A DNA stretch of 64,000 nt from an uncultured Prevotella sp. (GTDB lineage Bacteria; Bacteroidota; Bacteroidia; Bacteroidales; Bacteroidaceae): the NCBI GenBank assembly GCA_900320905.1, contig ONTZ01000007.1, positions 1 through 64,000 on the forward strand, in the 5' to 3' direction. Numbering within the stretch: the stretch's first letter is position 1; every line of letters starts with the position of its first letter. The position numbers were made by a program, and so were the translations under genes. Positions 1 through 64,000 of this stretch are shown here, piece by piece. The notes below the pieces were generated by a model. It searched no databases. It worked only from the letters and a program-made list of their open reading frames with translations, and was not told where the DNA came from.

Positions 1-258
1 CTGCATCTTCTGGAACAGGTCGCGGTACGTCTCATAATGGATGTTCTCAATGTTGTCTTCGTTGTTCAGCAGCGTCATGTCGTCCAGATAGTACGTCGTG
101 CTGCGATGTACCTCCGGCGCAATGTCGGCCACCTTTACATAATACACTTCCGCGATGAGCATTACGAAGGCCACGGCCAGCGCCGTGCCAGCGATATACA
201 TTGCTGAGTAGAGTTTTTCCTCGCGCATCAGGGCGAGGGCCTGTCTGAAATATCTCAT
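1..258 (-). CDS. FtsX-like ABC transporter permease, N-terminal part (cut by window edge)
   Basis: Reading down from an ATG at 258 gives 86 codons that stay open to the window edge, so only the N-terminus is present. It begins MRYFRQALALMREEKLYSA, followed by a hydrophobic segment (about residues 20-43) and a polar periplasmic-looking stretch. A short cytoplasmic helix, one membrane span and a MacB-type periplasmic core is the usual layout of the tandem FtsX/MacB-like permeases of Bacteroidota. Its role would be the permease half of an ABC exporter, but the substrate cannot be told. A sigma-54-like promoter and two dyads lie just upstream (see separate entries), so it is probably controlled by an NtrC-type activator encoded outside this window. 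Confidence 0.7.
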   Translation of the reverse strand, partial: MRYFRQALALMREEKLYSAMYIAGTALAVAFVMLIAEVYYVKVADIAPEVHRSTTYYLDDMTLLNNEDNIENIHYETYRDLFQKMQ

Positions 259-290
259 ATCATTTACGATAATTATCTGTCAATATACAA

Positions 291-307
291 TACAATATCC
301 GTGCCAA
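291..307 (-). promoter_or_regulatory. Candidate sigma-54 (-24/-12) promoter
   Basis: On the minus strand the sequence reads TTGGCACGGATATTGTA, matching the sigma-54 consensus YTGGCACGnnnnTTGCW at every defined base except the C of the -12 GC. The predicted start is near 280, about 22 bases before the permease ATG at 258. No TAnnTTTG box was noticed in this interval. This is a sequence match only; sigma-54 itself is not encoded in the window. Confidence 0.6.
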
Positions 308-348
308 AACCGTAACTCATTGATAATCAACAAGGGCATAAAACGAAG

Positions 349-387
349 TGTCCATTTCTGGACACTCATGGTGTCCGGAAATGGACA
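349..387. promoter_or_regulatory. Two tandem dyads, candidate enhancer-binding-protein sites
   Basis: Two 16-bp dyads with matching ends, TGTCCATTTCTGGACA (349-364) and TGTCCGGAAATGGACA (372-387), lie 23 bp apart centre to centre, about two helical turns. Together they also form one 17-bp hairpin with a single T.G mismatch and a 5-base loop. Their centres are about 76 and 99 bases upstream of the predicted sigma-54 start, the usual position for NtrC-family activator sites. A terminator for the AAA gene ending at 410 is the alternative reading, but there is no T-tract on that strand. Confidence 0.5.
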
Positions 388-409
388 TTAGTACACGATT
401 TCAACATCA

Positions 410-1549
410 TCACAGGCGTCTGAGCCAGACAGCGAGGAAGTGATCGTAGATGATATAGCCCGTTTGTGTGCGATAAACCAAATCCTTGTCAAGTAGTACG
501 TCGAGAGCCGTCTTAATACTGCTGGCACTGGGAAGGTTGTATCGCTTGATAAACTCGTCGCCCTGAGGACTGACCACACAGCCTTCCTGGGCAATGGCTT
601 TCATGAGTGACAATTGGTTATCTGTGAGGAGATTTATCAGTTCTTCATATTGCATGGAACTTTGGTTGACAATATGAAGAATGGCCTCGTTGATCTGCGC
701 TTCACTGCATACATTTTTCTCTGTTTCGTACAGCCTGTTCAGCATGAGTTGGATGCTGCGGGTTACTCCGTCAAACCTGTGGTAGACATGATGGAACATT
801 TCTTGGCTGAAACTCCCTTTCTTTGCTTCGAAAAAGCGGCGGGTAAAATCGTAGTAGATTTCCTCGTGCAGAGGCTCCAGCCCCATTGACACCGTACTCT
901 GATAGAAAGGACGCTCTGGCGAATTGAAAATCTGAGTCATCAGACGACGCTTACTACCGGAAAAAACAAAGTGGGCATTAGGAATAAACTGGATATGGGA
1001 ACGCAGCAGAGCCTCTATGCCTGTCTCTGGGTATTTCGTGATTTGCTGAAACTCGTCAATGGCAATATAAACCTCACGTTTGCTCAGGCTCAGATAGTCG
1101 AAAATACTTTTCAAAGACACTGTTGACTGACTAGGTTCAATGCTTATAGATATAGTAGGTGTGCCTGTATATGGGTCTTGACCAAAAACGGGCCGCCAGG
1201 AACCGAAGAATTCAAGCAGGTTTTTCATAGCCCTTTGTCCGCGAGAGAGCACATCCTGAGTAATGGCACTACCGAGAACCTGAACAAATTCCTGCTGGTT
1301 TTTGGTGGAAAAGATATCTACATAGATGCAGGTAGCATCTTTTTCTATCTCTTTTAGTTTGTGAAATGCGTTTTTTATGAGTCCGGTCTTACCGATTCTT
1401 CGCGGTGAAATCAGCATGGTGTTACGCCCATTTTGCAGATTTCCAATCAATTCTTCCGTTTCTACAATACGGTCACAGAAATAGTCTGGACTCACATACC
1501 CCTGATAAACAAAGGGGTTTCTTAACTGGGTGTTGGTTTTCTTTGCCAT
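410..1549 (-). CDS. AAA/archaeal-type ATPase with C-terminal winged helix
   Basis: This 379-residue protein has a P-loop SPRRIGKT at residues 48-55, a Walker B segment YIAIDEFQQI around 161-170 (D166/E167), a sensor-like FVFSGSKRR near 205 and a C-terminal part (about 305-379) that looks like a winged helix. This is the layout of the archaeal-type ATPase family (PF01637-like), very common in Bacteroidota and of unclear biological role. A close paralogue lies at 8148-9269. The ATG at 1549 is preceded by a good Bacteroidota promoter at 1625-1656. Regulation of, or DNA binding by, this protein is inference from the winged helix. Confidence 0.8.
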   Translation of the reverse strand: MAKKTNTQLRNPFVYQGYVSPDYFCDRIVETEELIGNLQNGRNTMLISPRRIGKTGLIKNAFHKLKEIEKDATCIYVDIFSTKNQQEFVQVLGSAITQDVLSRGQRAMKNLLEFFGSWRPVFGQDPYTGTPTISISIEPSQSTVSLKSIFDYLSLSKREVYIAIDEFQQITKYPETGIEALLRSHIQFIPNAHFVFSGSKRRLMTQIFNSPERPFYQSTVSMGLEPLHEEIYYDFTRRFFEAKKGSFSQEMFHHVYHRFDGVTRSIQLMLNRLYETEKNVCSEAQINEAILHIVNQSSMQYEELINLLTDNQLSLMKAIAQEGCVVSPQGDEFIKRYNLPSASSIKTALDVLLDKDLVYRTQTGYIIYDHFLAVWLRRL

Positions 1550-1624
1550 GTTAGTATTCTTTTTAACGTAGTGGTTGAGACGGATTTCCCGTCACGGAAT
1601 TTCCGTCACGCCAATTCCGCGATG

Positions 1625-1656
1625 CAAAGATACAAACTATATTTGTAGTTTCCAAA
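1625..1656 (-). promoter_or_regulatory. Bacteroidota-type promoter of the AAA ATPase gene
   Basis: On the minus strand a -33 element TTTGG (1656-1652) and a -7 box TATCTTTG (1632-1625) are separated by 19 bases. The predicted leader is about 70 bases and contains short GACGG/CCGTC inverted repeats (about 1578-1610). Confidence 0.65.
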
Positions 1657-1701
1657 CTTTTTCTCGATTATTTGTAAGCAATATAACCTCGTGGAATCTA
1701 T

Positions 1702-1947
1702 TCATCTCTCAGCGCATGGGTGATTCTCATTAGGCCCCCAGCCATAGAGGTAGGCTTCTGTGCCGGAGCGTTTCGGACGACGGATGCATTCTGGCAAGTG
1801 TTCATCGACACTGATGACAAACTTCTCGAAGTAATGATCGTTGGCTTGCAGGTAGGCAGGATCGTCCCACTGGCCTGTGGCTTCGGCCCGGCTAATTGCT
1901 TCCTGGTCTTCAACAGACAAATATTTGATGAGCCCTCTGTAATTCTG
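1702..1947 (-). pseudogene. Remnant of a proline iminopeptidase-type alpha/beta hydrolase
   Basis: The minus strand reads, after an in-frame TAA, a continuous stretch containing SVEDQEAISRAEATGQWDDP, followed by PAYLQANDHYFEKFV and, near the end, GWGPNE before a stop. Acidic helix, AETG-(D/Q)-(Y/W)-D-DPAY and (W/Q)GPNE are typical of the cap region of prolyl aminopeptidases. The N-terminal hydrolase core with the nucleophile elbow and the C-terminal Asp/His part are absent. There is no plausible start codon for a full protein. I read this as an internal fragment left by gene decay; a small expressed peptide is unlikely. Confidence 0.65.
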
Positions 1948-2053
1948 TTATGCATGGCGCAAAGATAGGCATTTTTCTGTTAACTTCCAAATTCTGGGGC
2001 GAATATTTATAAAGATATAACTAAGGGTGAGGCGCACACATTGTACTTCATTC

Positions 2054-2400
2054 TTATTTTCTCTGTATCTCGGCGCGTTGCGATTCCGTATCCTTCTTAT
2101 CGTGCTGGATGCGGCGCACCTTCTTACCGCCAAAGGAGTAGGTGGCGGTCAGGCCGATATAGTGGGCATGATGATTAGTGTGGCTGTACTGAATCATCTG
2201 TTTGATTGATGTTATTAATGATGCCAGCCCGTTATAATTAGTTTCATCGGTGATATATTGATGGAAGGGGTCATTGACTACCAGAGAGAGTCTCAGACGA
2301 TCGTCCATTAGAGAATAGCGCAGGGCGAAATAGGAATAACCATAACTATCGGTCTTGGTCATGCCGGTATAGTCAGCAAACCAATGCTGGTAGCGGGCAT
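2054..2400 (-). pseudogene. C-terminal remnant of an outer-membrane beta-barrel receptor
   Basis: The minus-strand reading frame holds RYSLMDDRLRLSLVVNDPFH and later HYIGLTATYSFGGKKVRR before a TAA at 2054-2056. Alternating barrel strands, the NDPF motif and the SYSFGGKK end are hallmarks of the C-terminus of OMP_b-brl_3 / TonB-receptor-like proteins such as those at 9419 and 38136. Upstream of about 2400 the frame stays open but no longer looks like barrel sequence, so the N-terminal part has been lost. Confidence 0.7.
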
Positions 2401-2545
2401 GACAAGAAGGGGGGGAAATAGTACTGTCGTAGCAAAATTTACGACTGTCAATAGAAAAATTAGTACTGTCGTAACGATGCAATAGTCGTGTCACAGCAAA
2501 AAGAACGTTTTTTCGTGCATGCGCATACGGTAATGGTCTAACCAC
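2401..2545. repeat. Short interspersed repeats beside the barrel remnant
   Basis: TAGTACTGTCGTA occurs at 2419-2431 and again at 2461-2473 (42 bp apart), with a related ACGACTGTCAATAG between them. A run of G (about 2409-2415) marks the edge of the barrel remnant. No gene is seen here; it may be the scar of a lost element. Confidence 0.4.
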
Positions 2546-2552
2546 TTTTTAT

Positions 2553-2618
2553 CCCGCTCATCCCGCCTATCCTGCACCTAAGTAAAAAATTGCGTGTGGG
2601 ATAGGCGGGATGAGCGGG
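2553..2618. repeat. Perfect 20-bp inverted repeat, hairpin with 26-base loop
   Basis: The left arm at 2553-2572 is CCCGCTCATCCCGCCTATCC and its exact reverse complement occupies 2599-2618. The arm is itself built from CCCGC(T/C)-type repeats. On the plus strand it is followed by TTGTTTTTGG, so it could act as a terminator, but a REP-like mobile palindrome is as likely. Confidence 0.6.
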
Positions 2619-2784
2619 TTGTTTTTGGCATATAACAACTACCTGTTTTTGTACCTTTGCTTTGACTTGTTAATTTGTCTGAGTTGGCGTGGAAATGGCA
2701 CAAAAGAATCATCCCTCTGCAACTTATTTTGAAGTTGCCATATTTTGGTTTTGAATCTTCGTGCAGAAGAAAAATCGAACAAAA

Positions 2785-2816
2785 TTTGGAAGTTACGAAT
2801 AATCTTTTTACCTTTG
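2785..2816 (+). promoter_or_regulatory. Bacteroidota-type promoter of the 2849 gene
   Basis: TTTG at 2785-2788 and TACCTTTG at 2809-2816 are separated by 20 bases, with the ATG at 2849 about 32 bases downstream. A second, weaker candidate -7 box (TACCTTTG, 2652-2659) lies further upstream. The intervening 2660-2780 shows no gene. Confidence 0.65.
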
Positions 2817-2848
2817 CAACCGAATATTCATCCTTTAATAATGTCAAT

Positions 2849-2992
2849 ATGAAAACAACAAAAAGAAAGAGAACCCGCGAAGAGGTTCGCGCAGCCTTCA
2901 AGGAGGCCCTGCGCAGAAAACAAGAATGGATAGAAGAGAGTAATGCTTTTCTTGAGCGAATTCATCAACAAAGGCTGGCCGAGCAAATCTAA
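2849..2992 (+). CDS. Small basic/acidic helical protein, 47 aa
   Basis: The ATG at 2849 follows a good promoter by about 30 bases and opens a 47-residue, highly charged sequence starting MKTTKRKRTREEVRAAFKEA. The frame is open further upstream, but that part overlaps the promoter and contains no convincing start. The protein is predicted to be one long helix or coiled coil, with no membrane segment or recognisable domain. It sits 33 bases before the 3026 gene and is probably co-transcribed with it. A toxin-antitoxin arrangement is possible but nothing in the sequence proves it. Confidence 0.5.
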   Translation: MKTTKRKRTREEVRAAFKEALRRKQEWIEESNAFLERIHQQRLAEQI

Positions 2993-3025
2993 CGAAAGCC
3001 ACCAGCCTCTAAATCTAAAAACACT

Positions 3026-3493
3026 ATGAACAAACTCAATTTGAAAAACATTAATCTCAAAGCACCTTATACGGTTCTTGAGCGAGAAGACAAGCAGCAT
3101 GAGTTCTATTTCTGGAGCGACTTCGGAATTGTTTATGACATCAGTTTCGTACCTAATGATTCTATCATTCCGAGCGGAGCCATCGAGGTTGGCATAAACA
3201 ATCATTTGGCGGAGACTGGTGACGGGAAGCAGCAATTCCGCAACCGACTTTTCGTTATCTGGTTTAACAACTACGAGAATCGTCACAATTACGTATTAAA
3301 GACTGCGGAGGGAAAGATGGAAGGTCAGGATAACTTTATGGCACTTATTGTTCAAGCAAACAACCCTCGCCTTGCCCAGGCTTTAGAAGAGTTTGAGGAA
3401 ACGGCAGCCATTCTGTTTGATCCTCCAATAAAACGGCACCTAGGTCTGCGAAACAGATTAGGAATCCTTTTTAAATATATGTTAAGACGGTAA
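3026..3493 (+). CDS. Hypothetical protein, 155 aa (possibly DUF6169-like)
   Basis: The frame opens with MNKLNLKNINLKAPYTVLER and encodes a soluble, mixed alpha/beta-looking protein with an aromatic-rich centre (EFYFWSDFGIVYDISF) and a basic C-terminus. There is no signal peptide and no catalytic motif. It resembles the short Bacteroidota-only family annotated DUF6169, but this is from memory and of low certainty. It is the second gene of a likely two-gene unit with 2849, and is followed at once by REP-like hairpins. Confidence 0.6.
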   Translation: MNKLNLKNINLKAPYTVLEREDKQHEFYFWSDFGIVYDISFVPNDSIIPSGAIEVGINNHLAETGDGKQQFRNRLFVIWFNNYENRHNYVLKTAEGKMEGQDNFMALIVQANNPRLAQALEEFEETAAILFDPPIKRHLGLRNRLGILFKYMLRR

Positions 3494-3509
3494 GTTTTAA
3501 ATTGAAGAA

Positions 3510-3536
3510 GTAACACGGTGACAGGCACGATGTTAC
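3510..3536. repeat. Small inverted repeat next to the metY-type remnant
   Basis: GTAACA (3510-3515) and TGTTAC (3531-3536) enclose GGTGACAGGCACG. Together with the hairpin at 3558-3604 this resembles REP-type palindromes mobilised by REP-associated transposases; no transposase gene is present. Confidence 0.4.
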
Positions 3537-3557
3537 ATGACCCAATATCAAATACAA

Positions 3558-3604
3558 AGAGACGGTTCTTCGTGTCGGCTGACACATAGAAGAACCGTCC
3601 CTCT
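3558..3604. repeat. REP-like bulged hairpin at the end of the truncated gene
   Basis: GACGGTTCTTC (3561-3571) pairs perfectly with GAAGAACCGTC (3589-3599); GTGTC/GACAC extends the stem inward around a GGCT tetraloop, leaving an ATA bulge. An outer AGA/TCT pair adds to it. The bulged stem with small loop is typical of REP elements. Its edge coincides with the point where homology to the sulfhydrylase family stops (about 3610). Confidence 0.55.
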
Positions 3605-3610
3605 GTGATA

Positions 3611-3754
3611 CAGGTCAAACAACTTTGCCATCTCGTCCGAGTCATCGTACTTAAACGTCGTACTCTGGATGATGGGCAACTCTATCGGTTCTCCGTTCTT
3701 GGCCTTATAGCCAGCCTGTACGCACAGCGTACCTTGTCTCAGTTTCTTGTCCAT
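3611..3754 (-). pseudogene. N-terminal stub of an O-acetylhomoserine sulfhydrylase / Cys-Met PLP enzyme
   Basis: From an ATG at 3754 the minus strand reads MDKKLRQGTLCVQAGYKA, then GEPIELPIIQSTTFKY and DEMAKLFDL. These are the first 48 residues of Cys/Met-metabolism PLP-dependent enzymes of the MetY/MetB type: the conserved T-x-x-V-x-x-G-Y and P-I-x-Q-S-T-T-F motifs are present. The sequence then leaves the family exactly where the REP-like hairpin starts, and stops at 3548. The PLP lysine and most of the enzyme are missing. A promoter-like TACCTTTA remains upstream (about 3785-3792), so a short transcript may still be made. Confidence 0.75.
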
Positions 3755-3937
3755 TTTGCTTGTCGGTTTATTATTTTGCCTGTAAAGGTACAAATAAAAA
3801 GTGAATTATGGAAAGAGAAGAAAGTTTATTTCTTATTTATACCTTATTTGTCTTTACTATAGGTTAAACTTCAGTTACGAAAGATTAATAATTCCTAAAT
3901 ACAGAAGGGCGAAGGTGCGTGTTATATTAATAATTCG

Positions 3938-3945
3938 TATTTTTG
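3938..3945 (+). promoter_or_regulatory. -7 box upstream of the BspA-like gene
   Basis: TATTTTTG followed by C at 3938-3946 matches TAnnTTTG. No clear -33 TTTG is visible. The leader to the chosen ATG at 4110 would be about 160 bases and includes an open stretch without coding character. Confidence 0.45.
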
Positions 3946-4109
3946 CAAAAATATGATGTCAGAGGGCATAAATCATGGGAAAAGTGTTATTCGCAGCAAT
4001 AGAGTTCCACGCTTTTTATGTAAGGATGTCCGTCTGTACAGTTTTTCTGGTTATCACGTCTAGGGAGGGACTCAAGGACACAAAACAAAACTTATCTAAA
4101 ACAAGGTTT

Positions 4110-7100
4110 ATGAAAATTATTATAGTTATGTTATTGGCATTTATGCCGTGTTTGGCAAGTGCCATTGAAGTTAATCAAGTCTTTTACTCTCTTGATTACA
4201 GTAACAACACCGCAGAGGTAGTTGGATGTGACGGTGAGTTGGGTAGTGCAACAATCCCTGCAACAGTCACTGACGATGAAGGCTATACATATACGGTGAC
4301 AAGCATTGCTGACAACGCTTTTTCTGAACATTATTATATTCGTAGTGTTGAACTGCCCAATACCATAATAAGTATTGGCAAATCTGCATTCTACAAGATT
4401 GGAAAACTCACGTATATCAATATTCCCAATTCTGTGAAAAGTATTGGAGACGATGCCTTCATGGACTGTGGAAAACTTTCAACGGTGGACGTTGGAAGAA
4501 ACAGCACCTTGACTAGCATTGGAAGTAATGCTTTTAATGGATGTAGTTCACTTAGTTCTTTCTACATTCCCAACTCGGTAGAAAGCATAGGCGCAGGTGC
4601 TTTCCGCTATTGTTCGAAGATAACTTCAATCAACATCCCCACTTCTTTGACAAACATTGAGAGGTATGCGTTTTATGGTACTGGCATCAAGTCGGCAACC
4701 ATTCCCAACTCAGTGACGAGTATTGGTAACAGTGCTTTCGGAAATTGCACATCCCTCACGACGGTAACCATACCAAACTCTGTGACGAGTATTGGAACCG
4801 ATGCTTTCTATTATTGCTCCGCCCTGACTTCGATAACGATTCCTAACAGTGTGGCATCCATAGAGTATAATACTTTCTATGGCTGCTCCGCCCTTACTTC
4901 GGTAACGATTCCTAACAGTGTGGCATCCATCGGAAAATCTGCTTTCGAAAATTGCACCAGCCTTGCTTCGTTAACTGTCGGCAGCAGCGTGACTTCTATC
5001 GGAGAAAAGGCTTTCTACAAATGTTCCAGCCTTACTTCGTTAACGATTCCCAACAGCGTAACATCTTTTGGAGAGAATGCTTTCTATGATTGCACAGGTG
5101 AACTTACCGTAAATTGTAATATCCCTTCTACATATGCATCAAATTATGGTGTATTCTATGGTTGCAAGTTCAGTTCCGTGAATATAGGGGATGATGTCGA
5201 GACTGTCGGGAACAGAGCCTTCTATAACTGCTCTAGCATTACTTCGGTAACCATCGGTAATAGTGTGAAAACGATAGGAAGTAATGCTTTCTACTGGTGC
5301 TCCAGCATTACTTCGGTAACAATTCCCAACAGCGTAACGTATATCGGAGAATCTGCTTTCTACGGTTGCTCCAGCCTTACTTCGTTATCAATTGGTAATA
5401 GTGTGACATCAATCGGAGATAATGCTTTCAGAGGCTGTTCTGCCCTTACTTCGGTAACGATTCCTCAGAGTGTAACATCTATTGGAAGTAGTGCTTTCTA
5501 TGGCTGCACCGGTGAACTTACCGTAAATTGCAATATCCCTTCTGCATATAATTCATATTTCTCAGGTTCTAAGTTCACTTCCGTGAAGATAGGGGATGAT
5601 GTCGAAACAGTCGGGAACTATGCTTTCTACGGGTGCTCCACCCTTACTTCGGTAATAATCGGCAACAGTGTGAAAACGATTGGAGAGAATGCTTTCCGTC
5701 AAATCAGCAACATTACTTCGTTAACAATCGGTAACAATGTGACTTCTATTGGGAAGGATGCTTTCTGTGGTTGCGACGGCCTGACATCGGTGACTATCCC
5801 TAACAGCGTGATAACTATCGAAGGAAGTGCTTTCTATAGTTGCGACGGGCTTACTTCGTTAACAATAGGCAACAGCGTGACATCGATTGGAGACTATGCT
5901 TTTTATAAATGCCCTAAACTTACTTCGGTAACTATCCCCAACAGCGTGAAAAAAATTGGAGACTATGCTTTCAATGATTGCTCTGGGCTGACTTCGGTAT
6001 CAATAGGCAACAGCGTGACATCGATTGGCAGTGGGGCTTTTAGAGGCTGTACTATGTTGACTGGAATCTACAATTACGCTACTACCCCGCAGGATATTAC
6101 ATCATATGAATTCAGCAATTTTTCCGCAACGCTGCATGTAGTGCCAGGTTATGGCGATGTCTATAGAGCCGCATATGCCTGGAAGGATTTCCAAACAATC
6201 GTGGATGATGCCACAGATGGTGAACCAATAGAAAAGCCGAAACTATCACTCTCGGCCAGTCCATCCGGCGGCGATGTGGCTGCGGGAACAAAAGTGTACC
6301 TAACGACTAAAGCGGATGATTCTGCGGTGTCTGGAGCAAACATCTACTATACATTGAACGGCACTACGCCATCTAAGAATAGCACTGTCTACACTTCTTC
6401 CGGCATCACCATCAATGCTTCATGTACATTAAAAGCTATTGCATACAAAGATGGCTATGAGGATAGTGATGTGCTGACGACTGCATACAATACAGTGACA
6501 ATTACAGGAATTACCATCAACGAGACGAATTTCCCTGATGCGAACTTCCGTAAGTATCTGTTGGAACAGGACTATGGCTCAGACGGTGTGCTGACAGAAA
6601 CAGAGATTGCAGAAATAACATATATGGATGTGTCTGAGGCTGGCATTGAAAACCTTAAAGGCATAGGATATTTCAAGGGGTTGGAATATCTGTCCTGTAC
6701 CGGCAACAAGCTTACTTCGCTCGACGTGTCGGGATGTAGTAATCTGCGAATGCTTTACTGTTCTCTCAATAAACTCACATCGCTCAATGTATCGGGATGT
6801 TCAATGTTGAATTGGCTATACTGCAACGACAACCAGCTTACATCACTTGATATGTCTGGATGTCCAGAACTTTACGGGTTGTATGTATCTCAAAACAAGA
6901 TTAAAGGTGCAGCGATGGATGCATTTATTAAGAGTCTTCCAGCGATAAGCTACGGTTTTATGGCTGTTATCGTCGGCGATAACGAAGGCAATGTGATGAC
7001 CGTCGCTCAGGTTGCAGCAGCAAAGGCTAAAGGCTGGACGCCGTATTATTCTGATGGGGAATTGGATGATTGGGGCGGTTATTCTTGGCAGGAATACGCC

Positions 7101-7673
7101 GGCAGTGACGATGGTAATACTCCCCGAGGTACATTAGCCAATCCGTTCACACCCGCTGAGGCCAATGCCTATGGTAAATCTCTCGCCGCTAACGAGCAGT
7201 CGGAGGCCGATTATTATATCAGTGGTGTCGTGTCTAATATAAAGGAACAGTTCGGAACCCAATATGGCAATGCGACATTCTACATATCTGCCGACGGATC
7301 GGATACAGATCAGTTTTACATTTATCGGGCAAACTATCTGGGTAACACTATGTATGCCGGGCAAGAACTGAATATCCGTGTCGGTGATGAGGTAATAGTT
7401 TGTGGTAAGATAACAAATTTCAAAGGAACTCTACCTGAGACAGTTGAGGGCAAGGCTTACGTAGTTTCTATCAATGGTGCTTATGGTGGTCAAGGCCAGC
7501 TTGGCGATGCCAACGGTGACGGCACGGTGGACGTGGCCGACGTGGTGGCTATCGTGAACTATATCCTGAACAAGCCAGGAGAGAACTTCAACGAGAAGAT
7601 GGCCGATGTGAACGGCGACGGCAAGATAGATGCACGGGACGTTGTTGACATGGTCAGTATAATCAAGAAGTAA
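4110..7673 (+). CDS. BspA-like leucine-rich-repeat surface protein with dockerin-like C-terminus
   Basis: The chosen ATG at 4110 gives a clean signal peptide (MKIIIVMLLAFMPCLASA); the frame is open back to 3975 but that extension has no secretory character. The 1187-residue product has about 24 LRR_5/BspA units of 23 residues (pattern LTSVTIPNSVTSIGxxAFYxC, residues about 50-690), a chitobiase/hexosaminidase C-terminal-like beta-sandwich (about 712-793), a second short LRR set of the LTSLDVSGC type (about 800-935), an OB-like domain (about 1000-1127) and a C-terminal pair of calcium-loop repeats GDANGDGTVDVADVV and ADVNGDGKIDARDVV, which is a type I dockerin-like module. Such proteins are exported adhesins or scaffold-bound surface proteins. 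Near-identical 69-base units make the gene prone to repeat-number change. The ligand is unknown. Confidence 0.85.
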   Translation: MKIIIVMLLAFMPCLASAIEVNQVFYSLDYSNNTAEVVGCDGELGSATIPATVTDDEGYTYTVTSIADNAFSEHYYIRSVELPNTIISIGKSAFYKIGKLTYINIPNSVKSIGDDAFMDCGKLSTVDVGRNSTLTSIGSNAFNGCSSLSSFYIPNSVESIGAGAFRYCSKITSINIPTSLTNIERYAFYGTGIKSATIPNSVTSIGNSAFGNCTSLTTVTIPNSVTSIGTDAFYYCSALTSITIPNSVASIEYNTFYGCSALTSVTIPNSVASIGKSAFENCTSLASLTVGSSVTSIGEKAFYKCSSLTSLTIPNSVTSFGENAFYDCTGELTVNCNIPSTYASNYGVFYGCKFSSVNIGDDVETVGNRAFYNCSSITSVTIGNSVKTIGSNAFYWCSSITSVTIPNSVTYIGESAFYGCSSLTSLSIGNSVTSIGDNAFRGCSALTSVTIPQSVTSIGSSAFYGCTGELTVNCNIPSAYNSYFSGSKFTSVKIGDDVETVGNYAFYGCSTLTSVIIGNSVKTIGENAFRQISNITSLTIGNNVTSIGKDAFCGCDGLTSVTIPNSVITIEGSAFYSCDGLTSLTIGNSVTSIGDYAFYKCPKLTSVTIPNSVKKIGDYAFNDCSGLTSVSIGNSVTSIGSGAFRGCTMLTGIYNYATTPQDITSYEFSNFSATLHVVPGYGDVYRAAYAWKDFQTIVDDATDGEPIEKPKLSLSASPSGGDVAAGTKVYLTTKADDSAVSGANIYYTLNGTTPSKNSTVYTSSGITINASCTLKAIAYKDGYEDSDVLTTAYNTVTITGITINETNFPDANFRKYLLEQDYGSDGVLTETEIAEITYMDVSEAGIENLKGIGYFKGLEYLSCTGNKLTSLDVSGCSNLRMLYCSLNKLTSLNVSGCSMLNWLYCNDNQLTSLDMSGCPELYGLYVSQNKIKGAAMDAFIKSLPAISYGFMAVIVGDNEGNVMTVAQVAAAKAKGWTPYYSDGELDDWGGYSWQEYAGSDDGNTPRGTLANPFTPAEANAYGKSLAANEQSEADYYISGVVSNIKEQFGTQYGNATFYISADGSDTDQFYIYRANYLGNTMYAGQELNIRVGDEVIVCGKITNFKGTLPETVEGKAYVVSINGAYGGQGQLGDANGDGTVDVADVVAIVNYILNKPGENFNEKMADVNGDGKIDARDVVDMVSIIKK

Positions 7674-8147
7674 GGCTTGTCTAAAAATATTATTATTGTG
7701 CCATTAATGTTTGTTCTAAATATATTGACAAAGCGGCGGCTGACGTTGGCGATTTGCACAGCAAACGGTCAGACGGTCGCAAATACGCGAGTTATGGACG
7801 TTTTTGTAAAAGGTTGGTTTATTGGCAGTTACGTATTTGCCTGAATGAGGGGTCATCTTTGGGTCGTTCAGATAGTCTCTTTCAACCATTGGAAAGGCAC
7901 TTTCGAGTCGTTCGAACGTCATCTTAGGGGGGAAAGGTGATATTCGGACGACCGTAAAGTGCCTTTGGAACGACTCCAAAGTGCCATTGGAACGACTGTA
8001 AAGTACCGCCTCTACAAATCGTAAGCCTTTTTATCATCAAAACCCCACAAAAAAGATCTCTCAGCCGCTCTATTTCGTGCAAACTGAGAGATGCTTTTTC
8101 AGGCATATAATCTTTACATTTTGTGTGTGTGTTTAAGAAGGGCGTGC
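7674..8147. repeat. Gene-poor interval with helically spaced 20-bp repeats
   Basis: No credible gene is seen. Two 20-bp units AAAGTGCC(T/A)TTGGAACGACT stand at 7956-7975 and 7978-7997, 22 bp apart, and a partial inverted copy lies at about 7891-7916 (AAAGGCACTTT then GAGTCGTTC). The rest (7674-7880, 8010-8147) shows no promoter or RNA that I can support. Open frames on the minus strand here have biased, repeat-derived composition and are not called. Confidence 0.5.
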
Positions 8148-9269
8148 TTATTTACGAATTAGCCACATAGCGAAGAATCTGTCATAGACTTCATACACAC
8201 CAAATGTCGAGGTGACGAAATTCTTTTCTAAAAGCCCTTTGATGGCAGATTGTACGCTGCTTGTAGATGAGAGGTGGTAACGACGAACAAAATCTGTTGA
8301 GGTGATATTCTGTGCTTTTCCCGCCTTGCTGATGGCTACTAATAGTTCTTTTTGCTTCAATGGCAATTGAAACAGCATGGATTGATAGGTGAATTCATTG
8401 GCTTGGAGAATGCTGTCAATAACCCCGTCAATCATATCAGTGCTGCATGTGGAACCGGGCAACGTGATGGAATATAGCCCATTCAGTACTCTCTGCATAT
8501 ACCAAGTGATACCCTCAAAACGCTGGTAGATATTGCCGACAACCTCTGGCTGCAACTGACGTCCTGATTCCTCAAACAATCCCACAGCAAAATCAGTATA
8601 TTTGTCGAGTGGTATAGGATTTAAGTTCATCATCGAGGTACTTTGATAGAAAGGATGTGATGGATCAAGAAAGATTTCCCCCATCATCGTACGCTGAGAA
8701 CCAGAGAATATAAAGTTTGCATTCCTGCAATGTTGTATATAAGTACGCAGCAACTCTTCTACCTTCTCCTGACGATATTGGGCAATGGTTTGGAATTCGT
8801 CTATTGCCACGATACATGGCTTATCTGCCTCGTTAATGTAGCGGAAAATCTCGTCAAGCGTCGTCTGTGGTTGGCGGATATCACCAATCTCGACGTTCCA
8901 TGAAGGGTTACCCATCGGATCGAAAGAAATGCCTGAACGCAAAGATGAGAGAAACCCTGTAAACCGTTGCATCACCTTAGTTCCAAAAGGTCTTAAGGAA
9001 GAGAGCATAGATGTGCCCATCGCCATTACCATCTCTTCGAGACTCTTTGTGGCGTAGATGTCTATTAGGAAGGTATAGTATTTCTTCTGGATCTGTCGCT
9101 GATGGAATAGGTTTTCCACCAGCCCCGTCTTACCAATTCGCCGAGGGGCTATCAGGGCTACGTTGTTACCATTTTCTAATAGTTGCTGTAACTCACGGGT
9201 CTCCTGCTTTCTGTCGCAGAAATACTTCTCCGACTCGTAGCCATATAAGATAAAAGGATTATTCACCAT
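8148..9269 (-). CDS. AAA/archaeal-type ATPase with C-terminal winged helix (paralogue of 410-1549)
   Basis: Starting at ATG 9269 this is a 373-residue protein beginning MVNNPFILYGYESEKYFCDR. The P-loop APRRIGKT and Walker B CIVAIDEFQT are conserved with the 410-1549 protein, as are FIFSGSQRTMM and a winged-helix-like C-terminus ending YDRFFAMWLIRK. A TTG further upstream (9296) could extend the frame, but it overlaps the -7 box at 9301-9294 and cannot be the start. The unusual symmetrical AT-rich operator just upstream (9302-9348) suggests tight control, perhaps by the protein's own winged helix (inference). Function otherwise unknown. Confidence 0.8.
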   Translation of the reverse strand: MVNNPFILYGYESEKYFCDRKQETRELQQLLENGNNVALIAPRRIGKTGLVENLFHQRQIQKKYYTFLIDIYATKSLEEMVMAMGTSMLSSLRPFGTKVMQRFTGFLSSLRSGISFDPMGNPSWNVEIGDIRQPQTTLDEIFRYINEADKPCIVAIDEFQTIAQYRQEKVEELLRTYIQHCRNANFIFSGSQRTMMGEIFLDPSHPFYQSTSMMNLNPIPLDKYTDFAVGLFEESGRQLQPEVVGNIYQRFEGITWYMQRVLNGLYSITLPGSTCSTDMIDGVIDSILQANEFTYQSMLFQLPLKQKELLVAISKAGKAQNITSTDFVRRYHLSSTSSVQSAIKGLLEKNFVTSTFGVYEVYDRFFAMWLIRK

Positions 9270-9293
9270 AACACGATTCTTTTTGTTGTGGTG

Positions 9294-9301
9294 CAAAGAT
9301 A
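9294..9301 (-). promoter_or_regulatory. -7 box of the second AAA ATPase gene
   Basis: On the minus strand TATCTTTG followed by CACC lies 24 bases before the ATG at 9269. The -33 region falls inside the symmetrical AT-rich repeat at 9302-9348, so a protein bound there would compete with polymerase. Confidence 0.6.
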
Positions 9302-9348
9302 ATTATTATACTTTAATTATTATACTATAATAATCATATTATAATAAT
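9302..9348. promoter_or_regulatory. 47-bp symmetrical operator-like array
   Basis: ATTATTATA at 9302-9310 and 9316-9324 is mirrored by TATAATAAT at 9326-9334 and 9340-9348. The four 9-mers are exactly symmetrical about position 9325 (spacings 14, 10, 14). It covers the -33 region of the AAA gene promoter. Confidence 0.55.
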
Positions 9349-9403
9349 CTTTAACAATTACTTGTACGATGCTTTCTTTCGTACCACTCGCGGAGTACCG
9401 AAT

Positions 9404-9433
9404 AAAGACCGTCCCTTTTTAGAGACGGCCTTT
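9404..9433 (-). terminator. Intrinsic terminator of the receptor operon
   Basis: AAAGaCCGTC (9404-9413) pairs with GACGGcCTTT (9424-9433) with one A-C mismatch; a run of five T (9416-9420) lies in the loop on the plus strand. The stop codon of the receptor gene (9421-9419) is inside the loop. Confidence 0.5.
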
Positions 9434-11989
9434 CTCGTCGTTACCGGCACCAGTGCCTTTATATTTCGAACTGCTGGCGTTGAAGTTGTAAGTCAGCGTG
9501 AGGCCTACTGCCTGTGTATAGGTATAGACATCCTGAGCCGTATGGCCGATAGCATAGTAAGTGGTCACGTCGTTTTTAGCCGTACGGAAGATGTCGTTGG
9601 CAAAAAGCGTCGCGTTCAGTCTTCCCTTCAAGAATGCTTTCTGTAGTCGTGCGTTCACCATGAAACTACTGCTGCGATACATGAATCCCCAGTGGTTGCT
9701 GCCTGTATAACTGGCTTGTACCAGCGCTTTCGCGGTGGGATCGATGACGAACCAACTCTGTAGGCGGGCGGAGAACTCTGGCTTGTTCAGTTTTTTGGGC
9801 GCACCGTATTTCTCAGCGTCAAACATCTGCTGATAGTAGTGCAGTGTGAAGGAGGGTTGCCAGAAGCCCAGTTTTGGCGAGGCGACGAGGGTGGCATAGA
9901 TACGGTCCTGATGATCGAAGTTGTCTGGTTGGAAGATGGCGATATCCTTCTCCTCGTCATACACATTACCAACGTGAGTAAAGAAATCGTTCTCGCGGGT
10001 AAAACCTGTTACGAATGTTAGCCACGAATAGGTCAGGTTCAGGTCGATACTCTGCCTTACCGAGGGGCGCAACAACGGGTTGCCGCCTTCGAGAAGTATC
10101 CTGCTATCGTACACGATCATTGAAGTCAGCATCTGATAGGGTGGACGGGTGATGCGCTTGCTGTAACTCAACTGGGCACCCCACTTGCCTTTCTGCCAGG
10201 CAGCCGAGAGGTTGGGGAACCAGTCGTTGTAGGTGCGGCTAGGCTCCTCCTGCCAGACGCCGAACGAACTGTAATCTGCTGCTACATGCTCATAGCGCAA
10301 GCCGGCATTCAAGTGCCAATCACCCAGTTGCAATTCGTATTCCGCAAACCCGGCGATGTTCTTCTCCTTCATCTCGTTGTCGCTTTCAGGTATGATGTTC
10401 TCCAGGTTCACGTTACCACCGCGACTCTTCGTGCTCGTCGCCTCCGATCCTGCACTCAACTCACCCTTCCAGACGGGATAGGTCAGCACTAGTTTGCCTG
10501 CCACCATCTTACGGTCTTCATTGGTCAGGGTGGTGATGGTGCGGTTGCCGTATTCTTTACTTATTTCCTGTTGACTGTTATCATCCTCTGATTCACGTCG
10601 CAATAGGGTGGCGTTCAGGTCAATGCCCAGTTTTCCTACCTTACCTACATAGTAGGTGTTCAGTTCCCATACGGGCTTGTCTTGTTCGCGGATATCCGTT
10701 GTCAGACGGACGTCACCATCGAACGCCCCGTTTTTCAGATAGCGCTGCTGCATGTCCGACTTGAAACGGTTATAGAGGTTCTTTTGCGATGAGAAACTGA
10801 GACCGATGGAATGGTCCGTGTTGAAGTCGTAACTCAGACCTGCCTGATACTGAATCTGTGTCCACGAACTCCTGACAGGTAATTCCGCATAACCGTTAAA
10901 GAGGTCCTTGCTGATGTGCAGTTCCTGGTCGATGGTCTGGTCATTGCTATAGTGTCCGTTGTCGAGTGCCACGATGGCAAAAGCCTCCAGTCCGCCAGTG
11001 CGATATTTCAGTGTCAGGTCGTCGTAGTTGTTCCACTTGTTGTTTTTCCACGTCTGACAGGTAGCCATCAGACTGAATCCGTCGCCTTGGGGTTTCAGCG
11101 TCTTGATGCGGATGACGGCATTCACCTCGGCATTGTATTTCGCACCAGGGGCGGTAATCACATCCACATTCTTCACATCCACAGACTTCAGTCGCTTCAA
11201 ATCGCCCATGTCGCGTACCTTTTTATTATTAATATAGATCTCGGGCTCACCCTTGGCCAGCACTTCGAACTTGCCGTCCTTGACCTGAACCAATGGAATC
11301 ATCGACAGCAGGTCGTCGGCATTGCCTATATCATGCAGTATCGAGTGCTGCACATCCACCGTCATGCCGCCTGATGTCATCTTGTACTGCGGAATCTCAC
11401 CTTTAATCTCCACACCATTCACGGCGTATGTCTCTGGCTGCAGGGTGATGGTGCCAATCTCGCCTACACTGACGTTTCTGGTGACGGTCTTATAGCCGAT
11501 ATACGACACCTTCAGTGTGATGCTTTTCTCTTTGCAGGGAATCACAAAGTCGCCATTCTCATTGCTCACGCCACCGTTTAAGTATGTGGAATTCTTGTCG
11601 TTGTTTGATGTGTCTGTGGCGCTGTGCAATGAGATGTTGGCAAATTCAATAGGCTCTCCACTTTCATCCACGATGCGACCTATTACTTTGGCATCCTCTT
11701 TCTGGGTACACTCTATGAAGATTCTGTCATCGTCGTAAGTCACCTTCATTGGATAAAAGCCGATGACCTCACGAATGGCTTCCTCGATAGGCAGGTCGCT
11801 GAAGTGAGTGGTCACGGTGAAGTCCTCCAGTTCGTCGTAGATGAAATAGATGGTCTGTTCGCTGGTGGCGGCATTCAGGTCTTCGAGTACTTTTGAGAGT
11901 GACTCGTTCTGATAGTCGCGGGTAACCTTCTGGGCGTTGAGGCACAGGGCCATGCTACATAGCAGGGCTGTAAATATTATCTTTTTCAT
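9419..11989 (-). CDS. Outer-membrane beta-barrel receptor with STN-like and carboxypeptidase-regulatory domains
   Basis: The 856-residue protein has a signal peptide (MKKIIFTALLCSMALCLNAQ), an STN/DUF4974-like short N-terminal domain (about 22-95), a CarboxypepD_reg-like beta-sandwich (GRIVDESGEPIEFANISL, about 100-195), a plug-like region (about 200-300) and a barrel of the OMP_b-brl_3 type to the C-terminus. It is the third gene of a reverse-strand unit with an ECF sigma factor (12568) and anti-sigma factor (12008), 18 bases downstream of the latter. The arrangement is that of receptor-linked surface signalling, where the N-terminal domain contacts the anti-sigma factor; a direct uptake role is not shown. 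No SusD-like partner is present. Confidence 0.85.
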   Translation of the reverse strand: MKKIIFTALLCSMALCLNAQKVTRDYQNESLSKVLEDLNAATSEQTIYFIYDELEDFTVTTHFSDLPIEEAIREVIGFYPMKVTYDDDRIFIECTQKEDAKVIGRIVDESGEPIEFANISLHSATDTSNNDKNSTYLNGGVSNENGDFVIPCKEKSITLKVSYIGYKTVTRNVSVGEIGTITLQPETYAVNGVEIKGEIPQYKMTSGGMTVDVQHSILHDIGNADDLLSMIPLVQVKDGKFEVLAKGEPEIYINNKKVRDMGDLKRLKSVDVKNVDVITAPGAKYNAEVNAVIRIKTLKPQGDGFSLMATCQTWKNNKWNNYDDLTLKYRTGGLEAFAIVALDNGHYSNDQTIDQELHISKDLFNGYAELPVRSSWTQIQYQAGLSYDFNTDHSIGLSFSSQKNLYNRFKSDMQQRYLKNGAFDGDVRLTTDIREQDKPVWELNTYYVGKVGKLGIDLNATLLRRESEDDNSQQEISKEYGNRTITTLTNEDRKMVAGKLVLTYPVWKGELSAGSEATSTKSRGGNVNLENIIPESDNEMKEKNIAGFAEYELQLGDWHLNAGLRYEHVAADYSSFGVWQEEPSRTYNDWFPNLSAAWQKGKWGAQLSYSKRITRPPYQMLTSMIVYDSRILLEGGNPLLRPSVRQSIDLNLTYSWLTFVTGFTRENDFFTHVGNVYDEEKDIAIFQPDNFDHQDRIYATLVASPKLGFWQPSFTLHYYQQMFDAEKYGAPKKLNKPEFSARLQSWFVIDPTAKALVQASYTGSNHWGFMYRSSSFMVNARLQKAFLKGRLNATLFANDIFRTAKNDVTTYYAIGHTAQDVYTYTQAVGLTLTYNFNASSSKYKGTGAGNDEKGRL

Positions 11990-12007
11990 GTTCGGATGGT
12001 CTTTTTA

Positions 12008-12571
12008 CTATTCAACAATCAGTTCCTTGTTGTCGCGGGTGATGTGGATGCGTTCGAACCTGTTGAACGTATCGATGATGCCGTCGATGGTTGCCTTCTT
12101 GTCCCATGTGAAGTAGAGGCGGATATGTTTGCTGGCCTCACTCTTATAGACGACCTCATATTGGTAGAAAGTTGCAATTTCGCGGAGTATGGTATTGAGT
12201 TCTGCGTCCTCGAAGACAACAGGTTTCATGGCTGTTGAGTCAGTGGGCTGCTCTTCGGTTATTTGTTGGCGTGAATTTGTAATTCGCGCCTTTTGAGTCG
12301 GGGATTGCAAATCCTCTCCAACACGTTGGCTGACGATGTGGATGGCGGCATAGGCGATACCCGAGAGCATCAGCACACCGATAAACATAGCGGCAATTTT
12401 CAGTAGCATTGGCCTTTCACTTTTCACTTCTCTCTTTTCACTTCTGAACTTCTCCCAAGCCTCGTTGGCGTCAGGTACTTTGATGTCCGTCTCGTCCAGC
12501 ATCTGGTCGAGTTGCTCGTCTGTATAGTCCTCGGGATGCAGGAGCATCCTGATCTGTTCTTCTTTCTTCAT
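12008..12571 (-). CDS. Anti-sigma factor, FecR-like without the FecR core
   Basis: A 187-residue protein with a cytoplasmic acidic N-terminus (residues 1-53), one membrane span (about 55-78, IAAMFIGVLMLSGIAYAA) and a periplasmic C-terminal domain of the DUF4974 type (about 120-187, NTILREIATFYQYEVVYK then LYFTWDKKATIDGIIDTF). The FecR domain that normally lies between membrane span and DUF4974 is missing. The start overlaps the sigma gene stop by 4 bases (ATGA), indicating translational coupling. It should sequester the sigma factor at 12568 and be released by the receptor at 9419. Confidence 0.75.
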   Translation of the reverse strand: MKKEEQIRMLLHPEDYTDEQLDQMLDETDIKVPDANEAWEKFRSEKREVKSERPMLLKIAAMFIGVLMLSGIAYAAIHIVSQRVGEDLQSPTQKARITNSRQQITEEQPTDSTAMKPVVFEDAELNTILREIATFYQYEVVYKSEASKHIRLYFTWDKKATIDGIIDTFNRFERIHITRDNKELIVE

Positions 12572-13053
12572 GATTCTTTGTCTTTAAAAGTTGAACGTAG
12601 TTTCCTCAACCCCTGCACGATGTGCTTGTTGACGGCGGAAAGGCTGATGCCGAGTTCTTTTGAGATGTCCTTGTACGACTGCTCCTCGTTGTAGTGCATC
12701 TTGATGATGCGACCAGTCTGAGGGGTGAGCCTCTCTTCTACGTAGCGGTTGATGTCAGCAATCAACTCTTCATCGTCTCTTTCTGAATCCACAAATGTGT
12801 GTAATCCGTGGAATTCGTTGTTTTGTCTTCTCTGTGCAATGATGTTAAGGCAGCGATTACGGACACAAGTCAGGAGAAACGTTCTCTGAGACTCTTCACG
12901 CAGTGGGGTGGTACCTCCCCACAGACTGGCGAAGACATCCTGCACGGCATCTTTCGCCTCGTCTTCGTCGCCCAACAGGATGTAGGCTGCCTTGTACATC
13001 CTGCCGTACTCCGAAAGGAAGAGTTCCTTGAATTGCTTCTCTCTGTCTTGCAT
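12568..13053 (-). CDS. ECF RNA polymerase sigma factor
   Basis: 161 residues with region 2 (LFLSEYGRMYKAAYILLGDE, then AVQDVFASLW) and region 4 (YKDISKELGISLSAVNKHIV followed by a basic recognition helix). Length and lack of region 3 fit an ECF sigma factor of the Bacteroidota RpoE-like sigma-70 type found beside FecR-like genes. It heads the sigma / anti-sigma / receptor operon. A -7-like TATTTTTG lies at 13133-13126 on the minus strand, giving a leader of about 70 bases. Confidence 0.9.
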   Translation of the reverse strand: MQDREKQFKELFLSEYGRMYKAAYILLGDEDEAKDAVQDVFASLWGGTTPLREESQRTFLLTCVRNRCLNIIAQRRQNNEFHGLHTFVDSERDDEELIADINRYVEERLTPQTGRIIKMHYNEEQSYKDISKELGISLSAVNKHIVQGLRKLRSTFKDKES

Positions 13054-13177
13054 CTTTTCGTCGCTGTTTTTACTCTATATACAGATGAGCAAGGGAAATC
13101 ATTACCCCTTTGCTACAATTTTTTGCAAAAATAATAAAAAACCCACATGATATGCTTGTTTTCTTAATAAAAATGAT

Positions 13178-13185
13178 TATATTTG
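13178..13185 (+). promoter_or_regulatory. -7 box upstream of the NMT1-SpoIIE pseudogene
   Basis: TATATTTG with a TTG at 13156-13158 about 19 bases upstream. The promoter survives although the gene is broken. Confidence 0.5.
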
Positions 13186-13208
13186 CAAACATTAAATTAG
13201 TAGTTATC

Positions 13209-13828
13209 ATGAGAAGACAGGTTTTATTTGCATTCCTGCTGGTGGCTGCGTCGATAACGGCGCAATCGACGGACGAGACGATTGTGTTTACCCCCCAGTG
13301 GATGGCGCAGGCGCAATTTACAGGTTACTATGTGGCGGAGGTCAAAGGCTTCTATCGCGAGGCGGGCGTGAAGGTGAAGATAGAACATCCCTCGTCCACG
13401 CAGCCTGCCATGAGCCGGTTGCGTAATAACCTCTGTCAGGCTACGACGCTGCAACTCTGTCAGGGCATCTGTCATTCTGCAATGCCGGTCATAACCCGCC
13501 TGTCATCGGAGGAGGCGAACATCATGGTGACTTCCTTAATATGTTACCGAACTTCCCCATCGGCGTCATGCCTGGATTGCAGTTTCAGGGCGAGGAAATA
13601 GATAACATCAAGGGTCGTCCGCTGTTTATCTATACCGACGGACTGAATGAGGCAGAGAACCGTGAGTATGTGCAGTTCGGCGATGATCATCTGCTCGACA
13701 TCCTGCGCAATACTCACTTCGACACCGCCCGTCAGGTGGTGGAGACCCTTGCCGCCGAGGTGGAACGCCATCGTGATGGTGCAGATCCCAATGATGACCT
13801 GACGATGATGTGCCTACGTATCAACTAA
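13209..13828 (+). pseudogene. Deletion-fused remnant of an NMT1/THI5-domain + SpoIIE phosphatase protein
   Basis: From ATG 13209 frame 1 encodes a signal peptide and the start of an NMT1/THI5-type periplasmic binding domain (FTPQWMAQAQFTGYYVAEVKG, 21 residues shortened here: key residues TPQW and GYYVA; then STQPAMSRLRNNLCQATTLQ). At about 13463 homology jumps to a different frame (+2) that reads GHLSFCNAGHNPPVIGG and on to PLFIYTDGLNEAEN and DDLTMMCL, the C-terminal half of a PP2C/SpoIIE-type phosphatase. Hence a large internal deletion joined the two ends of one gene out of frame. The intact ancestor probably was a membrane sensor with periplasmic NMT1 domain and cytoplasmic SpoIIE output (inference). 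The end overlaps the convergent permease gene by 8 bases. Confidence 0.75.
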
Positions 13829-15158
13829 TGTTTGTGTCTTTCTCCTTGCCGTGCACACTTTTTACTTTCATCCCCAGTTTGTTAGGTAAGATGACATTTA
13901 GTGTAACACCTACAAGGGCAGCAAGTGCCAGACCGGAGAAATGGATGGGGCCAATGCTCACATTATCGTCGGCACCATATTTTACGCCGATGGCGATGAC
14001 CAAGATAGAGGCTGCCACAAAAACGTTACGCGAAGAGTTCAGGTCGACGCTGTCCTCCACCAGATTGCGCACACCGACGGCAGAGATCATACCGTAGAGA
14101 ATCAGACTCACACCACCGATGGTGGCTTGGGGCATCAAGCCGATGAGACAGGCGAACTTGGGACAGAAAGAAAGCAGAATAGCGAAGATGGCTGCCAGAC
14201 GGATGACGGCAGGATCGAAGACCTTCGTGAGGTTCAGCACACCGGTATTCTCACCGTATGTAGTGTTGGCCGGCGCACCGAAGAGTGATGCTAATGCCGT
14301 AGCCAGTCCGTCGCCCATCAGCGTGCGGTGCAGTCCGGGCTCCTTCAGAAAGTCCTTTCCTACAGTGGAGGAGATGGCACACATATCGCCGATGTGCTCC
14401 ATGATGGTGGCAATGGCTATCGGCAGGATGGCGATGATGGTGGAGATGAGGAAAGCGCTGTCTATGTCGTCGAAGACTGCCAACACCGTCTGTTCACGAC
14501 TGAAAGGCAGTCCAATCCATGCGGCCTCGTCCAATGCCGAGAAATCTACTTCGCCCAATATAGCGGCCAGTGTATAACTAACCAGCACGCCCAACAGGAT
14601 GGGGATGATCCGGATGATGCCCTTACCCCACACACTGGCAGTGATAACAGTCACTATAGCCACAATAGCCAGCAGACCGTTTGTGGTGCTGTTCTGTATT
14701 GCATTGCCAGAGAGCACCAGACCGATAGCAATAATCATAGGTCCAGTCACCAGCGGTGGGAAGAACCGCAGGATCTTTTCCAAGCCAAACGACTTGATGA
14801 GACCTGCCATCACGAAATAGCATAGTCCGGCACAGAAGACACCAATACAGGCATAGTCAAGGGCAAGTGTCTCGGACATGCCTTGCTCAACGCCCAAGGA
14901 TTTCACAGACAGATAGCCTCCCAAGAAGGCGAATGAGGAACCTAGGAAGGCAGGCACCCGCAACTTGCTCACGAAGTGGAATACCAGTGTGCCGATGCCC
15001 GCAAACAGCAGGGTCGACGATACGGAGAGACCTGTCAGTACGGGTACCAGTACAGTGGCACCGAACATGGCGAATAAATGTTGGACGCCTAAGATAATGT
15101 ACTTGGGTATGCCCAGTTGTCTGGCATCGGTGATGCCTTCTTTCTCTGTGATGTTCAT
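13821..15158 (-). CDS. uraA: Uracil permease, NCS2 family
   Basis: A 445-residue integral membrane protein with about 12-14 hydrophobic helices. It opens with a short cytoplasmic tail and LGVQHLFAMFGATVLVPVLT, the diagnostic NCS2 (UraA/XanQ) helix 1, and carries FGAPANTTYGENTGV, the conserved substrate-binding helix, plus EHIGDM in helix 8, whose glutamate binds uracil in UraA. It imports uracil (or related pyrimidine) with protons across the inner membrane. The start is 17 bases downstream of the GH43 stop on the same strand, so the two may be co-transcribed. Xanthine/uric acid transport is the alternative, but length and motif favour uracil. Confidence 0.88.
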   Translation of the reverse strand: MNITEKEGITDARQLGIPKYIILGVQHLFAMFGATVLVPVLTGLSVSSTLLFAGIGTLVFHFVSKLRVPAFLGSSFAFLGGYLSVKSLGVEQGMSETLALDYACIGVFCAGLCYFVMAGLIKSFGLEKILRFFPPLVTGPMIIAIGLVLSGNAIQNSTTNGLLAIVAIVTVITASVWGKGIIRIIPILLGVLVSYTLAAILGEVDFSALDEAAWIGLPFSREQTVLAVFDDIDSAFLISTIIAILPIAIATIMEHIGDMCAISSTVGKDFLKEPGLHRTLMGDGLATALASLFGAPANTTYGENTGVLNLTKVFDPAVIRLAAIFAILLSFCPKFACLIGLMPQATIGGVSLILYGMISAVGVRNLVEDSVDLNSSRNVFVAASILVIAIGVKYGADDNVSIGPIHFSGLALAALVGVTLNVILPNKLGMKVKSVHGKEKDTNIS

Positions 15159-15175
15159 AATCTGGTCAGTATTTA

Positions 15176-16879
15176 TTAGCGTTTGTCATCAAAGGTGAAG
15201 TAGAAGTCTTTGAGCGTGCAGAGGGATTTTTCCTTCGTGTCGGACTTGAAGAGGAAGAAGATGGCGTGCTTGCCCGTTATTCCCGATATGCCAGGCAGGG
15301 GAATTGCCAGTTCTATAGGGGTTCCAGGTGTCATGTCAGCCTTCACGTCAACCTTACCCAGCGTTAAGCCTCGCTGTGATGCCCAGGGGCGGTCGGCCAT
15401 CACCTCGATAGTGCCGTCGATACCTTCAGGAATGATGGTCAGTAGCAGTTGCACGTTCTTCTTTCCCAGTAGTTTCTCGAAGTTGAAGTACTTATAGCCC
15501 ACGATGGAGCCGTCGGTATTGTTGACCACGTAGTTAGTGTTGTAGCGCAGGTCATAAGGTGCATCGTACTTCTTCATCGAAGCCAGGGCCTCTTGTTTGG
15601 TCATGCCATCTTCTCCACCATAACAGGCTTCCACGTACGAACCGTAGAATGTGTTGTTGGGCCATTCATGGGTGGCAGGCTTCGGGCCGGTGTACCAGCA
15701 GGCGATACCGGCGGAGTGACGCTCTAAGGGGTCGAGGCCGTTGAGGGCAAAGCCCTCGGAGTTGTATTCGCCCTCGGAAATCTCCACCTTGCCGCCAGGA
15801 CCTTTCTCTACCTTCACGTCGATGGGAGCCACCATGGCCTGACGGGCATATTCGTCGGTACCCGTCTGACGGTGATAGAACACGTACCATCGGCCGTGGA
15901 TCTCACAGATTGAGCCGTGTGTGTTGCCGTCGGGTGTGGCCGAGGCGATCACGTTACCCTGCTCGTCCTTCTCACGTCCTCTGCCGTCGATGATGGTACC
16001 GCCGTAGGTCCAGGGGCCTAAGGGATTGTCGCTGTAGCAGTAGGCGAGGGTATAGTTGCTAGTTGGCAGACCGAACTCGCCGTCTTCGGTGAATCGGCTG
16101 TAGATGAAGACATATTTGTCCTTGATCTTACGTATGGATGAGGCTTCAAAGAACCTGAACTGTCCAGGCTGGTTGCGGCCAGAGATCATGTCCTCCACAA
16201 TCTTGGTGCCCGGCTTGACGGTAGCCATCGTCTCAGGGTCGAACTCTGCGGCGTAGGAGCGTTCAAAGCCCCAGTAGCCATAGACGCGTCCGTCATCATC
16301 GACGAATACGGCGGGGTCGAACTGCAGTACACCGTCCACGGTGTTGGGATCATCCTTGCTCCAGTTGCATACCTCGAAGGGGCCGTCGGGACGGTCGCTC
16401 TTGGCAATCAGTCCGTTGCGGAAGCCCGTCTGGTCGTTGGGGAAGAGGTAATATGTCTTTTTGCCATCGGCATCCGTCACCATTGTCACGTCAGGGGCAT
16501 AGAGCACATCGGCGGTACTGGCAGAGTCGAAGGGCTCGCCATCGCGGTTCTTATCCACCACGAGGATCACACCGTCGTAGCGCCATTGAGTCAGGTCTTC
16601 TAAGGGCGCCGACCACACCACCTGATCGCGCCCGCAGTAGGCTGTCACCAGGTCATCGTGCGAACCATAAATATATACGCGTTGTTTCCCGGGATTGTCG
16701 GGGTCTTCAAACACATACGGTTCACCATCGGGGATGTGCTCCCAAAGGGGCAAGTAGGGGTTGCCGGGAGTGGTGAGTGGGGTACTGGTGGTTGACTGTT
16801 GGGGACTGGACTGGCACGAGAGAACCAGCAGGGTGCAGCAGGCCGCTGCTACAATCACGTTAAGGGTCTTCATTTTCAT
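15176..16879 (-). CDS. Glycoside hydrolase family 43 lipoprotein
   Basis: I take ATG 16879 (a second ATG lies at 16873) because it starts a lipoprotein signal with lipobox LLVLSC; the longer open frame runs through the hairpin promoter. The 567-residue product has a GH43 five-bladed propeller (residues about 40-400): PYVFEDPD near the start, VLYAPDVTMV for the middle aspartate and RFFEASSIRK for the general-acid glutamate. A C-terminal beta-sandwich of CBM6-like appearance (about 410-567) follows. It should cleave arabinose- or xylose-containing side chains at the cell surface or in the periplasm; specificity cannot be assigned. It is transcribed divergently from glutamine synthetase. Confidence 0.82.
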   Translation of the reverse strand: MKMKTLNVIVAAACCTLLVLSCQSSPQQSTTSTPLTTPGNPYLPLWEHIPDGEPYVFEDPDNPGKQRVYIYGSHDDLVTAYCGRDQVVWSAPLEDLTQWRYDGVILVVDKNRDGEPFDSASTADVLYAPDVTMVTDADGKKTYYLFPNDQTGFRNGLIAKSDRPDGPFEVCNWSKDDPNTVDGVLQFDPAVFVDDDGRVYGYWGFERSYAAEFDPETMATVKPGTKIVEDMISGRNQPGQFRFFEASSIRKIKDKYVFIYSRFTEDGEFGLPTSNYTLAYCYSDNPLGPWTYGGTIIDGRGREKDEQGNVIASATPDGNTHGSICEIHGRWYVFYHRQTGTDEYARQAMVAPIDVKVEKGPGGKVEISEGEYNSEGFALNGLDPLERHSAGIACWYTGPKPATHEWPNNTFYGSYVEACYGGEDGMTKQEALASMKKYDAPYDLRYNTNYVVNNTDGSIVGYKYFNFEKLLGKKNVQLLLTIIPEGIDGTIEVMADRPWASQRGLTLGKVDVKADMTPGTPIELAIPLPGISGITGKHAIFFLFKSDTKEKSLCTLKDFYFTFDDKR

Positions 16880-16906
16880 TTTGTTGTTGATTTTATTGTT
16901 ATTGGG

Positions 16907-16970
16907 TGCAAAGGTAATAAAAAATCCGTGAAAGTCATTGCGCTTTCGCAGATTTTTTATTACCTTTGCA
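16907..16970. promoter_or_regulatory. Palindromic bidirectional hairpin promoter (GH43 / glutamine synthetase)
   Basis: TGCAAAGGTAATAAAAAATC (16907-16926) is the exact reverse complement of 16951-16970, and the stem continues inward through CGTGAAAG/CTTTCGCA (one mismatch, one wobble) to the loop TCATTGCG (16935-16942). Each end carries TACCTTTGC: -7 at 16961-16968 for the plus strand and at 16916-16909 for the minus strand. A single palindrome thus supplies both promoters. A TTG in the loop (16938-16940) lies 20 bases before the plus-strand -7 box. Confidence 0.7.
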
Positions 16971-17008
16971 GGCAACTATAACGCAAACTTCAAAACGACA
17001 ACAGAATT

Positions 17009-18514
17009 ATGGACAACAAGCACCTGACTCTTAACGCCAATCTTATTGTGGCGGCTTTGCAGAAACCGTCGGCAGAGTTTACCAAAGCCGACATCATCGA
17101 CTACATCGTCAAGAATGACATCCGCATGGTGAACTTTATGTATCCTGGCGGCGACGGAAAGTTGAAGACGCTGAACTTTGTCATCAACGATCTGGATTAT
17201 CTGGAGACCATCCTTACCTGTGGTGAGCGTGTTGATGGCAGTAGTCTATTCTCCTTCATCCAGGCCGGTAGTAGCGACCTCTATGTACTGCCCCGTTTCC
17301 GTACAGCCTTTGTCGATCCCTTTGCCGAGATCCCCACGGTGTCGCTCCTCTGCTCCTACTTCGACAAGGACGGTAACCCGTTGGAGTCTTCTCCTGAGTT
17401 CACCCTCCACAAGGCTGCTGAGGCTTTCCGTGAAGTGACGGGGATGGAATATCAGGCGATGGGCGAGTTGGAGTATTATGTCATCAGCGACGATGAGGAG
17501 GTGTTCCCGGCTCAGGACCAGCGCGGCTACCACGAGTCGGCGCCTTACGCCAAGGCCAACGAGTTCCGCACCCAGTGCATGCAAGATATCGCCCAGGCCG
17601 GCGGACAGATTAAATACGGTCATTCAGAGGTGGGCAACTTCACCATCGATGGCAAGAACTACGAGCAGAACGAGATCGAGTTCCTGCCCGTACCTGTGGA
17701 GCAGGCTGCCGACCAGTTGATGCTTGCCAAGTGGATTATCCGCAACCTCGGCTACCAGATGGGCTATGATGTGACCTTCGCCCCGAAGATCACCACTGGC
17801 AAGGCCGGCTCCGGATTGCATATCCACATGCGGATGGTGAAGGACGGCAAGAACCAGATGCTGGCCAACGGCGTGCTCTCTGAGGCTGCCCGTAAGATGA
17901 TTGCCGGTATGATGGATCTTGCACCTGCCATCACAGCCTTCGGCAATAAGAATCCGACATCGTACTTCCGTCTCGTACCCCATCAGGAGGCACCGACGAA
18001 TGTCTGTTGGGGCGACAGGAACCGCAGTGTCCTAGTTCGCGTTCCCCTCGGTTGGGCGGCAGATGTGGATATGAGTCACAAGGCCAATCCCTTGGAGACA
18101 GAAACCAGATACGACACCAGTATCAAGCAGACGGTGGAGATGCGTTCGCCAGATGGCAGTGCCGACCTGTATCAGTTGTTGGCTGGACTCTGTGTGGCTT
18201 GTCGTCACGGCTTTGAGATGGACAATGCCCTCGAACTGGCAGCCCAGACATACGTCAACGTGAATATTCACGCTGCCGAGAATGCAGACCGTCTGGCTAC
18301 GCTGGCACAGTTGCCCGACTCCTGTGTCGCCTCTGCTGCCTGTCTCGAAAAACAGCGCAAGGTCTTCGAGGAGCACAACGTCTTCTCACCCGCTATGATC
18401 GACGGCATCATAGCCCAACTCCGTGCCTTTGATGATACGACCCTCCGACAGACCATCGAGGGCTATCCCGAAGAAATCCAGAAACTTGTCACCCAGTATT
18501 TCCATTGTGGATAA
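17009..18514 (+). CDS. glnA: Glutamine synthetase (type I-like)
   Basis: 501 residues with a beta-grasp N-terminal domain (about 15-115) and a C-terminal catalytic domain. Visible signatures are GELEYYV (metal-binding glutamate), KAGSGLHIHMRM (ammonia/glutamate site and catalytic histidine), NPTSYFRLVPHQEAPTN and WGDRNRSVLVRVP (ATP/glutamate site) and MRSPDGSADLY. It makes glutamine from glutamate, ammonia and ATP. The NLYDLPPEE-type adenylylation site of enteric enzymes is not seen. It is transcribed from the palindromic promoter at 16907-16970 with a leader of about 35 bases and is followed after 6 bases by the winged-helix gene 18521. Bacteroidota often also carry a long type III enzyme elsewhere; this is not that form. 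Confidence 0.9.
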   Translation: MDNKHLTLNANLIVAALQKPSAEFTKADIIDYIVKNDIRMVNFMYPGGDGKLKTLNFVINDLDYLETILTCGERVDGSSLFSFIQAGSSDLYVLPRFRTAFVDPFAEIPTVSLLCSYFDKDGNPLESSPEFTLHKAAEAFREVTGMEYQAMGELEYYVISDDEEVFPAQDQRGYHESAPYAKANEFRTQCMQDIAQAGGQIKYGHSEVGNFTIDGKNYEQNEIEFLPVPVEQAADQLMLAKWIIRNLGYQMGYDVTFAPKITTGKAGSGLHIHMRMVKDGKNQMLANGVLSEAARKMIAGMMDLAPAITAFGNKNPTSYFRLVPHQEAPTNVCWGDRNRSVLVRVPLGWAADVDMSHKANPLETETRYDTSIKQTVEMRSPDGSADLYQLLAGLCVACRHGFEMDNALELAAQTYVNVNIHAAENADRLATLAQLPDSCVASAACLEKQRKVFEEHNVFSPAMIDGIIAQLRAFDDTTLRQTIEGYPEEIQKLVTQYFHCG

Positions 18515-18520
18515 TTTTTA

Positions 18521-19207
18521 ATGAAACAGAAGTATTTAGTCTTAGTGCTCTTAGGACTGGTTATGGTCTCTGGAGCAACAAGTTTCGGGAGTTATCAGGC
18601 CACGGAGCGGTTGGTTGAGGATGACATGAGCCAAGCCTTGGCATCGGCACTCGCAGAACAACAGAACGATGTAATCAGTGCAGATACCATCCGAGTGTTT
18701 AACAGTCATCTGCAACTGGAACAGTTGCGGGGTCATGCAGTATTGGCAGTGGATACCAGACAGAAAGGCTTCCGCTGTGAGGCAAGATGTTCTGCGGCAA
18801 CTATCTTTCTGATGTCAGACCAACGGCCAGCCTCCATATTATGGATGCTCACTTTGCTATGGGCAGGATTCTGCCTCTATAGCCATCGACGGCAAGTGCC
18901 ATTGTTGGCTGGCATGTACCAATACGGTGGATTGAATTATGCGGAATCAGAGGGGCGTTTCTATGATGCTGAGGGCAGGCAGATTAAACTAACACCCATG
19001 CAGCAGCAGTTGATGGAGATGTTCTTCCGTTCGTCCTCACACTCGCTGACGAAGACAGAGATTTGCGATGCCCTCTGGCCGAAGAAGCCTGATGCCAGCG
19101 AAACGCTCTATACCCTCATCCGTCGTGTCAAACCTATCATCGAGGCACATTCCAACCTCAGAATCGAAGTCGATAGGGGGAAAGCCTATGAACTGAGGAT
19201 TAGATAG
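18521..19207 (+). CDS. Membrane-anchored winged-helix DNA-binding protein
   Basis: 228 residues: an N-terminal membrane segment (about 5-22), an extracytoplasmic loop of about 80 residues, a second segment (about 106-122, SILWMLTLLWAGFCLYS) and a cytoplasmic C-terminal domain (about 140-228) with IKLTPMQQQLMEMFFR, LTKTEICDALWP and TLYTLIRRVKPII, which is an OmpR/PhoB-type winged helix. This is a one-component, ToxR-like layout but with the DNA-binding domain at the C-terminus. There is no receiver domain. The three TGTCAGACAA repeats only 10-40 bases after its stop codon are good candidate targets. It follows glnA by 6 bases and is probably co-transcribed. Confidence 0.75.
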   Translation: MKQKYLVLVLLGLVMVSGATSFGSYQATERLVEDDMSQALASALAEQQNDVISADTIRVFNSHLQLEQLRGHAVLAVDTRQKGFRCEARCSAATIFLMSDQRPASILWMLTLLWAGFCLYSHRRQVPLLAGMYQYGGLNYAESEGRFYDAEGRQIKLTPMQQQLMEMFFRSSSHSLTKTEICDALWPKKPDASETLYTLIRRVKPIIEAHSNLRIEVDRGKAYELRIR

Positions 19208-19216
19208 TTAGTCTGA

Positions 19217-19248
19217 TGTCAGACAATTGTCAGACAAATGTCAGACAA
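19217..19248. promoter_or_regulatory. Three TGTCAGACAA repeats at 11-bp spacing (activator/repressor sites)
   Basis: TGTCAGACAA occurs exactly at 19217, 19228 and 19239, one helical turn apart. The first copy also forms the dyad GTCTGATGTCAGAC (19211-19224). The array ends immediately upstream of the -33 element of the 19303 gene. OmpR-type winged helices usually bind direct repeats spaced one turn, matching the upstream gene. Confidence 0.65.
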
Positions 19249-19252
19249 TAAT

Positions 19253-19284
19253 TTTGCCTGATTAGGAATCTCTTCATACCTTTG
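19253..19284 (+). promoter_or_regulatory. Promoter of the 19303 gene
   Basis: TTTG (19253-19256) and TACCTTTG (19277-19284) are separated by 20 bases; the ATG is 18 bases further on. The phased repeats abut it upstream. Confidence 0.65.
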
Positions 19285-19302
19285 CAGTAAAAATTAGCAA
19301 GT

Positions 19303-19842
19303 ATGAAGAGATTTCTGTTTTTATCAATGTTGGTTTTCATTATTATCATGATATGGGTATCCGTTCATGAGAAGGAGGACGATATGCCCTTACCGCAGAA
19401 GTTGGAGCGGGCGATGCGGCTCACGCGGATGATGGAATATAAGGATTGCGACTATGGCTATAGTGTCCGCTATCCGTCGTTCTTCGAGCCCGACGACTCA
19501 CTGATGGATGGGGGTTGTTGTCGGTTCAGTTTCTGGCAGGACAGCACTGAGATCGTGCAGACGGCATTCGTGGAACATAATTCAGACAGCCTGACACTGG
19601 AGCAGTCGATGGCAAAATATGCTTCAGAACTTCATGCTACCCAACAACAGAAGGGCGATGACTTCTTCATCCTTTCAGGTCATATTCTTACTGATGACGG
19701 ACAAATCACGAGCCGTCGCTATCATGCCAAGTTCGTCATGCACCGCAAAGTCTGGTTTGTGCAGACATTAGCCTATCCCGAGGACTGTGAGCAGGCCGTC
19801 CAACGGCTTATCCGTGAGATTGATAACTGGAAGGTATGGTAA
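19303..19842 (+). CDS. Membrane-anchored hypothetical protein, 179 aa
   Basis: Starts MKRFLFLSMLVFIIIMIWVSVH, a signal anchor, followed by a polar domain with DYGYSVRYPSFFEP and FVMHRKVWFVQTLAYPED. The YGYSVRYPxxF and late V-W-F-V-Q-T patterns recall small PsbP/DUF1795-type single-domain proteins, but I cannot assign a family. It lies directly downstream of the winged-helix gene and its phased repeats, so it is the most likely target of that regulator. Confidence 0.6.
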   Translation: MKRFLFLSMLVFIIIMIWVSVHEKEDDMPLPQKLERAMRLTRMMEYKDCDYGYSVRYPSFFEPDDSLMDGGCCRFSFWQDSTEIVQTAFVEHNSDSLTLEQSMAKYASELHATQQQKGDDFFILSGHILTDDGQITSRRYHAKFVMHRKVWFVQTLAYPEDCEQAVQRLIREIDNWKVW

Positions 19843-19875
19843 GTGAGTTTGTTTTACGGCAAAAATACGAAAAAA

Positions 19876-19917
19876 CCACGAAAGCGCATCGACTTTCGTG
19901 GAATTTTAGTATCTTTG
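19876..19917 (+). promoter_or_regulatory. Hairpin promoter of the ATP-grasp/receiver gene
   Basis: CCACGAAAG (19876-19884) pairs with CTTTCGTGG (19893-19901) around loop CGCATCGA; AATTTT follows and leads into the -7 box TATCTTTG (19910-19917). The hairpin also fits as terminator of the 19303 gene, which ends at 19842. The ATG at 19927 leaves a leader of only a few bases. Confidence 0.6.
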
Positions 19918-19926
19918 CAGCCAGAT

Positions 19927-22900
19927 ATGGAAGAAGCAAACAAGATACCACAGGAGTGGAATAAATTCTATCTGAAGGATGTGTCGTTTGTCAATATCAT
20001 GACGCGGCGCATCTTCAATGTGCTTATCGTGGCGAATCCCTACGATGCCTTTATGCTGGAGGACGATGGGCGCATCGACGAGAAGATTTTCGACGAGTAT
20101 ATGGAATTGGGTATGCGTTATCCGCCTACCTTCACGCAGGTGTCTACCACAGAAGAGGCTAATGAGGTGTTGAAGACGACGGATATCGACCTGGTGATCT
20201 GTATGCCGGGTAATGCCGACAACGATGCCTTCACTGTGGCCCGTGAGATCAAGGCGGCGCATCCGAATATCCCCTGCGTGGTGCTGACACCGTTCTCGCA
20301 CGGTATCACCAAGCGCATCGAGAATGAGGATATGTCGGTGTTCGACTATGTCTTCTGCTGGCTCGGCAATACCAATCTTATCATGTCGATCATCAAGTTG
20401 TTGGAAGACAAGATGAACATCGAGCACGACATCCGTGAGGCAGGGGTACAGATGATTCTGCTCGTGGAGGATAACATCCGGTTCTACTCCTCCGTGCTCC
20501 CTAACCTATATAATTATATATTGGCGCAGTCGAAGCGTTTCTCTACCGAGGCACTTAACCCCCACGCGGCAGCCCAGCGTAAGCGAGGTCGCCCCAAGGT
20601 GGTGCTTGCCACCAACTATGAGGAGGCGATGGAGATTTATGAGAAGTATCATGAGAACACTCTCGGTGTCATCTCCGATACCCGTTTTCCGATGCACAGT
20701 GTTCGCGGACGACTCTCGCACGTGGAAGAGGGCGACCCCGAGGCCGGACTGAAACTGCTCCGTGAAATCCGTAAGCGCGACGAATATGTACCCTTGATCC
20801 TCGACTCGAAGGAGACTCTCAACCGTGCCAAGGCCGAGGCAGAGGGTTTTCATTTCATCGACAAGAACTCCACGAAGATGAATGTCGATCTGCACCACCT
20901 GATGGAAGACCACATGGGCTTTGGCGATTTTATTTTCCGTGACCCGAAGACGAAGGAGGAGATCTTCCGTGTGTCGTCGCTGAAGGAGTTGCAGGACAAT
21001 ATCTTTAAGATTCCTAACGACTCGATGCTCTACCATGTGTCGCGCAACCACATGAGTCGTTGGCTCTGTGCCCGAGCCATCTTCCCCGTGTCGGCCTTCC
21101 TGAAGCATGTCACCTGGCATAAGTTGCAGGATGTGGATGCCCACCGTCAGATCATCTTCGATGCCATCGTGCAGTACCGAAGGATGAAGAACATCGGTGT
21201 GGTGGCAGTGTTCGACCGTCTGAAGTTCGACCATTATTCCCATTTTGCCCGTATTGGTGAGGGCTCCTTGGGAGGTAAGGGTAGGGGACTCGCCTTCCTC
21301 GACCGTATCATCAAGCGTCACCCCGAACTGAACCAGTTTGAGGGGGCTGAGGTATCAATCCCTAAGACGGTGGTACTCTGTACAGACTTCTTCGATGAGT
21401 TCATGGAGAAGAACAACCTCTATCCGATAGCCCTCAGCGATGCCCCCGACGAGGAAATCCTGAAACACTTTCTCAGGGCTCAGTTGCCTGACTCGCTGAT
21501 AGCCGACTTCTTCACCTTCTTCGATGCGGTGAAGTCGCCGATAGCCGTGCGCTCGTCGTCGCTTCTTGAGGACAGTCATTACCAACCATTTGCTGGCATC
21601 TACTCCACCTATATGATTCCTTATCTCGATGATAAGTACGAGATGCTGCGCATGCTGGCCTGCGCCATCAAGGGTGTCTATGCCTCCGTATATTACAAGG
21701 ACTCGAAGGCGTATATGTTGGCGACGCAGAACGTAATCGATCAGGAGAAGATGGCTGTGATTCTACAGGAGGTGGTGGGCAAGCGCTACGGTGACCTCTA
21801 CTATCCCAACTTCTCTGGTGTGCTCCGTTCGCTGAACTACTATCCCATCGGCGACGAGAAGGCGGAGGAAGGTATAGCCTCCCTGGCCCTCGGACTGGGT
21901 AAGTATATCGTGGATGGCGGACAGACACTCCGTGTGTCGCCCTATCACCCCACGCAGGTGCTCCAGACCTCGGAGATGGAGACGGCCCTGTCGGAGACAC
22001 AGACGCGTTTCTATGCCTTGGACATGTCACATACAGGTGCTGACTTCAAGGTGGATGACGGCTTCAATATCAAGAACCTCCGTGTGAAACAGGCCGATGC
22101 CGACGGTTCCCTGAACTATATTGCCTCCACCTATGACCCCGTAGACCAACTCATCCGCGATGGACTCTATGAGGGTGGGCGTAAGATTATCTCTTTCTGT
22201 GGGGTGCTCCAACAGGGCATCTTCCCTTTGCCTGAACTGCTCCAGATGGTACAGAAATACGGCTCTGAGGAGATGCGCCGGCCTGTGGAGATCGAACTGG
22301 CTGGTAACCTGAATGCCGACAAGACTGGTACCCTCTACCTACTCCAGATCCGTCCCATCGTCGATTCCAAGCAGGTGCTGGACGAGGACTTGCAGAAGAT
22401 TCCCGACGCCGACTGCTTGTTGCGCTCGCACAACTCCCTAGGGCATGGTATCTCGGAAGATGTCGTCGATGTGGTGTATGTCAAGGCAGGTGAGGACTTC
22501 ACCGCTGCCAACAACCCCACTATCGCCTCACATATCGAGCAGATCAATCAGAAGTTCCTCGACGGCAAGTATGTCTCTGAGGATGGCACCGTCGGCTCCA
22601 ACTATGTCTTGGTGGGGCCAGGGCGCTGGGGCTCCAGCGACTACTGGCTGGGCATCCCTGTGAAGTGGCCTCATATCTCTGCTGCCCGCGTCATCGTGGA
22701 GACGGGTTTGAAGAACTATCACGTCGATCCCTCGCAAGGTACGCACTTCTTCCAGAACCTCACCAGTTTTGGTGTCGGCTACTTCACAATCAATACCTAT
22801 ACGGGTGACGGCATCTTCCAGAAGGACATCCTTGACGCGATGCCTGCCGTTGAAGAAACCGAATACGTGCGCCACGTCCGCTTTGAGAAGCCCCTCAAGA

Positions 22901-22944
22901 TAATGATGGACGGCAAGAAGCAGACAGGCGTCGTTCTCCTGTAA
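19927..22944 (+). CDS. Dikinase-type ATP-grasp protein with two receiver-like domains
   Basis: I chose ATG 19927 because the earlier open part runs through the hairpin promoter. The 1005-residue protein has a degenerate receiver-like domain (about 30-160, NVLIVANP; no phospho-aspartate in LVICMPG), a second receiver domain (about 176-315, ILLVEDN, GVISD251TRFP, FHFIDKN with the lysine) and then a pyruvate-phosphate-dikinase/PEP-synthase-type ATP-grasp domain (about 435-880, GEGSLGGKGRGLAF, PIAVRSSSLLEDS). The phosphohistidine swivel domain and the PEP/pyruvate TIM barrel of PEP synthase are missing, so it is probably not a PEP synthase. A phosphotransfer or regulatory role is inferred. The C-terminal 100 residues (VGPGRWGSSDYWLGIPV) are conserved-looking but unassigned. 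Confidence 0.75.
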   Translation: MEEANKIPQEWNKFYLKDVSFVNIMTRRIFNVLIVANPYDAFMLEDDGRIDEKIFDEYMELGMRYPPTFTQVSTTEEANEVLKTTDIDLVICMPGNADNDAFTVAREIKAAHPNIPCVVLTPFSHGITKRIENEDMSVFDYVFCWLGNTNLIMSIIKLLEDKMNIEHDIREAGVQMILLVEDNIRFYSSVLPNLYNYILAQSKRFSTEALNPHAAAQRKRGRPKVVLATNYEEAMEIYEKYHENTLGVISDTRFPMHSVRGRLSHVEEGDPEAGLKLLREIRKRDEYVPLILDSKETLNRAKAEAEGFHFIDKNSTKMNVDLHHLMEDHMGFGDFIFRDPKTKEEIFRVSSLKELQDNIFKIPNDSMLYHVSRNHMSRWLCARAIFPVSAFLKHVTWHKLQDVDAHRQIIFDAIVQYRRMKNIGVVAVFDRLKFDHYSHFARIGEGSLGGKGRGLAFLDRIIKRHPELNQFEGAEVSIPKTVVLCTDFFDEFMEKNNLYPIALSDAPDEEILKHFLRAQLPDSLIADFFTFFDAVKSPIAVRSSSLLEDSHYQPFAGIYSTYMIPYLDDKYEMLRMLACAIKGVYASVYYKDSKAYMLATQNVIDQEKMAVILQEVVGKRYGDLYYPNFSGVLRSLNYYPIGDEKAEEGIASLALGLGKYIVDGGQTLRVSPYHPTQVLQTSEMETALSETQTRFYALDMSHTGADFKVDDGFNIKNLRVKQADADGSLNYIASTYDPVDQLIRDGLYEGGRKIISFCGVLQQGIFPLPELLQMVQKYGSEEMRRPVEIELAGNLNADKTGTLYLLQIRPIVDSKQVLDEDLQKIPDADCLLRSHNSLGHGISEDVVDVVYVKAGEDFTAANNPTIASHIEQINQKFLDGKYVSEDGTVGSNYVLVGPGRWGSSDYWLGIPVKWPHISAARVIVETGLKNYHVDPSQGTHFFQNLTSFGVGYFTINTYTGDGIFQKDILDAMPAVEETEYVRHVRFEKPLKIMMDGKKQTGVVLL

Positions 22945-23041
22945 CTCGCATTGCCTGTAACGCGTGGCGTACACCCGTTATCACACGTATTGGCTGAATA
23001 TGATGTTAAGTGGGGTGAACAACTACTTAAAGAGTTTAACA

Positions 23042-23096
23042 GAAGCGCATAACTACAAAGAATAGTTGTGCGCTTCAGTTTTTTTAGTTATCTTTG
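23042..23096 (+). promoter_or_regulatory. Hairpin promoter of the BlaI/M56 operon
   Basis: A 14-bp stem (23042-23055 with 23063-23076, one wobble; loop CAAAGAA) is followed by AGTTTTTTTAGT and the -7 box TATCTTTG (23089-23096). It can end transcription from 19927 and start that of 23148; the leader is about 45 bases. Confidence 0.6.
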
Positions 23097-23147
23097 CCGC
23101 CAGATACTGAAAACGTCATTGATGTTAAACGAACAAACAGCAACAAA

Positions 23148-23519
23148 ATGAAGAAACTAACGAATAAAGAAAGGGAAGTGATGGAGTTGTTCTGGCAGCA
23201 TGGCCCCATGTTCGTCAGGGAACTGCTCGAACATTACGAGGAACCGCGTCCACATTTCAACACGCTATCCACCATCGTCCGCCGTCTGGAGCATGAGGGC
23301 TATATCGGTCATAAACAGTATGGCTCGACTTACCAATACCATGCCCTCATCTCAGAACAAGACTACGCGAAGAGAAATATCTTCCGATTGGTAGATGACT
23401 ACATCGAGGACTCCTACAAAGGACTAGTATCTACATTTTTAAAAGAAGAGAAACTCTCCCTTGATGAACTGCGCGAATTGATTTCCCAAGTTGAAGCATA
23501 CGAAAAGGAAAAGCAATGA
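23148..23519 (+). CDS. BlaI/MecI/CopY-family transcriptional repressor
   Basis: Start taken at ATG 23148, where the family sequence begins (MKKLTNKEREVMELFWQHGP). The 123 residues hold a winged helix (about 1-75, FNTLSTIVRRLEHEGYIGHK as recognition region) and a C-terminal dimerisation helix. BlaI-type repressors are cleaved when a partner M56 membrane protease senses its signal. The next gene is such a protease, overlapping by 4 bases (ATGA). It likely represses its own operon; a dyad operator was not pinned down, though the 23042-23076 hairpin lies in the right place. Confidence 0.88.
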   Translation: MKKLTNKEREVMELFWQHGPMFVRELLEHYEEPRPHFNTLSTIVRRLEHEGYIGHKQYGSTYQYHALISEQDYAKRNIFRLVDDYIEDSYKGLVSTFLKEEKLSLDELRELISQVEAYEKEKQ

Positions 23520-26038
23520 TGACCCTGTTCCTCACCTACGAACTGAAAGTGGCTGTGCTGATAGCCGTCTTCTATATCTTCTGGCGGCTGTTGGTTGCCA
23601 ATGAGACCTGGCATCGGTTGAACCGTATCGTGCTACTCTCTACTGCTCTCGCCTCGTTTGTATTGCCGCTCTGCGTAATCACCATTCACCAGACGGTGGA
23701 AGTGATGCCCCCTGTGACAGATACGCTTCCTTTGCCGACAGACGAGACGGTTATGCCTATAGAGTCAGCCCCAATAGTGACAAACACCGAGACAGAACAG
23801 CCCTTTAATTGGCTGCTACCAGTGACCATTATATATATAATAGGTGTCGTGGTGGTGCTGTCGAAGATGCTTCTGTCGCTATGGCGTCTGTACAGGATGA
23901 GAGCCGAAAGCGAGATACATCCTTTGTCGGATGACTATCAGATAGCCGTCTGCGAGAAGGCAAAGACACCTTTCAGTTGGTGGAAGACGGTCTTCATTAA
24001 TAAAAATGATTACGAGGAAGGTACCACTGCCCTCCTGACTCATGAACTGGGACACCTCCGGCTGCATCACTCAGCCGATGTTCTCCTGGTGGAACTGCTC
24101 ACCACCCTGCAATGGTTTAACCCCGCGATGTGGATGCTCCGTGCCGACCTGCGCACCATCCACGAGTATGAGGCAGACCAGCAGGTGATCTCTCACGGAT
24201 TCAATGACATTCAGTATCTACAACTTTTAATCCGTAAGGCTGCTGGTCAGAGCGGGTACTCTCTGGCCAACGGTATTTCTAACAGTGCCCTCAAAAAACG
24301 CGTAACAATGATTATGAAACCAAAATCAAATCATAGGCAGTGGCTTCGCTATGCTTATCTGCTTCCCATCGTAGTCGTCTCGCTGGCAATGTCGGCAAGA
24401 ATCCAAAAGGATGAGGTGCTTAATTTGGGTTCCTCTGTGGAGATAGACGGTATGATGGAATCTCTCACTGATGATAATTGTCTTATTCTACTCATAGATG
24501 ATTTGGATGACTTGAAGAAAGTCGTTGCTGAGAATGGTAAAACAAGAAAAATAAAAGCAAATCTTGACTTTAATGATCATTTCACCCAAAAGGACATGGA
24601 TGGCAAGACGATTATTGTCCATCTGCCCAAGGGTTCTGTGTATGTAAACGATAAAGAGTCAAAGAAGATAGATGACGACGTTAATTACGCATTCCCCAAG
24701 GGTGGTTTTGAATGGCAACTAAACGGAGTGCCATTTGATGAGAACAATATTCCTATCCTCCACTTCAAAGCGCTTATAAAGGTTGAGAACCACTGGAATG
24801 GCAAGAAGAATGTTGCTAATCTCATCACGAGCAATGAATCTGCCATTATTCTCACTCAGAAAGACGGCCGTGAATGTATTGGTGTAAAAGTCCCTGTGGG
24901 GGCTTTTTACACCTGGCTTGTTAGTGGTCAACTGGCAGAAAGAGGAGTTGTGAAAGAAGATAAGTGGCTGAACGTGAGAAACTATTTCCCCCTGCAGGAA
25001 GACCTTGTAACACTCGATAGTAAAGAGATAGATAAAAACAATGTGCCCTATGTGCCGCTAAGCAGTATAAAGGAAGTGAAACTTATACAGGGCGAAAGGC
25101 CGCGGCGCATAGAACTCTATACTCATCATGTAACAGAATTCAACAGAGATGCAGACTTTGATTACCCTACAGAGTATAAAGAGAAAGTCAAGGCATGGAT
25201 GTTCTTCAAGGCCGAAGATGCTGCCACAGGACGACAAATGCGTGGTGTAGAGGTGACTGTTGTAGAAACGGGACAGAAGGCAAAGACCAACGAAGAAGGG
25301 TGGTGCGAGTTAAAAGTCCCTCTGGGCACTACTGTCAAAGCATCCTATCCGGGATATGAAAGCGATACCTATCAGATCAACCTTTTTAATGGCAATGAAG
25401 TACAAGGTTGGACATTCTGGATGAGCAAGCCTGGTGATAAGATATACAGAAATGTCTCCAAACAAGCAGAGTTCATCGGTGATAAGGAGCGATGGATTGC
25501 CAAGAATACTCGATTGTCGAAGGCTGCTGCTGGCGGAAAAGGCGTTTCTGGTCGTGTCACCGTCTGGTTGGTGGTCAATGAAGATGGCTCAGTCAGTGGC
25601 GTCAGACTGAAGCAAGGTTTCAACCATTGGCTGAATAATGAGGCCATCCGATTAGTGAGTTCTATGCCTCGTTGGAAACCAGCCCTCAAAGATGGCAAAC
25701 CCGTTAAAAGCCTCACCCTTACGAGCGTCTCATTTGAGAATGTTCAGGATAAAGTTTTGATAGGTACATACATTCGCGATGAGAAGTCAATGAAATACCT
25801 GAATGATGTAGATGTCTCGATAATGAGTTTGGATAGTGTGGTGTTGGCAAAACCAATGCTGCAAGAGGTATATGTCGGTTCTCAGATGTATCGCTATGTT
25901 TGGGATGTGCCCCGCCGTGATCGGTACATCATTAAAGTCTCCAAACAAGGTTACAATACAGAATACAAGACTGTTTCTATCAAAGACAATGAGTCGCAGA
26001 ATATTGCTGATGATATAATTCTCCGTCCTAAATCGTAA
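23516..26038 (+). CDS. M56 (BlaR1-like) membrane metallopeptidase with TonB-type C-terminal domain
   Basis: 840 residues. The N-terminal part has about four membrane segments and the zinc motif HELGH (176-180) with a downstream HEYEADQ providing the third ligand, typical of peptidase family M56. Residues about 290-560 form a periplasmic region without a recognised fold. This is followed by a carboxypeptidase-regulatory-like sandwich (GVEVTVVETGQKAKTNEEGW), a TonB C-terminal-like domain (GRVTVWLVVNEDGSVSGVRL to PALKDGKPV) and a second sandwich. Fusion of M56 with TonB_C domains is known in Bacteroidota. It should sense an envelope signal and inactivate the BlaI repressor encoded just upstream; no beta-lactamase gene is near. 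Confidence 0.82.
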   Translation: MMTLFLTYELKVAVLIAVFYIFWRLLVANETWHRLNRIVLLSTALASFVLPLCVITIHQTVEVMPPVTDTLPLPTDETVMPIESAPIVTNTETEQPFNWLLPVTIIYIIGVVVVLSKMLLSLWRLYRMRAESEIHPLSDDYQIAVCEKAKTPFSWWKTVFINKNDYEEGTTALLTHELGHLRLHHSADVLLVELLTTLQWFNPAMWMLRADLRTIHEYEADQQVISHGFNDIQYLQLLIRKAAGQSGYSLANGISNSALKKRVTMIMKPKSNHRQWLRYAYLLPIVVVSLAMSARIQKDEVLNLGSSVEIDGMMESLTDDNCLILLIDDLDDLKKVVAENGKTRKIKANLDFNDHFTQKDMDGKTIIVHLPKGSVYVNDKESKKIDDDVNYAFPKGGFEWQLNGVPFDENNIPILHFKALIKVENHWNGKKNVANLITSNESAIILTQKDGRECIGVKVPVGAFYTWLVSGQLAERGVVKEDKWLNVRNYFPLQEDLVTLDSKEIDKNNVPYVPLSSIKEVKLIQGERPRRIELYTHHVTEFNRDADFDYPTEYKEKVKAWMFFKAEDAATGRQMRGVEVTVVETGQKAKTNEEGWCELKVPLGTTVKASYPGYESDTYQINLFNGNEVQGWTFWMSKPGDKIYRNVSKQAEFIGDKERWIAKNTRLSKAAAGGKGVSGRVTVWLVVNEDGSVSGVRLKQGFNHWLNNEAIRLVSSMPRWKPALKDGKPVKSLTLTSVSFENVQDKVLIGTYIRDEKSMKYLNDVDVSIMSLDSVVLAKPMLQEVYVGSQMYRYVWDVPRRDRYIIKVSKQGYNTEYKTVSIKDNESQNIADDIILRPKS

Positions 26039-26059
26039 TCTATTTGCAATAACTCAGAT

Positions 26060-26115
26060 GCAAACTATTTGCAAACTCCGATAGTGATGAATTATTGGAT
26101 TTTTTTGTACCTTTG
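26060..26115 (+). promoter_or_regulatory. Hairpin promoter (weak copy) of the TPR regulator gene
   Basis: A 27-base block (26060-26086, GCAAACTATTTGCAAACTCC plus GATAGTG) is repeated exactly at 27701-27727. Here the hairpin partner is degraded (CCGATAG with TTATTGG, pairing only with G.U wobbles) but the T-tract and -7 box TACCTTTG (26108-26115) remain. The ATG at 26122 leaves almost no leader. Confidence 0.55.
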
Positions 26116-26121
26116 CGCCCA

Positions 26122-27696
26122 ATGAAGAAAATAATACTCATTTGGGGGTGTATAATGACTGTGACGATGATAGTCGGTTGTCAGAACTACGGCAACAAAC
26201 ACTATTATCATGAACTGGAGAAGATAGACCATCGTCAGAACCGTGAACTGGCCAGACATGAGATTATGGCTTTGAAGAACGAAGTGGCTTCTTATCCTGA
26301 CTACATTAGAATGTATCATCAGTTGCTCGTTGCAGAACTGAACGAAGAGGTGATGCCTTACAGGAATATGGAAGTGGCGAGAGCACTCATTGACTACTAC
26401 GAAAACAACAATGATCGTGATAAATTGATTCGCAGTTATATCATCGCCGGACATATATTTGCCAACAACAATGATGGTCCCAAGGCGCTTTCATATTATT
26501 ATAAGGCCGAAGAACTGCTGGATGGTTATAACAATGCAGAACTGCTGAACCGTCTTTATGCCAAGATGGCTTATCTGTTTCTTCACCATAATATGCCAGA
26601 ACAGGCCAGAGTCTATGCCACTCGTTCACAGAACTATAGTTATCACAAGAAGGATACACTTGGTATGATTAAGGCATTGCGGTGTATCAGTGAGACCTAT
26701 AAACAGGTGCCAGGAAATGAACTGACTAATCTTGAAGAAGCCTATCAACTGGCCAAGCAATCCAGACGATACGACCAGCAGAAAGAACTGATGATAGACA
26801 TTGCAAGTTGCTGCAGTCATAATGAGCATTATCATTTGGCACTGAATTATCTTCGTCCTCTGATGAATATAAAAGATCATCGTGCGGATGCACTGTTGGG
26901 TAAGGCCTATTATCATATAGGCAAGGAAGACTCCGCATTCTTCTTTGCGCAGCGGGCTTTGGAGAAAGGCAACTCCATCAGCAAGCGCGATGCCCATGAA
27001 GTGCTTGCTTATTTGGCTATCCGGCAAGGTCAGCGTGATAGCGCAGAAGAGCACTTTTCAAAATACAAGGAACTGAATGATGCCCTGAATAGAATCCAGA
27101 ACAGCGAGGCTATCGCACAGATGGATGCCTTCTATCATAATCAGAAGCAGGCTGAAGAAAATGCCAGATTAAGGTTTGACAATAGCCACAAGCAGAACAT
27201 GATTGTTATCGTGATAGCCTGTCTCATAGTACTGATCATCCTCTTTGGCACATACGTTCAGCGCCATCGACGCAAGCAGGAATTGATGGCATTACGCATC
27301 CAGCAGTTGGAAGAGTTCAAGCAGGCTTACGAAAAGACAGATGAGAGCGAACGCAACCAGACGGAACAAAGCATACGCCAGACAGTCATATATCAGCACC
27401 TGGTCATGATGCAAGAGCCAGAACATCCTATTGATACCGACTGGCAAGCATTGGCCGATGCCATTAATCAGGTTTACCCTCAGTTTACGCCTCGTCTGCT
27501 AAGCCTTTGCAGGATGACAACCCACGAATATCATGTTTGTCTTTTGTTGAAAGCTGGTTTTGAACCTATCCGCATTGCCACTCTTACCCTTCGTAGTAAG
27601 GCTGCCGTCTCTACCGTCCGCAGCCGTCTTTATGAGAAAGCCTTCGGCAAGAAAGGTAGTGCCAAAGACTGGGACGAGGTCATCCGAACACTCTAA
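26122..27696 (+). CDS. TPR lipoprotein-type membrane regulator with C-terminal HTH
   Basis: ATG 26122 starts a lipoprotein-like signal (lipobox IVGC) and gives 524 residues. TPR-type helical pairs fill about 80-330 (e.g. DGPKALSYYYKAEELLDGY), a membrane segment lies near 362-382 (MIVIVIACLIVLIILFG) and the cytoplasmic tail carries a coiled region and a LuxR-like helix-turn-helix (about 455-515, TTHEYHVCLLLKAGFEPIRI then VSTVRSRLYEK). This periplasmic TPR / membrane / cytoplasmic HTH layout is common in Bacteroidota. It probably reads out the envelope state and controls the neighbouring genes, from which it is separated by two related hairpin promoters. Confidence 0.75.
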   Translation: MKKIILIWGCIMTVTMIVGCQNYGNKHYYHELEKIDHRQNRELARHEIMALKNEVASYPDYIRMYHQLLVAELNEEVMPYRNMEVARALIDYYENNNDRDKLIRSYIIAGHIFANNNDGPKALSYYYKAEELLDGYNNAELLNRLYAKMAYLFLHHNMPEQARVYATRSQNYSYHKKDTLGMIKALRCISETYKQVPGNELTNLEEAYQLAKQSRRYDQQKELMIDIASCCSHNEHYHLALNYLRPLMNIKDHRADALLGKAYYHIGKEDSAFFFAQRALEKGNSISKRDAHEVLAYLAIRQGQRDSAEEHFSKYKELNDALNRIQNSEAIAQMDAFYHNQKQAEENARLRFDNSHKQNMIVIVIACLIVLIILFGTYVQRHRRKQELMALRIQQLEEFKQAYEKTDESERNQTEQSIRQTVIYQHLVMMQEPEHPIDTDWQALADAINQVYPQFTPRLLSLCRMTTHEYHVCLLLKAGFEPIRIATLTLRSKAAVSTVRSRLYEKAFGKKGSAKDWDEVIRTL

Positions 27697-27700
27697 AAAA

Positions 27701-27757
27701 GCAAACTATTTGCAAACTCCGATAGTGTCGGGCTATCGGAGTTTTTTCATACCTTTG
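27701..27757 (+). promoter_or_regulatory. Hairpin promoter of the GLPGLI operon
   Basis: ACTCCGATAG (27716-27725) pairs perfectly with CTATCGGAGT (27733-27742) around TGTCGGG; six T follow and the -7 box TACCTTTG lies at 27750-27757. It stands 4 bases after the stop of the TPR regulator and shares 27 bases exactly with 26060-26086. Confidence 0.65.
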
Positions 27758-27782
27758 CACTCTGAACAATAAATCTCTCTTT

Positions 27783-28709
27783 ATGTATAAACTACAAACA
27801 ATGTTCGTCCTCGCCTTGCTGACAGTTCTGCTGCCAGCGACGGGGACTTCCTGCTCACCGCAGACACAAAGGAAAACGCAACAGAAGGCTTCTGATCATG
27901 CATTACTGTCAGTAACTTATGAGACGATTCGCCAGATGACAGAGGAAGACACGAGGAAAACAAAAGATCTGATGCGTCTCGATATCGGCAGCCATGCCTC
28001 GCAGTTTCGTAGCGTCATCATCGAGTGGGTGCTGGATAAAGGTTTGGTCTATGGCAGTCCTACCAGTCTCAACCATCCTTTTACGGGTTACAAGTGGCAG
28101 CATGAGCAGGTGGTGAAAAATCTACCAAAGGCAGGTTACCTCTATTTTACTCACGACCGTATATCTACACGCGACAAGATAGAGGGGCTGTTTGACTGGA
28201 AATTATGTAAAGGCGAGAAAACCATCTGTGGCTATCCTTGTAAAAAGGCAACGGCAACTTTTCGAGGACGGACATGGACAGCATGGTATGCACCATCATT
28301 GCCTTATAGTGATGGACCTTGGAAACTGGGCGGACTGCCAGGTGTCATCCTCGAAGCCGCTGAAGCGGAAGGTAAGATTACCTTTCGTTGTAAGAAAGTG
28401 GAGCGGGATACAGGCTATGGTATAGTGTTGGTCAAGCATAATAGCACACCTATGCTTCGCATGGAATCTGATGTGCTTGACGTTTATAGCCCACAACGAG
28501 CAGCAGAATTGCTGATGTTGGAACAGTGGGACCAGATTGCATTTTCTGATGTAATGATGAATACACATGGAATCAAAGGCGACAAAACAAATTATGTTGT
28601 AAAGGATGGCAAGAGAATAAGCATTCCATCTAATCAGACGGCAGTCCTTTACGAGTATTTTTCAGACATTGACATGACAGAACAGTATCCACCAACTATT
28701 GTAAAATAG
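27783..28709 (+). CDS. GLPGLI-family secreted protein
   Basis: 308 residues with a signal peptide (possible lipobox GTSC) and, in the second half, GPWKLGGLPGVILEA, the family signature, preceded by TWTAWYAPSLPYSDGPW. GLPGLI proteins are exported proteins of Bacteroidota of unknown biochemical role, often near outer-membrane receptors. It starts a unit with a TlpA-like and a TPR protein (15 bases to 28724). Confidence 0.85.
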   Translation: MYKLQTMFVLALLTVLLPATGTSCSPQTQRKTQQKASDHALLSVTYETIRQMTEEDTRKTKDLMRLDIGSHASQFRSVIIEWVLDKGLVYGSPTSLNHPFTGYKWQHEQVVKNLPKAGYLYFTHDRISTRDKIEGLFDWKLCKGEKTICGYPCKKATATFRGRTWTAWYAPSLPYSDGPWKLGGLPGVILEAAEAEGKITFRCKKVERDTGYGIVLVKHNSTPMLRMESDVLDVYSPQRAAELLMLEQWDQIAFSDVMMNTHGIKGDKTNYVVKDGKRISIPSNQTAVLYEYFSDIDMTEQYPPTIVK

Positions 28710-28723
28710 TAAGACAAAGAAAT

Positions 28724-29986
28724 ATGAAACGATTGAAGACAATTTTTTTAGGGCTGATACTCACAATGAGCGTCAATGCCCAGGACGGACGGTTTGCTAT
28801 TACGCTGAGGGTTGACTCGGCCATTGCCAGCGAATCACAGAAGGTCTATCTTTATTCACAGATCGAAAAGCAAATGCACTTACACGACTCACTGAACATT
28901 GACTCTGTGCATCGTGTAGGTACCTTGCATGGGTCTGTGCCATACGAATATGCTGTTCACCTGATGTTCGCCCGCAGAGGACCAGGTGTGGTGCCAGTAG
29001 TAGTGAAGAATGGTGACAGCATCACTGTACATGTAGGTGATGAAGACGACGGCTTTCGTCTGCGCTATCCTAGAAATACAGATGGGTCGCCAGCCATGCA
29101 TGAATACGTGAACTACTACTTGATGCAGGATAGCCTTGACCATCAACGTACGAAGGTTTGGTTGCAGATGCAACTGGTAGGATTGCCTGAGACAAAGAAA
29201 GATTCGCTCAAAACGCACTATGACGTACTTGTCCGCGAAATAGAACACAGTAAGGAACTTTTCGCCATGAATGCCAGATATCCCTATGCCGCTATGGGTG
29301 TAGGAGGCAGCATCTACAGCAACTACAAGTGGAGTCCGACGACTCATACTTATAAGGAAGAGGTCGTAGATTCCATCATGAACTCACTTATTCAGCGTTT
29401 CCCTGACTATCCGCCTATCCGTGCCCTCGTTAATGACAGCACCCTCGGAGATTATATGTCGGCAGAAAGTTTCGCAACTAATACATTACTCTGGAAACGC
29501 TATAGTAGCCGCTTCTACGATAGCGAATTAGACTCTATAGTCCGTCCGCTAAAGGTGGGCGATTACTTCAACATCCTCGGCCTGAATGAATACCGCGGAC
29601 AATACGTCTATGTTGATTTTTGGGCCTCATGGTGTCAGCCCTGCCTGATGCAGATGCCCAACATCAAACAGGCTGCCCAGATGTTTTCTAAAGATTTGAT
29701 GGTTCACCTGATTTCTATCGACAAATCAGGTAAAGAGTGGTGGAGTGCCGTGAAGGAACATGACTTACGAAATCACTTGGAAGGCGAACAACCCTATCAG
29801 ATTCACAATAGGCGAGCCTACGATGAGAAGGGAAAAATGAATGCAGATGTCCGCTCTCTCGGCATCAAGACCATCCCTCACAACTATCTCATTGACCGCT
29901 CAGGACGCATCATTGCCAAGAATATCTCTGGTGCCATGCTCATCGATAAAATGCAACAACTATTAGAAAAGGAGAAACAACAATGA
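28724..29986 (+). CDS. TlpA-like periplasmic thiol-disulfide oxidoreductase
   Basis: 420 residues: signal peptide, a DUF4369-like N-terminal region without clear motif, and a C-terminal thioredoxin fold (about 275-420) with FWASWCQPCLMQMP (CxxC near 304-307) and a cis-proline motif TIPHNYLIDRSG. It should reduce or isomerise disulfides of exported proteins. Its stop overlaps the next start by 4 bases. Confidence 0.85.
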   Translation: MKRLKTIFLGLILTMSVNAQDGRFAITLRVDSAIASESQKVYLYSQIEKQMHLHDSLNIDSVHRVGTLHGSVPYEYAVHLMFARRGPGVVPVVVKNGDSITVHVGDEDDGFRLRYPRNTDGSPAMHEYVNYYLMQDSLDHQRTKVWLQMQLVGLPETKKDSLKTHYDVLVREIEHSKELFAMNARYPYAAMGVGGSIYSNYKWSPTTHTYKEEVVDSIMNSLIQRFPDYPPIRALVNDSTLGDYMSAESFATNTLLWKRYSSRFYDSELDSIVRPLKVGDYFNILGLNEYRGQYVYVDFWASWCQPCLMQMPNIKQAAQMFSKDLMVHLISIDKSGKEWWSAVKEHDLRNHLEGEQPYQIHNRRAYDEKGKMNADVRSLGIKTIPHNYLIDRSGRIIAKNISGAMLIDKMQQLLEKEKQQ

Positions 29987-30972
29987 GAATAACGACTCTT
30001 TTATTTTTATACCTTATTATTTTTTTACCTTTATCCGCCCAGACGGATAGTCTGCGTACAGAGGCTTATTATTGGGCTGGGCGAGGCTATTTTAATAAAA
30101 GTCTGGAGATGCTACGACAATTACCTGATGACAGTTTGGACATCAGCGATATGCGTTTGCGCTATGATAACTTTGCCAATCTGGGAAATCTCGATTCACT
30201 TTTCTTTTGGGGAAACCAGATTCTGAAGCGTGACCCCTATAATATCTCGCTTATCCTTGATTACACGCCTCGCCTGAATAAAGGCAAAGTTTCAGACCTT
30301 GGAGGAAGGGTGACCTATTCGGAAAAGGTCATTGATATCTGCCAGAAATACCGTGAACGTGATTCTACTCATATCCTTGTGAATCGTCAGTTGGCTGAGG
30401 CTTATTATAACATAGGTAATTATGACCTCGCCTTACCCACGCTCAAACAACTGGAGGCAGTGGGCGATACCTGTTTTGGTACACTCTACACCCTTGGCCT
30501 GACCTATCAGCGCATGGGTGACAACAGTATGGCATACGATTACCTCTCACGAGCAACAGCGATTAACGACGATGCGAATCCTTATTGTCTTTTTACGCTT
30601 GGTATTGTATGTAACCGCATTGGCTTTGGGGCTGAGGCCCTGAGTTATCTCGATATGGCAAAGGAAAAGATGATGCCTGACCGTCAGACACTCTTCCGTC
30701 TGCACAAGGAACTGGCAGAGGCTTTCCGTATGAAGGGTGAGCATGACTTCCGGTTGGAAGAACTTCAGGAGTGCATGAGTCTGGCTGGGGAGAAGGACGT
30801 GAATGAACTGACCTACGAAATGGGTCAATGCTACTTTGCGTTGAAAAAGCGAGACAAGGCTAAGGAATGTCTTAGGAAATTCCTTGATGCTACACAGAAT
30901 AAAGAATACAACGATAATATTAAGTACAAGCGTCAGTCAGCCGAGCAGACATTACGTATGATGATGTGGTAA
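29983..30972 (+). CDS. Secreted TPR-repeat protein
   Basis: 329 residues with a signal peptide (FLYLIIFLPLSAQ) and several TPR units, clearest at LAEAYYNIGNYDLALPTLKQ and GQCYFALKKRDKAKECLRKF. No enzymatic motif. As last gene of the GLPGLI/TlpA unit it probably acts as a periplasmic scaffold or chaperone; this is inference from repeat type and location. A small hairpin (ACCCAG/CTGGGT, 31006-31020) followed by TTTCC may end the transcript. Confidence 0.75.
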   Translation: MRITTLLFLYLIIFLPLSAQTDSLRTEAYYWAGRGYFNKSLEMLRQLPDDSLDISDMRLRYDNFANLGNLDSLFFWGNQILKRDPYNISLILDYTPRLNKGKVSDLGGRVTYSEKVIDICQKYRERDSTHILVNRQLAEAYYNIGNYDLALPTLKQLEAVGDTCFGTLYTLGLTYQRMGDNSMAYDYLSRATAINDDANPYCLFTLGIVCNRIGFGAEALSYLDMAKEKMMPDRQTLFRLHKELAEAFRMKGEHDFRLEELQECMSLAGEKDVNELTYEMGQCYFALKKRDKAKECLRKFLDATQNKEYNDNIKYKRQSAEQTLRMMMW

Positions 30973-31303
30973 TATCCCTTACAAGTAAAGACTTTCACCC
31001 TCGTTACCCAGTTTCTGGGTTTTCCAAGGGCTTGGTTAGATTATTCATTATTGTTTAATTATAAAATGTATATTTGCGACAGGTGATATCCTCAGCATGC
31101 TTTTTCTTCTTTTTTGTGCGAAGAACTAAAAAAAGTGGTTAAAAGAGTACAAATGTCAGGCAAATGTCAGATAGATATCGTAGAGATTACAAGAGAAACA
31201 AATAATTTTGCAGTCGAAGATGTTGCTGTCGCAATGACAGTTTTTAGATTCTTTAACGCATAAACCTGTAATGATTTGCAATTACCCTTGTCTATAAACT
31301 AGA
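30973..31303. other. Regulatory interval before the second ECF operon
   Basis: No protein gene. It holds two small hairpins (31006-31020; CCAAG/CTTGG, 31024-31035), a -7 box TATATTTG at 31069-31076, a second -7 box TAATTTTG at 31203-31210, and TGTCAGG (31154) plus TGTCAGA (31165) spaced 11 bp. The segment 31080-31140 includes a TTCTTC/GAAGAA stem flanked by T- and A-runs and could be a short RNA or a structured leader. Confidence 0.45.
31154..31171. promoter_or_regulatory. Two TGTCAG repeats at 11-bp spacing
   Basis: TGTCAGGCAAATGTCAGA repeats the motif and spacing of the 19217-19248 array, about 30 bases upstream of the TAATTTTG box at 31203. It may be a second target of the 18521 winged-helix protein. 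Confidence 0.45.
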
Positions 31304-31864
31304 ATGAGCGAGATCATCAGCATAGATGGACGAACGCAAAGCGAACGTCAGCGCATCGGGCGAATCCTCGATGGCCAGCACGAAGAGTATGCCTGGTTTG
31401 TTAACACCTATTCACAATACGTACTCGATTTTACGTTGCGGATGATGCCAAATGCTGAAGATGCCAAAGAGGTGGCACAGGATGCATTCGTGAAGGCCTT
31501 CCGTTCGTTGGCATCGTTCGGATTCCAATCGTCGTTCTGTACGTGGCTCTGCCGCATTGCCTATCACGAGTCAATAAACCGCTTGAGGCGCAGGCAGATG
31601 CACTATGTAGATATCGTTGACATACCAGCCATTGAAGATGACGAACTGTCAACAGATAATGAAGAACGTATTGCATTGATAGAAGAGGCCATTGACAACC
31701 TGCCACCTGATGAGAGCCTGCTGCTTCACCTCTTCTATTACGAGGACCGCCCATTACGGGAAATCGCCTATATCATGGATGTCGAGACAAACACACTGGC
31801 CACCCGACTCCATCGCATCAGAAAGAAACTCTTACAGATGATTAAACAGAAAGAAAATGAATGA
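31304..31864 (+). CDS. ECF RNA polymerase sigma factor
   Basis: 186 residues. Region 2 is seen in LDFTLRMMPNAEDAKEVAQD with FVKAFRSLASF, and region 4 in PLREIAYIMDVETNTLATRL followed by HRIRKKLLQMI. The N-terminal 20 residues are an extra tail. It overlaps the next gene by 8 bases, the usual sigma/anti-sigma coupling, and heads a run of envelope genes up to 40397. Confidence 0.9.
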   Translation: MSEIISIDGRTQSERQRIGRILDGQHEEYAWFVNTYSQYVLDFTLRMMPNAEDAKEVAQDAFVKAFRSLASFGFQSSFCTWLCRIAYHESINRLRRRQMHYVDIVDIPAIEDDELSTDNEERIALIEEAIDNLPPDESLLLHLFYYEDRPLREIAYIMDVETNTLATRLHRIRKKLLQMIKQKENE

Positions 31865-32813
31865 AATGAAGGACAAAGGCTTACGTGAGGCCCTGAAACA
31901 AAAGGAAGCACGACGGATAAGAATCGAAGTGCCTGCCGACTTCTGCGACAGCATCATGCAGGAAATAGGAGTCGGGAGTCAGGAGGTTGCCCCCCTAAAG
32001 GATCGTCCCGTACGCTGGCGTTGGATGGCTGCCGCCGCCTCTATTTTATTAATAATAGGTATAGGGGCGATGGTTTGGCTGAAGGAAACAGGAGTTGGGA
32101 GTCAGGAAACAGGAGTCGGGAGTGAAGCCAATATCTATGTTGCGCAGAATGTAGAGACTTCACCAAGGTCTGAGAATCCCAGATCTCCTTCAACAGTGGA
32201 GCCTGCTCCAAAGCAAAAACCTACAGAGAAAACCTCAGCGGAACCACCAACCAAAAGAATTGTGCAAGATCAGAATACGTCTAAGTCTGAATCAGATGAT
32301 CCCATTGTCCCTCCTGTAAAGGCTCAGAGTAGTCCTACGGATAAGAATCTGCTTTATGCTGCCTCCAAGACCACGGATGATGCTCTTTATCAGGATCCTG
32401 CCCGTGTGGATGAATTCATTGCGAAGTTGGCTGACTATAATCATGTCAAGTCTGTGTCTTTGGATTGTTCCCCTGGCAGCGATGACAATCCTGTGATTTG
32501 CAAGGCCTATGTCTTTGAGGACAAGGAGGATGTTGACCTCTTCGGACGTCTGCTGAATGTGGCCTGCTGCTACGATAGCAAGACATCAGGTTATATGCTG
32601 AAGATCTCTCACCAACAGTTGTTCTTCACCCTGAAGGATCAGCGCAAAGGTCAGAAATACCTCTGGATGGCCGAGCGCATCAATGGTGGGCGTATCCTGC
32701 TGACAAGCACCCGTTCGTCTGTCGATATCGTGCCATCATCGGCATGCTACCAGGAATATCGTAATAAACTGACACAACCATTAAGTATTAACACTAAAAC
32801 ATTAGATATATGA
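31857..32813 (+). CDS. Anti-sigma-like membrane protein with repeat-derived insert
   Basis: 318 residues: cytoplasmic basic N-terminus, one membrane span (about 58-75, WMAAAASILLIIGIGAMVW), a proline/serine-rich linker (about 80-170) and a C-terminal extracytoplasmic domain (about 180-318) of unknown fold with cysteines. The coupling to 31304 supports an anti-sigma role. Copies of a GGAGT(C/T)GGGAGTCAGGA minisatellite (about 31968-31985 and 32089-32126) encode GVGSQE units on both sides of the membrane span; this repeat is out of character with the rest of the gene and looks inserted. Confidence 0.65.
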   Translation: MNEMKDKGLREALKQKEARRIRIEVPADFCDSIMQEIGVGSQEVAPLKDRPVRWRWMAAAASILLIIGIGAMVWLKETGVGSQETGVGSEANIYVAQNVETSPRSENPRSPSTVEPAPKQKPTEKTSAEPPTKRIVQDQNTSKSESDDPIVPPVKAQSSPTDKNLLYAASKTTDDALYQDPARVDEFIAKLADYNHVKSVSLDCSPGSDDNPVICKAYVFEDKEDVDLFGRLLNVACCYDSKTSGYMLKISHQQLFFTLKDQRKGQKYLWMAERINGGRILLTSTRSSVDIVPSSACYQEYRNKLTQPLSINTKTLDI

Positions 32814-34006
32814 AACGAATCATAACTATTACCTTCTTGGCGTTTATTTGTTTCGCCATCCATGCTCAGTCGATGACAGGAACCTGGCGTATGGAGCCAA
32901 AGCCAGGTGAAGAGATCGTGCTGGCAAAAAACTTGGGAAATTTCATGCCTCGTCCTGATGCTGTAGTCGATGAAATAACAAAGAAATCAACCGCAGCCTG
33001 GCGGGTCGCCAACTTCGACTGGATCAAAGAACACTGCGGAGTGATAGAACCGCCTGTAGTGCAAGACTATCTGAAGATATTCCCTGAGGTCAGTGAGATG
33101 CCACTCGATGAACAACCTTATATGCCGATGAGTTGGAAGTTGAGTCTGGAAAACAACGAGACCGTGTTGCACTGTTACTTGCGAATGCCTGCTGACTTGC
33201 TGACGAACTTCTGGTTGGCAGGGGAGGAGACTTGTATCGTGGATATGGAGACAGGGGCTCAGTACCGAATCCGTCGTACGGAGCCTGACACCTACCGCCA
33301 GCATTTCGACGTGAAGGCGAAAAAGGGTGATGTCGTCGATCTCAGAGTTTTTTTCGCCCCCCTGCCGGAGACCACGAAGGAAGTGAGCATCTATGGATTG
33401 CCTAACTGGAATTTGATGGGATGGAAACAGAAAGTGGAGAACTCTCGGACGGGTACTTTCACGATGACATACGATCAATCCTACGACACCATTCCCCGGT
33501 TCCATAAACCACGTCTGCTGAAGGAGCACATGAGTGAGGACAAACCATACGACCTGCAGAACTGGAACACATGGAAGGTACTGACGGATGCCCATCTCAT
33601 CAAGCCACAGCCTGACAACACAATGGCTTTGTGGCTCACACCAGAGGCTACATATATCGCTGTTGCCTACGAGCAGAACTGGACATCTGAGTATTGGGGA
33701 TTCGAAAAGGGAACAATGCTCATCGATGAAGCGGGGCGTCAGTACAAACTCCGTGAGGTACAGGGTGTTCCCATGGGTGAGACGTTCTTCATGGAAGGCC
33801 ATGCCGGTGACTATATCGCCTATCTGGAGGTGTATGAACCGCTGCCTCATGGCATCAGCACCTTCACCATGGTTGTGCCAGAGGGAGAACCTTTCAATGC
33901 CTGGGGTGCCAACTGGTCTGGCCAAGTGCTCCACAACCTCAGCGTGAAACAGTTGAGAGAGAATCAGAAACTCTTCAACTACTATCCAAGAATTATCGTG
34001 AAATAA
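32810..34006 (+). CDS. Secreted protein of unknown function, 398 aa
   Basis: A signal peptide (MKRIITITFLAFICFAIHAQ) is followed by two similar-looking halves rich in W, M and E: MSWKLSLENNETVLHCYLRM in the first and TMALWLTPEATYIAVAYEQN in the second. No known domain is recognised; the pattern suggests a duplicated beta-sandwich. It overlaps the anti-sigma gene by 4 bases and precedes the esterase by 11, so it belongs to the ECF operon. Confidence 0.7.
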   Translation: MKRIITITFLAFICFAIHAQSMTGTWRMEPKPGEEIVLAKNLGNFMPRPDAVVDEITKKSTAAWRVANFDWIKEHCGVIEPPVVQDYLKIFPEVSEMPLDEQPYMPMSWKLSLENNETVLHCYLRMPADLLTNFWLAGEETCIVDMETGAQYRIRRTEPDTYRQHFDVKAKKGDVVDLRVFFAPLPETTKEVSIYGLPNWNLMGWKQKVENSRTGTFTMTYDQSYDTIPRFHKPRLLKEHMSEDKPYDLQNWNTWKVLTDAHLIKPQPDNTMALWLTPEATYIAVAYEQNWTSEYWGFEKGTMLIDEAGRQYKLREVQGVPMGETFFMEGHAGDYIAYLEVYEPLPHGISTFTMVVPEGEPFNAWGANWSGQVLHNLSVKQLRENQKLFNYYPRIIVK

Positions 34007-34017
34007 GTAATATAAAA

Positions 34018-35625
34018 ATGAAGACAATCATAATTATTGCATTGCTCTCCCTTTTCGGGTTGACTGGACAGGGGCAACCATTGTTGAAAACGCATGTAGA
34101 GACAGGAGATGTTGAGGGCACTCCAGAGGGAACAGACCTTGCCGTGTATAAAGCCATTCCCTATGCAGCCCCACCCGTGGGCGACTTGCGATGGAAGGCA
34201 CCTCAGCCCGCCAAGCCCTGGGAGGGTGTGCTGAAGGCAGACGATGTGGCCAAGTGGCCTCCACAGCCTGAAAAAAGTTATGTGAAGTACGACATGATGA
34301 GTGAAGACTGTCTGTATCTCAGTGTGGTGACACCTGCCAGGACCGTCGATGATGCCCTGCCCGTGATGGTGTTCATTCATGGAGGCGGTTTTCAGACGGA
34401 ACATTATGGTGGAGATTTGTGGCAGAGTCTGGCCCGCAGGGGTGTTGTCGCCATTTCCATTGAGTATCGTGCAGGTGCCCTGGGATTCATGGCACATGCT
34501 GATCTGAGCAAGGAATCGCCCGAAGGACACTCTGGCAACTATGGTCTCCTCGACCAGATCTTTGCCCTGCAGTGGGTTCAGCGCAACATCAAGAGTTTCG
34601 GTGGCGACCCTAAGAAGGTGACTATCTTTGGCGAGTCGGCAGGAGCCATGAGTTGCCATATCCTCTGTGCCTCGCCTCTGGCCAAGGGTTTATTCCGTGC
34701 CTGTATCAGTCAGAGCGGAGCTTTTTTGTCGCCCACGACTGTGATTAACCAGGAACTGGCTCAGATGGTAGGTCAGATGTTTATGAGCCAACTGAAGAAA
34801 AACTCTATCGCAGAGATGCGCCAGATGGATGCCAAGGAACTCACGGGTAATGGTGTGAACTTTCCTGCCTGTACGCCTATCATCGATGGTTATGTGATTC
34901 CAGAACCTATCTACGACCTCTACCAGAAAGGCAACTACAACGATGTGCCCGTGCTAATTATGTATAACAGCGATGAGGGTGCTGTCGATTTCGATAAGGT
35001 GAGTGCCGAGGACTACGATCGTCAGTTCAGCCAGTTGCCTGGCCAATGGGCTGACAGTGCGAAGGCTGTCTATCCTGGCACTACCGACGAGGAACGACTG
35101 TTTAGCATGCGCGACTTCGTTCGCGATGTGGGTTTTGGCTGGCCTGCCTATGCTTGGGCAACCCTGCAAAAACAGACAGGCAAAAGCCCTGTCTATATGG
35201 CCTATCTGGCTCAGAAGTCAGATACCACTGTCTATGCAAAGGGCAATCGTCGCGGTGCTGCCCATTGTGACGATATGATGTATCTGAAAGGCGCTTTCGA
35301 CGATCAGGCTGCGAAATATCCGCAAGAGAAAAAGGTGGGCGACTTAATGCAGCAGTACTGGGTGAACTTCGCCAAGACGATGAATCCAAACGGATGGAGC
35401 AGCGAGAGCCATCAAGTTAGCTTGGATGGCCAAGTCGTGACAGACAAAGGCGAAGCCAATTCTGACAGATTACCAAACTGGCCTGTTTTCGAGGAAAGCA
35501 AACCTTCCGTGATGCAGTTCAACAATGGCGCTTCCCTCATTAATACACCCAATCAGGAGCGCATCAAAGTTATCGACGGATTCATGAAATACGTCCAATC
35601 CCTCAGAACCACAACAAACAAATAG
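34018..35625 (+). CDS. Secreted type-B carboxylesterase
   Basis: 535 residues, signal peptide, and the carboxylesterase type-B fold: GDLRWKAPQPAKPW and SEDCLYLSVVTP (early family motifs), FIHGGGF oxyanion loop, nucleophile in TIFGESAGAMS (Ser near 207), acidic residue in NSDEGAVDF and histidine in RRGAAHCDDMMY. It should hydrolyse acyl esters, perhaps of plant polysaccharide or drugs; substrate unknown. Location in the ECF operon is unusual for a catabolic enzyme. Confidence 0.88.
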   Translation: MKTIIIIALLSLFGLTGQGQPLLKTHVETGDVEGTPEGTDLAVYKAIPYAAPPVGDLRWKAPQPAKPWEGVLKADDVAKWPPQPEKSYVKYDMMSEDCLYLSVVTPARTVDDALPVMVFIHGGGFQTEHYGGDLWQSLARRGVVAISIEYRAGALGFMAHADLSKESPEGHSGNYGLLDQIFALQWVQRNIKSFGGDPKKVTIFGESAGAMSCHILCASPLAKGLFRACISQSGAFLSPTTVINQELAQMVGQMFMSQLKKNSIAEMRQMDAKELTGNGVNFPACTPIIDGYVIPEPIYDLYQKGNYNDVPVLIMYNSDEGAVDFDKVSAEDYDRQFSQLPGQWADSAKAVYPGTTDEERLFSMRDFVRDVGFGWPAYAWATLQKQTGKSPVYMAYLAQKSDTTVYAKGNRRGAAHCDDMMYLKGAFDDQAAKYPQEKKVGDLMQQYWVNFAKTMNPNGWSSESHQVSLDGQVVTDKGEANSDRLPNWPVFEESKPSVMQFNNGASLINTPNQERIKVIDGFMKYVQSLRTTTNK

Positions 35626-35636
35626 AGTTAAAAAGT

Positions 35637-36128
35637 ATGGAAGAGATAAAGATCAATGTATCCATCAAGGTATGGATCTACATTTTTTTGGCTATGGCAG
35701 CATTTTGGGCAATTCTTATGGGACTTAGCAGAGTCATTGGTGGCCCAGAGGCTATAGGGGCTAACAAGTACCACATGATAACGATGTTCATCTGCATGGC
35801 TACAATCATCTTAGGCCCAGCATACATCAAAAGCAAGACTAAACTTGTTGTCACAGATGTTCAGTTGAGAGTAAACGCTCCAGAGCCATGGGTCGTGCAG
35901 TTGTCAGGAGTCGAGTCATTCTACGTCGATAAATTCAAAGGCCGCAAGTTTATTGGCATACGCTATAAGGATGGCATGTGGGAAACTCATAAAGAAAATA
36001 TAGCCGAAGGACGCAAACAACGTTTCAAGGCATCCCTTCAGGGTTATCCTTATGAGGTCTATGTAGGCGGTCTCACCATGAAGCCCCAAGAAATCTGCGA
36101 TTTACTAAACTCTCGCATCAACAAATAA
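35637..36128 (+). CDS. Small membrane protein, STM3941-like
   Basis: 163 residues with two membrane segments (about 12-30 and 46-62) and a C-terminal PH-like soluble domain (KLVVTDVQLRVNAP, VESFYVDKFKGRKFIGIRYK). The layout, two helices then a PH-type fold, matches the STM3941 family, whose function is unknown. The gene is 11 bases after the esterase and 6 before the next gene. Confidence 0.6.
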   Translation: MEEIKINVSIKVWIYIFLAMAAFWAILMGLSRVIGGPEAIGANKYHMITMFICMATIILGPAYIKSKTKLVVTDVQLRVNAPEPWVVQLSGVESFYVDKFKGRKFIGIRYKDGMWETHKENIAEGRKQRFKASLQGYPYEVYVGGLTMKPQEICDLLNSRINK

Positions 36129-36134
36129 TAAAAA

Positions 36135-38129
36135 ATGAAGAAACTCTTTTTATCCGTGTTGCTTGCCCTTGTTGCTATGATAGGAAAGGCACAGGAAAAT
36201 GAATCTATCGCTGACACCTACTGGCGTAATGAAGCAACGGGCGACTGGGTCATTGGCTTTACTCCTAAGCATGTGATATATAATAATAAGGTGTGGGATA
36301 TTGCTAATCAGACAGAAAAGGAGGAGGCCTATACGTTGACACTCCATAATGGTACCGTCATCAAGGTTGGCAAACTCAATAACGGTTTACGCCTGATAGC
36401 CATCGGTAGCGAGAAACCTGTTATTTGCAGCCCTATTACTACACCCTTTTTACCTGACTATCCTACAAAGGATCTGCGAAAGGGTTTTGTCGATAACAAC
36501 TATCAGATGGGCGATAGTGCCACCCTGATTGGTTGGATGAAGGATATGCCCAGACAAGGTTGGAAATATGGCAGCGAATTTGGCGTTGGCTACGAAAATC
36601 TCTTTGCCAGACAACAAGTAAGTAGTTATGCAAAGATGGACTCGCTGGGGCGCTTCTGCCTCAAGATTCCTCTGATAAACTCTTCGCAGGTGTTTATCGA
36701 CTGGGATCGTAGCAGGCTCAGCAGCGTGATGGAACCGGGAAAGACTTACTTTCTGCTTTGTGACTTCAAGACTGGGCAGAGGCTTTTCATGGGTGATGAT
36801 GTCAGAGTGCAGAATGAACTCTTAGCCTATCCCCATCAATTTGCCAACGACCGCATCGAAGACGTGGGGTATGGCAAGGCGGATGCCATGCAGTTTAAGG
36901 CGCAGACAGATAGTCTCCGCTCGGCACGGATGGCCGAACTGCAAGAGCGTATCTATCAGCATCCCAATCTCTCGCAACGTTATATCGATTATCTGACGGG
37001 TTACTATCTGACAGGCCAAGGCGAGTCGATGATGCAAGCCCGTTTCCACATGCCGGGTAGAGAGTTGCCAAAGGAATACATGGACTATGTAGGCCGAGAA
37101 CTATGGCAGAATGCGGTGAAGCCATATACCCTTTATCGTGACTTCTCTACGTTTATGCGCGACTATATAGACCAGTTGGATGAGAAACGCCAAATAAATC
37201 TGGGAGATCAGACAGTAAGAGCAGTGAGACGTCTGGAGCAGCAAGGTGTTATCAAACTGACACCAGAGGAGTCCAAACTGCTGGATGATTATAGTCCCTT
37301 GGCGAAAGAGATGGATCGTAAACTGAGTTTTGCCAAGAGTCATGAGGAGAGTCACCAATTGATAGAAGCATTTGAGAAAAATGACACTGTTGCCAAGACC
37401 TACAAGTTGTTTGAGCGTTTGGGCGAACCTCTTGAAAGAGAACAGGCTGCCCAGAATATCCGTTCAAACCTCGCAACGATTGATTCTGTCGGCTGTGACC
37501 GTAATCTGCGCGATATTTATTTGGCCTGCTACCTTTGGAGATTTATTGATGCAACCCGCAATCCGCTTCCCTCATTAATGATGGAATGTGCAGAGCAGGA
37601 AATCAAACTGCCTTTGGCTCTTAAAACGGTAAAGTCATTAAACGACAAATATGCAGCCCTACAGAGTCAAGACTTGGCTGGTGCTGCCAGTCTGCGCCCT
37701 TCAACAGATGTGGAGAATATGAGTGATGGTGAGGCCATCTTACGCAAGATCATCAAGCCATACAAGGGCCGTATTGTTTATCTTGACATCTGGGGAACAT
37801 GGTGTGGGCCTTGTAAGACAGCGTTGCAGGAGTCGTACAAACTGAAAGAGGCACTAAAAGAATACGATATCGTCTATCTTTATCTGGCCAACCGCAGTAG
37901 CGAAGAATCGTGGAAAAACGTCATTAAGGAGTACAACCTAACGGGAGAGAACTGTGTACATTATAATCTGCCCGAAGACCAGCAGAGTGCCATTGAACAC
38001 TATCTCAATGTGAATGCATTCCCTACCTATAAACTGATAGACAAAGAGGGTAATATCCATAATCTCGATTGGCGCCATGCTGACGATATGGACAGTTTTA
38101 TTGAAACCATTGATAAAATGAACAAGTAA
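36135..38129 (+). CDS. Large TlpA-like thioredoxin-fold protein
   Basis: 664 residues: signal peptide, a long mostly helical region (about 100-520) and a C-terminal thioredoxin fold (about 535-664) with YLDIWGTWCGPCKTAL (CxxC near 557-560) and AFPTYKLIDKEG for the cis-proline strand. Proteins of this build are common in Bacteroidota and thought to reduce exported proteins. It sits between the STM3941-like and outer-membrane genes with gaps of 6 bases, so it shares their operon. Confidence 0.8.
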   Translation: MKKLFLSVLLALVAMIGKAQENESIADTYWRNEATGDWVIGFTPKHVIYNNKVWDIANQTEKEEAYTLTLHNGTVIKVGKLNNGLRLIAIGSEKPVICSPITTPFLPDYPTKDLRKGFVDNNYQMGDSATLIGWMKDMPRQGWKYGSEFGVGYENLFARQQVSSYAKMDSLGRFCLKIPLINSSQVFIDWDRSRLSSVMEPGKTYFLLCDFKTGQRLFMGDDVRVQNELLAYPHQFANDRIEDVGYGKADAMQFKAQTDSLRSARMAELQERIYQHPNLSQRYIDYLTGYYLTGQGESMMQARFHMPGRELPKEYMDYVGRELWQNAVKPYTLYRDFSTFMRDYIDQLDEKRQINLGDQTVRAVRRLEQQGVIKLTPEESKLLDDYSPLAKEMDRKLSFAKSHEESHQLIEAFEKNDTVAKTYKLFERLGEPLEREQAAQNIRSNLATIDSVGCDRNLRDIYLACYLWRFIDATRNPLPSLMMECAEQEIKLPLALKTVKSLNDKYAALQSQDLAGAASLRPSTDVENMSDGEAILRKIIKPYKGRIVYLDIWGTWCGPCKTALQESYKLKEALKEYDIVYLYLANRSSEESWKNVIKEYNLTGENCVHYNLPEDQQSAIEHYLNVNAFPTYKLIDKEGNIHNLDWRHADDMDSFIETIDKMNK

Positions 38130-38135
38130 GTTACT

Positions 38136-40397
38136 ATGAAGGAAACTATTATTTCAACATTGCTGATTCTCGTCGCCATGAATATGTCGGCCCAGACAAA
38201 GGCCGACTCGCTTCGTGCCGACAGTATCTTCAAATCACTGGAACTACAGGGTGTGGAGATCGTCAAACAGAAGTCACTTGTGAAGTCGGACATCGATAAG
38301 ATCACCTATGATATTGAGAACGACCCCGATTCGAAGTCGAACACCGTGATAGAGATGTTGCGTAAGGTGCCGATGGTTACGGTAGATGGTGAGGACAACA
38401 TCCAGGTGAACGGCTCCAGTTCGTTTAAGGTGTATGTGAACAACAAGCCCAACCAGATGATGTCAAACAATCCGAAGGAGGTGCTGAAGAGCATGCCTGC
38501 CAGTAGCATCAAGAAAATAGAGGTCATCACCAACCCTGGCCCGAAGTATGATGCCGAAGGGGTAGGGGGTATCCTGAACATTATCACCCACGGACAACGT
38601 ATCGAAGGCTATACTGCCACCTTCAGCGGGAATGTCAGCAACCGTGGTGCTGGCGGCAGTACCTATGCCACTGTCAAAAGCGGTAAACTGATGATGAGCG
38701 GACGCTATAGTTACAACTACAACAACTCTCCCCGCAGTTATTCTGGAAGCAGTCGGAAGACTATCGGCAAGATTACTGATTCGTCGTCGGACCTTGAAAG
38801 CGAAAGTTCATCCAAAGGACACGGATACTCACAGTTTGGTTCCTTCGAGGCCAGTTATGAGATTGACACCCTCCGTCTGCTCACAGCCTCATTCGACCTT
38901 TATGGTGGTGGTAACAAGAGCAACGGTGGCGGGACAACCATTGCCACCTCGCCCCTGACACAGATGCCGCTTTACAGATATACCACCAACAGCCATTCCA
39001 AGAGCAACTATAGTTTTATTGACGGAGGTATCGACTATCAGCGCAGTTTCTCCGTTCCAGAACGTCTGCTGACTCTGTCGTATAAGATTGAGAATGAGCC
39101 CGACAAGAGCGAATCCACTATCGACTACGGAGATTTGCAGGCCGCTGAAGGCTGGGAGAATTTCCTCCAGCGCCTGAAGAACCAGTATAACGACGGCAGC
39201 GAGCATTCGATGGAGCATACTTTCCAGGTTGACTATACCACCCCATTCGCCAAGATCCACACTTTGGAGACAGGCTTGAAGTATATCCTCCGCGACAACT
39301 CGTCGGAGAATGACCGTTATGAGGAAGATGTCTTCGATCAGGATCACTCGTCGCACTATAAGCATCGCAACGATATCTTCGCCGCCTATCTGGGGTATGG
39401 CCTGAAACTGGATAAACTGTCAGGACGCTTGGGGCTGCGCTACGAACACACCTTGCAGGATGTGGAATATAAACTGGGACGTGGTGATGACTTCACGAAG
39501 CACTTCAACGATTTTGTGCCCTCTGCCAGCATCGGCTATAAACTGACGCAGATGTCGAACCTGCGACTGGGTTACGATATGCGCATCTATCGTCCGGGCA
39601 TCTGGTATCTTAATCCCTACCTCGACGACTCCACGCCCACCAATATCTATCAGGGTAATTCCCATCTTGAGAGTGAGAAGAGTCATTCGTTCAACCTCAG
39701 TTACAGCAATTTTACGCCGAAGTTCAATATCAACCTTGCCCTGCGCTATGGTTTCACCAACAACAGCATCGAGAACGTGGTGAGGATGATGCCCGACACG
39801 CAGATCCCAGGTCTGAAGAATCCGACGGGAAAGGATGTACTCTACACCACCTACGAGAACATCGGGCGCAGTCAGGGCATCAACCTGAATACATACATCA
39901 ACTGGAATGCCACCAAGAACACCCGTGTCTATGTCAACGGACGACTCTCCTATACCGACATGGACAATGGCGGCACCCTTTCCAATCACGGATGGAGCCT
40001 TTTTGCCTATGGCGGTGCACAGCAGACGCTTCCCAAGGACTGGCGACTGACCCTTAACTTCTATGGTATAACGCCAAACGTCAACCTGCAAGGCCGCGGC
40101 AGCAGTTATAGCAGTTACAGCATGAGCATTCAGAAGTCGTGGTTGAAAAACCGCCTTAACGTGACGCTCTCTGCCTCGAACTTCCTGAAGAAATACAAGC
40201 AATATAATTATACGACGGAGGATACCTTCTTCCATGCAGACAGTTGGTCGAAGAACGTCAACCAGTCCTTCTCCCTCAGTATCAGTTACCGCATCGGAGA
40301 ACTCAAGGCCAGTGTCAGGAAGGCCGAACGCAGCATCAGCAATGATGATGTGAAGGGTGGCGGCAATAGTGGTGAAGGCGGCGGAAGTTCGGAATAA
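38136..40397 (+). CDS. Outer-membrane beta-barrel receptor-like protein, no STN or sandwich domain
   Basis: 753 residues with a signal peptide (MKETIISTLLILVAMNMSAQ), a plug-like domain with VIEMLRKVPMVTVDGEDN and YVNNKPNQMM (about 60-150) and an OMP_b-brl_3 barrel to the C-terminus, whose last 25 residues are a low-complexity G/S/E tail. The carboxypeptidase-regulatory domain that usually precedes the plug is missing. It is the last gene of the ECF operon begun at 31304. A peptide/small-molecule receptor is likely; ligand unknown. Confidence 0.82.
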   Translation: MKETIISTLLILVAMNMSAQTKADSLRADSIFKSLELQGVEIVKQKSLVKSDIDKITYDIENDPDSKSNTVIEMLRKVPMVTVDGEDNIQVNGSSSFKVYVNNKPNQMMSNNPKEVLKSMPASSIKKIEVITNPGPKYDAEGVGGILNIITHGQRIEGYTATFSGNVSNRGAGGSTYATVKSGKLMMSGRYSYNYNNSPRSYSGSSRKTIGKITDSSSDLESESSSKGHGYSQFGSFEASYEIDTLRLLTASFDLYGGGNKSNGGGTTIATSPLTQMPLYRYTTNSHSKSNYSFIDGGIDYQRSFSVPERLLTLSYKIENEPDKSESTIDYGDLQAAEGWENFLQRLKNQYNDGSEHSMEHTFQVDYTTPFAKIHTLETGLKYILRDNSSENDRYEEDVFDQDHSSHYKHRNDIFAAYLGYGLKLDKLSGRLGLRYEHTLQDVEYKLGRGDDFTKHFNDFVPSASIGYKLTQMSNLRLGYDMRIYRPGIWYLNPYLDDSTPTNIYQGNSHLESEKSHSFNLSYSNFTPKFNINLALRYGFTNNSIENVVRMMPDTQIPGLKNPTGKDVLYTTYENIGRSQGINLNTYINWNATKNTRVYVNGRLSYTDMDNGGTLSNHGWSLFAYGGAQQTLPKDWRLTLNFYGITPNVNLQGRGSSYSSYSMSIQKSWLKNRLNVTLSASNFLKKYKQYNYTTEDTFFHADSWSKNVNQSFSLSISYRIGELKASVRKAERSISNDDVKGGGNSGEGGGSSE

Positions 40398-40405
40398 TAA
40401 GAACT

Positions 40406-40722
40406 GCCCTGAATCCAGTTCATACTTATGCACAGGGGGATAAATGTTGCCTGAGATTCAGGGCATATTTCTGCCCGGGGTGTATAAACGTGCCCCAGAT
40501 TCAGGACATACTTCTGCCCGGGGTGCATAAACGTGCCTGAGATTTGGGGCATATTTCTGCCCGGGGTGCATAAACGTGCCTGAGATTTGGGGCATATTTC
40601 TGCCCAGGGTGCATAACCTTGCCTGAGATTCAGGGCATATTTCTGCCCGGGGTGCATAACCTTGCCTGAGATTCAGGGCTGATTTCTGCACGGTGGGGGA
40701 TGACTTGCCCGAAATTTTAGGC
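40406..40722. repeat. 43-bp minisatellite, about seven copies
   Basis: Units starting with CATAYTT lie at 40421, 40464, 40507, 40550, 40593, 40636 and 40679, always 43 bp apart, with a broken unit on each side. Each carries the palindromes CCTGAGATTCAGG and CTGCCCGGGGTGCA. The middle copies are nearly identical, the outer ones diverged. Because 43 is not a multiple of three and no start signals are present, the open minus-strand frames here are not genes. Confidence 0.85.
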
Positions 40723-40784
40723 AAAAAAAACAAAATTTTTCTTTTTGACTTATTATTTGGCTTGTTCTTACGTATTATATATGT

Positions 40785-41303
40785 ATGACACAGTCAGAAT
40801 TCGAACATATTGCCCAACAGTTAAGGTCGCATGTGCTGAAAGTAGCACTGGACTTCTTCGGATCGCAGGATGATGCCGAGGATGTGACCCAGGATGCGAT
40901 GGTTCAACTATGGCGCTACTGTGAACAGATAGACAGCGGACGCAATATCTCAGGACTGGCCGTACGTGTGGCGAAGAACTGCTGTGTCAATCTCTATCGA
41001 AAGCGACAGGCTGCCCGGCAGCGAAGTTATACTGATATCGGCCCTCGGGTTCTGCGTCGTCCAGACACGTCAGACTCTCCGCAGGAACTCTTGGAGGCCG
41101 AGGATACACGGCGGATGATGACTGAGGTGGTGGCACTGTTGAAGCCACGAGAACGCCAACTCTTTGAGATGCGGCAGACGGAAGGTCTCTCTACGGAACA
41201 GATATCTGAACAGACGGGTATTCCCAAAGCCTCGGTAACAGCGATGGTCTCGGCAGCGAGAAAGAAAGTATTGACAGAACTAACAAGGAGGATGAAACAA
41301 TGA
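40785..41303 (+). CDS. ECF RNA polymerase sigma factor
   Basis: 172 residues with region 2 (VALDFFGSQDDAEDVTQDAM, VQLWRYCEQI) and region 4 (GLSTEQISEQTGIPKASVTA). Preceded by the minisatellite and an AT-rich TATATATG without the usual TTTG, hinting at self-activation. Overlaps the next gene by 4 bases. Confidence 0.9.
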   Translation: MTQSEFEHIAQQLRSHVLKVALDFFGSQDDAEDVTQDAMVQLWRYCEQIDSGRNISGLAVRVAKNCCVNLYRKRQAARQRSYTDIGPRVLRRPDTSDSPQELLEAEDTRRMMTEVVALLKPRERQLFEMRQTEGLSTEQISEQTGIPKASVTAMVSAARKKVLTELTRRMKQ

Positions 41304-41767
41304 CGAACAAGGATATACAAAAACTGATTGACAAGTATCTTGCAGGCGAGACTTCGCCAGCGGAAGAGCAGAGATTGGCTCTCGCTCTGTCCCAGCATCA
41401 GGATCTGCCTGAGGAGTGGGAGAGCGTCCGTCTGATGCTGGGTGAACTGACTCTTGGTGAGGCGGAATACGATGCCGTCATGGCGCAGCGCAACACAAGA
41501 CCGTCTGCCCTTCTGATCGCCCTGCGTGTCATCTCGTCTGTCGCCGCCATCTATCTGATAGGACTGTTCTTCTATCTGCAACAGGAACCAGTAGCCAAGG
41601 TCGAAACAGCATATAATAATAAGGTGGAGGAAAAACAGCCTGCGCCACAGCTAGCATACTGCACAGAAGGTACACCCCGGGAAATCCTGATGTGCTATAT
41701 GGAAAGGCGAGAGGCTCAACCTCATATTTATCAACAATTAAAACAGAAGAGTTATGAAAACCAATAG
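41300..41767 (+). CDS. Anti-sigma-like membrane protein, 155 aa
   Basis: A cytoplasmic N-terminus of about 70 residues with IQKLIDKYLAGETSPAEEQR, a common start of Bacteroidota anti-sigma factors, one membrane span (about 80-95, SSVAAIYLIGLFFYL) and a short outer part of about 60 residues. Coupling with 40785 (ATGA overlap) supports an anti-sigma role. The outer domain is too short for a FecR or DUF4974 domain. Confidence 0.7.
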   Translation: MTNKDIQKLIDKYLAGETSPAEEQRLALALSQHQDLPEEWESVRLMLGELTLGEAEYDAVMAQRNTRPSALLIALRVISSVAAIYLIGLFFYLQQEPVAKVETAYNNKVEEKQPAPQLAYCTEGTPREILMCYMERREAQPHIYQQLKQKSYENQ

Positions 41768-42902
41768 ATTCCTGGTCATCGTGGCAGCCGCAGCACTGCT
41801 GATGACTTCATGTAGCAATAAAGACGATCGTATGCTCACCATCATCAACAAAGATGGCACTTGCAGTCGTGAGATGACATATCACCCAGACCAAGAGGAC
41901 GTGATGGCGCCACTCAGTGAGACCATCAACGTCAATGGTATGATCTTCAGTTCTGGTTGGGAGCGCAGTTGGTCAGTCGTAGGTGACTCTGTCCGTCACG
42001 CTTGTCCAATGACACAGCAGCAATGGGACAGTCTGAAGAGTGTATTCCCTGACCAGAGTGTCATCGATAATATTCTGATGCACACCAAGCAGGAATACCC
42101 ATTAATCAGCGAGATGTGCGACTCACTGAATCGTGTGGCCCAAGAGTTGTTTAAGGATACAGCATCGCTCGAAAAGCAGTTCAAGTGGTTCTATACCGAC
42201 TATGTCTACAAGGAAACGCTTTCCATTGCTGTTGTTGAAAAGGCTTTCTCCATTCCTCTCGACCGTTTTGTCAGTGCTGATACTGCATCGTATTGGTTTA
42301 CAGGCCAGCCCAACCTTGCTGCTGATCTTACAGGCGCTGAACAGAAAGAGTTGCTCGACGGGATTGAAGGGAAAATCAGCCAGTGGTTCATTGCCTGTAC
42401 AATGGCACATGTCTGTGAAATCATTGCCAACGAGCGCTATGACGAGGTGAAGAACCCACCTGTCAGCAAAGAGCAGTTTATCGCCTTAAAGGATTCCATC
42501 GTCATGTCGCCCGCTATGGGCAGATTAAACTTATTTGACGAGCCTGCGCAAGCCAGCAAGATTCTTGAGGAATACTTCCACTCAGATGCCTACACGCCAT
42601 TATTCAGTGACAGCAAGATATGGGATAACCGTCTCGATGAAAAGTATAAGTACTACAGTTTTCTTGTAATGATGAAACCTACGCTGGACTATGTCATGCC
42701 TGGCAAGGTGATCGATGCTGGTGCAGGAGTGATTGATGGCGACGTGATTCACTACAAATTCTCAGGCGAGCAACTGATTCCGCATCCTTACGTTGTTACC
42801 ATCACCTCGCGAGTCACCAATGTCTGGGCATTCATCGTGACGATTCTCGTCATCCTCCTCGCCATAGGCAGTTTCTTCTCGAAACGCTTCATACGTCAAT
42901 AA
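41754..42902 (+). CDS. Lipoprotein of unknown function with C-terminal membrane span
   Basis: 382 residues. A lipobox (LLMTSC) follows a short signal, the middle is soluble (e.g. FVSADTASYWFTGQPNLA), and a hydrophobic segment near the C-terminus (about 355-375, VWAFIVTILVILLAIGSFF) ends in a basic tail. It overlaps 41300-41767 by 14 bases and is the last gene of this ECF unit. No family recognised. A lipid anchor plus membrane span is an odd combination that places it in the inner membrane. Confidence 0.65.
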   Translation: MKTNRFLVIVAAAALLMTSCSNKDDRMLTIINKDGTCSREMTYHPDQEDVMAPLSETINVNGMIFSSGWERSWSVVGDSVRHACPMTQQQWDSLKSVFPDQSVIDNILMHTKQEYPLISEMCDSLNRVAQELFKDTASLEKQFKWFYTDYVYKETLSIAVVEKAFSIPLDRFVSADTASYWFTGQPNLAADLTGAEQKELLDGIEGKISQWFIACTMAHVCEIIANERYDEVKNPPVSKEQFIALKDSIVMSPAMGRLNLFDEPAQASKILEEYFHSDAYTPLFSDSKIWDNRLDEKYKYYSFLVMMKPTLDYVMPGKVIDAGAGVIDGDVIHYKFSGEQLIPHPYVVTITSRVTNVWAFIVTILVILLAIGSFFSKRFIRQ

Positions 42903-42940
42903 AGGTAGGTAGGGCGCATTGCATCATCCTCTGAACTTTA

Positions 42941-42984
42941 ATCCCCGAAACATTTGGCTGTTTCGGGGATTTTTCGTATCTTTG
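42941..42984 (+). promoter_or_regulatory. Hairpin promoter of the PIG-L gene
   Basis: ATCCCCGAAACA (42941-42952) pairs perfectly with TGTTTCGGGGAT (42959-42970), loop TTTGGC; TTTT follows and the -7 box TATCTTTG is at 42977-42984. The TTGG inside the loop is a correctly spaced -33 candidate (19 bases). Confidence 0.65.
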
Positions 42985-43005
42985 CCCCATCAAAACCTAT
43001 ACGAT

Positions 43006-44142
43006 ATGAATCTCAACCTCACATCTACCATCAAGATGCCTGACCACGCACTGCGGCGGCAGGTCATCGAACTCTGCCAGAAGGTAGGGAAACCACTATT
43101 GAAACTCTCCAAGAAAGACTATATGGACAATGGCCTCGGACACCTCATTGAGCAGTTCGACGGACAGGCGGGACTCGTGAATATCGAGGTGTTCAACGAG
43201 TTGCAGCACACCATCACGGGATGGCCTGGCGGCAAGCCGAATGCCGACGACTCTACCCGTCCGGAACGGGCCTTGCCCTATCCCAAGCGGGTCATCGTAT
43301 TCTCTCCTCATCCCGACGATGATGTCATCTCGATGGGGGGCACCATCCGCCGACTGATCCAGCAGGGGCACGATGTGCATATCGCCTACGAGACCAGTGG
43401 CAATATCGCCGTTGCCGACGAAGAGGTGCGCCTCTATATGCACTTCATCAACGGCTTCAACCAACTCTTTGGCAACGGCTCCGACGAGGTGATCAAGATC
43501 CGCTATCGCGAGATTATGAACTACATCAAGCAGAAGGAGGAGGGCGACCTTGACAACCAGACCATCCTCACCGTGAAGGGATTGATCCGTCGTGGTGAGG
43601 CGCGAAATGCCTGTGGCTACAACGGTATCCACAAGGATCATATCCATTTCCTCGACCTGCCTTTCTACGAGAGTGGGAAGATAGAGAAGTTGCCCGTGTC
43701 GGAGCGGGATGTCCGCATCGTGCAGGAACTCATCGCCGAGGTCCAGCCGCATCAGATCTACGTGGCTGCCGACCTGGCCGATCCTCACGGCACGCACCGC
43801 AAGTGTACAGATGTGGTGCTGGCTGCGATTGAGGAGGAGAAACAGGCGGGGGCTGAGTGGCTTGATGACTGTCGTGTGTGGATGTACCGCGGTGCCTGGG
43901 CAGAGTGGGATGTGGCCGATATCGAGATGTGCGTGCCGATGTCGCCTGAGGAACTCACGGAGAAACGTAACGCCATCCTGCGCCATCAGAGTCAGATGGA
44001 GGGCGCACCGTTTATGGGCAACGACGAACGCCTGTTCTGGCAGCGTGCCCAAGACCGTAACCGTGCCACGGCGAAGCACTACGACGAACTGGGTCTCGCC
44101 TGCTACGAGGCGATGGAGGCGTTTGTGGAATATAAATTATAA
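43006..44142 (+). CDS. PIG-L family deacetylase (stand-alone C-terminal half of a NagB-PIG-L protein)
   Basis: From ATG 43006, 378 residues. After a leader resembling the linker of Bacteroidota NagB-PIG-L fusions (RRQVIELCQKVGKPLLKL, then NELQHTITGWPGGKPNADDS) comes the PIG-L fold with FSPHPDDDVISMGGT (zinc/catalytic HPDDD near 102-106), TSGNIAVADEE and AADLADPHGTHRKC. It should de-N-acetylate an N-acetylglucosamine derivative. In related Bacteroidota proteins an N-terminal glucosamine-6-phosphate deaminase domain of about 280 residues precedes this; here it is absent and the hairpin promoter takes its place. Next to a GH20 hexosaminidase, an amino-sugar role fits. Confidence 0.8.
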   Translation: MNLNLTSTIKMPDHALRRQVIELCQKVGKPLLKLSKKDYMDNGLGHLIEQFDGQAGLVNIEVFNELQHTITGWPGGKPNADDSTRPERALPYPKRVIVFSPHPDDDVISMGGTIRRLIQQGHDVHIAYETSGNIAVADEEVRLYMHFINGFNQLFGNGSDEVIKIRYREIMNYIKQKEEGDLDNQTILTVKGLIRRGEARNACGYNGIHKDHIHFLDLPFYESGKIEKLPVSERDVRIVQELIAEVQPHQIYVAADLADPHGTHRKCTDVVLAAIEEEKQAGAEWLDDCRVWMYRGAWAEWDVADIEMCVPMSPEELTEKRNAILRHQSQMEGAPFMGNDERLFWQRAQDRNRATAKHYDELGLACYEAMEAFVEYKL

Positions 44143-44163
44143 ACAAGGAGTATGATTAATAAA

Positions 44164-44236
44164 CATGGATTATAAAGATTATAAGGAATGGCTGCATAAC
44201 GCAGCCGAACAATCCATAAAATCCATATAATCCGTG
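44164..44236. repeat. Imperfect palindromic repeat with GGCTGC hairpin
   Basis: CATGGATTATAAAGATTATA... (44164-44195) and ...ATCCATATAATCCGTG (44201-44236) are imperfect inverted copies around the stem GGCTGC/GCAGCC (44190-44206). It lies between the PIG-L and GH20 genes and looks like a dispersed intergenic repeat. Confidence 0.5.
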
Positions 44237-44252
44237 TAAAAAGAGAAAAGAT

Positions 44253-46004
44253 ATGAAGCAGAAATCTCTGATAGGTATATTATTTATAATTTGCTGTTTA
44301 TCTGTGAGCCCGGCAAGGGCACAGTACGACGTGTTGCCTCTGCCGCAGAGCATTGAGATTCAAAAGGGTGAGCCGTTTGCGCTTTGGGATGGCTTGGTGC
44401 AGATAGTAACACCAGAGAATTTGCAAGGAGAGGCTGAGTTTCTGCAGGCCTATCTCAAGGATATAACAGATTCGACATTCCCCATCGCCCAGAAACGTGA
44501 GAAGGGAATGAGATACATCGAACTCTCCCTATCTCCGAAGGTCACTGCCCCCGAGGGCTACGTACTCACTATCAATAAGAAAGGTATCACCATTGCAGGT
44601 GGCAGTGCTGCTGGTGTTTTCTATGGTGTCCAGACGCTCCGAAAGACCGTTGTTAACGCACGACAGTTACAACACGTCACGGAACTCACGAATCAGCTTT
44701 CTGCTTCCTCTGCGACGCCTCCCTTTACCCTTCTCTATCCCGTCGTGATCACCGATGCACCACGCTTCTCTTGGCGTGGCATGCACCTCGACTGCTCGCG
44801 TCACTTCTGGTCAGTGGATTTCGTCAAGAAGTTCATCGACCTGTTGGCGCTCCACAATATGAATGTCTTCCATTGGCACCTCACCGACGATCAGGGCTGG
44901 CGCATCGAGATCAAGAAGTGGCCCCGTCTCACTACCATCGGCTCGCAGCGCAGTGGCACCATCATTGGTACCAATTCCGACCTCGACGACGGCATCCCCT
45001 ACGGCGGTTATTACACCCAGGCTGAACTCCGCGAGGTCGTCGCCTACGCCGCAGCAAGACATATCACCATCGTGCCCGAGATCGATATGCCCGGTCACAT
45101 GCTCGCAGCCCTCGCCGCCTATCCCGAACTGGGTTGTACGGGCGGTCCCTATCAGGTGGGTCACTACTGGGGCGTGTATAAGGATGTGCTCTGCGTGGGC
45201 AATCCCCGCGTCTATGAGTTTGTACAGGATGTGCTCACGGAGGTGATGGATATCTTCCCCTCCGAGGTTATTCATATCGGTGGTGACGAGACTCCTTCCG
45301 AGAAATGGCAGCATTGCAAGAAATGTGATGAAATCTATGTCAAAAAGACCCTTGAAGGACGTGTATCTGGCCAAGTTGAAGGAGGCTCTGGTGGTCCGCG
45401 GACGATGCCCGAGTATCCTTATGAGGAAATGGTACGGTCAGTGTTGCAACCTTACTTTACTAACAAGGTCTTCAATATCTTGGCTTCCAAAGGTCGTCGC
45501 GCCTTGGGCTGGGACGAGATCCTCGACGGTGCGCCACAGGATGCGATGATCATGTCGTGGCGCGGTTCTGCCCCCGGCGCGAAGGCCGCTGAGGCTGGTC
45601 ACGATGTGGTGATGGCGCCTACCACGCATTGTTACTTCGACTACCAACAGGTGGAGGATACCCGGTTTGAACCCAGTCGTTGCGGCGGTTTTATTCCCAT
45701 CGAACGGGTCTATAGCCTCGATCCTGCTCCCGACAGCCTCTCTGTTGAGGCCCGCCGTCATATCCTCGGCACGCAGGCTAACCTTTGGGCGGAGTACATG
45801 ACCAACGAGCAGATGGTGGAGTATCAGGCGCTGCCCCGTATGTCGGCCCTCGCCGAGGTGCAGTGGACACAGCCCGAGCGCAAGGATTATCAGGCCTTCC
45901 TTCTGCGCCTCACCCGTTTCACCTCCCTTTTCGAACACTATCATTATACATATGCCAAGCATCTCTGGCCCGACCGCCAGATTCCCAACCGCTGGCAGTT
46001 CTGA
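44253..46004 (+). CDS. Beta-N-acetylhexosaminidase, GH20
   Basis: 583 residues with signal peptide (LIGILFIICCLSVSPARAQ), a GH20b N-terminal domain (about 25-170) and the GH20 barrel: HWHLTDDQGWRIEIKKWP, the catalytic pair in VIHIGGDETPSEKW (Asp/Glu near 345-346) and WDEILDG with MMSWRG further on. It releases terminal GlcNAc/GalNAc in the periplasm or on the surface and would supply substrate for the PIG-L neighbour. The coding sequence around 45360-45400 carries a short GTTGAAGGAGGCT stretch resembling dispersed repeats. Confidence 0.9.
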   Translation: MKQKSLIGILFIICCLSVSPARAQYDVLPLPQSIEIQKGEPFALWDGLVQIVTPENLQGEAEFLQAYLKDITDSTFPIAQKREKGMRYIELSLSPKVTAPEGYVLTINKKGITIAGGSAAGVFYGVQTLRKTVVNARQLQHVTELTNQLSASSATPPFTLLYPVVITDAPRFSWRGMHLDCSRHFWSVDFVKKFIDLLALHNMNVFHWHLTDDQGWRIEIKKWPRLTTIGSQRSGTIIGTNSDLDDGIPYGGYYTQAELREVVAYAAARHITIVPEIDMPGHMLAALAAYPELGCTGGPYQVGHYWGVYKDVLCVGNPRVYEFVQDVLTEVMDIFPSEVIHIGGDETPSEKWQHCKKCDEIYVKKTLEGRVSGQVEGGSGGPRTMPEYPYEEMVRSVLQPYFTNKVFNILASKGRRALGWDEILDGAPQDAMIMSWRGSAPGAKAAEAGHDVVMAPTTHCYFDYQQVEDTRFEPSRCGGFIPIERVYSLDPAPDSLSVEARRHILGTQANLWAEYMTNEQMVEYQALPRMSALAEVQWTQPERKDYQAFLLRLTRFTSLFEHYHYTYAKHLWPDRQIPNRWQF

Positions 46005-46060
46005 ATCTACGACTCTGTTTTTGCCCTCTATTTCTCAATAAGGCACCCTTATTAGGGATT

Positions 46061-46097
46061 AACCCTGCCTTATTAGAGAATAACCCTGCCTTATTGA
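46061..46097. repeat. Two copies of AACCCTGCCTTATT
   Basis: AACCCTGCCTTATT occurs at 46061 and 46083 (22 bp apart), with related TTATTAGGG/CTCAATAAGG sequence in front. It lies between GH20 and the third plus-strand ECF gene and could be a terminator relic or regulator site. Confidence 0.4.
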
Positions 46098-46220
46098 AAC
46101 AACTCGGCCATCTGCCTTGATCGGTGTGAAATGATAAAAAAACGAAAAACCATGCAATAATTCTCCATTTGATGTGTATATATAAGTAGAAGGCATCAAA
46201 ACGGACGAAGACAAAGTCAA

Positions 46221-46760
46221 ATGGAACAAGAGACCGTAACTCTGATTAACGACCTGAGGGAGCATAGACCAGCAGCCTGTCAACGGCTGTTTACGGAGTA
46301 TGGGCCGATGGTGTTCCGTATGGTGCAGCGCATCGTGACGCGCCGTGAGGATGCCGAAGAGGTCTATCAGGATGTGTTCTTCAAGGCGCTGCGCGGCATA
46401 GATGGCTACGATTCCCGTCAGGCGACGCTTGCCACATGGCTGGGTCGCATTGCCTATCACGAGTCGCTCAACTTTGTCAGAGGCAAAAAGCCCACCTTAT
46501 TATATATAGAGGACAGCGACCAAGGTCCAGACATATTGGAGGCTCCCGACGATGCACCTCAGGACGAAGAGACCATCCGACAGTTGGAACAGGCGCTGGC
46601 GATGCTCCCGCCCCATGAGCAGACCATCGTGAGCATGTTCTACTACGACAATATGAGTCTCGCTGACATCGCCTTTGTCACAGGCTCCATCCCCTCTACC
46701 GTCGGCTCCCAGTTGAGCCGTATCCGCAAGAAACTCTATCGAATCATCAAAACGCTCTGA
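46221..46760 (+). CDS. ECF RNA polymerase sigma factor
   Basis: 179 residues. Region 2: MVFRMVQRIVTRREDAEEVY followed by QDVFFKALRG. Region 4: MSLADIAFVTGSIPSTVGSQ and a basic end. It is 3 bases before the anti-sigma gene. The upstream region has TATATATA rather than TAnnTTTG. It heads the operon that ends with the DUF4419/serpin gene. Confidence 0.9.
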   Translation: MEQETVTLINDLREHRPAACQRLFTEYGPMVFRMVQRIVTRREDAEEVYQDVFFKALRGIDGYDSRQATLATWLGRIAYHESLNFVRGKKPTLLYIEDSDQGPDILEAPDDAPQDEETIRQLEQALAMLPPHEQTIVSMFYYDNMSLADIAFVTGSIPSTVGSQLSRIRKKLYRIIKTL

Positions 46761-46763
46761 ATT

Positions 46764-47411
46764 ATGAACGAACTCAAAAGCGATAACAACCTACGCCAAG
46801 CCGTCAATCGACGTGAACAGCAGTTGCCGCCGATGCCTGCCGACCTGAACGAGCGGCTGATGCAGCGTATCGCGGAATCTGAGCCGGCTCGATCCGAGAC
46901 CAAGCCTCACCGATTGTGGCTCTATGCCGCCATAGCCGTCGCTGCCAGCATCGCCCTGCTCATCGTCTTCAACTTCGGAAAGCAGCAAACTCCGCAGGAG
47001 CCCCTCGTGGCTAAGCAGATTATCGAGAAGCCCGTGGTTTCGGAACCTGAGCCTGTCGAAGAGCAGGTTCCTGAGCAAGTCGAAGGAGAACCTGTTGCAG
47101 AGAAGCCGAAGTCTGTGAAGAAACAGCGTAAGGTGGTCATGCAACTCGTGGAACTGATACCCACCAGCGAGGCGAAGTCTGACAATGTGAAATCCCTGCC
47201 CGAGTCGCTGATTGCCAATGTGAAAGCCTACGACAAGCAGAGCGACCTGTCGAGGACGACGGGTATGGATGATGGTACCGATGCCATCGTGACGACGACG
47301 ATGGGTATGGAGAACACAGACCCCCTCGTGGCGATGGCGGCACAGATGGAGAACATCCGGCAGCGCGGTCAGCGGCTGCAACAGGAAATCGAAGCACGAA
47401 TGAAGAATTAA
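46764..47411 (+). CDS. Anti-sigma-like membrane protein, 215 aa
   Basis: Cytoplasmic N-terminus of about 50 residues, one membrane span (about 52-70, LYAAIAVAASIALLIVFNF) and a charged outer part with a helical end (QRLQQEIEARMKN). An acidic stretch EPEPVEEQVPEQVEGEPVAE (about 94-113) is encoded by two copies of a CCTGAGC-GTCGAAG repeat (47046-47085), which looks inserted. Its place beside the ECF gene supports an anti-sigma role. Confidence 0.65.
   Translation: MNELKSDNNLRQAVNRREQQLPPMPADLNERLMQRIAESEPARSETKPHRLWLYAAIAVAASIALLIVFNFGKQQTPQEPLVAKQIIEKPVVSEPEPVEEQVPEQVEGEPVAEKPKSVKKQRKVVMQLVELIPTSEAKSDNVKSLPESLIANVKAYDKQSDLSRTTGMDDGTDAIVTTTMGMENTDPLVAMAAQMENIRQRGQRLQQEIEARMKN
47046..47085. repeat. 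CCTGAGC..GTCGAAG dispersed-repeat pair inside the anti-sigma gene
   Basis: CCTGAGCCTGTCGAAG (47046-47061) and CCTGAGCAAGTCGAAG (47070-47085) are 24 bp apart, an in-frame spacing. The unit is a common dispersed palindrome-type repeat in bacteria. Confidence 0.5.
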
Positions 47412-47417
47412 TGGAAT

Positions 47418-48620
47418 ATGGATAGACGAATTATACTAAGTTTGTTGGTTGCGCTGGCAACGACGGCGTTCGGGCAAAGGCTACGGGTAGGCGACGCGGA
47501 AGCGTCGGGAATGAATGCGAATCCGCGCCTCCGTCAGTTGGAGGATTACTTACGCGAGCATTCCCATGGCATTAAGTTTACTCAGAAGAGTGACGGCGAC
47601 GGAGACGTCTGGTATAGTTGGCGTGCCGAGATCGATGCTATCGGGAAGAAAGAGAATAAGCCTAGTGTTACACCAGAGATGAACAAGGAGGCAATGCTAC
47701 AGACCATACATATCCGAGACAGCATCAACGCCCTGGTCAGAAGACAGTATGAGGATGCCGTCGACAGCATACGCATCGCCTTCTCCAGCGTGAGAAAGGA
47801 TGCTGCTGAGAGTTATATGTATGAATACCACAGGGGCAGTGCTGATACCATCAGTTATTCCGTTGTCTTCAGAAATGATGCCTATGAGGACGCCAAGTTC
47901 AGAGCTGAAAAGCAACGTTCAGAAGAAGGGAATAACGAAAGTAGCGACTGGTGGTTTCATGCTGACTCTTTAGACTTCTACTTTTATCAGGGACCTTTTG
48001 GCCACTATAGTCATTACCGTAATGAGCCCAACGGCCTTACTAAGGAGGATAGGAAACCCTTCGACATCGCAGCCTTCGAAGCCCATATCCATCCCGCCTT
48101 GGAACCGCTGATGAAACTGCAGGGCGCCAAATCCTATCCCATCTATTGGCAGCACGATAAGGGATACGAAGATGAGGTTGGCTCTCGTGGTAATCTCCTA
48201 TATGGGTTTAGTTTATATAATATCTGGCCTGCCGGGCAGACCACTGGCACCTACTACTTCATCCCTGCTCAATACAAGGCAGAACCCATCTTTGACCGAC
48301 TCGACTCATTGGCCTACGACTATGTTAATCATCATCCCGAACAACCCTATACCTATCACCACATCCCTATCATCCTGCGCATTGATAATCGCTATGGTTC
48401 TATTTTCTGTGATGTATTCCACCACGTGAATGACATGGTGGAGAGCGATGACGATGAAATAGACAGCAACAACGGCACCAAATACAACCTGCGCTGTTAC
48501 CAGGACGAAGACGGTCTGCACATTCTCTCCCTCACCACGAAGGGCATACTCTGGATTCCCAAAAATTTTCAGAAGATGAAACGTTGGGTGAACGGCAAGG
48601 CAACATATAGAAAGAATTGA
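47418..48620 (+). CDS. Secreted protein of unknown function, 400 aa (paralogue of 48647)
   Basis: Signal peptide ending TTAFGQ, then an insert RLRVGDAEASGMNANP absent from the paralogue, then RLRQLEDYLREHSHG shared with it. Further shared blocks are DSIRIAFSSVRKDAAESY with YEYHRGSADTISYSVVF. The C-terminal 200 residues are longer than in the paralogue and rich in Y and W. No known domain. It belongs to the 46221 ECF operon (7 bases from the anti-sigma gene). A role in sensing or envelope protection is inference only. Confidence 0.65.
   Translation: MDRRIILSLLVALATTAFGQRLRVGDAEASGMNANPRLRQLEDYLREHSHGIKFTQKSDGDGDVWYSWRAEIDAIGKKENKPSVTPEMNKEAMLQTIHIRDSINALVRRQYEDAVDSIRIAFSSVRKDAAESYMYEYHRGSADTISYSVVFRNDAYEDAKFRAEKQRSEEGNNESSDWWFHADSLDFYFYQGPFGHYSHYRNEPNGLTKEDRKPFDIAAFEAHIHPALEPLMKLQGAKSYPIYWQHDKGYEDEVGSRGNLLYGFSLYNIWPAGQTTGTYYFIPAQYKAEPIFDRLDSLAYDYVNHHPEQPYTYHHIPIILRIDNRYGSIFCDVFHHVNDMVESDDDEIDSNNGTKYNLRCYQDEDGLHILSLTTKGILWIPKNFQKMKRWVNGKATYRKN
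47492..47507. repeat. Palindrome CGACGCGGAAGCGTCG inside a coding insert
   Basis: CGACGC / GCGTCG around GGAA at 47492-47507 sits in the centre of the 16-residue insert that separates the signal peptide from the conserved start of the mature protein. The base composition differs from the surroundings. Confidence 0.55.
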
Positions 48621-48646
48621 TAATTGATAATGGGTAATTGATAATT

Positions 48647-49444
48647 ATGAATAGGCGGTTTATATTATTATTTATTATTGCGCTGGCGACGACTGCATTC
48701 GGTCAGAACCAGCGCCTCAGACAGTTGGAAGACTATCTGCAGGAGCAGGGCCTGATAAAGATGGTCGATCGCAAACCGAGCGTCAGTAAAACGAAGAAAA
48801 GGCACAACAAGGGCGGGCTGCTCACAACACCCCCCAAACAGGCTGTCATTGACTCCATCCGTACCGCCTTCACCGATCTGAGCAAGGAGGCGATGGAGAG
48901 TCATCAGTACGAAAAACATGACGACGGTACCGATACCATCGAGTATGCCCTGGTGTTCAGCGACACAGAAGCCGTCAACTTCACCTATAAGAAGAACGCC
49001 GCCAACCAGGCCAAAGGCCTCTATACACATACGTATGAGAGAGAGGAAGTGAAGACATCCGACGCCATCGCTGCCAAAAAGTGGCGCATCGACATCCGTT
49101 CGATGAACACCATGCGTTACGGATCGAGAATGGTGACGCCCGACTTCTATCTGGAACTGCGAGGCGACACGCTGCACAGTTATCTGCCCTATCTGGGTCA
49201 GGCCCGCGTATCGCCCATGCTCTCACCCGCGATAGGCCTGAACTTCGAGAAACCTGTGCTGAGTTATATGGAGAGTAAACCCAAGTCGAATAAATACACG
49301 CAGATTGATATCGACGTCAGGACGCGTGAGGACTCTTACCACTATATGATTGAAATCTATGACTCTGGCGAGGCCATGATCCGCGTGCGCTCGATGAACA
49401 GAGACCCAATCAGTTTCGATGGTACAATGACAACATCTCATTAA
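48647..49444 (+). CDS. Secreted protein of unknown function, 265 aa (paralogue of 47418)
   Basis: ATG 48647 starts MNRRFILLFIIALATTAFGQ; a TTG nine bases earlier is not needed. The mature start QRLRQLEDYLQEQGL, DSIRTAFTDLSKEAMESHQY and DGTDTIEYALVFSDTE align with the 47418 protein, but the second half is shorter. The two genes are tandem duplicates, separated by an AT-rich ATTGATAAT repeat. No known domain. Confidence 0.65.
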   Translation: MNRRFILLFIIALATTAFGQNQRLRQLEDYLQEQGLIKMVDRKPSVSKTKKRHNKGGLLTTPPKQAVIDSIRTAFTDLSKEAMESHQYEKHDDGTDTIEYALVFSDTEAVNFTYKKNAANQAKGLYTHTYEREEVKTSDAIAAKKWRIDIRSMNTMRYGSRMVTPDFYLELRGDTLHSYLPYLGQARVSPMLSPAIGLNFEKPVLSYMESKPKSNKYTQIDIDVRTREDSYHYMIEIYDSGEAMIRVRSMNRDPISFDGTMTTSH

Positions 49445-49457
49445 AACCAACAACCTT

Positions 49458-52421
49458 ATGAAGAAAAGTTTTACCATCATCGTATTGGCTCTCATCGCCA
49501 GCATGGCTATAGCACAGACGGGTGTCAGCTTTGAAGTTGACAAAGACCTGCCAGCCCCCAAAACGAAACTCCAGAAATACGACGATAAGGAGATTGCCAA
49601 ACATATTGTCAACATCTCAGGCGTACCCCAAAAACTCCACCGTGTGAAGAAAACCAGTTTTGAAGGCGAGCGCCTGTGCTACCTGGGCGACGACAACTTC
49701 TTCAAGTGTATGGTGCAGGCCTATGCCGACCATCGCCCGCTGATGCTGTCGCCGGATATGGTGTGGCTCATCATCAGCCAGGGGTTCTCCCGCTATGTGA
49801 ATGCGCATACTGAGGAGATGCGCGACCTGTTGGTGTTTCATGAGGGGAAGATGGAACTCGTGACCATCTCCAATAATAATATTCTCTTGCCTAATGGCGA
49901 CTGGGAACTTCTGCTGAACGACTTCTCTGCCTGTATTGCCAAGAATACCAAGGGCGAGTTGGCCGACCTGATGACTGCCAATTTCTCCACCACGGGCATC
50001 ACCGAACGTATCGCCTCACAGGTCTCGCTGATGGATGTCGTCAAGAAATATTTTATCTATACCAGAATCTCAGCCACCTGTGGCATCCCCTCCATCACGC
50101 TCAAAGGCTCACCTGAAGACTGGCAGAAGGTGCTTGATAAGGTGTGCAGCCTGAAGAAATACAATCTGGAAAAATGGGTATCCGAACTGGAGCCCATCCT
50201 GAAGGAGTTTGTCAAAGCCTCCAAGGGGAATCACAACACCTCATTCTGGCAGAGTATCGTCAAGAAGAGACGTATCGACCAGATAATGGCCGGTAATGGG
50301 TGTCTTATCGATCCGAAGAAGATTACCTATCTGGATGGCTGGTTTCTGAAGTTCTTCCCCAATGCGCTGGGTGAAACTCCCGACAGTGTGGTGTGGAACC
50401 ATGATATGCCTCAGGAGATGGTGCGCGTGAGTTTCCGCCAAGTACTCACCGACCCCGATAGCGGCGTGCCGCTCGACACCATCCCCATGCAGTTGTGGGC
50501 AGGTTTCGTGGGCGTCGAGGAAGACGCCAAGACGCATGCCCTCTCGCCCAAGATAGGTTGGCTGGCCCGCATTGCCGATGAGGAATCGGATGAAGTCGCT
50601 CGTCTGAAGGAAGAAGACAAACATATGGAACTTTATATCCACATAGGTAAAGACCAGGAAGTGCCCCATGCACTCTCTAAGATGGATCACATCCGTTCGC
50701 TGCGTCTCGAATTCGGGAACAATCCCGTCGTCATCCCCGAATGGCTGGACAAGATCCAGATAGACAAACTCCGCATTATGGGTCAATTCACCGAAGAGGA
50801 AGAAACGCAGTTGCGCCAGCGGTTCCCCAAAGCTGAGATCCAACGATTTGAGGACATTTTCAAAAGGTCAAAGTTGGTGCTAATAAAAGAATCGAAGGAA
50901 ACGGAACCTGTGAAGGCTGGCGATAAAATCAGTGGCCTGGTGGGGGACGTGGATGGTCCGTTGATGGGTGCTACCGTCTGCGAGATTGATGCAAATGGGC
51001 GTATCTTTGAGTCAACCATCACCGATATAAATGGTGCCTTTTCCATGAAGGTAAAAAATCCCAAAGACCACATCCGTTTCAGTTATGTGGGAATGAGAAC
51101 CGTCACTGTCCCCATCGCCGTGAAGAAATACGAGATTATAATGGAGCTAGTAGAAAACAGAAACCAATACAGATATATACCTGCCGATGGCAAAAAACAG
51201 ACTGGCCTGCCTATTCCGGTACGAGAGGTGGACAACGCCACAAAGCCTATCGATATGTCGGAATTTGAATACGAAGGATTGGTATTTGTAGCAGACTCCC
51301 TCGTCGGTCATGCACCGCCTCGCGACTTCCCGTTCGCAGAGGTTAATGATGAAGGGGTGACGAATGAGAACAACCCACGTGTTCAGGTCAGTCTGACGGA
51401 CGAGGAACAGGCTTTGGTGACATCTGTTAATAATCTTGGTTTCAATATGTTCCGCAAAGTCGGTGCAGAGGAGAGCATCCTTCTGTCGCCCTTGGGCATG
51501 ACCTATGCCCTCGGACTGATCAACAACGGGGCAGCCGGCAAGACGAGGGCTCAAATCAAGAAGGTGTTGGGCTTCGATGGTAAGGAAGACAAAGTCAATG
51601 CATTCTGTCGTAAGATGCTCACGGAGGCGCCCCGACTCGACAGGCTGACCAACATGGAAATCACGAACGAGTTCTTCTCGCCCAAGAGTTCCAAGCCCAA
51701 GCCAGATTTCACGAAGGTGGCCAAGGACCTTTATGACACGCAGTTCCATGAGTCGGAGTCAGACCTGTTGAATTTTACCCTGGTGAACACAATCTACTTC
51801 AAGGGTATTTGGGCGGATAAGTTCCGTAAAGCCGAAACCAAAGACGAGGTGTTCAAAGGTGAGGACGGCAAGGAGATGATAGTGCCGATGATGAACCAGA
51901 GAAACATGTTCTTCTATACCGAGAACGACTTCTGTCAGACGCTCTGCCTGCCTTATAGCAATGGTGCCTATCAGATGATTGTTCTGTTGCCGAAAGAGGG
52001 TAAGACCGTCTGTGAGGTGGCTCAGTCGCTGACGGCAGACAGTTGGGAGAAAATGTATGATCAGATGAAAAGCGTCCGTGTCGATGTGAAGTTGCCGCGC
52101 TTTGAGTCGGAGTCAGAGGTGAATCTCACTGGTATGATGTCGGCACTCATGCCCAATGCTTTCAGTATGAAGAAAGCGGATTTCTCCAATCTCTTCGATT
52201 GGGAATCCTACATCGCCATGGTCAAGCAGAAAGGCCACATCAAGGTCGACGAGACAGGCACCGAGGCAACTGTCACCGAAGCTTTGCAAGGACGTATTAT
52301 GGGACTGGATCTGGCACCGCCTGAAGCAATTCCCTTCCACGCTACACATCCGTTCCTCTATTTCATTAGGGAGTGGTCGACAGGCGCCATCTTCTTCGTC
52401 GGACAGTATATGGGGTCATAG
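49458..52421 (+). CDS. Three-part exported protein: DUF4419-like, carboxypeptidase-regulatory sandwich, serpin
   Basis: 987 residues. Signal peptide (FTIIVLALIASMAIAQ); DUF4419-like domain (about 60-420; DDNFFKCMVQAYADHRPLML, DMVWLIISQGFSRYVN, ITYLDGWFLKFFP); a CarboxypepD_reg-like sandwich (about 485-555; DKISGLVGDVDGPLMGATV); and a serpin (about 645-987) with SPLGMTYALGLINNGAAGKT, TLVNTIYFKGIWADKF, a hinge DETGTEATVTEA (about 931-942) and PFLYFIREWSTGAIFFVGQ. By counting 14 residues from the hinge glycine the P1 residue is Met948 with Gly949 at P1'. About 25-40 residues around the helix F region of the serpin are missing, so inhibitory activity is uncertain. Last gene of the 46221 ECF operon. 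Confidence 0.8.
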   Translation: MKKSFTIIVLALIASMAIAQTGVSFEVDKDLPAPKTKLQKYDDKEIAKHIVNISGVPQKLHRVKKTSFEGERLCYLGDDNFFKCMVQAYADHRPLMLSPDMVWLIISQGFSRYVNAHTEEMRDLLVFHEGKMELVTISNNNILLPNGDWELLLNDFSACIAKNTKGELADLMTANFSTTGITERIASQVSLMDVVKKYFIYTRISATCGIPSITLKGSPEDWQKVLDKVCSLKKYNLEKWVSELEPILKEFVKASKGNHNTSFWQSIVKKRRIDQIMAGNGCLIDPKKITYLDGWFLKFFPNALGETPDSVVWNHDMPQEMVRVSFRQVLTDPDSGVPLDTIPMQLWAGFVGVEEDAKTHALSPKIGWLARIADEESDEVARLKEEDKHMELYIHIGKDQEVPHALSKMDHIRSLRLEFGNNPVVIPEWLDKIQIDKLRIMGQFTEEEETQLRQRFPKAEIQRFEDIFKRSKLVLIKESKETEPVKAGDKISGLVGDVDGPLMGATVCEIDANGRIFESTITDINGAFSMKVKNPKDHIRFSYVGMRTVTVPIAVKKYEIIMELVENRNQYRYIPADGKKQTGLPIPVREVDNATKPIDMSEFEYEGLVFVADSLVGHAPPRDFPFAEVNDEGVTNENNPRVQVSLTDEEQALVTSVNNLGFNMFRKVGAEESILLSPLGMTYALGLINNGAAGKTRAQIKKVLGFDGKEDKVNAFCRKMLTEAPRLDRLTNMEITNEFFSPKSSKPKPDFTKVAKDLYDTQFHESESDLLNFTLVNTIYFKGIWADKFRKAETKDEVFKGEDGKEMIVPMMNQRNMFFYTENDFCQTLCLPYSNGAYQMIVLLPKEGKTVCEVAQSLTADSWEKMYDQMKSVRVDVKLPRFESESEVNLTGMMSALMPNAFSMKKADFSNLFDWESYIAMVKQKGHIKVDETGTEATVTEALQGRIMGLDLAPPEAIPFHATHPFLYFIREWSTGAIFFVGQYMGS

Positions 52422-52458
52422 TGCGCGTTATTATACCAGAAACTGGGGGTAAAGAAAA

Positions 52459-52488
52459 ATGAGAGTATGCCAATCGGCATACCCTCAT
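52459..52488 (+). terminator. Intrinsic terminator of the DUF4419/serpin operon
   Basis: ATGAG.GTATGCC (52459-52471) pairs with GGCATAC.CTCAT (52476-52488), one mismatch, loop AATC. The following T-run is poor (TTAAGG), so termination may be partial. Confidence 0.5.
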
Positions 52489-52543
52489 TAAGGCTTACTC
52501 GTCAGGTTCCTCTAGGTTAGGTCGAAAATAGTAATATATAAAA

Positions 52544-52594
52544 CCCTGACTTAACCCTGACTTAACCCTGAGGTAGTCCTGAGGTAGTCCTGTG
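52544..52594. repeat. Five tandem 11-bp repeats
   Basis: Units begin at 52544, 52555, 52566, 52577 and 52588 (CCCTGACTTAA twice, CCCTGAGGTAG, TCCTGAGGTAG, TCCTGTG). The 11-bp period equals one helical turn; the array lies about 80 bases upstream of the next promoter. Confidence 0.5.
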
Positions 52595-52670
52595 TCGCTT
52601 CTACCGTTCATTGATGCCGCATAGATAATCAAAAATTTTCAAACTGCCGTTATTTTTTTTGTCTGATTTC

Positions 52671-52701
52671 TTGGTAGTCTCATATTTTTTTTTTATCTTT
52701 G
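52671..52701 (+). promoter_or_regulatory. Promoter of the hydrolase-HAD gene
   Basis: TTGG (52671-52674) and TATCTTTG (52694-52701) with a 19-base spacer that includes nine T. The ATG at 52715 gives a leader of only about 8 bases. Confidence 0.65.
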
Positions 52702-52714
52702 CGCCATCATATTG

Positions 52715-53713
52715 ATGGAACAGACGAATCCTTATATCAAGCAGTTTCCCGAATTGTTCAAAGGGAAGAAAGTAATGTATGTCCACGGCTTTGCGTCGTC
52801 GGGACAGAGTGGAACGGTGACTCGTATCCGCGAGGTACTGCCCAACGCCACGGTGATAGCCCCCGACCTGCCCGTCCGTCCGGAGGAGGCGATGGCACTG
52901 TTGTGTGAGACCTGTAGCAGGGAAAAGCCCGACCTGATCATCGGCACGTCGATGGGCGGCATGTATGCCGAGATGCTCTATGGCTATGACCGCATCTTAG
53001 TGAACCCTGCCTTGCAGATGGGCGACACGATGAAGGATCACGGGATGATGGGGGCCCAGCACTTCCAGAACCCGCGACAGGATGGCGTGCAGGACTTCAT
53101 CGTGACCAAGGCATTGGTGAAAGAATACAAGGAGATGACGGAGCACTGTTTCGAGGGTGTCAGCGACGAGGAGCGGGGACGTGTGTGGGGACTCTTCGGC
53201 GACGAGGATACGACGGTAAATACCTACGACCTTTTCCGCAGCAATTATCCGAAAGCCATTCGCTTCCACGGGGAGCATCGCATGAACGATAAATCCTTCA
53301 TGCACTCCGTGGTGCCTGTCATCCGTTGGATCGACGACAGACAGGAGGGACGTGAGCGCCCCATCGTCTATATTGGCGTGGAAACACTTTCCGATATCTA
53401 CGAGGCACCGAGGAGTTCGATGCAGAAGACGGTCAGGAAACTGATAGAGAACTATCAGGTGTTCTTCGTGGCAGCGGCTCCGCCCGATGCCGCCTATTAT
53501 GCCGACGTGAACCTATGGCTCTATGACTATGTCAACGTTCCGGCGTGGAATCATACCGTATTTACGGTGCGTCGTGACCTGCTCTATGGCGACTATTTCA
53601 TTGGCATGGAAGAAGATTGGTCGGGGATGGCAACACACCTACAGTTTGGCAGCGATACCTTCAAGACATGGGACGACATTGCGACGTTTTTTGAGCGTCT
53701 GGATGGACAATAA
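52715..53713 (+). CDS. YqiA/YcfP-type alpha/beta hydrolase fused to a HAD-like domain
   Basis: ATG 52715 is preferred to the TTG three bases earlier. The 332 residues fall into an N-terminal alpha/beta hydrolase (about 18-205: VMYVHGFASSGQSGTVTRIR, nucleophile in LIIGTSMGGMYAE, histidine in MHSVVPVIRWI) of the YqiA/UPF0227 type and a C-terminal part (about 212-332: IVYIGVETLSDIYEAPRSSM, FVAAAPPDAAYYADVNLWLY) that resembles NT5C-type HAD 5'-nucleotidases, though the usual DxD nucleophile loop is not visible (VETL). Fusion of the two is unusual; cytosolic esterase activity is likely, phosphatase activity doubtful. Confidence 0.7.
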   Translation: MEQTNPYIKQFPELFKGKKVMYVHGFASSGQSGTVTRIREVLPNATVIAPDLPVRPEEAMALLCETCSREKPDLIIGTSMGGMYAEMLYGYDRILVNPALQMGDTMKDHGMMGAQHFQNPRQDGVQDFIVTKALVKEYKEMTEHCFEGVSDEERGRVWGLFGDEDTTVNTYDLFRSNYPKAIRFHGEHRMNDKSFMHSVVPVIRWIDDRQEGRERPIVYIGVETLSDIYEAPRSSMQKTVRKLIENYQVFFVAAAPPDAAYYADVNLWLYDYVNVPAWNHTVFTVRRDLLYGDYFIGMEEDWSGMATHLQFGSDTFKTWDDIATFFERLDGQ

Positions 53714-53737
53714 GGAACTAATATAGTAATTTATAAT

Positions 53738-54442
53738 ATGTCTAACTCTTTAAAAAAACAAATGACAATGAAAAAGTATTTTGCTGAAATGGTGGGCACT
53801 ATGGTGCTTGTGTTGATGGGCTGCGGTGTGGCCGTGAGTCTGGGTTGTGATCCTGTAAACAACATTCCCGCTGTGGTTGGTACGGCTTTTGCCTTCGGAC
53901 TGGCAGTGGTGGCAATGGCTTATACCATCGGTGGTATCAGCGGCTGTCATATCAATCCCGCCATCACACTGGGTTGCTTCCTCAGCGGTCGTATGAGCAG
54001 TAAGGATTGTGGTATGTATATGCTCTTCCAGGTGATTGGCGCTTTCATTGGCTCACTGTTGTTATACATCCTCACCGAGAATGTTCCGGGTCTCGATGGT
54101 ACTGGTGCCAATGATTTGCAGGCCAATGTGAGTATGCTGGGCGGACTCCTGGCAGAGATTATATTCACCTGTGTGTTTGTGCTCGTGGTATTAGGTGCTA
54201 CCGCCAAGACTAACGGGGCTACTAATAATTTCGCAGGTCTCGCCATCGGGCTGTCGCTTATCCTGGTTCATCTGGTCTGCATCCGTTACACTGGTACATC
54301 AGTTAACCCTGCCCGTTCCATCGCTCCCGCTATCTTCGAGGGCGGCACAGCACTGACTAACCTATGGATATTCATCATCGGTCCGTTTGTGGGCGGTGCA
54401 CTGGCTGCTGGTATCTGGAAAGTCATCGATACGGAAAAGTAG
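53738..54442 (+). CDS. Aquaporin (MIP family)
   Basis: 234 residues, six membrane segments and the two half-helix motifs: CHINPAITLG (first NPA) and TGTSVNPARSIAPA (second NPA, with the selectivity-filter arginine). It passes water and possibly small neutral solutes across the inner membrane. AqpZ-like length and short loops suggest a water channel rather than a glycerol channel. ATGs at 53762 and 53768 (MKKYFAEMVGTM) are alternative starts; the first ATG adds 10 residues before the usual family beginning. Confidence 0.9.
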   Translation: MSNSLKKQMTMKKYFAEMVGTMVLVLMGCGVAVSLGCDPVNNIPAVVGTAFAFGLAVVAMAYTIGGISGCHINPAITLGCFLSGRMSSKDCGMYMLFQVIGAFIGSLLLYILTENVPGLDGTGANDLQANVSMLGGLLAEIIFTCVFVLVVLGATAKTNGATNNFAGLAIGLSLILVHLVCIRYTGTSVNPARSIAPAIFEGGTALTNLWIFIIGPFVGGALAAGIWKVIDTEK

Positions 54443-54454
54443 TAGTTGGAAAAC

Positions 54455-54504
54455 AAAAAATCCCCGAAAGTTGATTGGCTTTCGGGGATTTTTTAGTAAC
54501 TTTG
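54455..54504 (+). promoter_or_regulatory. Hairpin promoter of the TolC/efflux operon
   Basis: AAAAAATCCCCGAAAG (54455-54470) pairs perfectly with CTTTCGGGGATTTTTT (54479-54494), loop TTGATTGG. The -7 box TAACTTTG is at 54497-54504, directly after the T-tract. It can terminate the aquaporin gene and, in the other direction, also has A/T tracts on both sides. Confidence 0.7.
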
Positions 54505-54536
54505 CAGCGCAAAAAGATATCATCGAAATAGGAATA

Positions 54537-55871
54537 ATGAAGAAATTTTTTTTATTGACAGGAATGATGCTGGTGGTGGGCACAGCCTTCGCACAGAAAC
54601 AGTGGTCGTTGCAGGACTGCATTGACTATGCACTGGCCAATAACATCACCCTGAAAAAGTCCCAACTCCAAAAGGAGAGTGCAACGGAGGATCTGAAAGG
54701 TGCTAAGGCGGCATTGCTGCCCTCAGTGAGTGCCTCGACCAACCAGAGTCTGGGCTACCAGCCGTGGAAGGACACAGGCTTGATGACCGTGACTAACGGC
54801 GTAGTGAACTCGAATATCAAGAAGACTTCGTACAACGGCAATTATTCTGTGAACGGACAGTGGACTGTCTGGAACGGAGGCCGAAATACCAAGACGGTAA
54901 CGCTCGACCAACTGGCAGAGCAACAGGCTGACCTGCAGATGCAGGAAACGGCAAACAGCATTCAGGAACGCATTGCCCAGATATTCTCACAGATACTCTA
55001 TTTGGATGAGAATGTGAAGGTGAGCGAGCAGATGTTGGAAACCAGTAAGAAGAATGAGGAACGCGGACAGGAAATGCTGAACGTAGGTAAGATGTCGAAG
55101 GCTGATGTGGCCCAACTCACCTCACAGCGCGCCAACGACGAATTCAGCATTGTGGAGGCGCAGAGTCAACTGTTGAACTACAAACTCCAATTGAAGCAAC
55201 TCTTGGAGATTACCGATGAACAAGACTTCGATGTGAAGATCCCTGAGATTAGCGAGGCCCAGATACTCTCGGAGATTCCAGCCTTGCAGGCCGTCTATGA
55301 GCAGGCACTGTTGAGCCGTCCGGAGTTGGAGCGCTCGCGTTTGGCTATCAAGAGCAGCGGCGTGAGTCTCGATATCGCCAAAGCCGGCTGGATGCCCAGC
55401 GTGAGCCTGACGGGCGGTGTGACCACCTCGACTAACTCGTTGAGTGACAATGGGTGGGGCTCGCAGATGAAGACCAACGTGAACACCAACGTGGGTGTGG
55501 GTGTGAGTGTGCCCATCTACGATGCCCGTTCGACGAAGACCGCCGTGAACAAGGCGAAGATACAGCAGTTGCAGGCACAACTCGACTTACAGGATCAGCA
55601 GAAGACACTCTACAGTGATATCCAGCAGTATTGGCTCAACGCTACGACGAACCAGATGAAGTACAAGGCATCGATGAGCAGCGTAGAGAGTGCGCAAATG
55701 AGTTACGACCTGTTGTCGGAACAGTTCCGTCTGGGACTAAAGAACATCGTAGAACTGTTGGCGGGAAAGGACAACCTGTTACAGGCACAACAGAACCAGT
55801 TGCAATCGAAGTACCAGACCATCTACAACAAGCAGATGCTGGATTTTTACAAAACCGGAGAAATCAAGTAA
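54537..55871 (+). CDS. TolC-family outer-membrane efflux protein
   Basis: Start taken at ATG 54537 (signal peptide FFLLTGMMLVVGTAFAQ); the longer frame runs through the hairpin promoter. The 444 residues show TolC repeats with SLQDCIDYALANNITLKKSQ near the N-terminus and SVESAQMSYDLLSEQFRLGL near the C-terminus, with long coiled-coil stretches rich in Q. It forms the outer-membrane channel of the efflux system encoded by the following genes (31 bases to 55903). Confidence 0.9.
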   Translation: MKKFFLLTGMMLVVGTAFAQKQWSLQDCIDYALANNITLKKSQLQKESATEDLKGAKAALLPSVSASTNQSLGYQPWKDTGLMTVTNGVVNSNIKKTSYNGNYSVNGQWTVWNGGRNTKTVTLDQLAEQQADLQMQETANSIQERIAQIFSQILYLDENVKVSEQMLETSKKNEERGQEMLNVGKMSKADVAQLTSQRANDEFSIVEAQSQLLNYKLQLKQLLEITDEQDFDVKIPEISEAQILSEIPALQAVYEQALLSRPELERSRLAIKSSGVSLDIAKAGWMPSVSLTGGVTTSTNSLSDNGWGSQMKTNVNTNVGVGVSVPIYDARSTKTAVNKAKIQQLQAQLDLQDQQKTLYSDIQQYWLNATTNQMKYKASMSSVESAQMSYDLLSEQFRLGLKNIVELLAGKDNLLQAQQNQLQSKYQTIYNKQMLDFYKTGEIK

Positions 55872-55902
55872 AGGTGAAAAGATAAAACAGTTATAATAAG
55901 AT

Positions 55903-57150
55903 ATGAAGAAGATTGGACAGAAAGGATGGATTGCCATCGCCGTGATCGTCGTGGTCATCATCGCATTATGGAAATGCTCTGGCGGTAAGAAGGAAGAAAA
56001 GGTGACGTTTGAGACAGCCAAGGTGGAGAAGGGGAATATCCAGACCTCCATCACTGCCACAGGTACCATCGAACCCGTAACCAGTGTTACCGTGGGTACA
56101 CAGGTGTCAGGTATTGTGAGTCGTCTCTATGTGGACTACAACTCTGTGGTGAAGCGCGGACAGGTGATAGCCGAACTGGATCGTACCAACCTGATTAGTG
56201 AGTTGAATGCCCAGAAGGCCAGTCTGGCCTCGGCACAGAGTTCGCTGAACTACCAGCAGAGTAATTATGAGCGCTATAAGACCCTTTTCGACAAAGGACT
56301 GGTGAGTGCCGACGAATATGAGAGTGCCCGTCTGCAGTATGAGCAAGCCAAGCAGCAGGTTGCACAGTCACGTGAGAGTGTGCAGCGTGCCCAGACGAAC
56401 CTCGGCTACGCCACCATTACCTCACCCATCGACGGTGTGGTATTGTCGAAAGCCGTAGAAGAAGGTCAGACGGTGGCAGCCTCATTCAATACCCCAGAAC
56501 TCTTCACCATCGCCCAGGATCTGACGAATATGCGTGTGATTGCTGACATCGACGAGGCTGATATTGGCGGTGTGAAAGAAGGTCAGCGTGTGACGTTCAC
56601 TGTCGACGCCTTCCCCGAAGATACCTTTGAGGGCTCCGTGACGCAAGTGCGCCAGCAGCCTACCACTGAGAGTAATGTGGTGACTTATGAGGTGGTGATT
56701 AGTGCGCCCAATGTGGACTTGAAACTGAAGCCAGGACTGACGGCTAACGTCACTATCTTCACTTTGGAGAAAAACGACGTGCTCACCGTGCCAGCCAAGG
56801 CGCTGCGCTTCCAACCCAACGAGGCTCTTCTGAAGGAAGGCCAGACCATCGAGGACTGCGAGGGCATGCGTAAGGTATGGACCTTGGAGAACAATGTATT
56901 CAAGGCTCATAAAGTGGAAACAGGCACAACCAATGGTGTGATGACGGAGATTACTGGTGGCATCGCCGAGGGTACGGAGGTGCTGACAGAATTCAATATC
57001 TCTGGCGGTGAGATGGCTATGCCACAGGGTGCACAGGGAGGAAATCCCTTTATGCCACGTCCGAGGGGCGCCGCCAACAGAGGCGGTCAGGCAGGTCAGG
57101 GAGGACAGAATGCAAACGGTGGCGCACAAGCCCCAAGAAGAGCACAATAA
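55903..57150 (+). CDS. MacA-like periplasmic adaptor (HlyD family)
   Basis: 415 residues: N-terminal membrane anchor (about 8-22, IAVIVVVIIALWK), lipoyl/barrel-sandwich halves (VTSVTVGTQVSGIVSRLYVD and GYATITSPIDGVVLSKAVEE) around an alpha-helical hairpin, then beta-barrel and membrane-proximal domains, and a Q/G/N-rich tail of about 40 residues. It links the ABC transporter (57154/57915) with the TolC-like channel. The layout and order are those of MacAB-TolC. 3 bases to 57154. Confidence 0.9.
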   Translation: MKKIGQKGWIAIAVIVVVIIALWKCSGGKKEEKVTFETAKVEKGNIQTSITATGTIEPVTSVTVGTQVSGIVSRLYVDYNSVVKRGQVIAELDRTNLISELNAQKASLASAQSSLNYQQSNYERYKTLFDKGLVSADEYESARLQYEQAKQQVAQSRESVQRAQTNLGYATITSPIDGVVLSKAVEEGQTVAASFNTPELFTIAQDLTNMRVIADIDEADIGGVKEGQRVTFTVDAFPEDTFEGSVTQVRQQPTTESNVVTYEVVISAPNVDLKLKPGLTANVTIFTLEKNDVLTVPAKALRFQPNEALLKEGQTIEDCEGMRKVWTLENNVFKAHKVETGTTNGVMTEITGGIAEGTEVLTEFNISGGEMAMPQGAQGGNPFMPRPRGAANRGGQAGQGGQNANGGAQAPRRAQ

Positions 57151-57153
57151 GGT

Positions 57154-57912
57154 ATGGCTGAAGACAATAGAAAAGTAGTCATCGAACTGCAGAATGTGAA
57201 GCGTTACTTCCAGGTGGGTTCAGAGACAGTGAAGGCTCTGCGCGGTGTCTCGTTCAAGATTTACGAGGGCGAGTTCGTTACCATTCAGGGTACCTCCGGC
57301 TCGGGAAAGTCAACGCTACTGAACCAGTTGGGCTGTCTTGACACTCCCACGAGTGGAGAGTACTTCCTCGATGGCATCAGCGTGCGTACGATGTCGAAGA
57401 CCAAACGTGCCCGTCTGCGCAACCGTAAGATTGGCTTCGTGTTTCAGAGTTATAATTTGTTACCGAAGACAACAGCCTTGGAGAATGTGGAGTTGCCGCT
57501 GATGTATAATTCTGAAATATCCGCTACCGAGCGTCGGGAGAGAGCCATCAAGGCCTTGGAGGCTGTAGGGCTGGGTGACCGTATGTATCATAAGTCGAAC
57601 CAGATGTCAGGTGGACAGATGCAGCGCGTCGCTATCGCCCGTGCCTTGGTGAATGACCCCGCCGTGCTTTTGGCTGACGAAGCCACAGGTAACCTCGACA
57701 CCCGTACCTCATTCGAGATGCTTGTGCTCTTCCAGGAACTCTATAAGCAGGGCAACACAATCATCTTCGTGACCCACAACCCAGAGATTGCGGAATATGC
57801 CAGCAGGAATATCAACCTGCGCGACGGTAAGATCCGTGAGGATACCATCAATACGAATATCAAGTCGGCTGCCGAGGCTTTAGCCTTGCTGCCGGCACCA
57901 AATGACGATTAA
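57154..57912 (+). CDS. ABC transporter ATP-binding protein (MacB/LolD type)
   Basis: 252 residues with Walker [10 protein letters not shown] (46-54), signature [15 protein letters not shown], Walker [13 protein letters not shown] and a switch histidine in FVTHNPE. MacB/LolD-type three-gene order (adaptor, ATPase, permease as separate proteins) is the common split form in Bacteroidota. Powers export or substrate extrusion by the neighbouring permease. 2 bases to 57915. Confidence 0.92.
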
Positions 57913-57914
57913 TA

Positions 57915-59132
57915 ATGAATATACTCAATTTAATAAAGGTAAGCCTGAAGGCGGTGGCGAACAATAAAATGCGTTCGTTCCTCTCTATGTTGGGTATCAT
58001 CATCGGTGTGGCAGCCGTCATCATTATGATGGCTATTGGACAGGGATCGAAAGAGAGTATCCGCACAGAACTATCCACGATGGGTACCAACCTGTTGACT
58101 ATCCGTCCCGGTGCTGATATGCGTGGCGGTGTGCGTCAGGATCCCTCCTCTATGCAGACCTTGAAGATGGCCGACTATGAGCGTATCGTGCAGGAGAAGA
58201 AATTCGTGACGAAGGTGTCGCCGGAGGTCACTGCCTCAGGACAGGCCATCTATGGTAACAACAATACCAATGCCTCGATGTATGGTGAGTCGATTGACTA
58301 CCTTGAAATCCGTCAATGGATCATCGAAGAGGGTGAGTGCTTTACCGAGGAGGATATCAAAAAGGCCTCCAAGGTGTGTGTGATCGGTGCGACTGTCGTC
58401 AAGGAACTTTTTGGCGAGCATACCGACCCGATCGGCAAGACCATCCGTTTTAAGTCGATTCCCATGCGTGTGGTGGGTGTGCTGAAATCGAAAGGCTACA
58501 ACTCGTGGGGTATGGATCAGGACAATGTAATCATCTCCCCCTATACTACGGTGATGAAGCGTATTGCCGCTCAGACTTATTTTTCGAGCATTGTTTGTTC
58601 TGCCGTAACGGAAGAACTTTCCGATGCGGCTATTGAGGAGTTGACGCAGATTTTGCGCGACAACCACAAACTGAAGGAGGATGCAGATGATGACTTCACC
58701 ATCCGCTCGCAGGCGGAGATGATGGAGACGATGTCGAGTACGATGGACACGGTGACCGTGATCCTCGTGGTGGCTGCCGCCTTCTCGCTGTTGGTGGCCG
58801 GTATCGGTATTATGAATATTATGCTGGTGAGTGTGACGGAGCGCACCAAGGAGATCGGCCTGCGTATGGCCGTCGGTGCCACGGGCCCTGTCATCTCGTT
58901 GCAGTTCCTCATTGAATCGGTATTGATATCAGTGACGGGAGGACTGATAGGTGTCCTTGTAGGTGTGGCGGTGAGTTCGTTCATCTCGTCGTTCGGCATG
59001 CCGTCGAGCGTGCCGGCATGGAGCATCTATGTGTCGTTCCTCGTCTGTGTGTTCATCGGTGTGCTCTTCGGCTATATTCCGGCTCAGAAGGCTGCCAATA
59101 TGGATCCTATTGAAGCCATCAGACACGAGTAA
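57915..59132 (+). CDS. ABC transporter permease, MacB/FtsX type
   Basis: 405 residues: N-terminal membrane helix (about 20-45), a periplasmic core domain (about 50-280) and three C-terminal membrane helices with SLLVAGIGIMNIMLVSVTER and EIGLRMAVGATG, the FtsX motif. It forms the membrane half of the MacB-like transporter; this family does not transport through the membrane but drives the TolC-connected adaptor mechanically. Overlaps the kinase gene by one base (TAATG). Confidence 0.92.
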   Translation: MNILNLIKVSLKAVANNKMRSFLSMLGIIIGVAAVIIMMAIGQGSKESIRTELSTMGTNLLTIRPGADMRGGVRQDPSSMQTLKMADYERIVQEKKFVTKVSPEVTASGQAIYGNNNTNASMYGESIDYLEIRQWIIEEGECFTEEDIKKASKVCVIGATVVKELFGEHTDPIGKTIRFKSIPMRVVGVLKSKGYNSWGMDQDNVIISPYTTVMKRIAAQTYFSSIVCSAVTEELSDAAIEELTQILRDNHKLKEDADDDFTIRSQAEMMETMSSTMDTVTVILVVAAAFSLLVAGIGIMNIMLVSVTERTKEIGLRMAVGATGPVISLQFLIESVLISVTGGLIGVLVGVAVSSFISSFGMPSSVPAWSIYVSFLVCVFIGVLFGYIPAQKAANMDPIEAIRHE

Positions 59133-60187
59133 TGAATAAAAAGTTGTACATATTCCTTCACGTGGGTATCTGGGCATTTATGTTCCTGTCGCCCTTGACT
59201 TATCTGCGAGGGAATGGTATGTCTGCGCTCCACTATCTGATGACATGTGTGTCGCCGTTCCTGATGATGGTGGTGTTCTATGTCAACTACCTGTGGCTGA
59301 CACCCAAGTGCTTCGTCATCGGCAAGCGCCGTTACTATCTGCTCTTCAACACGATTATGATTGTGACTTTTGGTGTCATCCTTCACCCATGGGTGAATTT
59401 TACCAATGACTTGTTCAGTACTTATCTACCCCGCTATAAGGAAACTTCCATCGACAAGTTCTTCTTCACCTTGCGTGATATCGTCAGTCTGGCCATGTCT
59501 GCGGCGGTGGCAACGGCCATCGTGCTTGCCTCCCGTTGGCAGCGTAATGAAGATGCTCGCTTGGAGGCGGAGGCAGCCCGTTCGGAGTCGGAGTTGAGGA
59601 ACCTCCGTTCGCAGATCAATCCCCACTTCCTGCTCAATACCCTCAACAACATCTATGCGTTGACGGCTTTCGACCAGAAGCGTGCCCAGGATGCAATTAA
59701 GCAACTTTCAGAGATGTTGCGCCATATGCTCTATGACAACCAGTTTAATCAGGTACCCCTACAAGATGAACTGAACTTCCTTGACAGTTATGTGAACCTG
59801 ATGAAGATCCGACTACCGCAGAATGTAGAAGTGACGTTCACCAAGGACTTGCAGGTTCCCGATTTGAAGATCAGACCCCTGATGTTTATTCCGCTGGTGG
59901 AGAATGCCTTCAAGCATGGTGTCAGTCCTACGGAACCGAGTTTTGTGAATATCTGTATCAAGACAGGGACGGAACCAGTGGAAGATGGTAAGATGTGTGA
60001 TACGATTACATGTGAGATTAAGAATTCGAACTATCCCAAGACGAATCAGGATCGAAGCGGACATGGTATAGGTCTTATGCAGACCCAACGCCGCCTCGAA
60101 CTTGCATATCCCAACCGCTTTGAATGGTGGAAGGGTGTGAGAGATAATGGGAGTACATATCAATCAATTATCAAAATAAGGTTATGA
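59132..60187 (+). CDS. LytS/YehU-type sensor histidine kinase
   Basis: 351 residues with four hydrophobic segments (about 8-24, 38-55, 70-86, 116-135), a short coiled linker and the His_kinase domain: LRSQINPHFLLNTLNNIYAL (phospho-accepting His165) and the HATPase part PLMFIPLVENAFKHGV with GHGIGLMQTQRRL. No extracytoplasmic sensor domain. It pairs with the LytTR regulator downstream (4-base overlap) and shares the efflux operon, so it probably controls it. Confidence 0.9.
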   Translation: MNKKLYIFLHVGIWAFMFLSPLTYLRGNGMSALHYLMTCVSPFLMMVVFYVNYLWLTPKCFVIGKRRYYLLFNTIMIVTFGVILHPWVNFTNDLFSTYLPRYKETSIDKFFFTLRDIVSLAMSAAVATAIVLASRWQRNEDARLEAEAARSESELRNLRSQINPHFLLNTLNNIYALTAFDQKRAQDAIKQLSEMLRHMLYDNQFNQVPLQDELNFLDSYVNLMKIRLPQNVEVTFTKDLQVPDLKIRPLMFIPLVENAFKHGVSPTEPSFVNICIKTGTEPVEDGKMCDTITCEIKNSNYPKTNQDRSGHGIGLMQTQRRLELAYPNRFEWWKGVRDNGSTYQSIIKIRL

Positions 60188-60894
60188 CAATAAAATGTGC
60201 TATTATTGATGATGAGCCATTGGCATCGGGGCTGTTAGAGAGTTATGCAATAAAGACACCCTATCTGGAACTGACAGGTATCTACAACAGTGCTCTGACT
60301 GCAATGAAGAGGCTGCGTGATTATCCTGTACAATTGCTCTTCCTTGATATTCAGATGCCGGAACTCAGCGGTATTGAGTTTGCCAAGATACTGCCTGAGG
60401 ATACCCGTGTCGTATTCACAACGGCCTTCCCCCAGTATGCCATTGAGGGCTTTAAAGTCAATGCAATAGACTACTTGCTGAAACCCATATCCTATGAGGA
60501 TTTTCTTCGTTCCACCAAGAAGGCTCTCAATTGGTTTGGTATCCGAACGAAGGAGGATCCTCTCTTCAGCGATCGTGTCATATTCATCAAGAGTGACTAT
60601 AAACTACACCGTGTCCTTCTCGACGAAATCCTGTATATTGAGGGCGTGAAGGATTATCTATGCTTCCATTTGAAGAGTGGCGAGACAATAAACTCGCTGA
60701 TGAGTATGAGAAAGGTAGAGGAGTTGCTGCCCCATCCGGAGTTCCTGCGCTGTAACCGCTCCTTTATGGTCAGGATGCCTGAGGTGCGTACCATTGACCG
60801 ACTACGGATTGTGTTTGGCGATGTCTTCGTGCCTATTACGGAAAACTATCGGGAGCGTGTGATGGGTTATTTGGATAGTCATACGATAGCATAG
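60184..60894 (+). CDS. LytTR-type response regulator
   Basis: 236 residues: receiver domain (1-120, IIDDEPLASGLLE, LLFLDIQMPELSG with Asp55, LLKPISYEDF) and LytTR DNA-binding domain (about 135-236, VIFIKSDYKLHRVLLDEILY, FLRCNRSFMVRMP). Partner of the kinase at 59132. LytTR proteins bind direct repeats spaced about two turns; none was pinned down. Confidence 0.92.
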   Translation: MTIKCAIIDDEPLASGLLESYAIKTPYLELTGIYNSALTAMKRLRDYPVQLLFLDIQMPELSGIEFAKILPEDTRVVFTTAFPQYAIEGFKVNAIDYLLKPISYEDFLRSTKKALNWFGIRTKEDPLFSDRVIFIKSDYKLHRVLLDEILYIEGVKDYLCFHLKSGETINSLMSMRKVEELLPHPEFLRCNRSFMVRMPEVRTIDRLRIVFGDVFVPITENYRERVMGYLDSHTIA

Positions 60895-60949
60895 TGCCAA
60901 AAATAGTTAAACTCTCCGTTCTCCATTCTCAATTCTCGATTATTAATTG

Positions 60950-60957
60950 TACCTTTG
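60950..60957 (+). promoter_or_regulatory. -7 box of the aldolase gene
   Basis: TACCTTTG followed by C at 60950-60957. The upstream 60912-60945 contains TTCTCAATTCTC-type repeats and no clear -33. Leader about 47 bases. Confidence 0.55.
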
Positions 60958-61008
60958 CATCCGAAAATTACAGAACGTAAATATTGAATATTTAAATTTC
61001 AAATTATT

Positions 61009-62010
61009 ATGGTAAACTACAAGGATTTAGGTCTCGTAAATACTCGCGAGATGTTTAAGAGAGCAGTAGCCGGTGGCTATGCTATCCCCGCTTTCAACTT
61101 CAATACAATGGAGCAGATGCAGGCCATCGTGATGGCTGCTGTTGAGACAAAGTCTCCTGTTATCATGCAGGTTTCAAAGGGTGCTCGTAACTATGCCAAC
61201 GCTACCATTCTGCGCTACATGGCTGAGGGTGCTGTAGCTTATGCTAAGGAGTTGGGCTGCGCTCATCCTGAGATCGTGCTGCACCTCGACCACGGTGACA
61301 GCTTCGAGCTCTGTAAGGATTGCATTGACATGGGCTTCTCTTCAGTGATGATCGATGGATCTTCACTGCCATATGAGGAGAACATCGCTTTGGCTAAGAA
61401 GGTTGTTGACTATGCTCATCAGTTTGATGTAACAGTTGAGGCTGAGCTCGGTGTGCTCGCTGGTGTTGAGGATGAGGTTGCTGCTGCAGAGTCTCATTAT
61501 ACCAAGCCTGAGGAGGTGATTGACTTCTCTACCCGCACAGGTTGCGATTCACTGGCTATCTCTATCGGTACCTCTCACGGTGCTCACAAGTTCACTCCAG
61601 AGCAGTGCACACTGGTGAACGGCGTGCTCGTTCCACCGCCATTGGCATTCGATATCCTGCATGAGATTGAGAAGAAACTTCCTGGTTTCCCCATCGTGCT
61701 CCACGGTTCTTCTTCAGTTCCAATGGAAGAGGTTAACACCATCAACCAGTATGGTGGTCACCTCGAGGCCGCTATCGGTATCCCCGAGGAGCAACTGCGT
61801 GAGGCTTCAAAGAGCGCTGTCTGCAAGATCAACATCGACTCAGACTCTCGTCTGGCTATGACTGCTGCTATCCGCAAGCACCTCGCTGAGCATCCTGGAG
61901 ACTTCGATCCTCGTCAGTATCTGAAGCCCGCTCGTGAGAACATGAAGAAGATGTACATCCACAAGATTGTGAATGTGCTCGGTTCTGACGGCAAACTCGC
62001 TCAGTGCTAA
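61009..62010 (+). CDS. fba: Class II fructose-1,6-bisphosphate aldolase
   Basis: 333 residues of the zinc-dependent class IIB type: AIPAFNFNTMEQMQAIV, the zinc motif VLHLDHGDSFELC (His92, Asp94/His95 region), EAELGVLAGVEDEV, ISIGTSHGAHKF and VLHGSSSVP. It splits fructose-1,6-bisphosphate to DHAP and glyceraldehyde-3-phosphate in glycolysis and gluconeogenesis. Codon use (many GCT, GGT, TCT, CGT, GAG) differs from the neighbours and resembles that of highly expressed genes. It has its own promoter and terminator. Confidence 0.95.
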   Translation: MVNYKDLGLVNTREMFKRAVAGGYAIPAFNFNTMEQMQAIVMAAVETKSPVIMQVSKGARNYANATILRYMAEGAVAYAKELGCAHPEIVLHLDHGDSFELCKDCIDMGFSSVMIDGSSLPYEENIALAKKVVDYAHQFDVTVEAELGVLAGVEDEVAAAESHYTKPEEVIDFSTRTGCDSLAISIGTSHGAHKFTPEQCTLVNGVLVPPPLAFDILHEIEKKLPGFPIVLHGSSSVPMEEVNTINQYGGHLEAAIGIPEEQLREASKSAVCKINIDSDSRLAMTAAIRKHLAEHPGDFDPRQYLKPARENMKKMYIHKIVNVLGSDGKLAQC

Positions 62011-62037
62011 GTGCATTTGGTTGAAATAGATCAATCC

Positions 62038-62073
62038 AACCGCCGAGACATTATTACGATGTTCTCGGCGGTT
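62038..62073 (+). terminator. Intrinsic terminator of the aldolase gene
   Basis: AACCGCCGAGA (62038-62048) pairs perfectly with TCTCGGCGGTT (62063-62073), followed by TACGTTT. It lies 28 bases after the stop codon. Confidence 0.7.
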
Positions 62074-62172
62074 TACGTTTATGCGTACACGATTCCGGTC
62101 TTCATGAACAGCCGTTTGGACGAAAAAATGAAAACATATACAATTTTTTTTGGCAGAATGGAAAGAAATTAG

Positions 62173-62180
62173 TATCTTTG
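62173..62180 (+). promoter_or_regulatory. -7 box directly before the PAP2 gene
   Basis: TATCTTTG followed by CAGC at 62173-62180; a T-rich TTTTTTTTGG (about 62144-62153) supplies the -33. The GTG start at 62185 follows by 4 bases, so the transcript would be leaderless. Confidence 0.6.
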
Positions 62181-62184
62181 CAGC

Positions 62185-62880
62185 GTGAAACAGTTATTGA
62201 CTTCATTTTCGGATATAAAGAAAGCACTTTCCGTATATGGCCTAGCATATTTTGTCTTGCTTGTGTTTGTATTCGGATTACAATATTTATATCCGAAACC
62301 AGAACTTCATCTGTTGCTGAATTCATATCATACAGGGATAGAAGATACCTTCTTTAAGTATTATTCCATGTTGGCAGAGGGACCGTTATATGCTTTTGCA
62401 CTGCTTCCATTATTCTGGAGGAAAATAGGAATGACAGTGTTCTTTGCCCTGAGTGAACTGTCGGGAGGTGCAGTGTTACAGATATTGAAACACCTTTTCG
62501 ATTTCGAGCGTCCTGTCAGTGTGTTCGAGCATTACCCTGACATGATGTTACCTTTAGTGCAGGGCGTCGATATGCATCACAGTAATTCTTTCCCTTCCGG
62601 ACACGCATCTACATTCTTCGTGTTCTTTACTTGCTGTGCTCTGATTCTGGCATACCATTATCTTATAAAAGCAAAGCAAGCCAACTATAAAACACGGTTT
62701 GTGATAAATCTGTCGATGTTGGTGATGTTGGTATTGGCTGCACTTGGAGCCTACTCACGTGTCTACCTTTCGCAACACTTCTTGTCGGATGTATGCATGG
62801 GTAGCATCATCGGCTTTGTTTCTCCGTGCCTGATCTTCTACTTTGGCAAGGCCAAGATTATGAAACTCAATAAAGAATGA
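62185..62880 (+). CDS. PAP2-superfamily membrane phosphatase (LpxE/LpxF-like candidate)
   Basis: 231 residues starting at GTG 62185; the next ATG (residue 61) would lose the first membrane segment. Six hydrophobic segments and the PAP2 motifs KHLFDFERP, NSFPSGHAST and SRVYLSQHFLSD. It removes a phosphate or pyrophosphate from a membrane lipid. The next gene is an EptA-like transferase, and together they recall the lipid A phosphatase / EptA pair of Helicobacter pylori; undecaprenyl-pyrophosphate phosphatase is the alternative. 10 bases to the next gene. Confidence 0.8.
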   Translation: MKQLLTSFSDIKKALSVYGLAYFVLLVFVFGLQYLYPKPELHLLLNSYHTGIEDTFFKYYSMLAEGPLYAFALLPLFWRKIGMTVFFALSELSGGAVLQILKHLFDFERPVSVFEHYPDMMLPLVQGVDMHHSNSFPSGHASTFFVFFTCCALILAYHYLIKAKQANYKTRFVINLSMLVMLVLAALGAYSRVYLSQHFLSDVCMGSIIGFVSPCLIFYFGKAKIMKLNKE

Positions 62881-62890
62881 GAAAGAACAA

Positions 62891-64000
62891 ATGATGATAT
62901 TATTACGCAAACCCATTTCACTCTTTGCTTTTTCATGTATCATCAGCATAGGGACTTTGTTGTTGTACAATGTACCATTCTTTAATTTTGTTGCTAACAA
63001 TACCAATGAAAGCGTTGGTGGACGGATATTCCTTTTGGCATCATTGGTCGTTATCATGTTGGTGCTCAACTTCATGATGACCTATCTTGTGATGTTCTTA
63101 ATGAGGATTGTGGGGCGTATCCTGCTTGCAATCCTTTCAATCATCAATGCTACGGCTGTTTATTTCATCTTCACCTATAACGTGATGATTGATGCAACAA
63201 CCATTGAGAACGTTTTCAACACCAGATACTCTGAGGCGTCTGGGTTCTTCAGTTGGTCGCTCTGGCTATTCATGATTGTCTTTGGTGTCCTTCCTGCCTT
63301 GTGGTGCCTGCTGCAGCCGGTAGTTATCGGTAAAGCGAAAAAAATGACTGTCTATTGCGGAAGTTCTTTGGCTGTCGGCCTTGTAATAGCCTTGATGAAT
63401 TTCAACCAGACGCTATGGATCAGTGAGCATGATACAGAATTAGGCGGATTGCTACAGCCTTGGTCGTATCTGATTAATACTTGTCGCATTATAAGTTTTA
63501 GTCAAGACGAACAAGCAGAGGAGATAAAACTTCCTGACGCCACAATTGCAGACAATGAGAAGGCTGTTGTGGTGCTCGTTATCGGCGAGTCGGCAAGAAA
63601 AGCCAATTTCCAACTCTACGGCTATGAGCGTGACACCAATCCGCTGCTGTCTAAGCAAGAAGGACTGATGGTGTATCAGGCCACATCATGTGCTACTTAT
63701 ACCACTGCCGGCAGCAAAGCCATCCTTGAACCTAAAAACAGCGATGACCTATATGAGTTGTTGCCCAACTATGCCTTCCGGACAGGTGTCGACGTGTCAT
63801 GGCGTACATCTAATTGGGGAGAGCCGCCTATACATATAGATGAGTATCTTACCGACGAAGAACTCGCTGATAAGTACCCCGACGCGAATAAAAAGTATGA
63901 CGGAATACTCTTTGCTGGACTCCGTGAACGGATAGAATCAAGCAAGAAAAACAAAGTGCTGATAGTTCTGCATACCAGTACGAGTCACGGACCGAACTAT
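62891..64000 (+). CDS. EptA-like phosphoethanolamine transferase, N-terminal part (cut by window edge)
   Basis: The frame opens at ATG 62891 and is still open at the window end (370 codons). Residues 1-165 hold five membrane segments; the soluble domain begins VVLVIGESARKANFQLYGYE, with the conserved zinc-binding GES, then SCATYTTAG, where the SCGT-type motif places the phosphorylated threonine, and LHTSTSHGPNY with the late histidine. It transfers phosphoethanolamine to lipid A. The SVPCMF motif usual in enterobacterial EptA after the nucleophile is replaced here (GSKAILEPKN). Follows the PAP2 gene by 10 bases. Confidence 0.85.
   Translation, partial: MMILLRKPISLFAFSCIISIGTLLLYNVPFFNFVANNTNESVGGRIFLLASLVVIMLVLNFMMTYLVMFLMRIVGRILLAILSIINATAVYFIFTYNVMIDATTIENVFNTRYSEASGFFSWSLWLFMIVFGVLPALWCLLQPVVIGKAKKMTVYCGSSLAVGLVIALMNFNQTLWISEHDTELGGLLQPWSYLINTCRIISFSQDEQAEEIKLPDATIADNEKAVVVLVIGESARKANFQLYGYERDTNPLLSKQEGLMVYQATSCATYTTAGSKAILEPKNSDDLYELLPNYAFRTGVDVSWRTSNWGEPPIHIDEYLTDEELADKYPDANKKYDGILFAGLRERIESSKKNKVLIVLHTSTSHGPNY

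What the first reader, a model, noticed from the sequence alone, without database searches (positions are those of the whole stretch)
16907..54504. A family of hairpin promoters: terminator stem, T-tract and -7 box fused in one element
At 16907-16970, 19876-19917, 23042-23096, 27701-27757, 42941-42984 and 54455-54504 (and weakly 26060-26115) a stem of 9-20 bp with a 6-8 base loop and a T-tract runs directly into a TAnnTTTG -7 box within about 10 bases. Several stems share (C)CCGAAAG-loop-CTTTCGG(G), which suggests a common origin. In three of them a TTG or TTGG lies in the loop at the correct distance (18-20) for a -33 element. One element could end the upstream transcript and start the next, and a cruciform would expose or hide the -33. 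Seen directly: stems, tracts and -7 boxes. Inferred: common origin and function.
Basis: partly seen in the sequence, partly recalled or inferred. Interest (0 to 1): 0.75.

Follow-up and report, generated by a model that had tools for sequence, protein, structure and literature searches.

The report
Terminator hairpins with promoters built in
In rumen Prevotella, short DNA hairpins that follow one gene run straight into, and often hold in their loop, the promoter motifs of the next gene, so that one element of about 50 bases is predicted to end one RNA and start the next.

Summary
Hairpin, T-tract and TAnnTTTG box are present at all seven sites, beyond chance: at least 199 of 200 shuffles fold worse, and T-runs 5-10 nt before a box carry hairpins in 23 of 183 cases (shuffled mean 0.5). 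The spacing is locked. In 249 genus genomes, with 0-30 nt allowed between ATCC...GGATTTTT hairpins and the box, 111 of 126 listed hairpins have a gap of 2-5 nt. The loop centre lies 21.7 +/- 1.1 nt before the box, where ordinary promoters here carry the -33 TTG. Fused loops hold TTG in 45 and its reverse complement CAA in 7 of 77; unfused terminators 39 and 40 of 183. Stems vary in sequence. 23 of 25 parsed sites follow a co-directional stop codon. Best reading: an intrinsic terminator folded around the -33 element, its T-tract doubling as promoter spacer. Termination, initiation and polymerase hand-over are inferred; no RNA data were available. Copies by descent are shown for orthologues and one window pair only. 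A cruciform switch has no support. The window is a local cluster; a complete genome of the same genus showed no excess.

The parts
16902..16975 (.). Divergent hairpin promoter between the GH43 gene (minus) and the glutamine-synthetase gene (plus); 33-nt arms, -7 boxes on both strands (16961-16968 plus; 16916-16909 minus), TTG 16938-16940 in the loop
19859..19918 (+). Hairpin 19876-19901, T-tract, -7 box 19910-19917; minus-strand -7 box at 19867-19860; upstream stop codon ends at 19842
23038..23097 (+). Hairpin 23042-23076, T7 tract, -7 box 23089-23096; TTG 23066-23068 in the 3' arm; upstream stop ends at 22944
26060..26115 (+). Weak hairpin 26077-26099, T7 tract, -7 box 26108-26115; sister copy of the 27701 element; upstream stop ends at 26038
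27701..27757 (+). Hairpin 27714-27744, T-tract, -7 box 27750-27757; upstream stop ends at 27696
42940..42985 (+). Hairpin 42940-42971 with TTTGG in the loop (TTG 42954-42956), T5, -7 box 42977-42984; before a glucosamine-6-phosphate-deaminase-like gene; upstream stop ends at 42902
54455..54505 (+). Hairpin 54455-54494 with TTG 54475-54477 in the loop, T6, -7 box 54497-54504; before a TolC-like gene; upstream MIP-family gene ends at 54442

Best explanation
These are composite elements of about 50 bases in which a terminator-like hairpin is centred on the -33 position of the next gene's promoter motifs, and they likely end the upstream transcript and start the downstream one. Shown by sequence: in the genus set the loop centre coincides with the -33 position, TTG is enriched there on the coding strand only, the T-tract ends a few nt before the TAnnTTTG -7 box, and most parsed sites follow a co-directional stop codon. 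Inferred: RNA polymerase from the upstream gene releases its RNA in the T-tract, right at the -7 box; sigma-ABfr holoenzyme then uses TTG (-33) and TAnnTTTG (-7), with the 3' arm and T-tract as spacer. The loop is the one stretch of the terminator free of pairing constraint, so it is where a -33 element can sit; this would explain the fixed spacing. At gdhA and glnA the promoter is the more constant part and the hairpin comes and goes, so the terminator is probably built on to an existing promoter. It would insulate neighbours where genes are tightly packed. The divergent 16907 site is an exception, where the palindrome is probably a by-product of arm copying or a shared control site.
For: Phase lock: 33 hairpins with T-run start 5-10 nt before the box against 4 at 11-19 nt in the 80 related loci (orthologues included); 17 of 54 head-to-tail junctions fused against 4.45 expected for uniform placement, 0 of 20000 simulations as high; 111 of 126 listed hairpins (76 of 91 deduplicated) at gap 2-5 when 0-30 was allowed. 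Real hairpins: 66 of 71 ATCC...GGATTTTT matches have at least 4 of 5 further pairs against 23% with permuted arms. -33 in the loop: TTG 45, CAA 7, TTGG 25, CCAA 1 of 77 fused; 39, 40, 11, 9 of 183 unfused, a set from the loci found by another scan (p 1.5e-8 for TTG); 33 of 39 TTGs at spacer 18-21 fully unpaired. Fused elements have TTG at spacer 18-21 about as often as ordinary promoters (9 of 22 and 116 of 334) and more often than unfused terminators (21 of 183, p 0.001). Stability near that of other terminators: median -15.5 and -16.6 kcal/mol. Position: 23 of 25 parsed sites follow a co-directional gene, stop to stem 5-232 nt, median 32. Pairing kept through change: C-G to T-A on both sides at 42941 between the window and L014/L257; 24 gdhA promoters, covariation score 0.331 against 0.230 shuffled (0 of 500 as high) and 0.08-0.21 slid.
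Against: No RNA end was mapped. Three of seven window sites lack TTG at the spacing, and at 23042 it is paired. 16907 sits between divergent genes; two of 25 sites also have a minus-strand gene upstream, and two of the co-directional ones have a minus-strand gene downstream. In 340 kb of the complete genome G117 2 of 68 T-hairpins are fused, against 7 at 17-40 nt, so no excess; in other families 1 of 87 hairpins in 740 kb, and among their 14 pattern-found fused hairpins outside G709 only one has TTG at spacer 18-21. Ordinary promoters here are T-rich at -3 to -7, so part of the phase lock comes from promoter composition: 13 of 24 non-hairpin matches also have gap 2-5, though hairpins have more (p 0.0003). 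Hairpin frequency at T-runs 5-10 nt before a box (23 of 183) is not significantly above that at 11-20 nt (6 of 73, p 0.39). Same-type promoters without hairpin have TTG nearly as often (10 of 26 against 15 of 28): the TTG shows promoter function, not termination. At gdhA the number of pairs changed on both sides (6) is within the shuffles (mean 4.7; 91 of 500), and the structure counted was taken from some of the same sequences.
Confidence: 0.75

Rival explanations
1. Compaction and shared composition only: promoters here are T-rich before the -7 box and genes are close, so terminators fall next to promoters without any joint design.
For: T 0.5-0.7 at -3 to -7 in 334 unfused promoters; 13 of 24 non-hairpin matches share the gap; G117 shows no excess; no significant difference between 5-10 and 11-20 nt.
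Against: Uniform placement predicts 4.45 fused of 54, 17 seen; hairpins are more phase-locked than non-hairpins; the loop TTG/CAA asymmetry is absent from unfused terminators.
Confidence: 0.12
2. A dispersed repeat (REP- or MITE-like cassette) that spreads a ready-made terminator-promoter.
For: 26060/27701 are an 85% identical 47-nt pair; G000 has 8 copies of CGGGGATTTTTNNTANNTTTG, and 9 of 60 genus genomes (G000 included) have any; L218/L219 are a duplicated pair, and L216 and L212 share a short CTCTAAG-like stretch before the stem (by eye).
Against: 44 hairpins and 77 fused ones remain after removal of similar copies; by eye the other flanks are unlike; a genome of another family has its own stems.
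Confidence: 0.06
3. A palindromic operator: a regulator binds the inverted repeat over the -33 and controls the promoter.
For: At gdhA a palindrome is centred on or covers the -33 in 18 of 24 aligned orthologues, imperfect in some (by eye); 16907 cannot be a terminator for either neighbour.
Against: No common half-site seen among the many stems (by eye); the parsed sites mostly follow co-directional stop codons.
Confidence: 0.05
4. A supercoiling-driven DNA cruciform hides or exposes the -33.
For: Arms of 9-33 nt at the window sites; G119 has a perfect 27-bp inverted repeat at glnA (letters, L173).
Against: 18 of 22 arms are 9-14 bp, and short arms rarely extrude (general knowledge, not tested); the TTG would lie in the loop, unpaired, in the cruciform.
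Confidence: 0.02

Closest known systems
Bacterial intrinsic (Rho-independent) terminator
   Same: Stable stem, short loop, T-tract, placed after a stop codon
   Different: Loop and T-tract also serve the next gene's promoter; loop sequence is strand-biased to TTG(G), unlike unfused terminators
Sigma-ABfr promoter of Bacteroidetes (-7 TAnnTTTG, -33 TTTG; PMC7366714, passages and section 8 read)
   Same: Same boxes; TTG with a 19-20 nt spacer in 111 of 334 ordinary promoters here
   Different: The spacer and upstream region form a terminator-like hairpin centred on the -33
RNA polymerase recycling at E. coli terminators (PMC6978380, abstract and Discussion read; PMC11347151, abstract and two sections read)
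   Same: Terminator beside a downstream promoter; those papers report reinitiation by retained polymerase in vitro
   Different: There 85% of 371 E. coli termination sites lie within 1000 bp of a start; here the two signals overlap. Recycling in Prevotella is untested
E. coli frd/ampC junction (recalled, no call)
   Same: A terminator and a promoter of neighbouring operons share DNA
   Different: As recalled, that terminator lies downstream of the ampC start and acts as attenuator; here it lies upstream of the start
Terminator stems made of DNA uptake sequences (only a title seen, in the reference list shown; rest recalled)
   Same: A terminator hairpin serving a second code
   Different: The second code there is a repeated stem word; here it is the loop

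Membership tests
Intrinsic terminator | Stable RNA stem followed by a T-run | tested here: met
   All seven window folds beat at least 199 of 200 shuffles; 26060 is weak
Intrinsic terminator | Lies downstream of a co-directional gene | tested here: met
   Six of seven window sites (coordinates; five of the junctions printed); 23 of 25 parsed related sites. Not met at 16907
Intrinsic terminator | RNA 3' ends in the T-run | not testable with these tools
   No RNA data
Sigma-ABfr promoter | TAnnTTTG -7 box | tested here: met
   Seven of seven
Sigma-ABfr promoter | -33 TTG at the usual spacing | tested here: inconclusive
   Four of seven in the window; 39 of 77 fused elements at spacer 18-21, against 116 of 334 ordinary promoters: as good as ordinary promoters as a set, absent at three window sites
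Sigma-ABfr promoter | Transcription start 4-8 nt after the box | not testable with these tools
   No RNA data
Recycling terminator-promoter pair | Promoter within polymerase sliding range of the terminator | tested here: met
   The signals overlap
Recycling terminator-promoter pair | Polymerase kept on DNA and restarted | not testable with these tools
   Needs single-molecule or in vitro transcription
Dispersed repeat family | Copies alike beyond stem and box | tested here: not met
   By eye unlike flanks except L218/L219 and a short stretch in L216/L212; 26060/27701 is the one window pair found (region 22900-28800 only)
Palindromic operator family | Common half-site sequence | tested here: not met
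   77 dissimilar fused hairpins after deduplication; CGAAA stems recur but are not general

The most novel reading that the evidence does not exclude
A polymerase-relay element: the polymerase that ends the upstream operon releases its RNA while standing on the downstream promoter, stays on the DNA and restarts there, so neighbouring operons are coupled without sharing an RNA. The loop-borne -33 is the docking point, and the design has arisen repeatedly, in rumen Prevotella and at least one other family of the order.
Probability: 0.2. Interest if true: 0.88.

Novelty: new variant of a known kind. Interest (0 to 1): 0.6.

Why it matters
If the dual role holds, two transcription codes are read from the same DNA, a hairpin in RNA and a promoter in DNA, kept compatible by placing the -33 motif in the unpaired loop. 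Terminator and promoter finders that treat the two apart would misplace operon ends in these genomes. The overlap also gives a natural test bed, at the shortest distance, for the open question whether terminating polymerases restart at the next promoter in cells, and it would be a compact insulated promoter part.

Tried and rejected
Common origin: examined through flanks and stem diversity; rejected as a general cause. Rfam: no family reached its threshold in the window. tRNAs: none found. A covariance model was planned from alignments A1 and A2 but not built, because pattern scans gave a cleaner test of spacing. Arm length does not differ between fused and unfused (p 0.57), so shorter stems are not the reason for the loop position. 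First hairpin scans measured distance from the last G/C of the stem and were replaced by a T-run measure, because stems extending through the T-tract were misplaced. 16907 is not listed by the scan, probably through its C-A mismatch, and is judged. Literature: searches (open-licence library only; two returned nothing) listed no paper that by title or abstract start concerns a bacterial terminator with a promoter element in its loop; most hits were seen as listings only. One search was for template switching. PMC9723704 and PMC3636130 were read as passages, PMC8794818 as abstract and opening.

Counts and rows dropped: the 80 related loci were fetched through one gene, so its promoter recurs; one search cut 41 fused sites to 22 by similarity. 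One search cut 3047 T-runs to 2525. The list was truncated: 150 rows were listed and used. From I used only the 67 rows of other genera; 57 rows of other families (not deduplicated), leaving out seven rows of G000 and three overlapping duplicates. One search looked at the 30 fetched loci's 71 rows; 27 parsed, 25 with a determinable upstream gene (ORF calls only). One gdhA promoter of the 25 printed (L075, cut short) was left out of the alignment. Fisher tests used counts typed in.
Full report
WHAT WAS CHECKED. The window lies in a 3.2-Mb, 118-contig genome, 81.9% complete. The named records with the closest copies of its PPDK_N-domain gene are rumen Prevotella, Prevotellaceae and Xylanibacter ruminicola. 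At each of the seven places a stem, a T-tract and a TAnnTTTG box follow one another. As RNA the stems fold with z-scores of -3.2 to -7.2. The genes around them look ordinary: GH43, glutamine synthetase, a PPDK_N-domain protein, a penicillinase-repressor-family and a weakly BlaR1-like protein, a glucosamine-6-phosphate-deaminase-like protein, an aquaporin-family (MIP) and a TolC-like protein (the BlaR1 and TolC matches are below NCBI's cut-offs). Six sites follow a co-directional stop codon; 16907 lies between divergent genes.

MORE THAN CHANCE? In the window plus 80 related loci (1.5 Mb) I compared T-runs in DNA outside called genes. Those starting 5-10 nt before a TAnnTTTG box carry a hairpin in 23 of 183 cases, those with no box within 60 nt in 90 of 1950 (p 8e-5), and dinucleotide-shuffled upstream DNA in a mean of 0.5 of 183. 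The contrast with T-runs 11-20 nt before a box (6 of 73) is not significant. In one search the start of the T-run lies 5-10 nt before the box in 33 hairpins and 11-19 nt before it in 4. Among 54 deduplicated head-to-tail junctions with both signals, 17 are fused, where uniform placement predicts 4.45 (0 of 20000 simulations reach 17); of 7 divergent regions none is. The stated refutation, stems no commoner before promoters than in shuffled DNA, is not met.

THE PROMOTER CODE. In 334 deduplicated ordinary promoters of these loci TTG stands 20 nt before the -7 box in 26% and 19 nt in 7%; T-rich positions lie at -3 to -7, and TTTC at -16 to -13. Fused elements have a like profile: TTTC near that place in 8 of 22, against 60 of 334 ordinary promoters and 9 of 183 unfused terminators. 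So part of the shared CTTTCGG arm may be imposed by the promoter spacer; that step is inference.

GENUS-WIDE TEST. The pattern ATCCN{20,28}GGATTTTTNNTANNTTTG fixes only the outer four pairs. It gave 71 rows in 48 of 249 genus genomes, with one hit for the reversed control. 66 of the 71 have at least 4 of the next 5 positions paired, against 23% when arms are permuted. With the gap to the box freed to 0-30 nt (150 rows listed, list truncated), 126 rows are hairpins. Their gap is 2-5 nt in 111; after deduplication 76 of 91, with 12 spread over 13-27 nt. Non-hairpin rows also favour 2-5 (13 of 24), but less (p 0.0003). The loop centre of the 77 fused elements (gap up to 6) lies 21.7 +/- 1.07 nt before the box, the centre of the TTG of ordinary promoters. 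Fused loops, with two bases on each side, hold TTG in 45 and CAA in 7 of 77, TTGG in 25 and CCAA in 1; in 183 unfused terminators, from the loci and another scan, the numbers are 39, 40, 11 and 9. A terminator loop has no evident reason to prefer one strand's TTG; a -33 element has. Where TTG lies at spacer 18-21 (39 of 77), it is fully unpaired in 33. Promoters of the same GGATTTTT type without hairpin have TTG in 10 of 26, those with hairpin in 15 of 28, so the TTG marks the promoter, whether or not a hairpin surrounds it.

BREADTH. In other genera of the family 67 rows hold 52 hairpins, 38 after deduplication, 23 of these at gap 2-5; of 25 fused, 12 hold TTG and 3 CAA in the inner part. In other families of the order 57 rows hold 32 hairpins, 16 at gap 2-5. 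One genome there (G709) has five, all with TTG at spacer 20; of the other 14 at gap 0-6 only one has TTG at 18-21. Unselected stretches give a more sober picture: 2 of 68 T-hairpins fused in 340 kb of the complete genome G117, with 7 at 17-40 nt, and 1 of 87 in 740 kb of other families. The trait is uneven, and the window (6 of 12) is richer than 330 kb of its own genome elsewhere (2 of 45).

HOW IT EVOLVES. Twenty-four gdhA promoters from the related loci align over 53 columns without a gap. TTGG or TTTG at spacer 20 and TAnnTTTGC stay, while around them stand two different palindromes or none (forms judged by eye). Pairs of the first palindrome covary (score 0.331, shuffled 0.230, slid 0.08-0.21), although the number of pairs changed on both sides is within the shuffles. 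At glnA, of 30 upstream regions printed, only G000 and G119 show the hairpin over the -33; L174, L178 and L179, for example, keep TTG at spacer 20 and the -7 box without it, and several others show no box in the printed stretch. Between G000 and G119 the A- and T-tracts changed together (six and six, five and five), and G119's arms are perfect over 27 bp including both -7 boxes. Copying of one arm from the other by template switching would explain this; that process is published for RNA hairpins (PMC8794818, abstract), but its action here is inference. At 42941 a C-G pair in the window is T-A in L014 and L257 while the loop is unchanged. 26060 and 27701 are sister copies, 85% identical over 47 nt, bracketing one gene; the 26060 copy pairs less well.

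MECHANISM. Shown: the geometry, the strand-biased loop TTG, pairing kept through sequence change, stability near that of other terminators (median -15.5 against -16.6 kcal/mol), and a place after a co-directional stop codon in 23 of 25 parsed sites. Inferred: termination in the T-tract, initiation after the -7 box, and insulation as the benefit. A further inference is the relay: E. coli polymerase stays on DNA after most intrinsic terminations in vitro and can restart nearby (PMC6978380, abstract and Discussion), and 85% of 371 E. coli termination sites lie within 1000 bp of a start (PMC11347151, section 16). Here the release point would lie on the promoter itself. I give that 0.2.

NOVELTY. 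Terminators and sigma-ABfr promoters are known; searches of the open-licence library listed no paper that by title or abstract start describes the -33 element in a terminator loop; subscription journals are largely missing there. The frd/ampC overlap of E. coli is recalled, not read. I call it a new variant of a known kind.

Noticed in passing
L018:3682-3734, L081:6370-6422, L073:1964-2016 and 21 other loci (strands as): gdhA promoters keep TTGG/TTTG and the -7 box while the palindrome over the -33 takes two forms or is absent; in one form the -7 box TATTTTTG itself is the T-run.
   Followed up: partly
window 26060-26106 and 27701-27747: 47-nt direct repeat, 85% identical, of a whole terminator-promoter bracketing one gene (26122-27696).
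   Followed up: partly
L173 (G119) and window 16902-16975: Perfect 27-bp inverted repeat in G119 holding both divergent -7 boxes; A5/T5 there, A6/T6 in the window, as if the arms changed together.
   Followed up: partly
L001, L008, L010, L009 near position 1501: CCCGAAAG hairpins of which three share a flank like CTAAGAGTAGTGG(G)CC and the fourth a related one, perhaps a dispersed repeat of this genome.
   Followed up: no
e.g. G297 C72, G482 C107, G510 C61, G410 C28, G346 C209, G451 C53: One fused element with stem ATCCGCTACTT...AGTAACGGAT recurs nearly unchanged across several genera, perhaps carried by a mobile or very conserved gene.
   Followed up: no
e.g. G000 C24:3413, G235 C170, G252 C50, G237 C5, G535 C9: A recurrent fused element with a stem like ATCCTCCGTATC...GATATGGAGGAT and no loop TTG, probably orthologous; gene not identified.
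   Followed up: no
window 2553-2618: 25-nt inverted repeat, 92% complementary, G+C-rich arms with a 16-nt loop.
   Followed up: no
window 9296-9348: A+T-rich palindromic stretch directly before a minus-strand -7 box at 9301.
   Followed up: no
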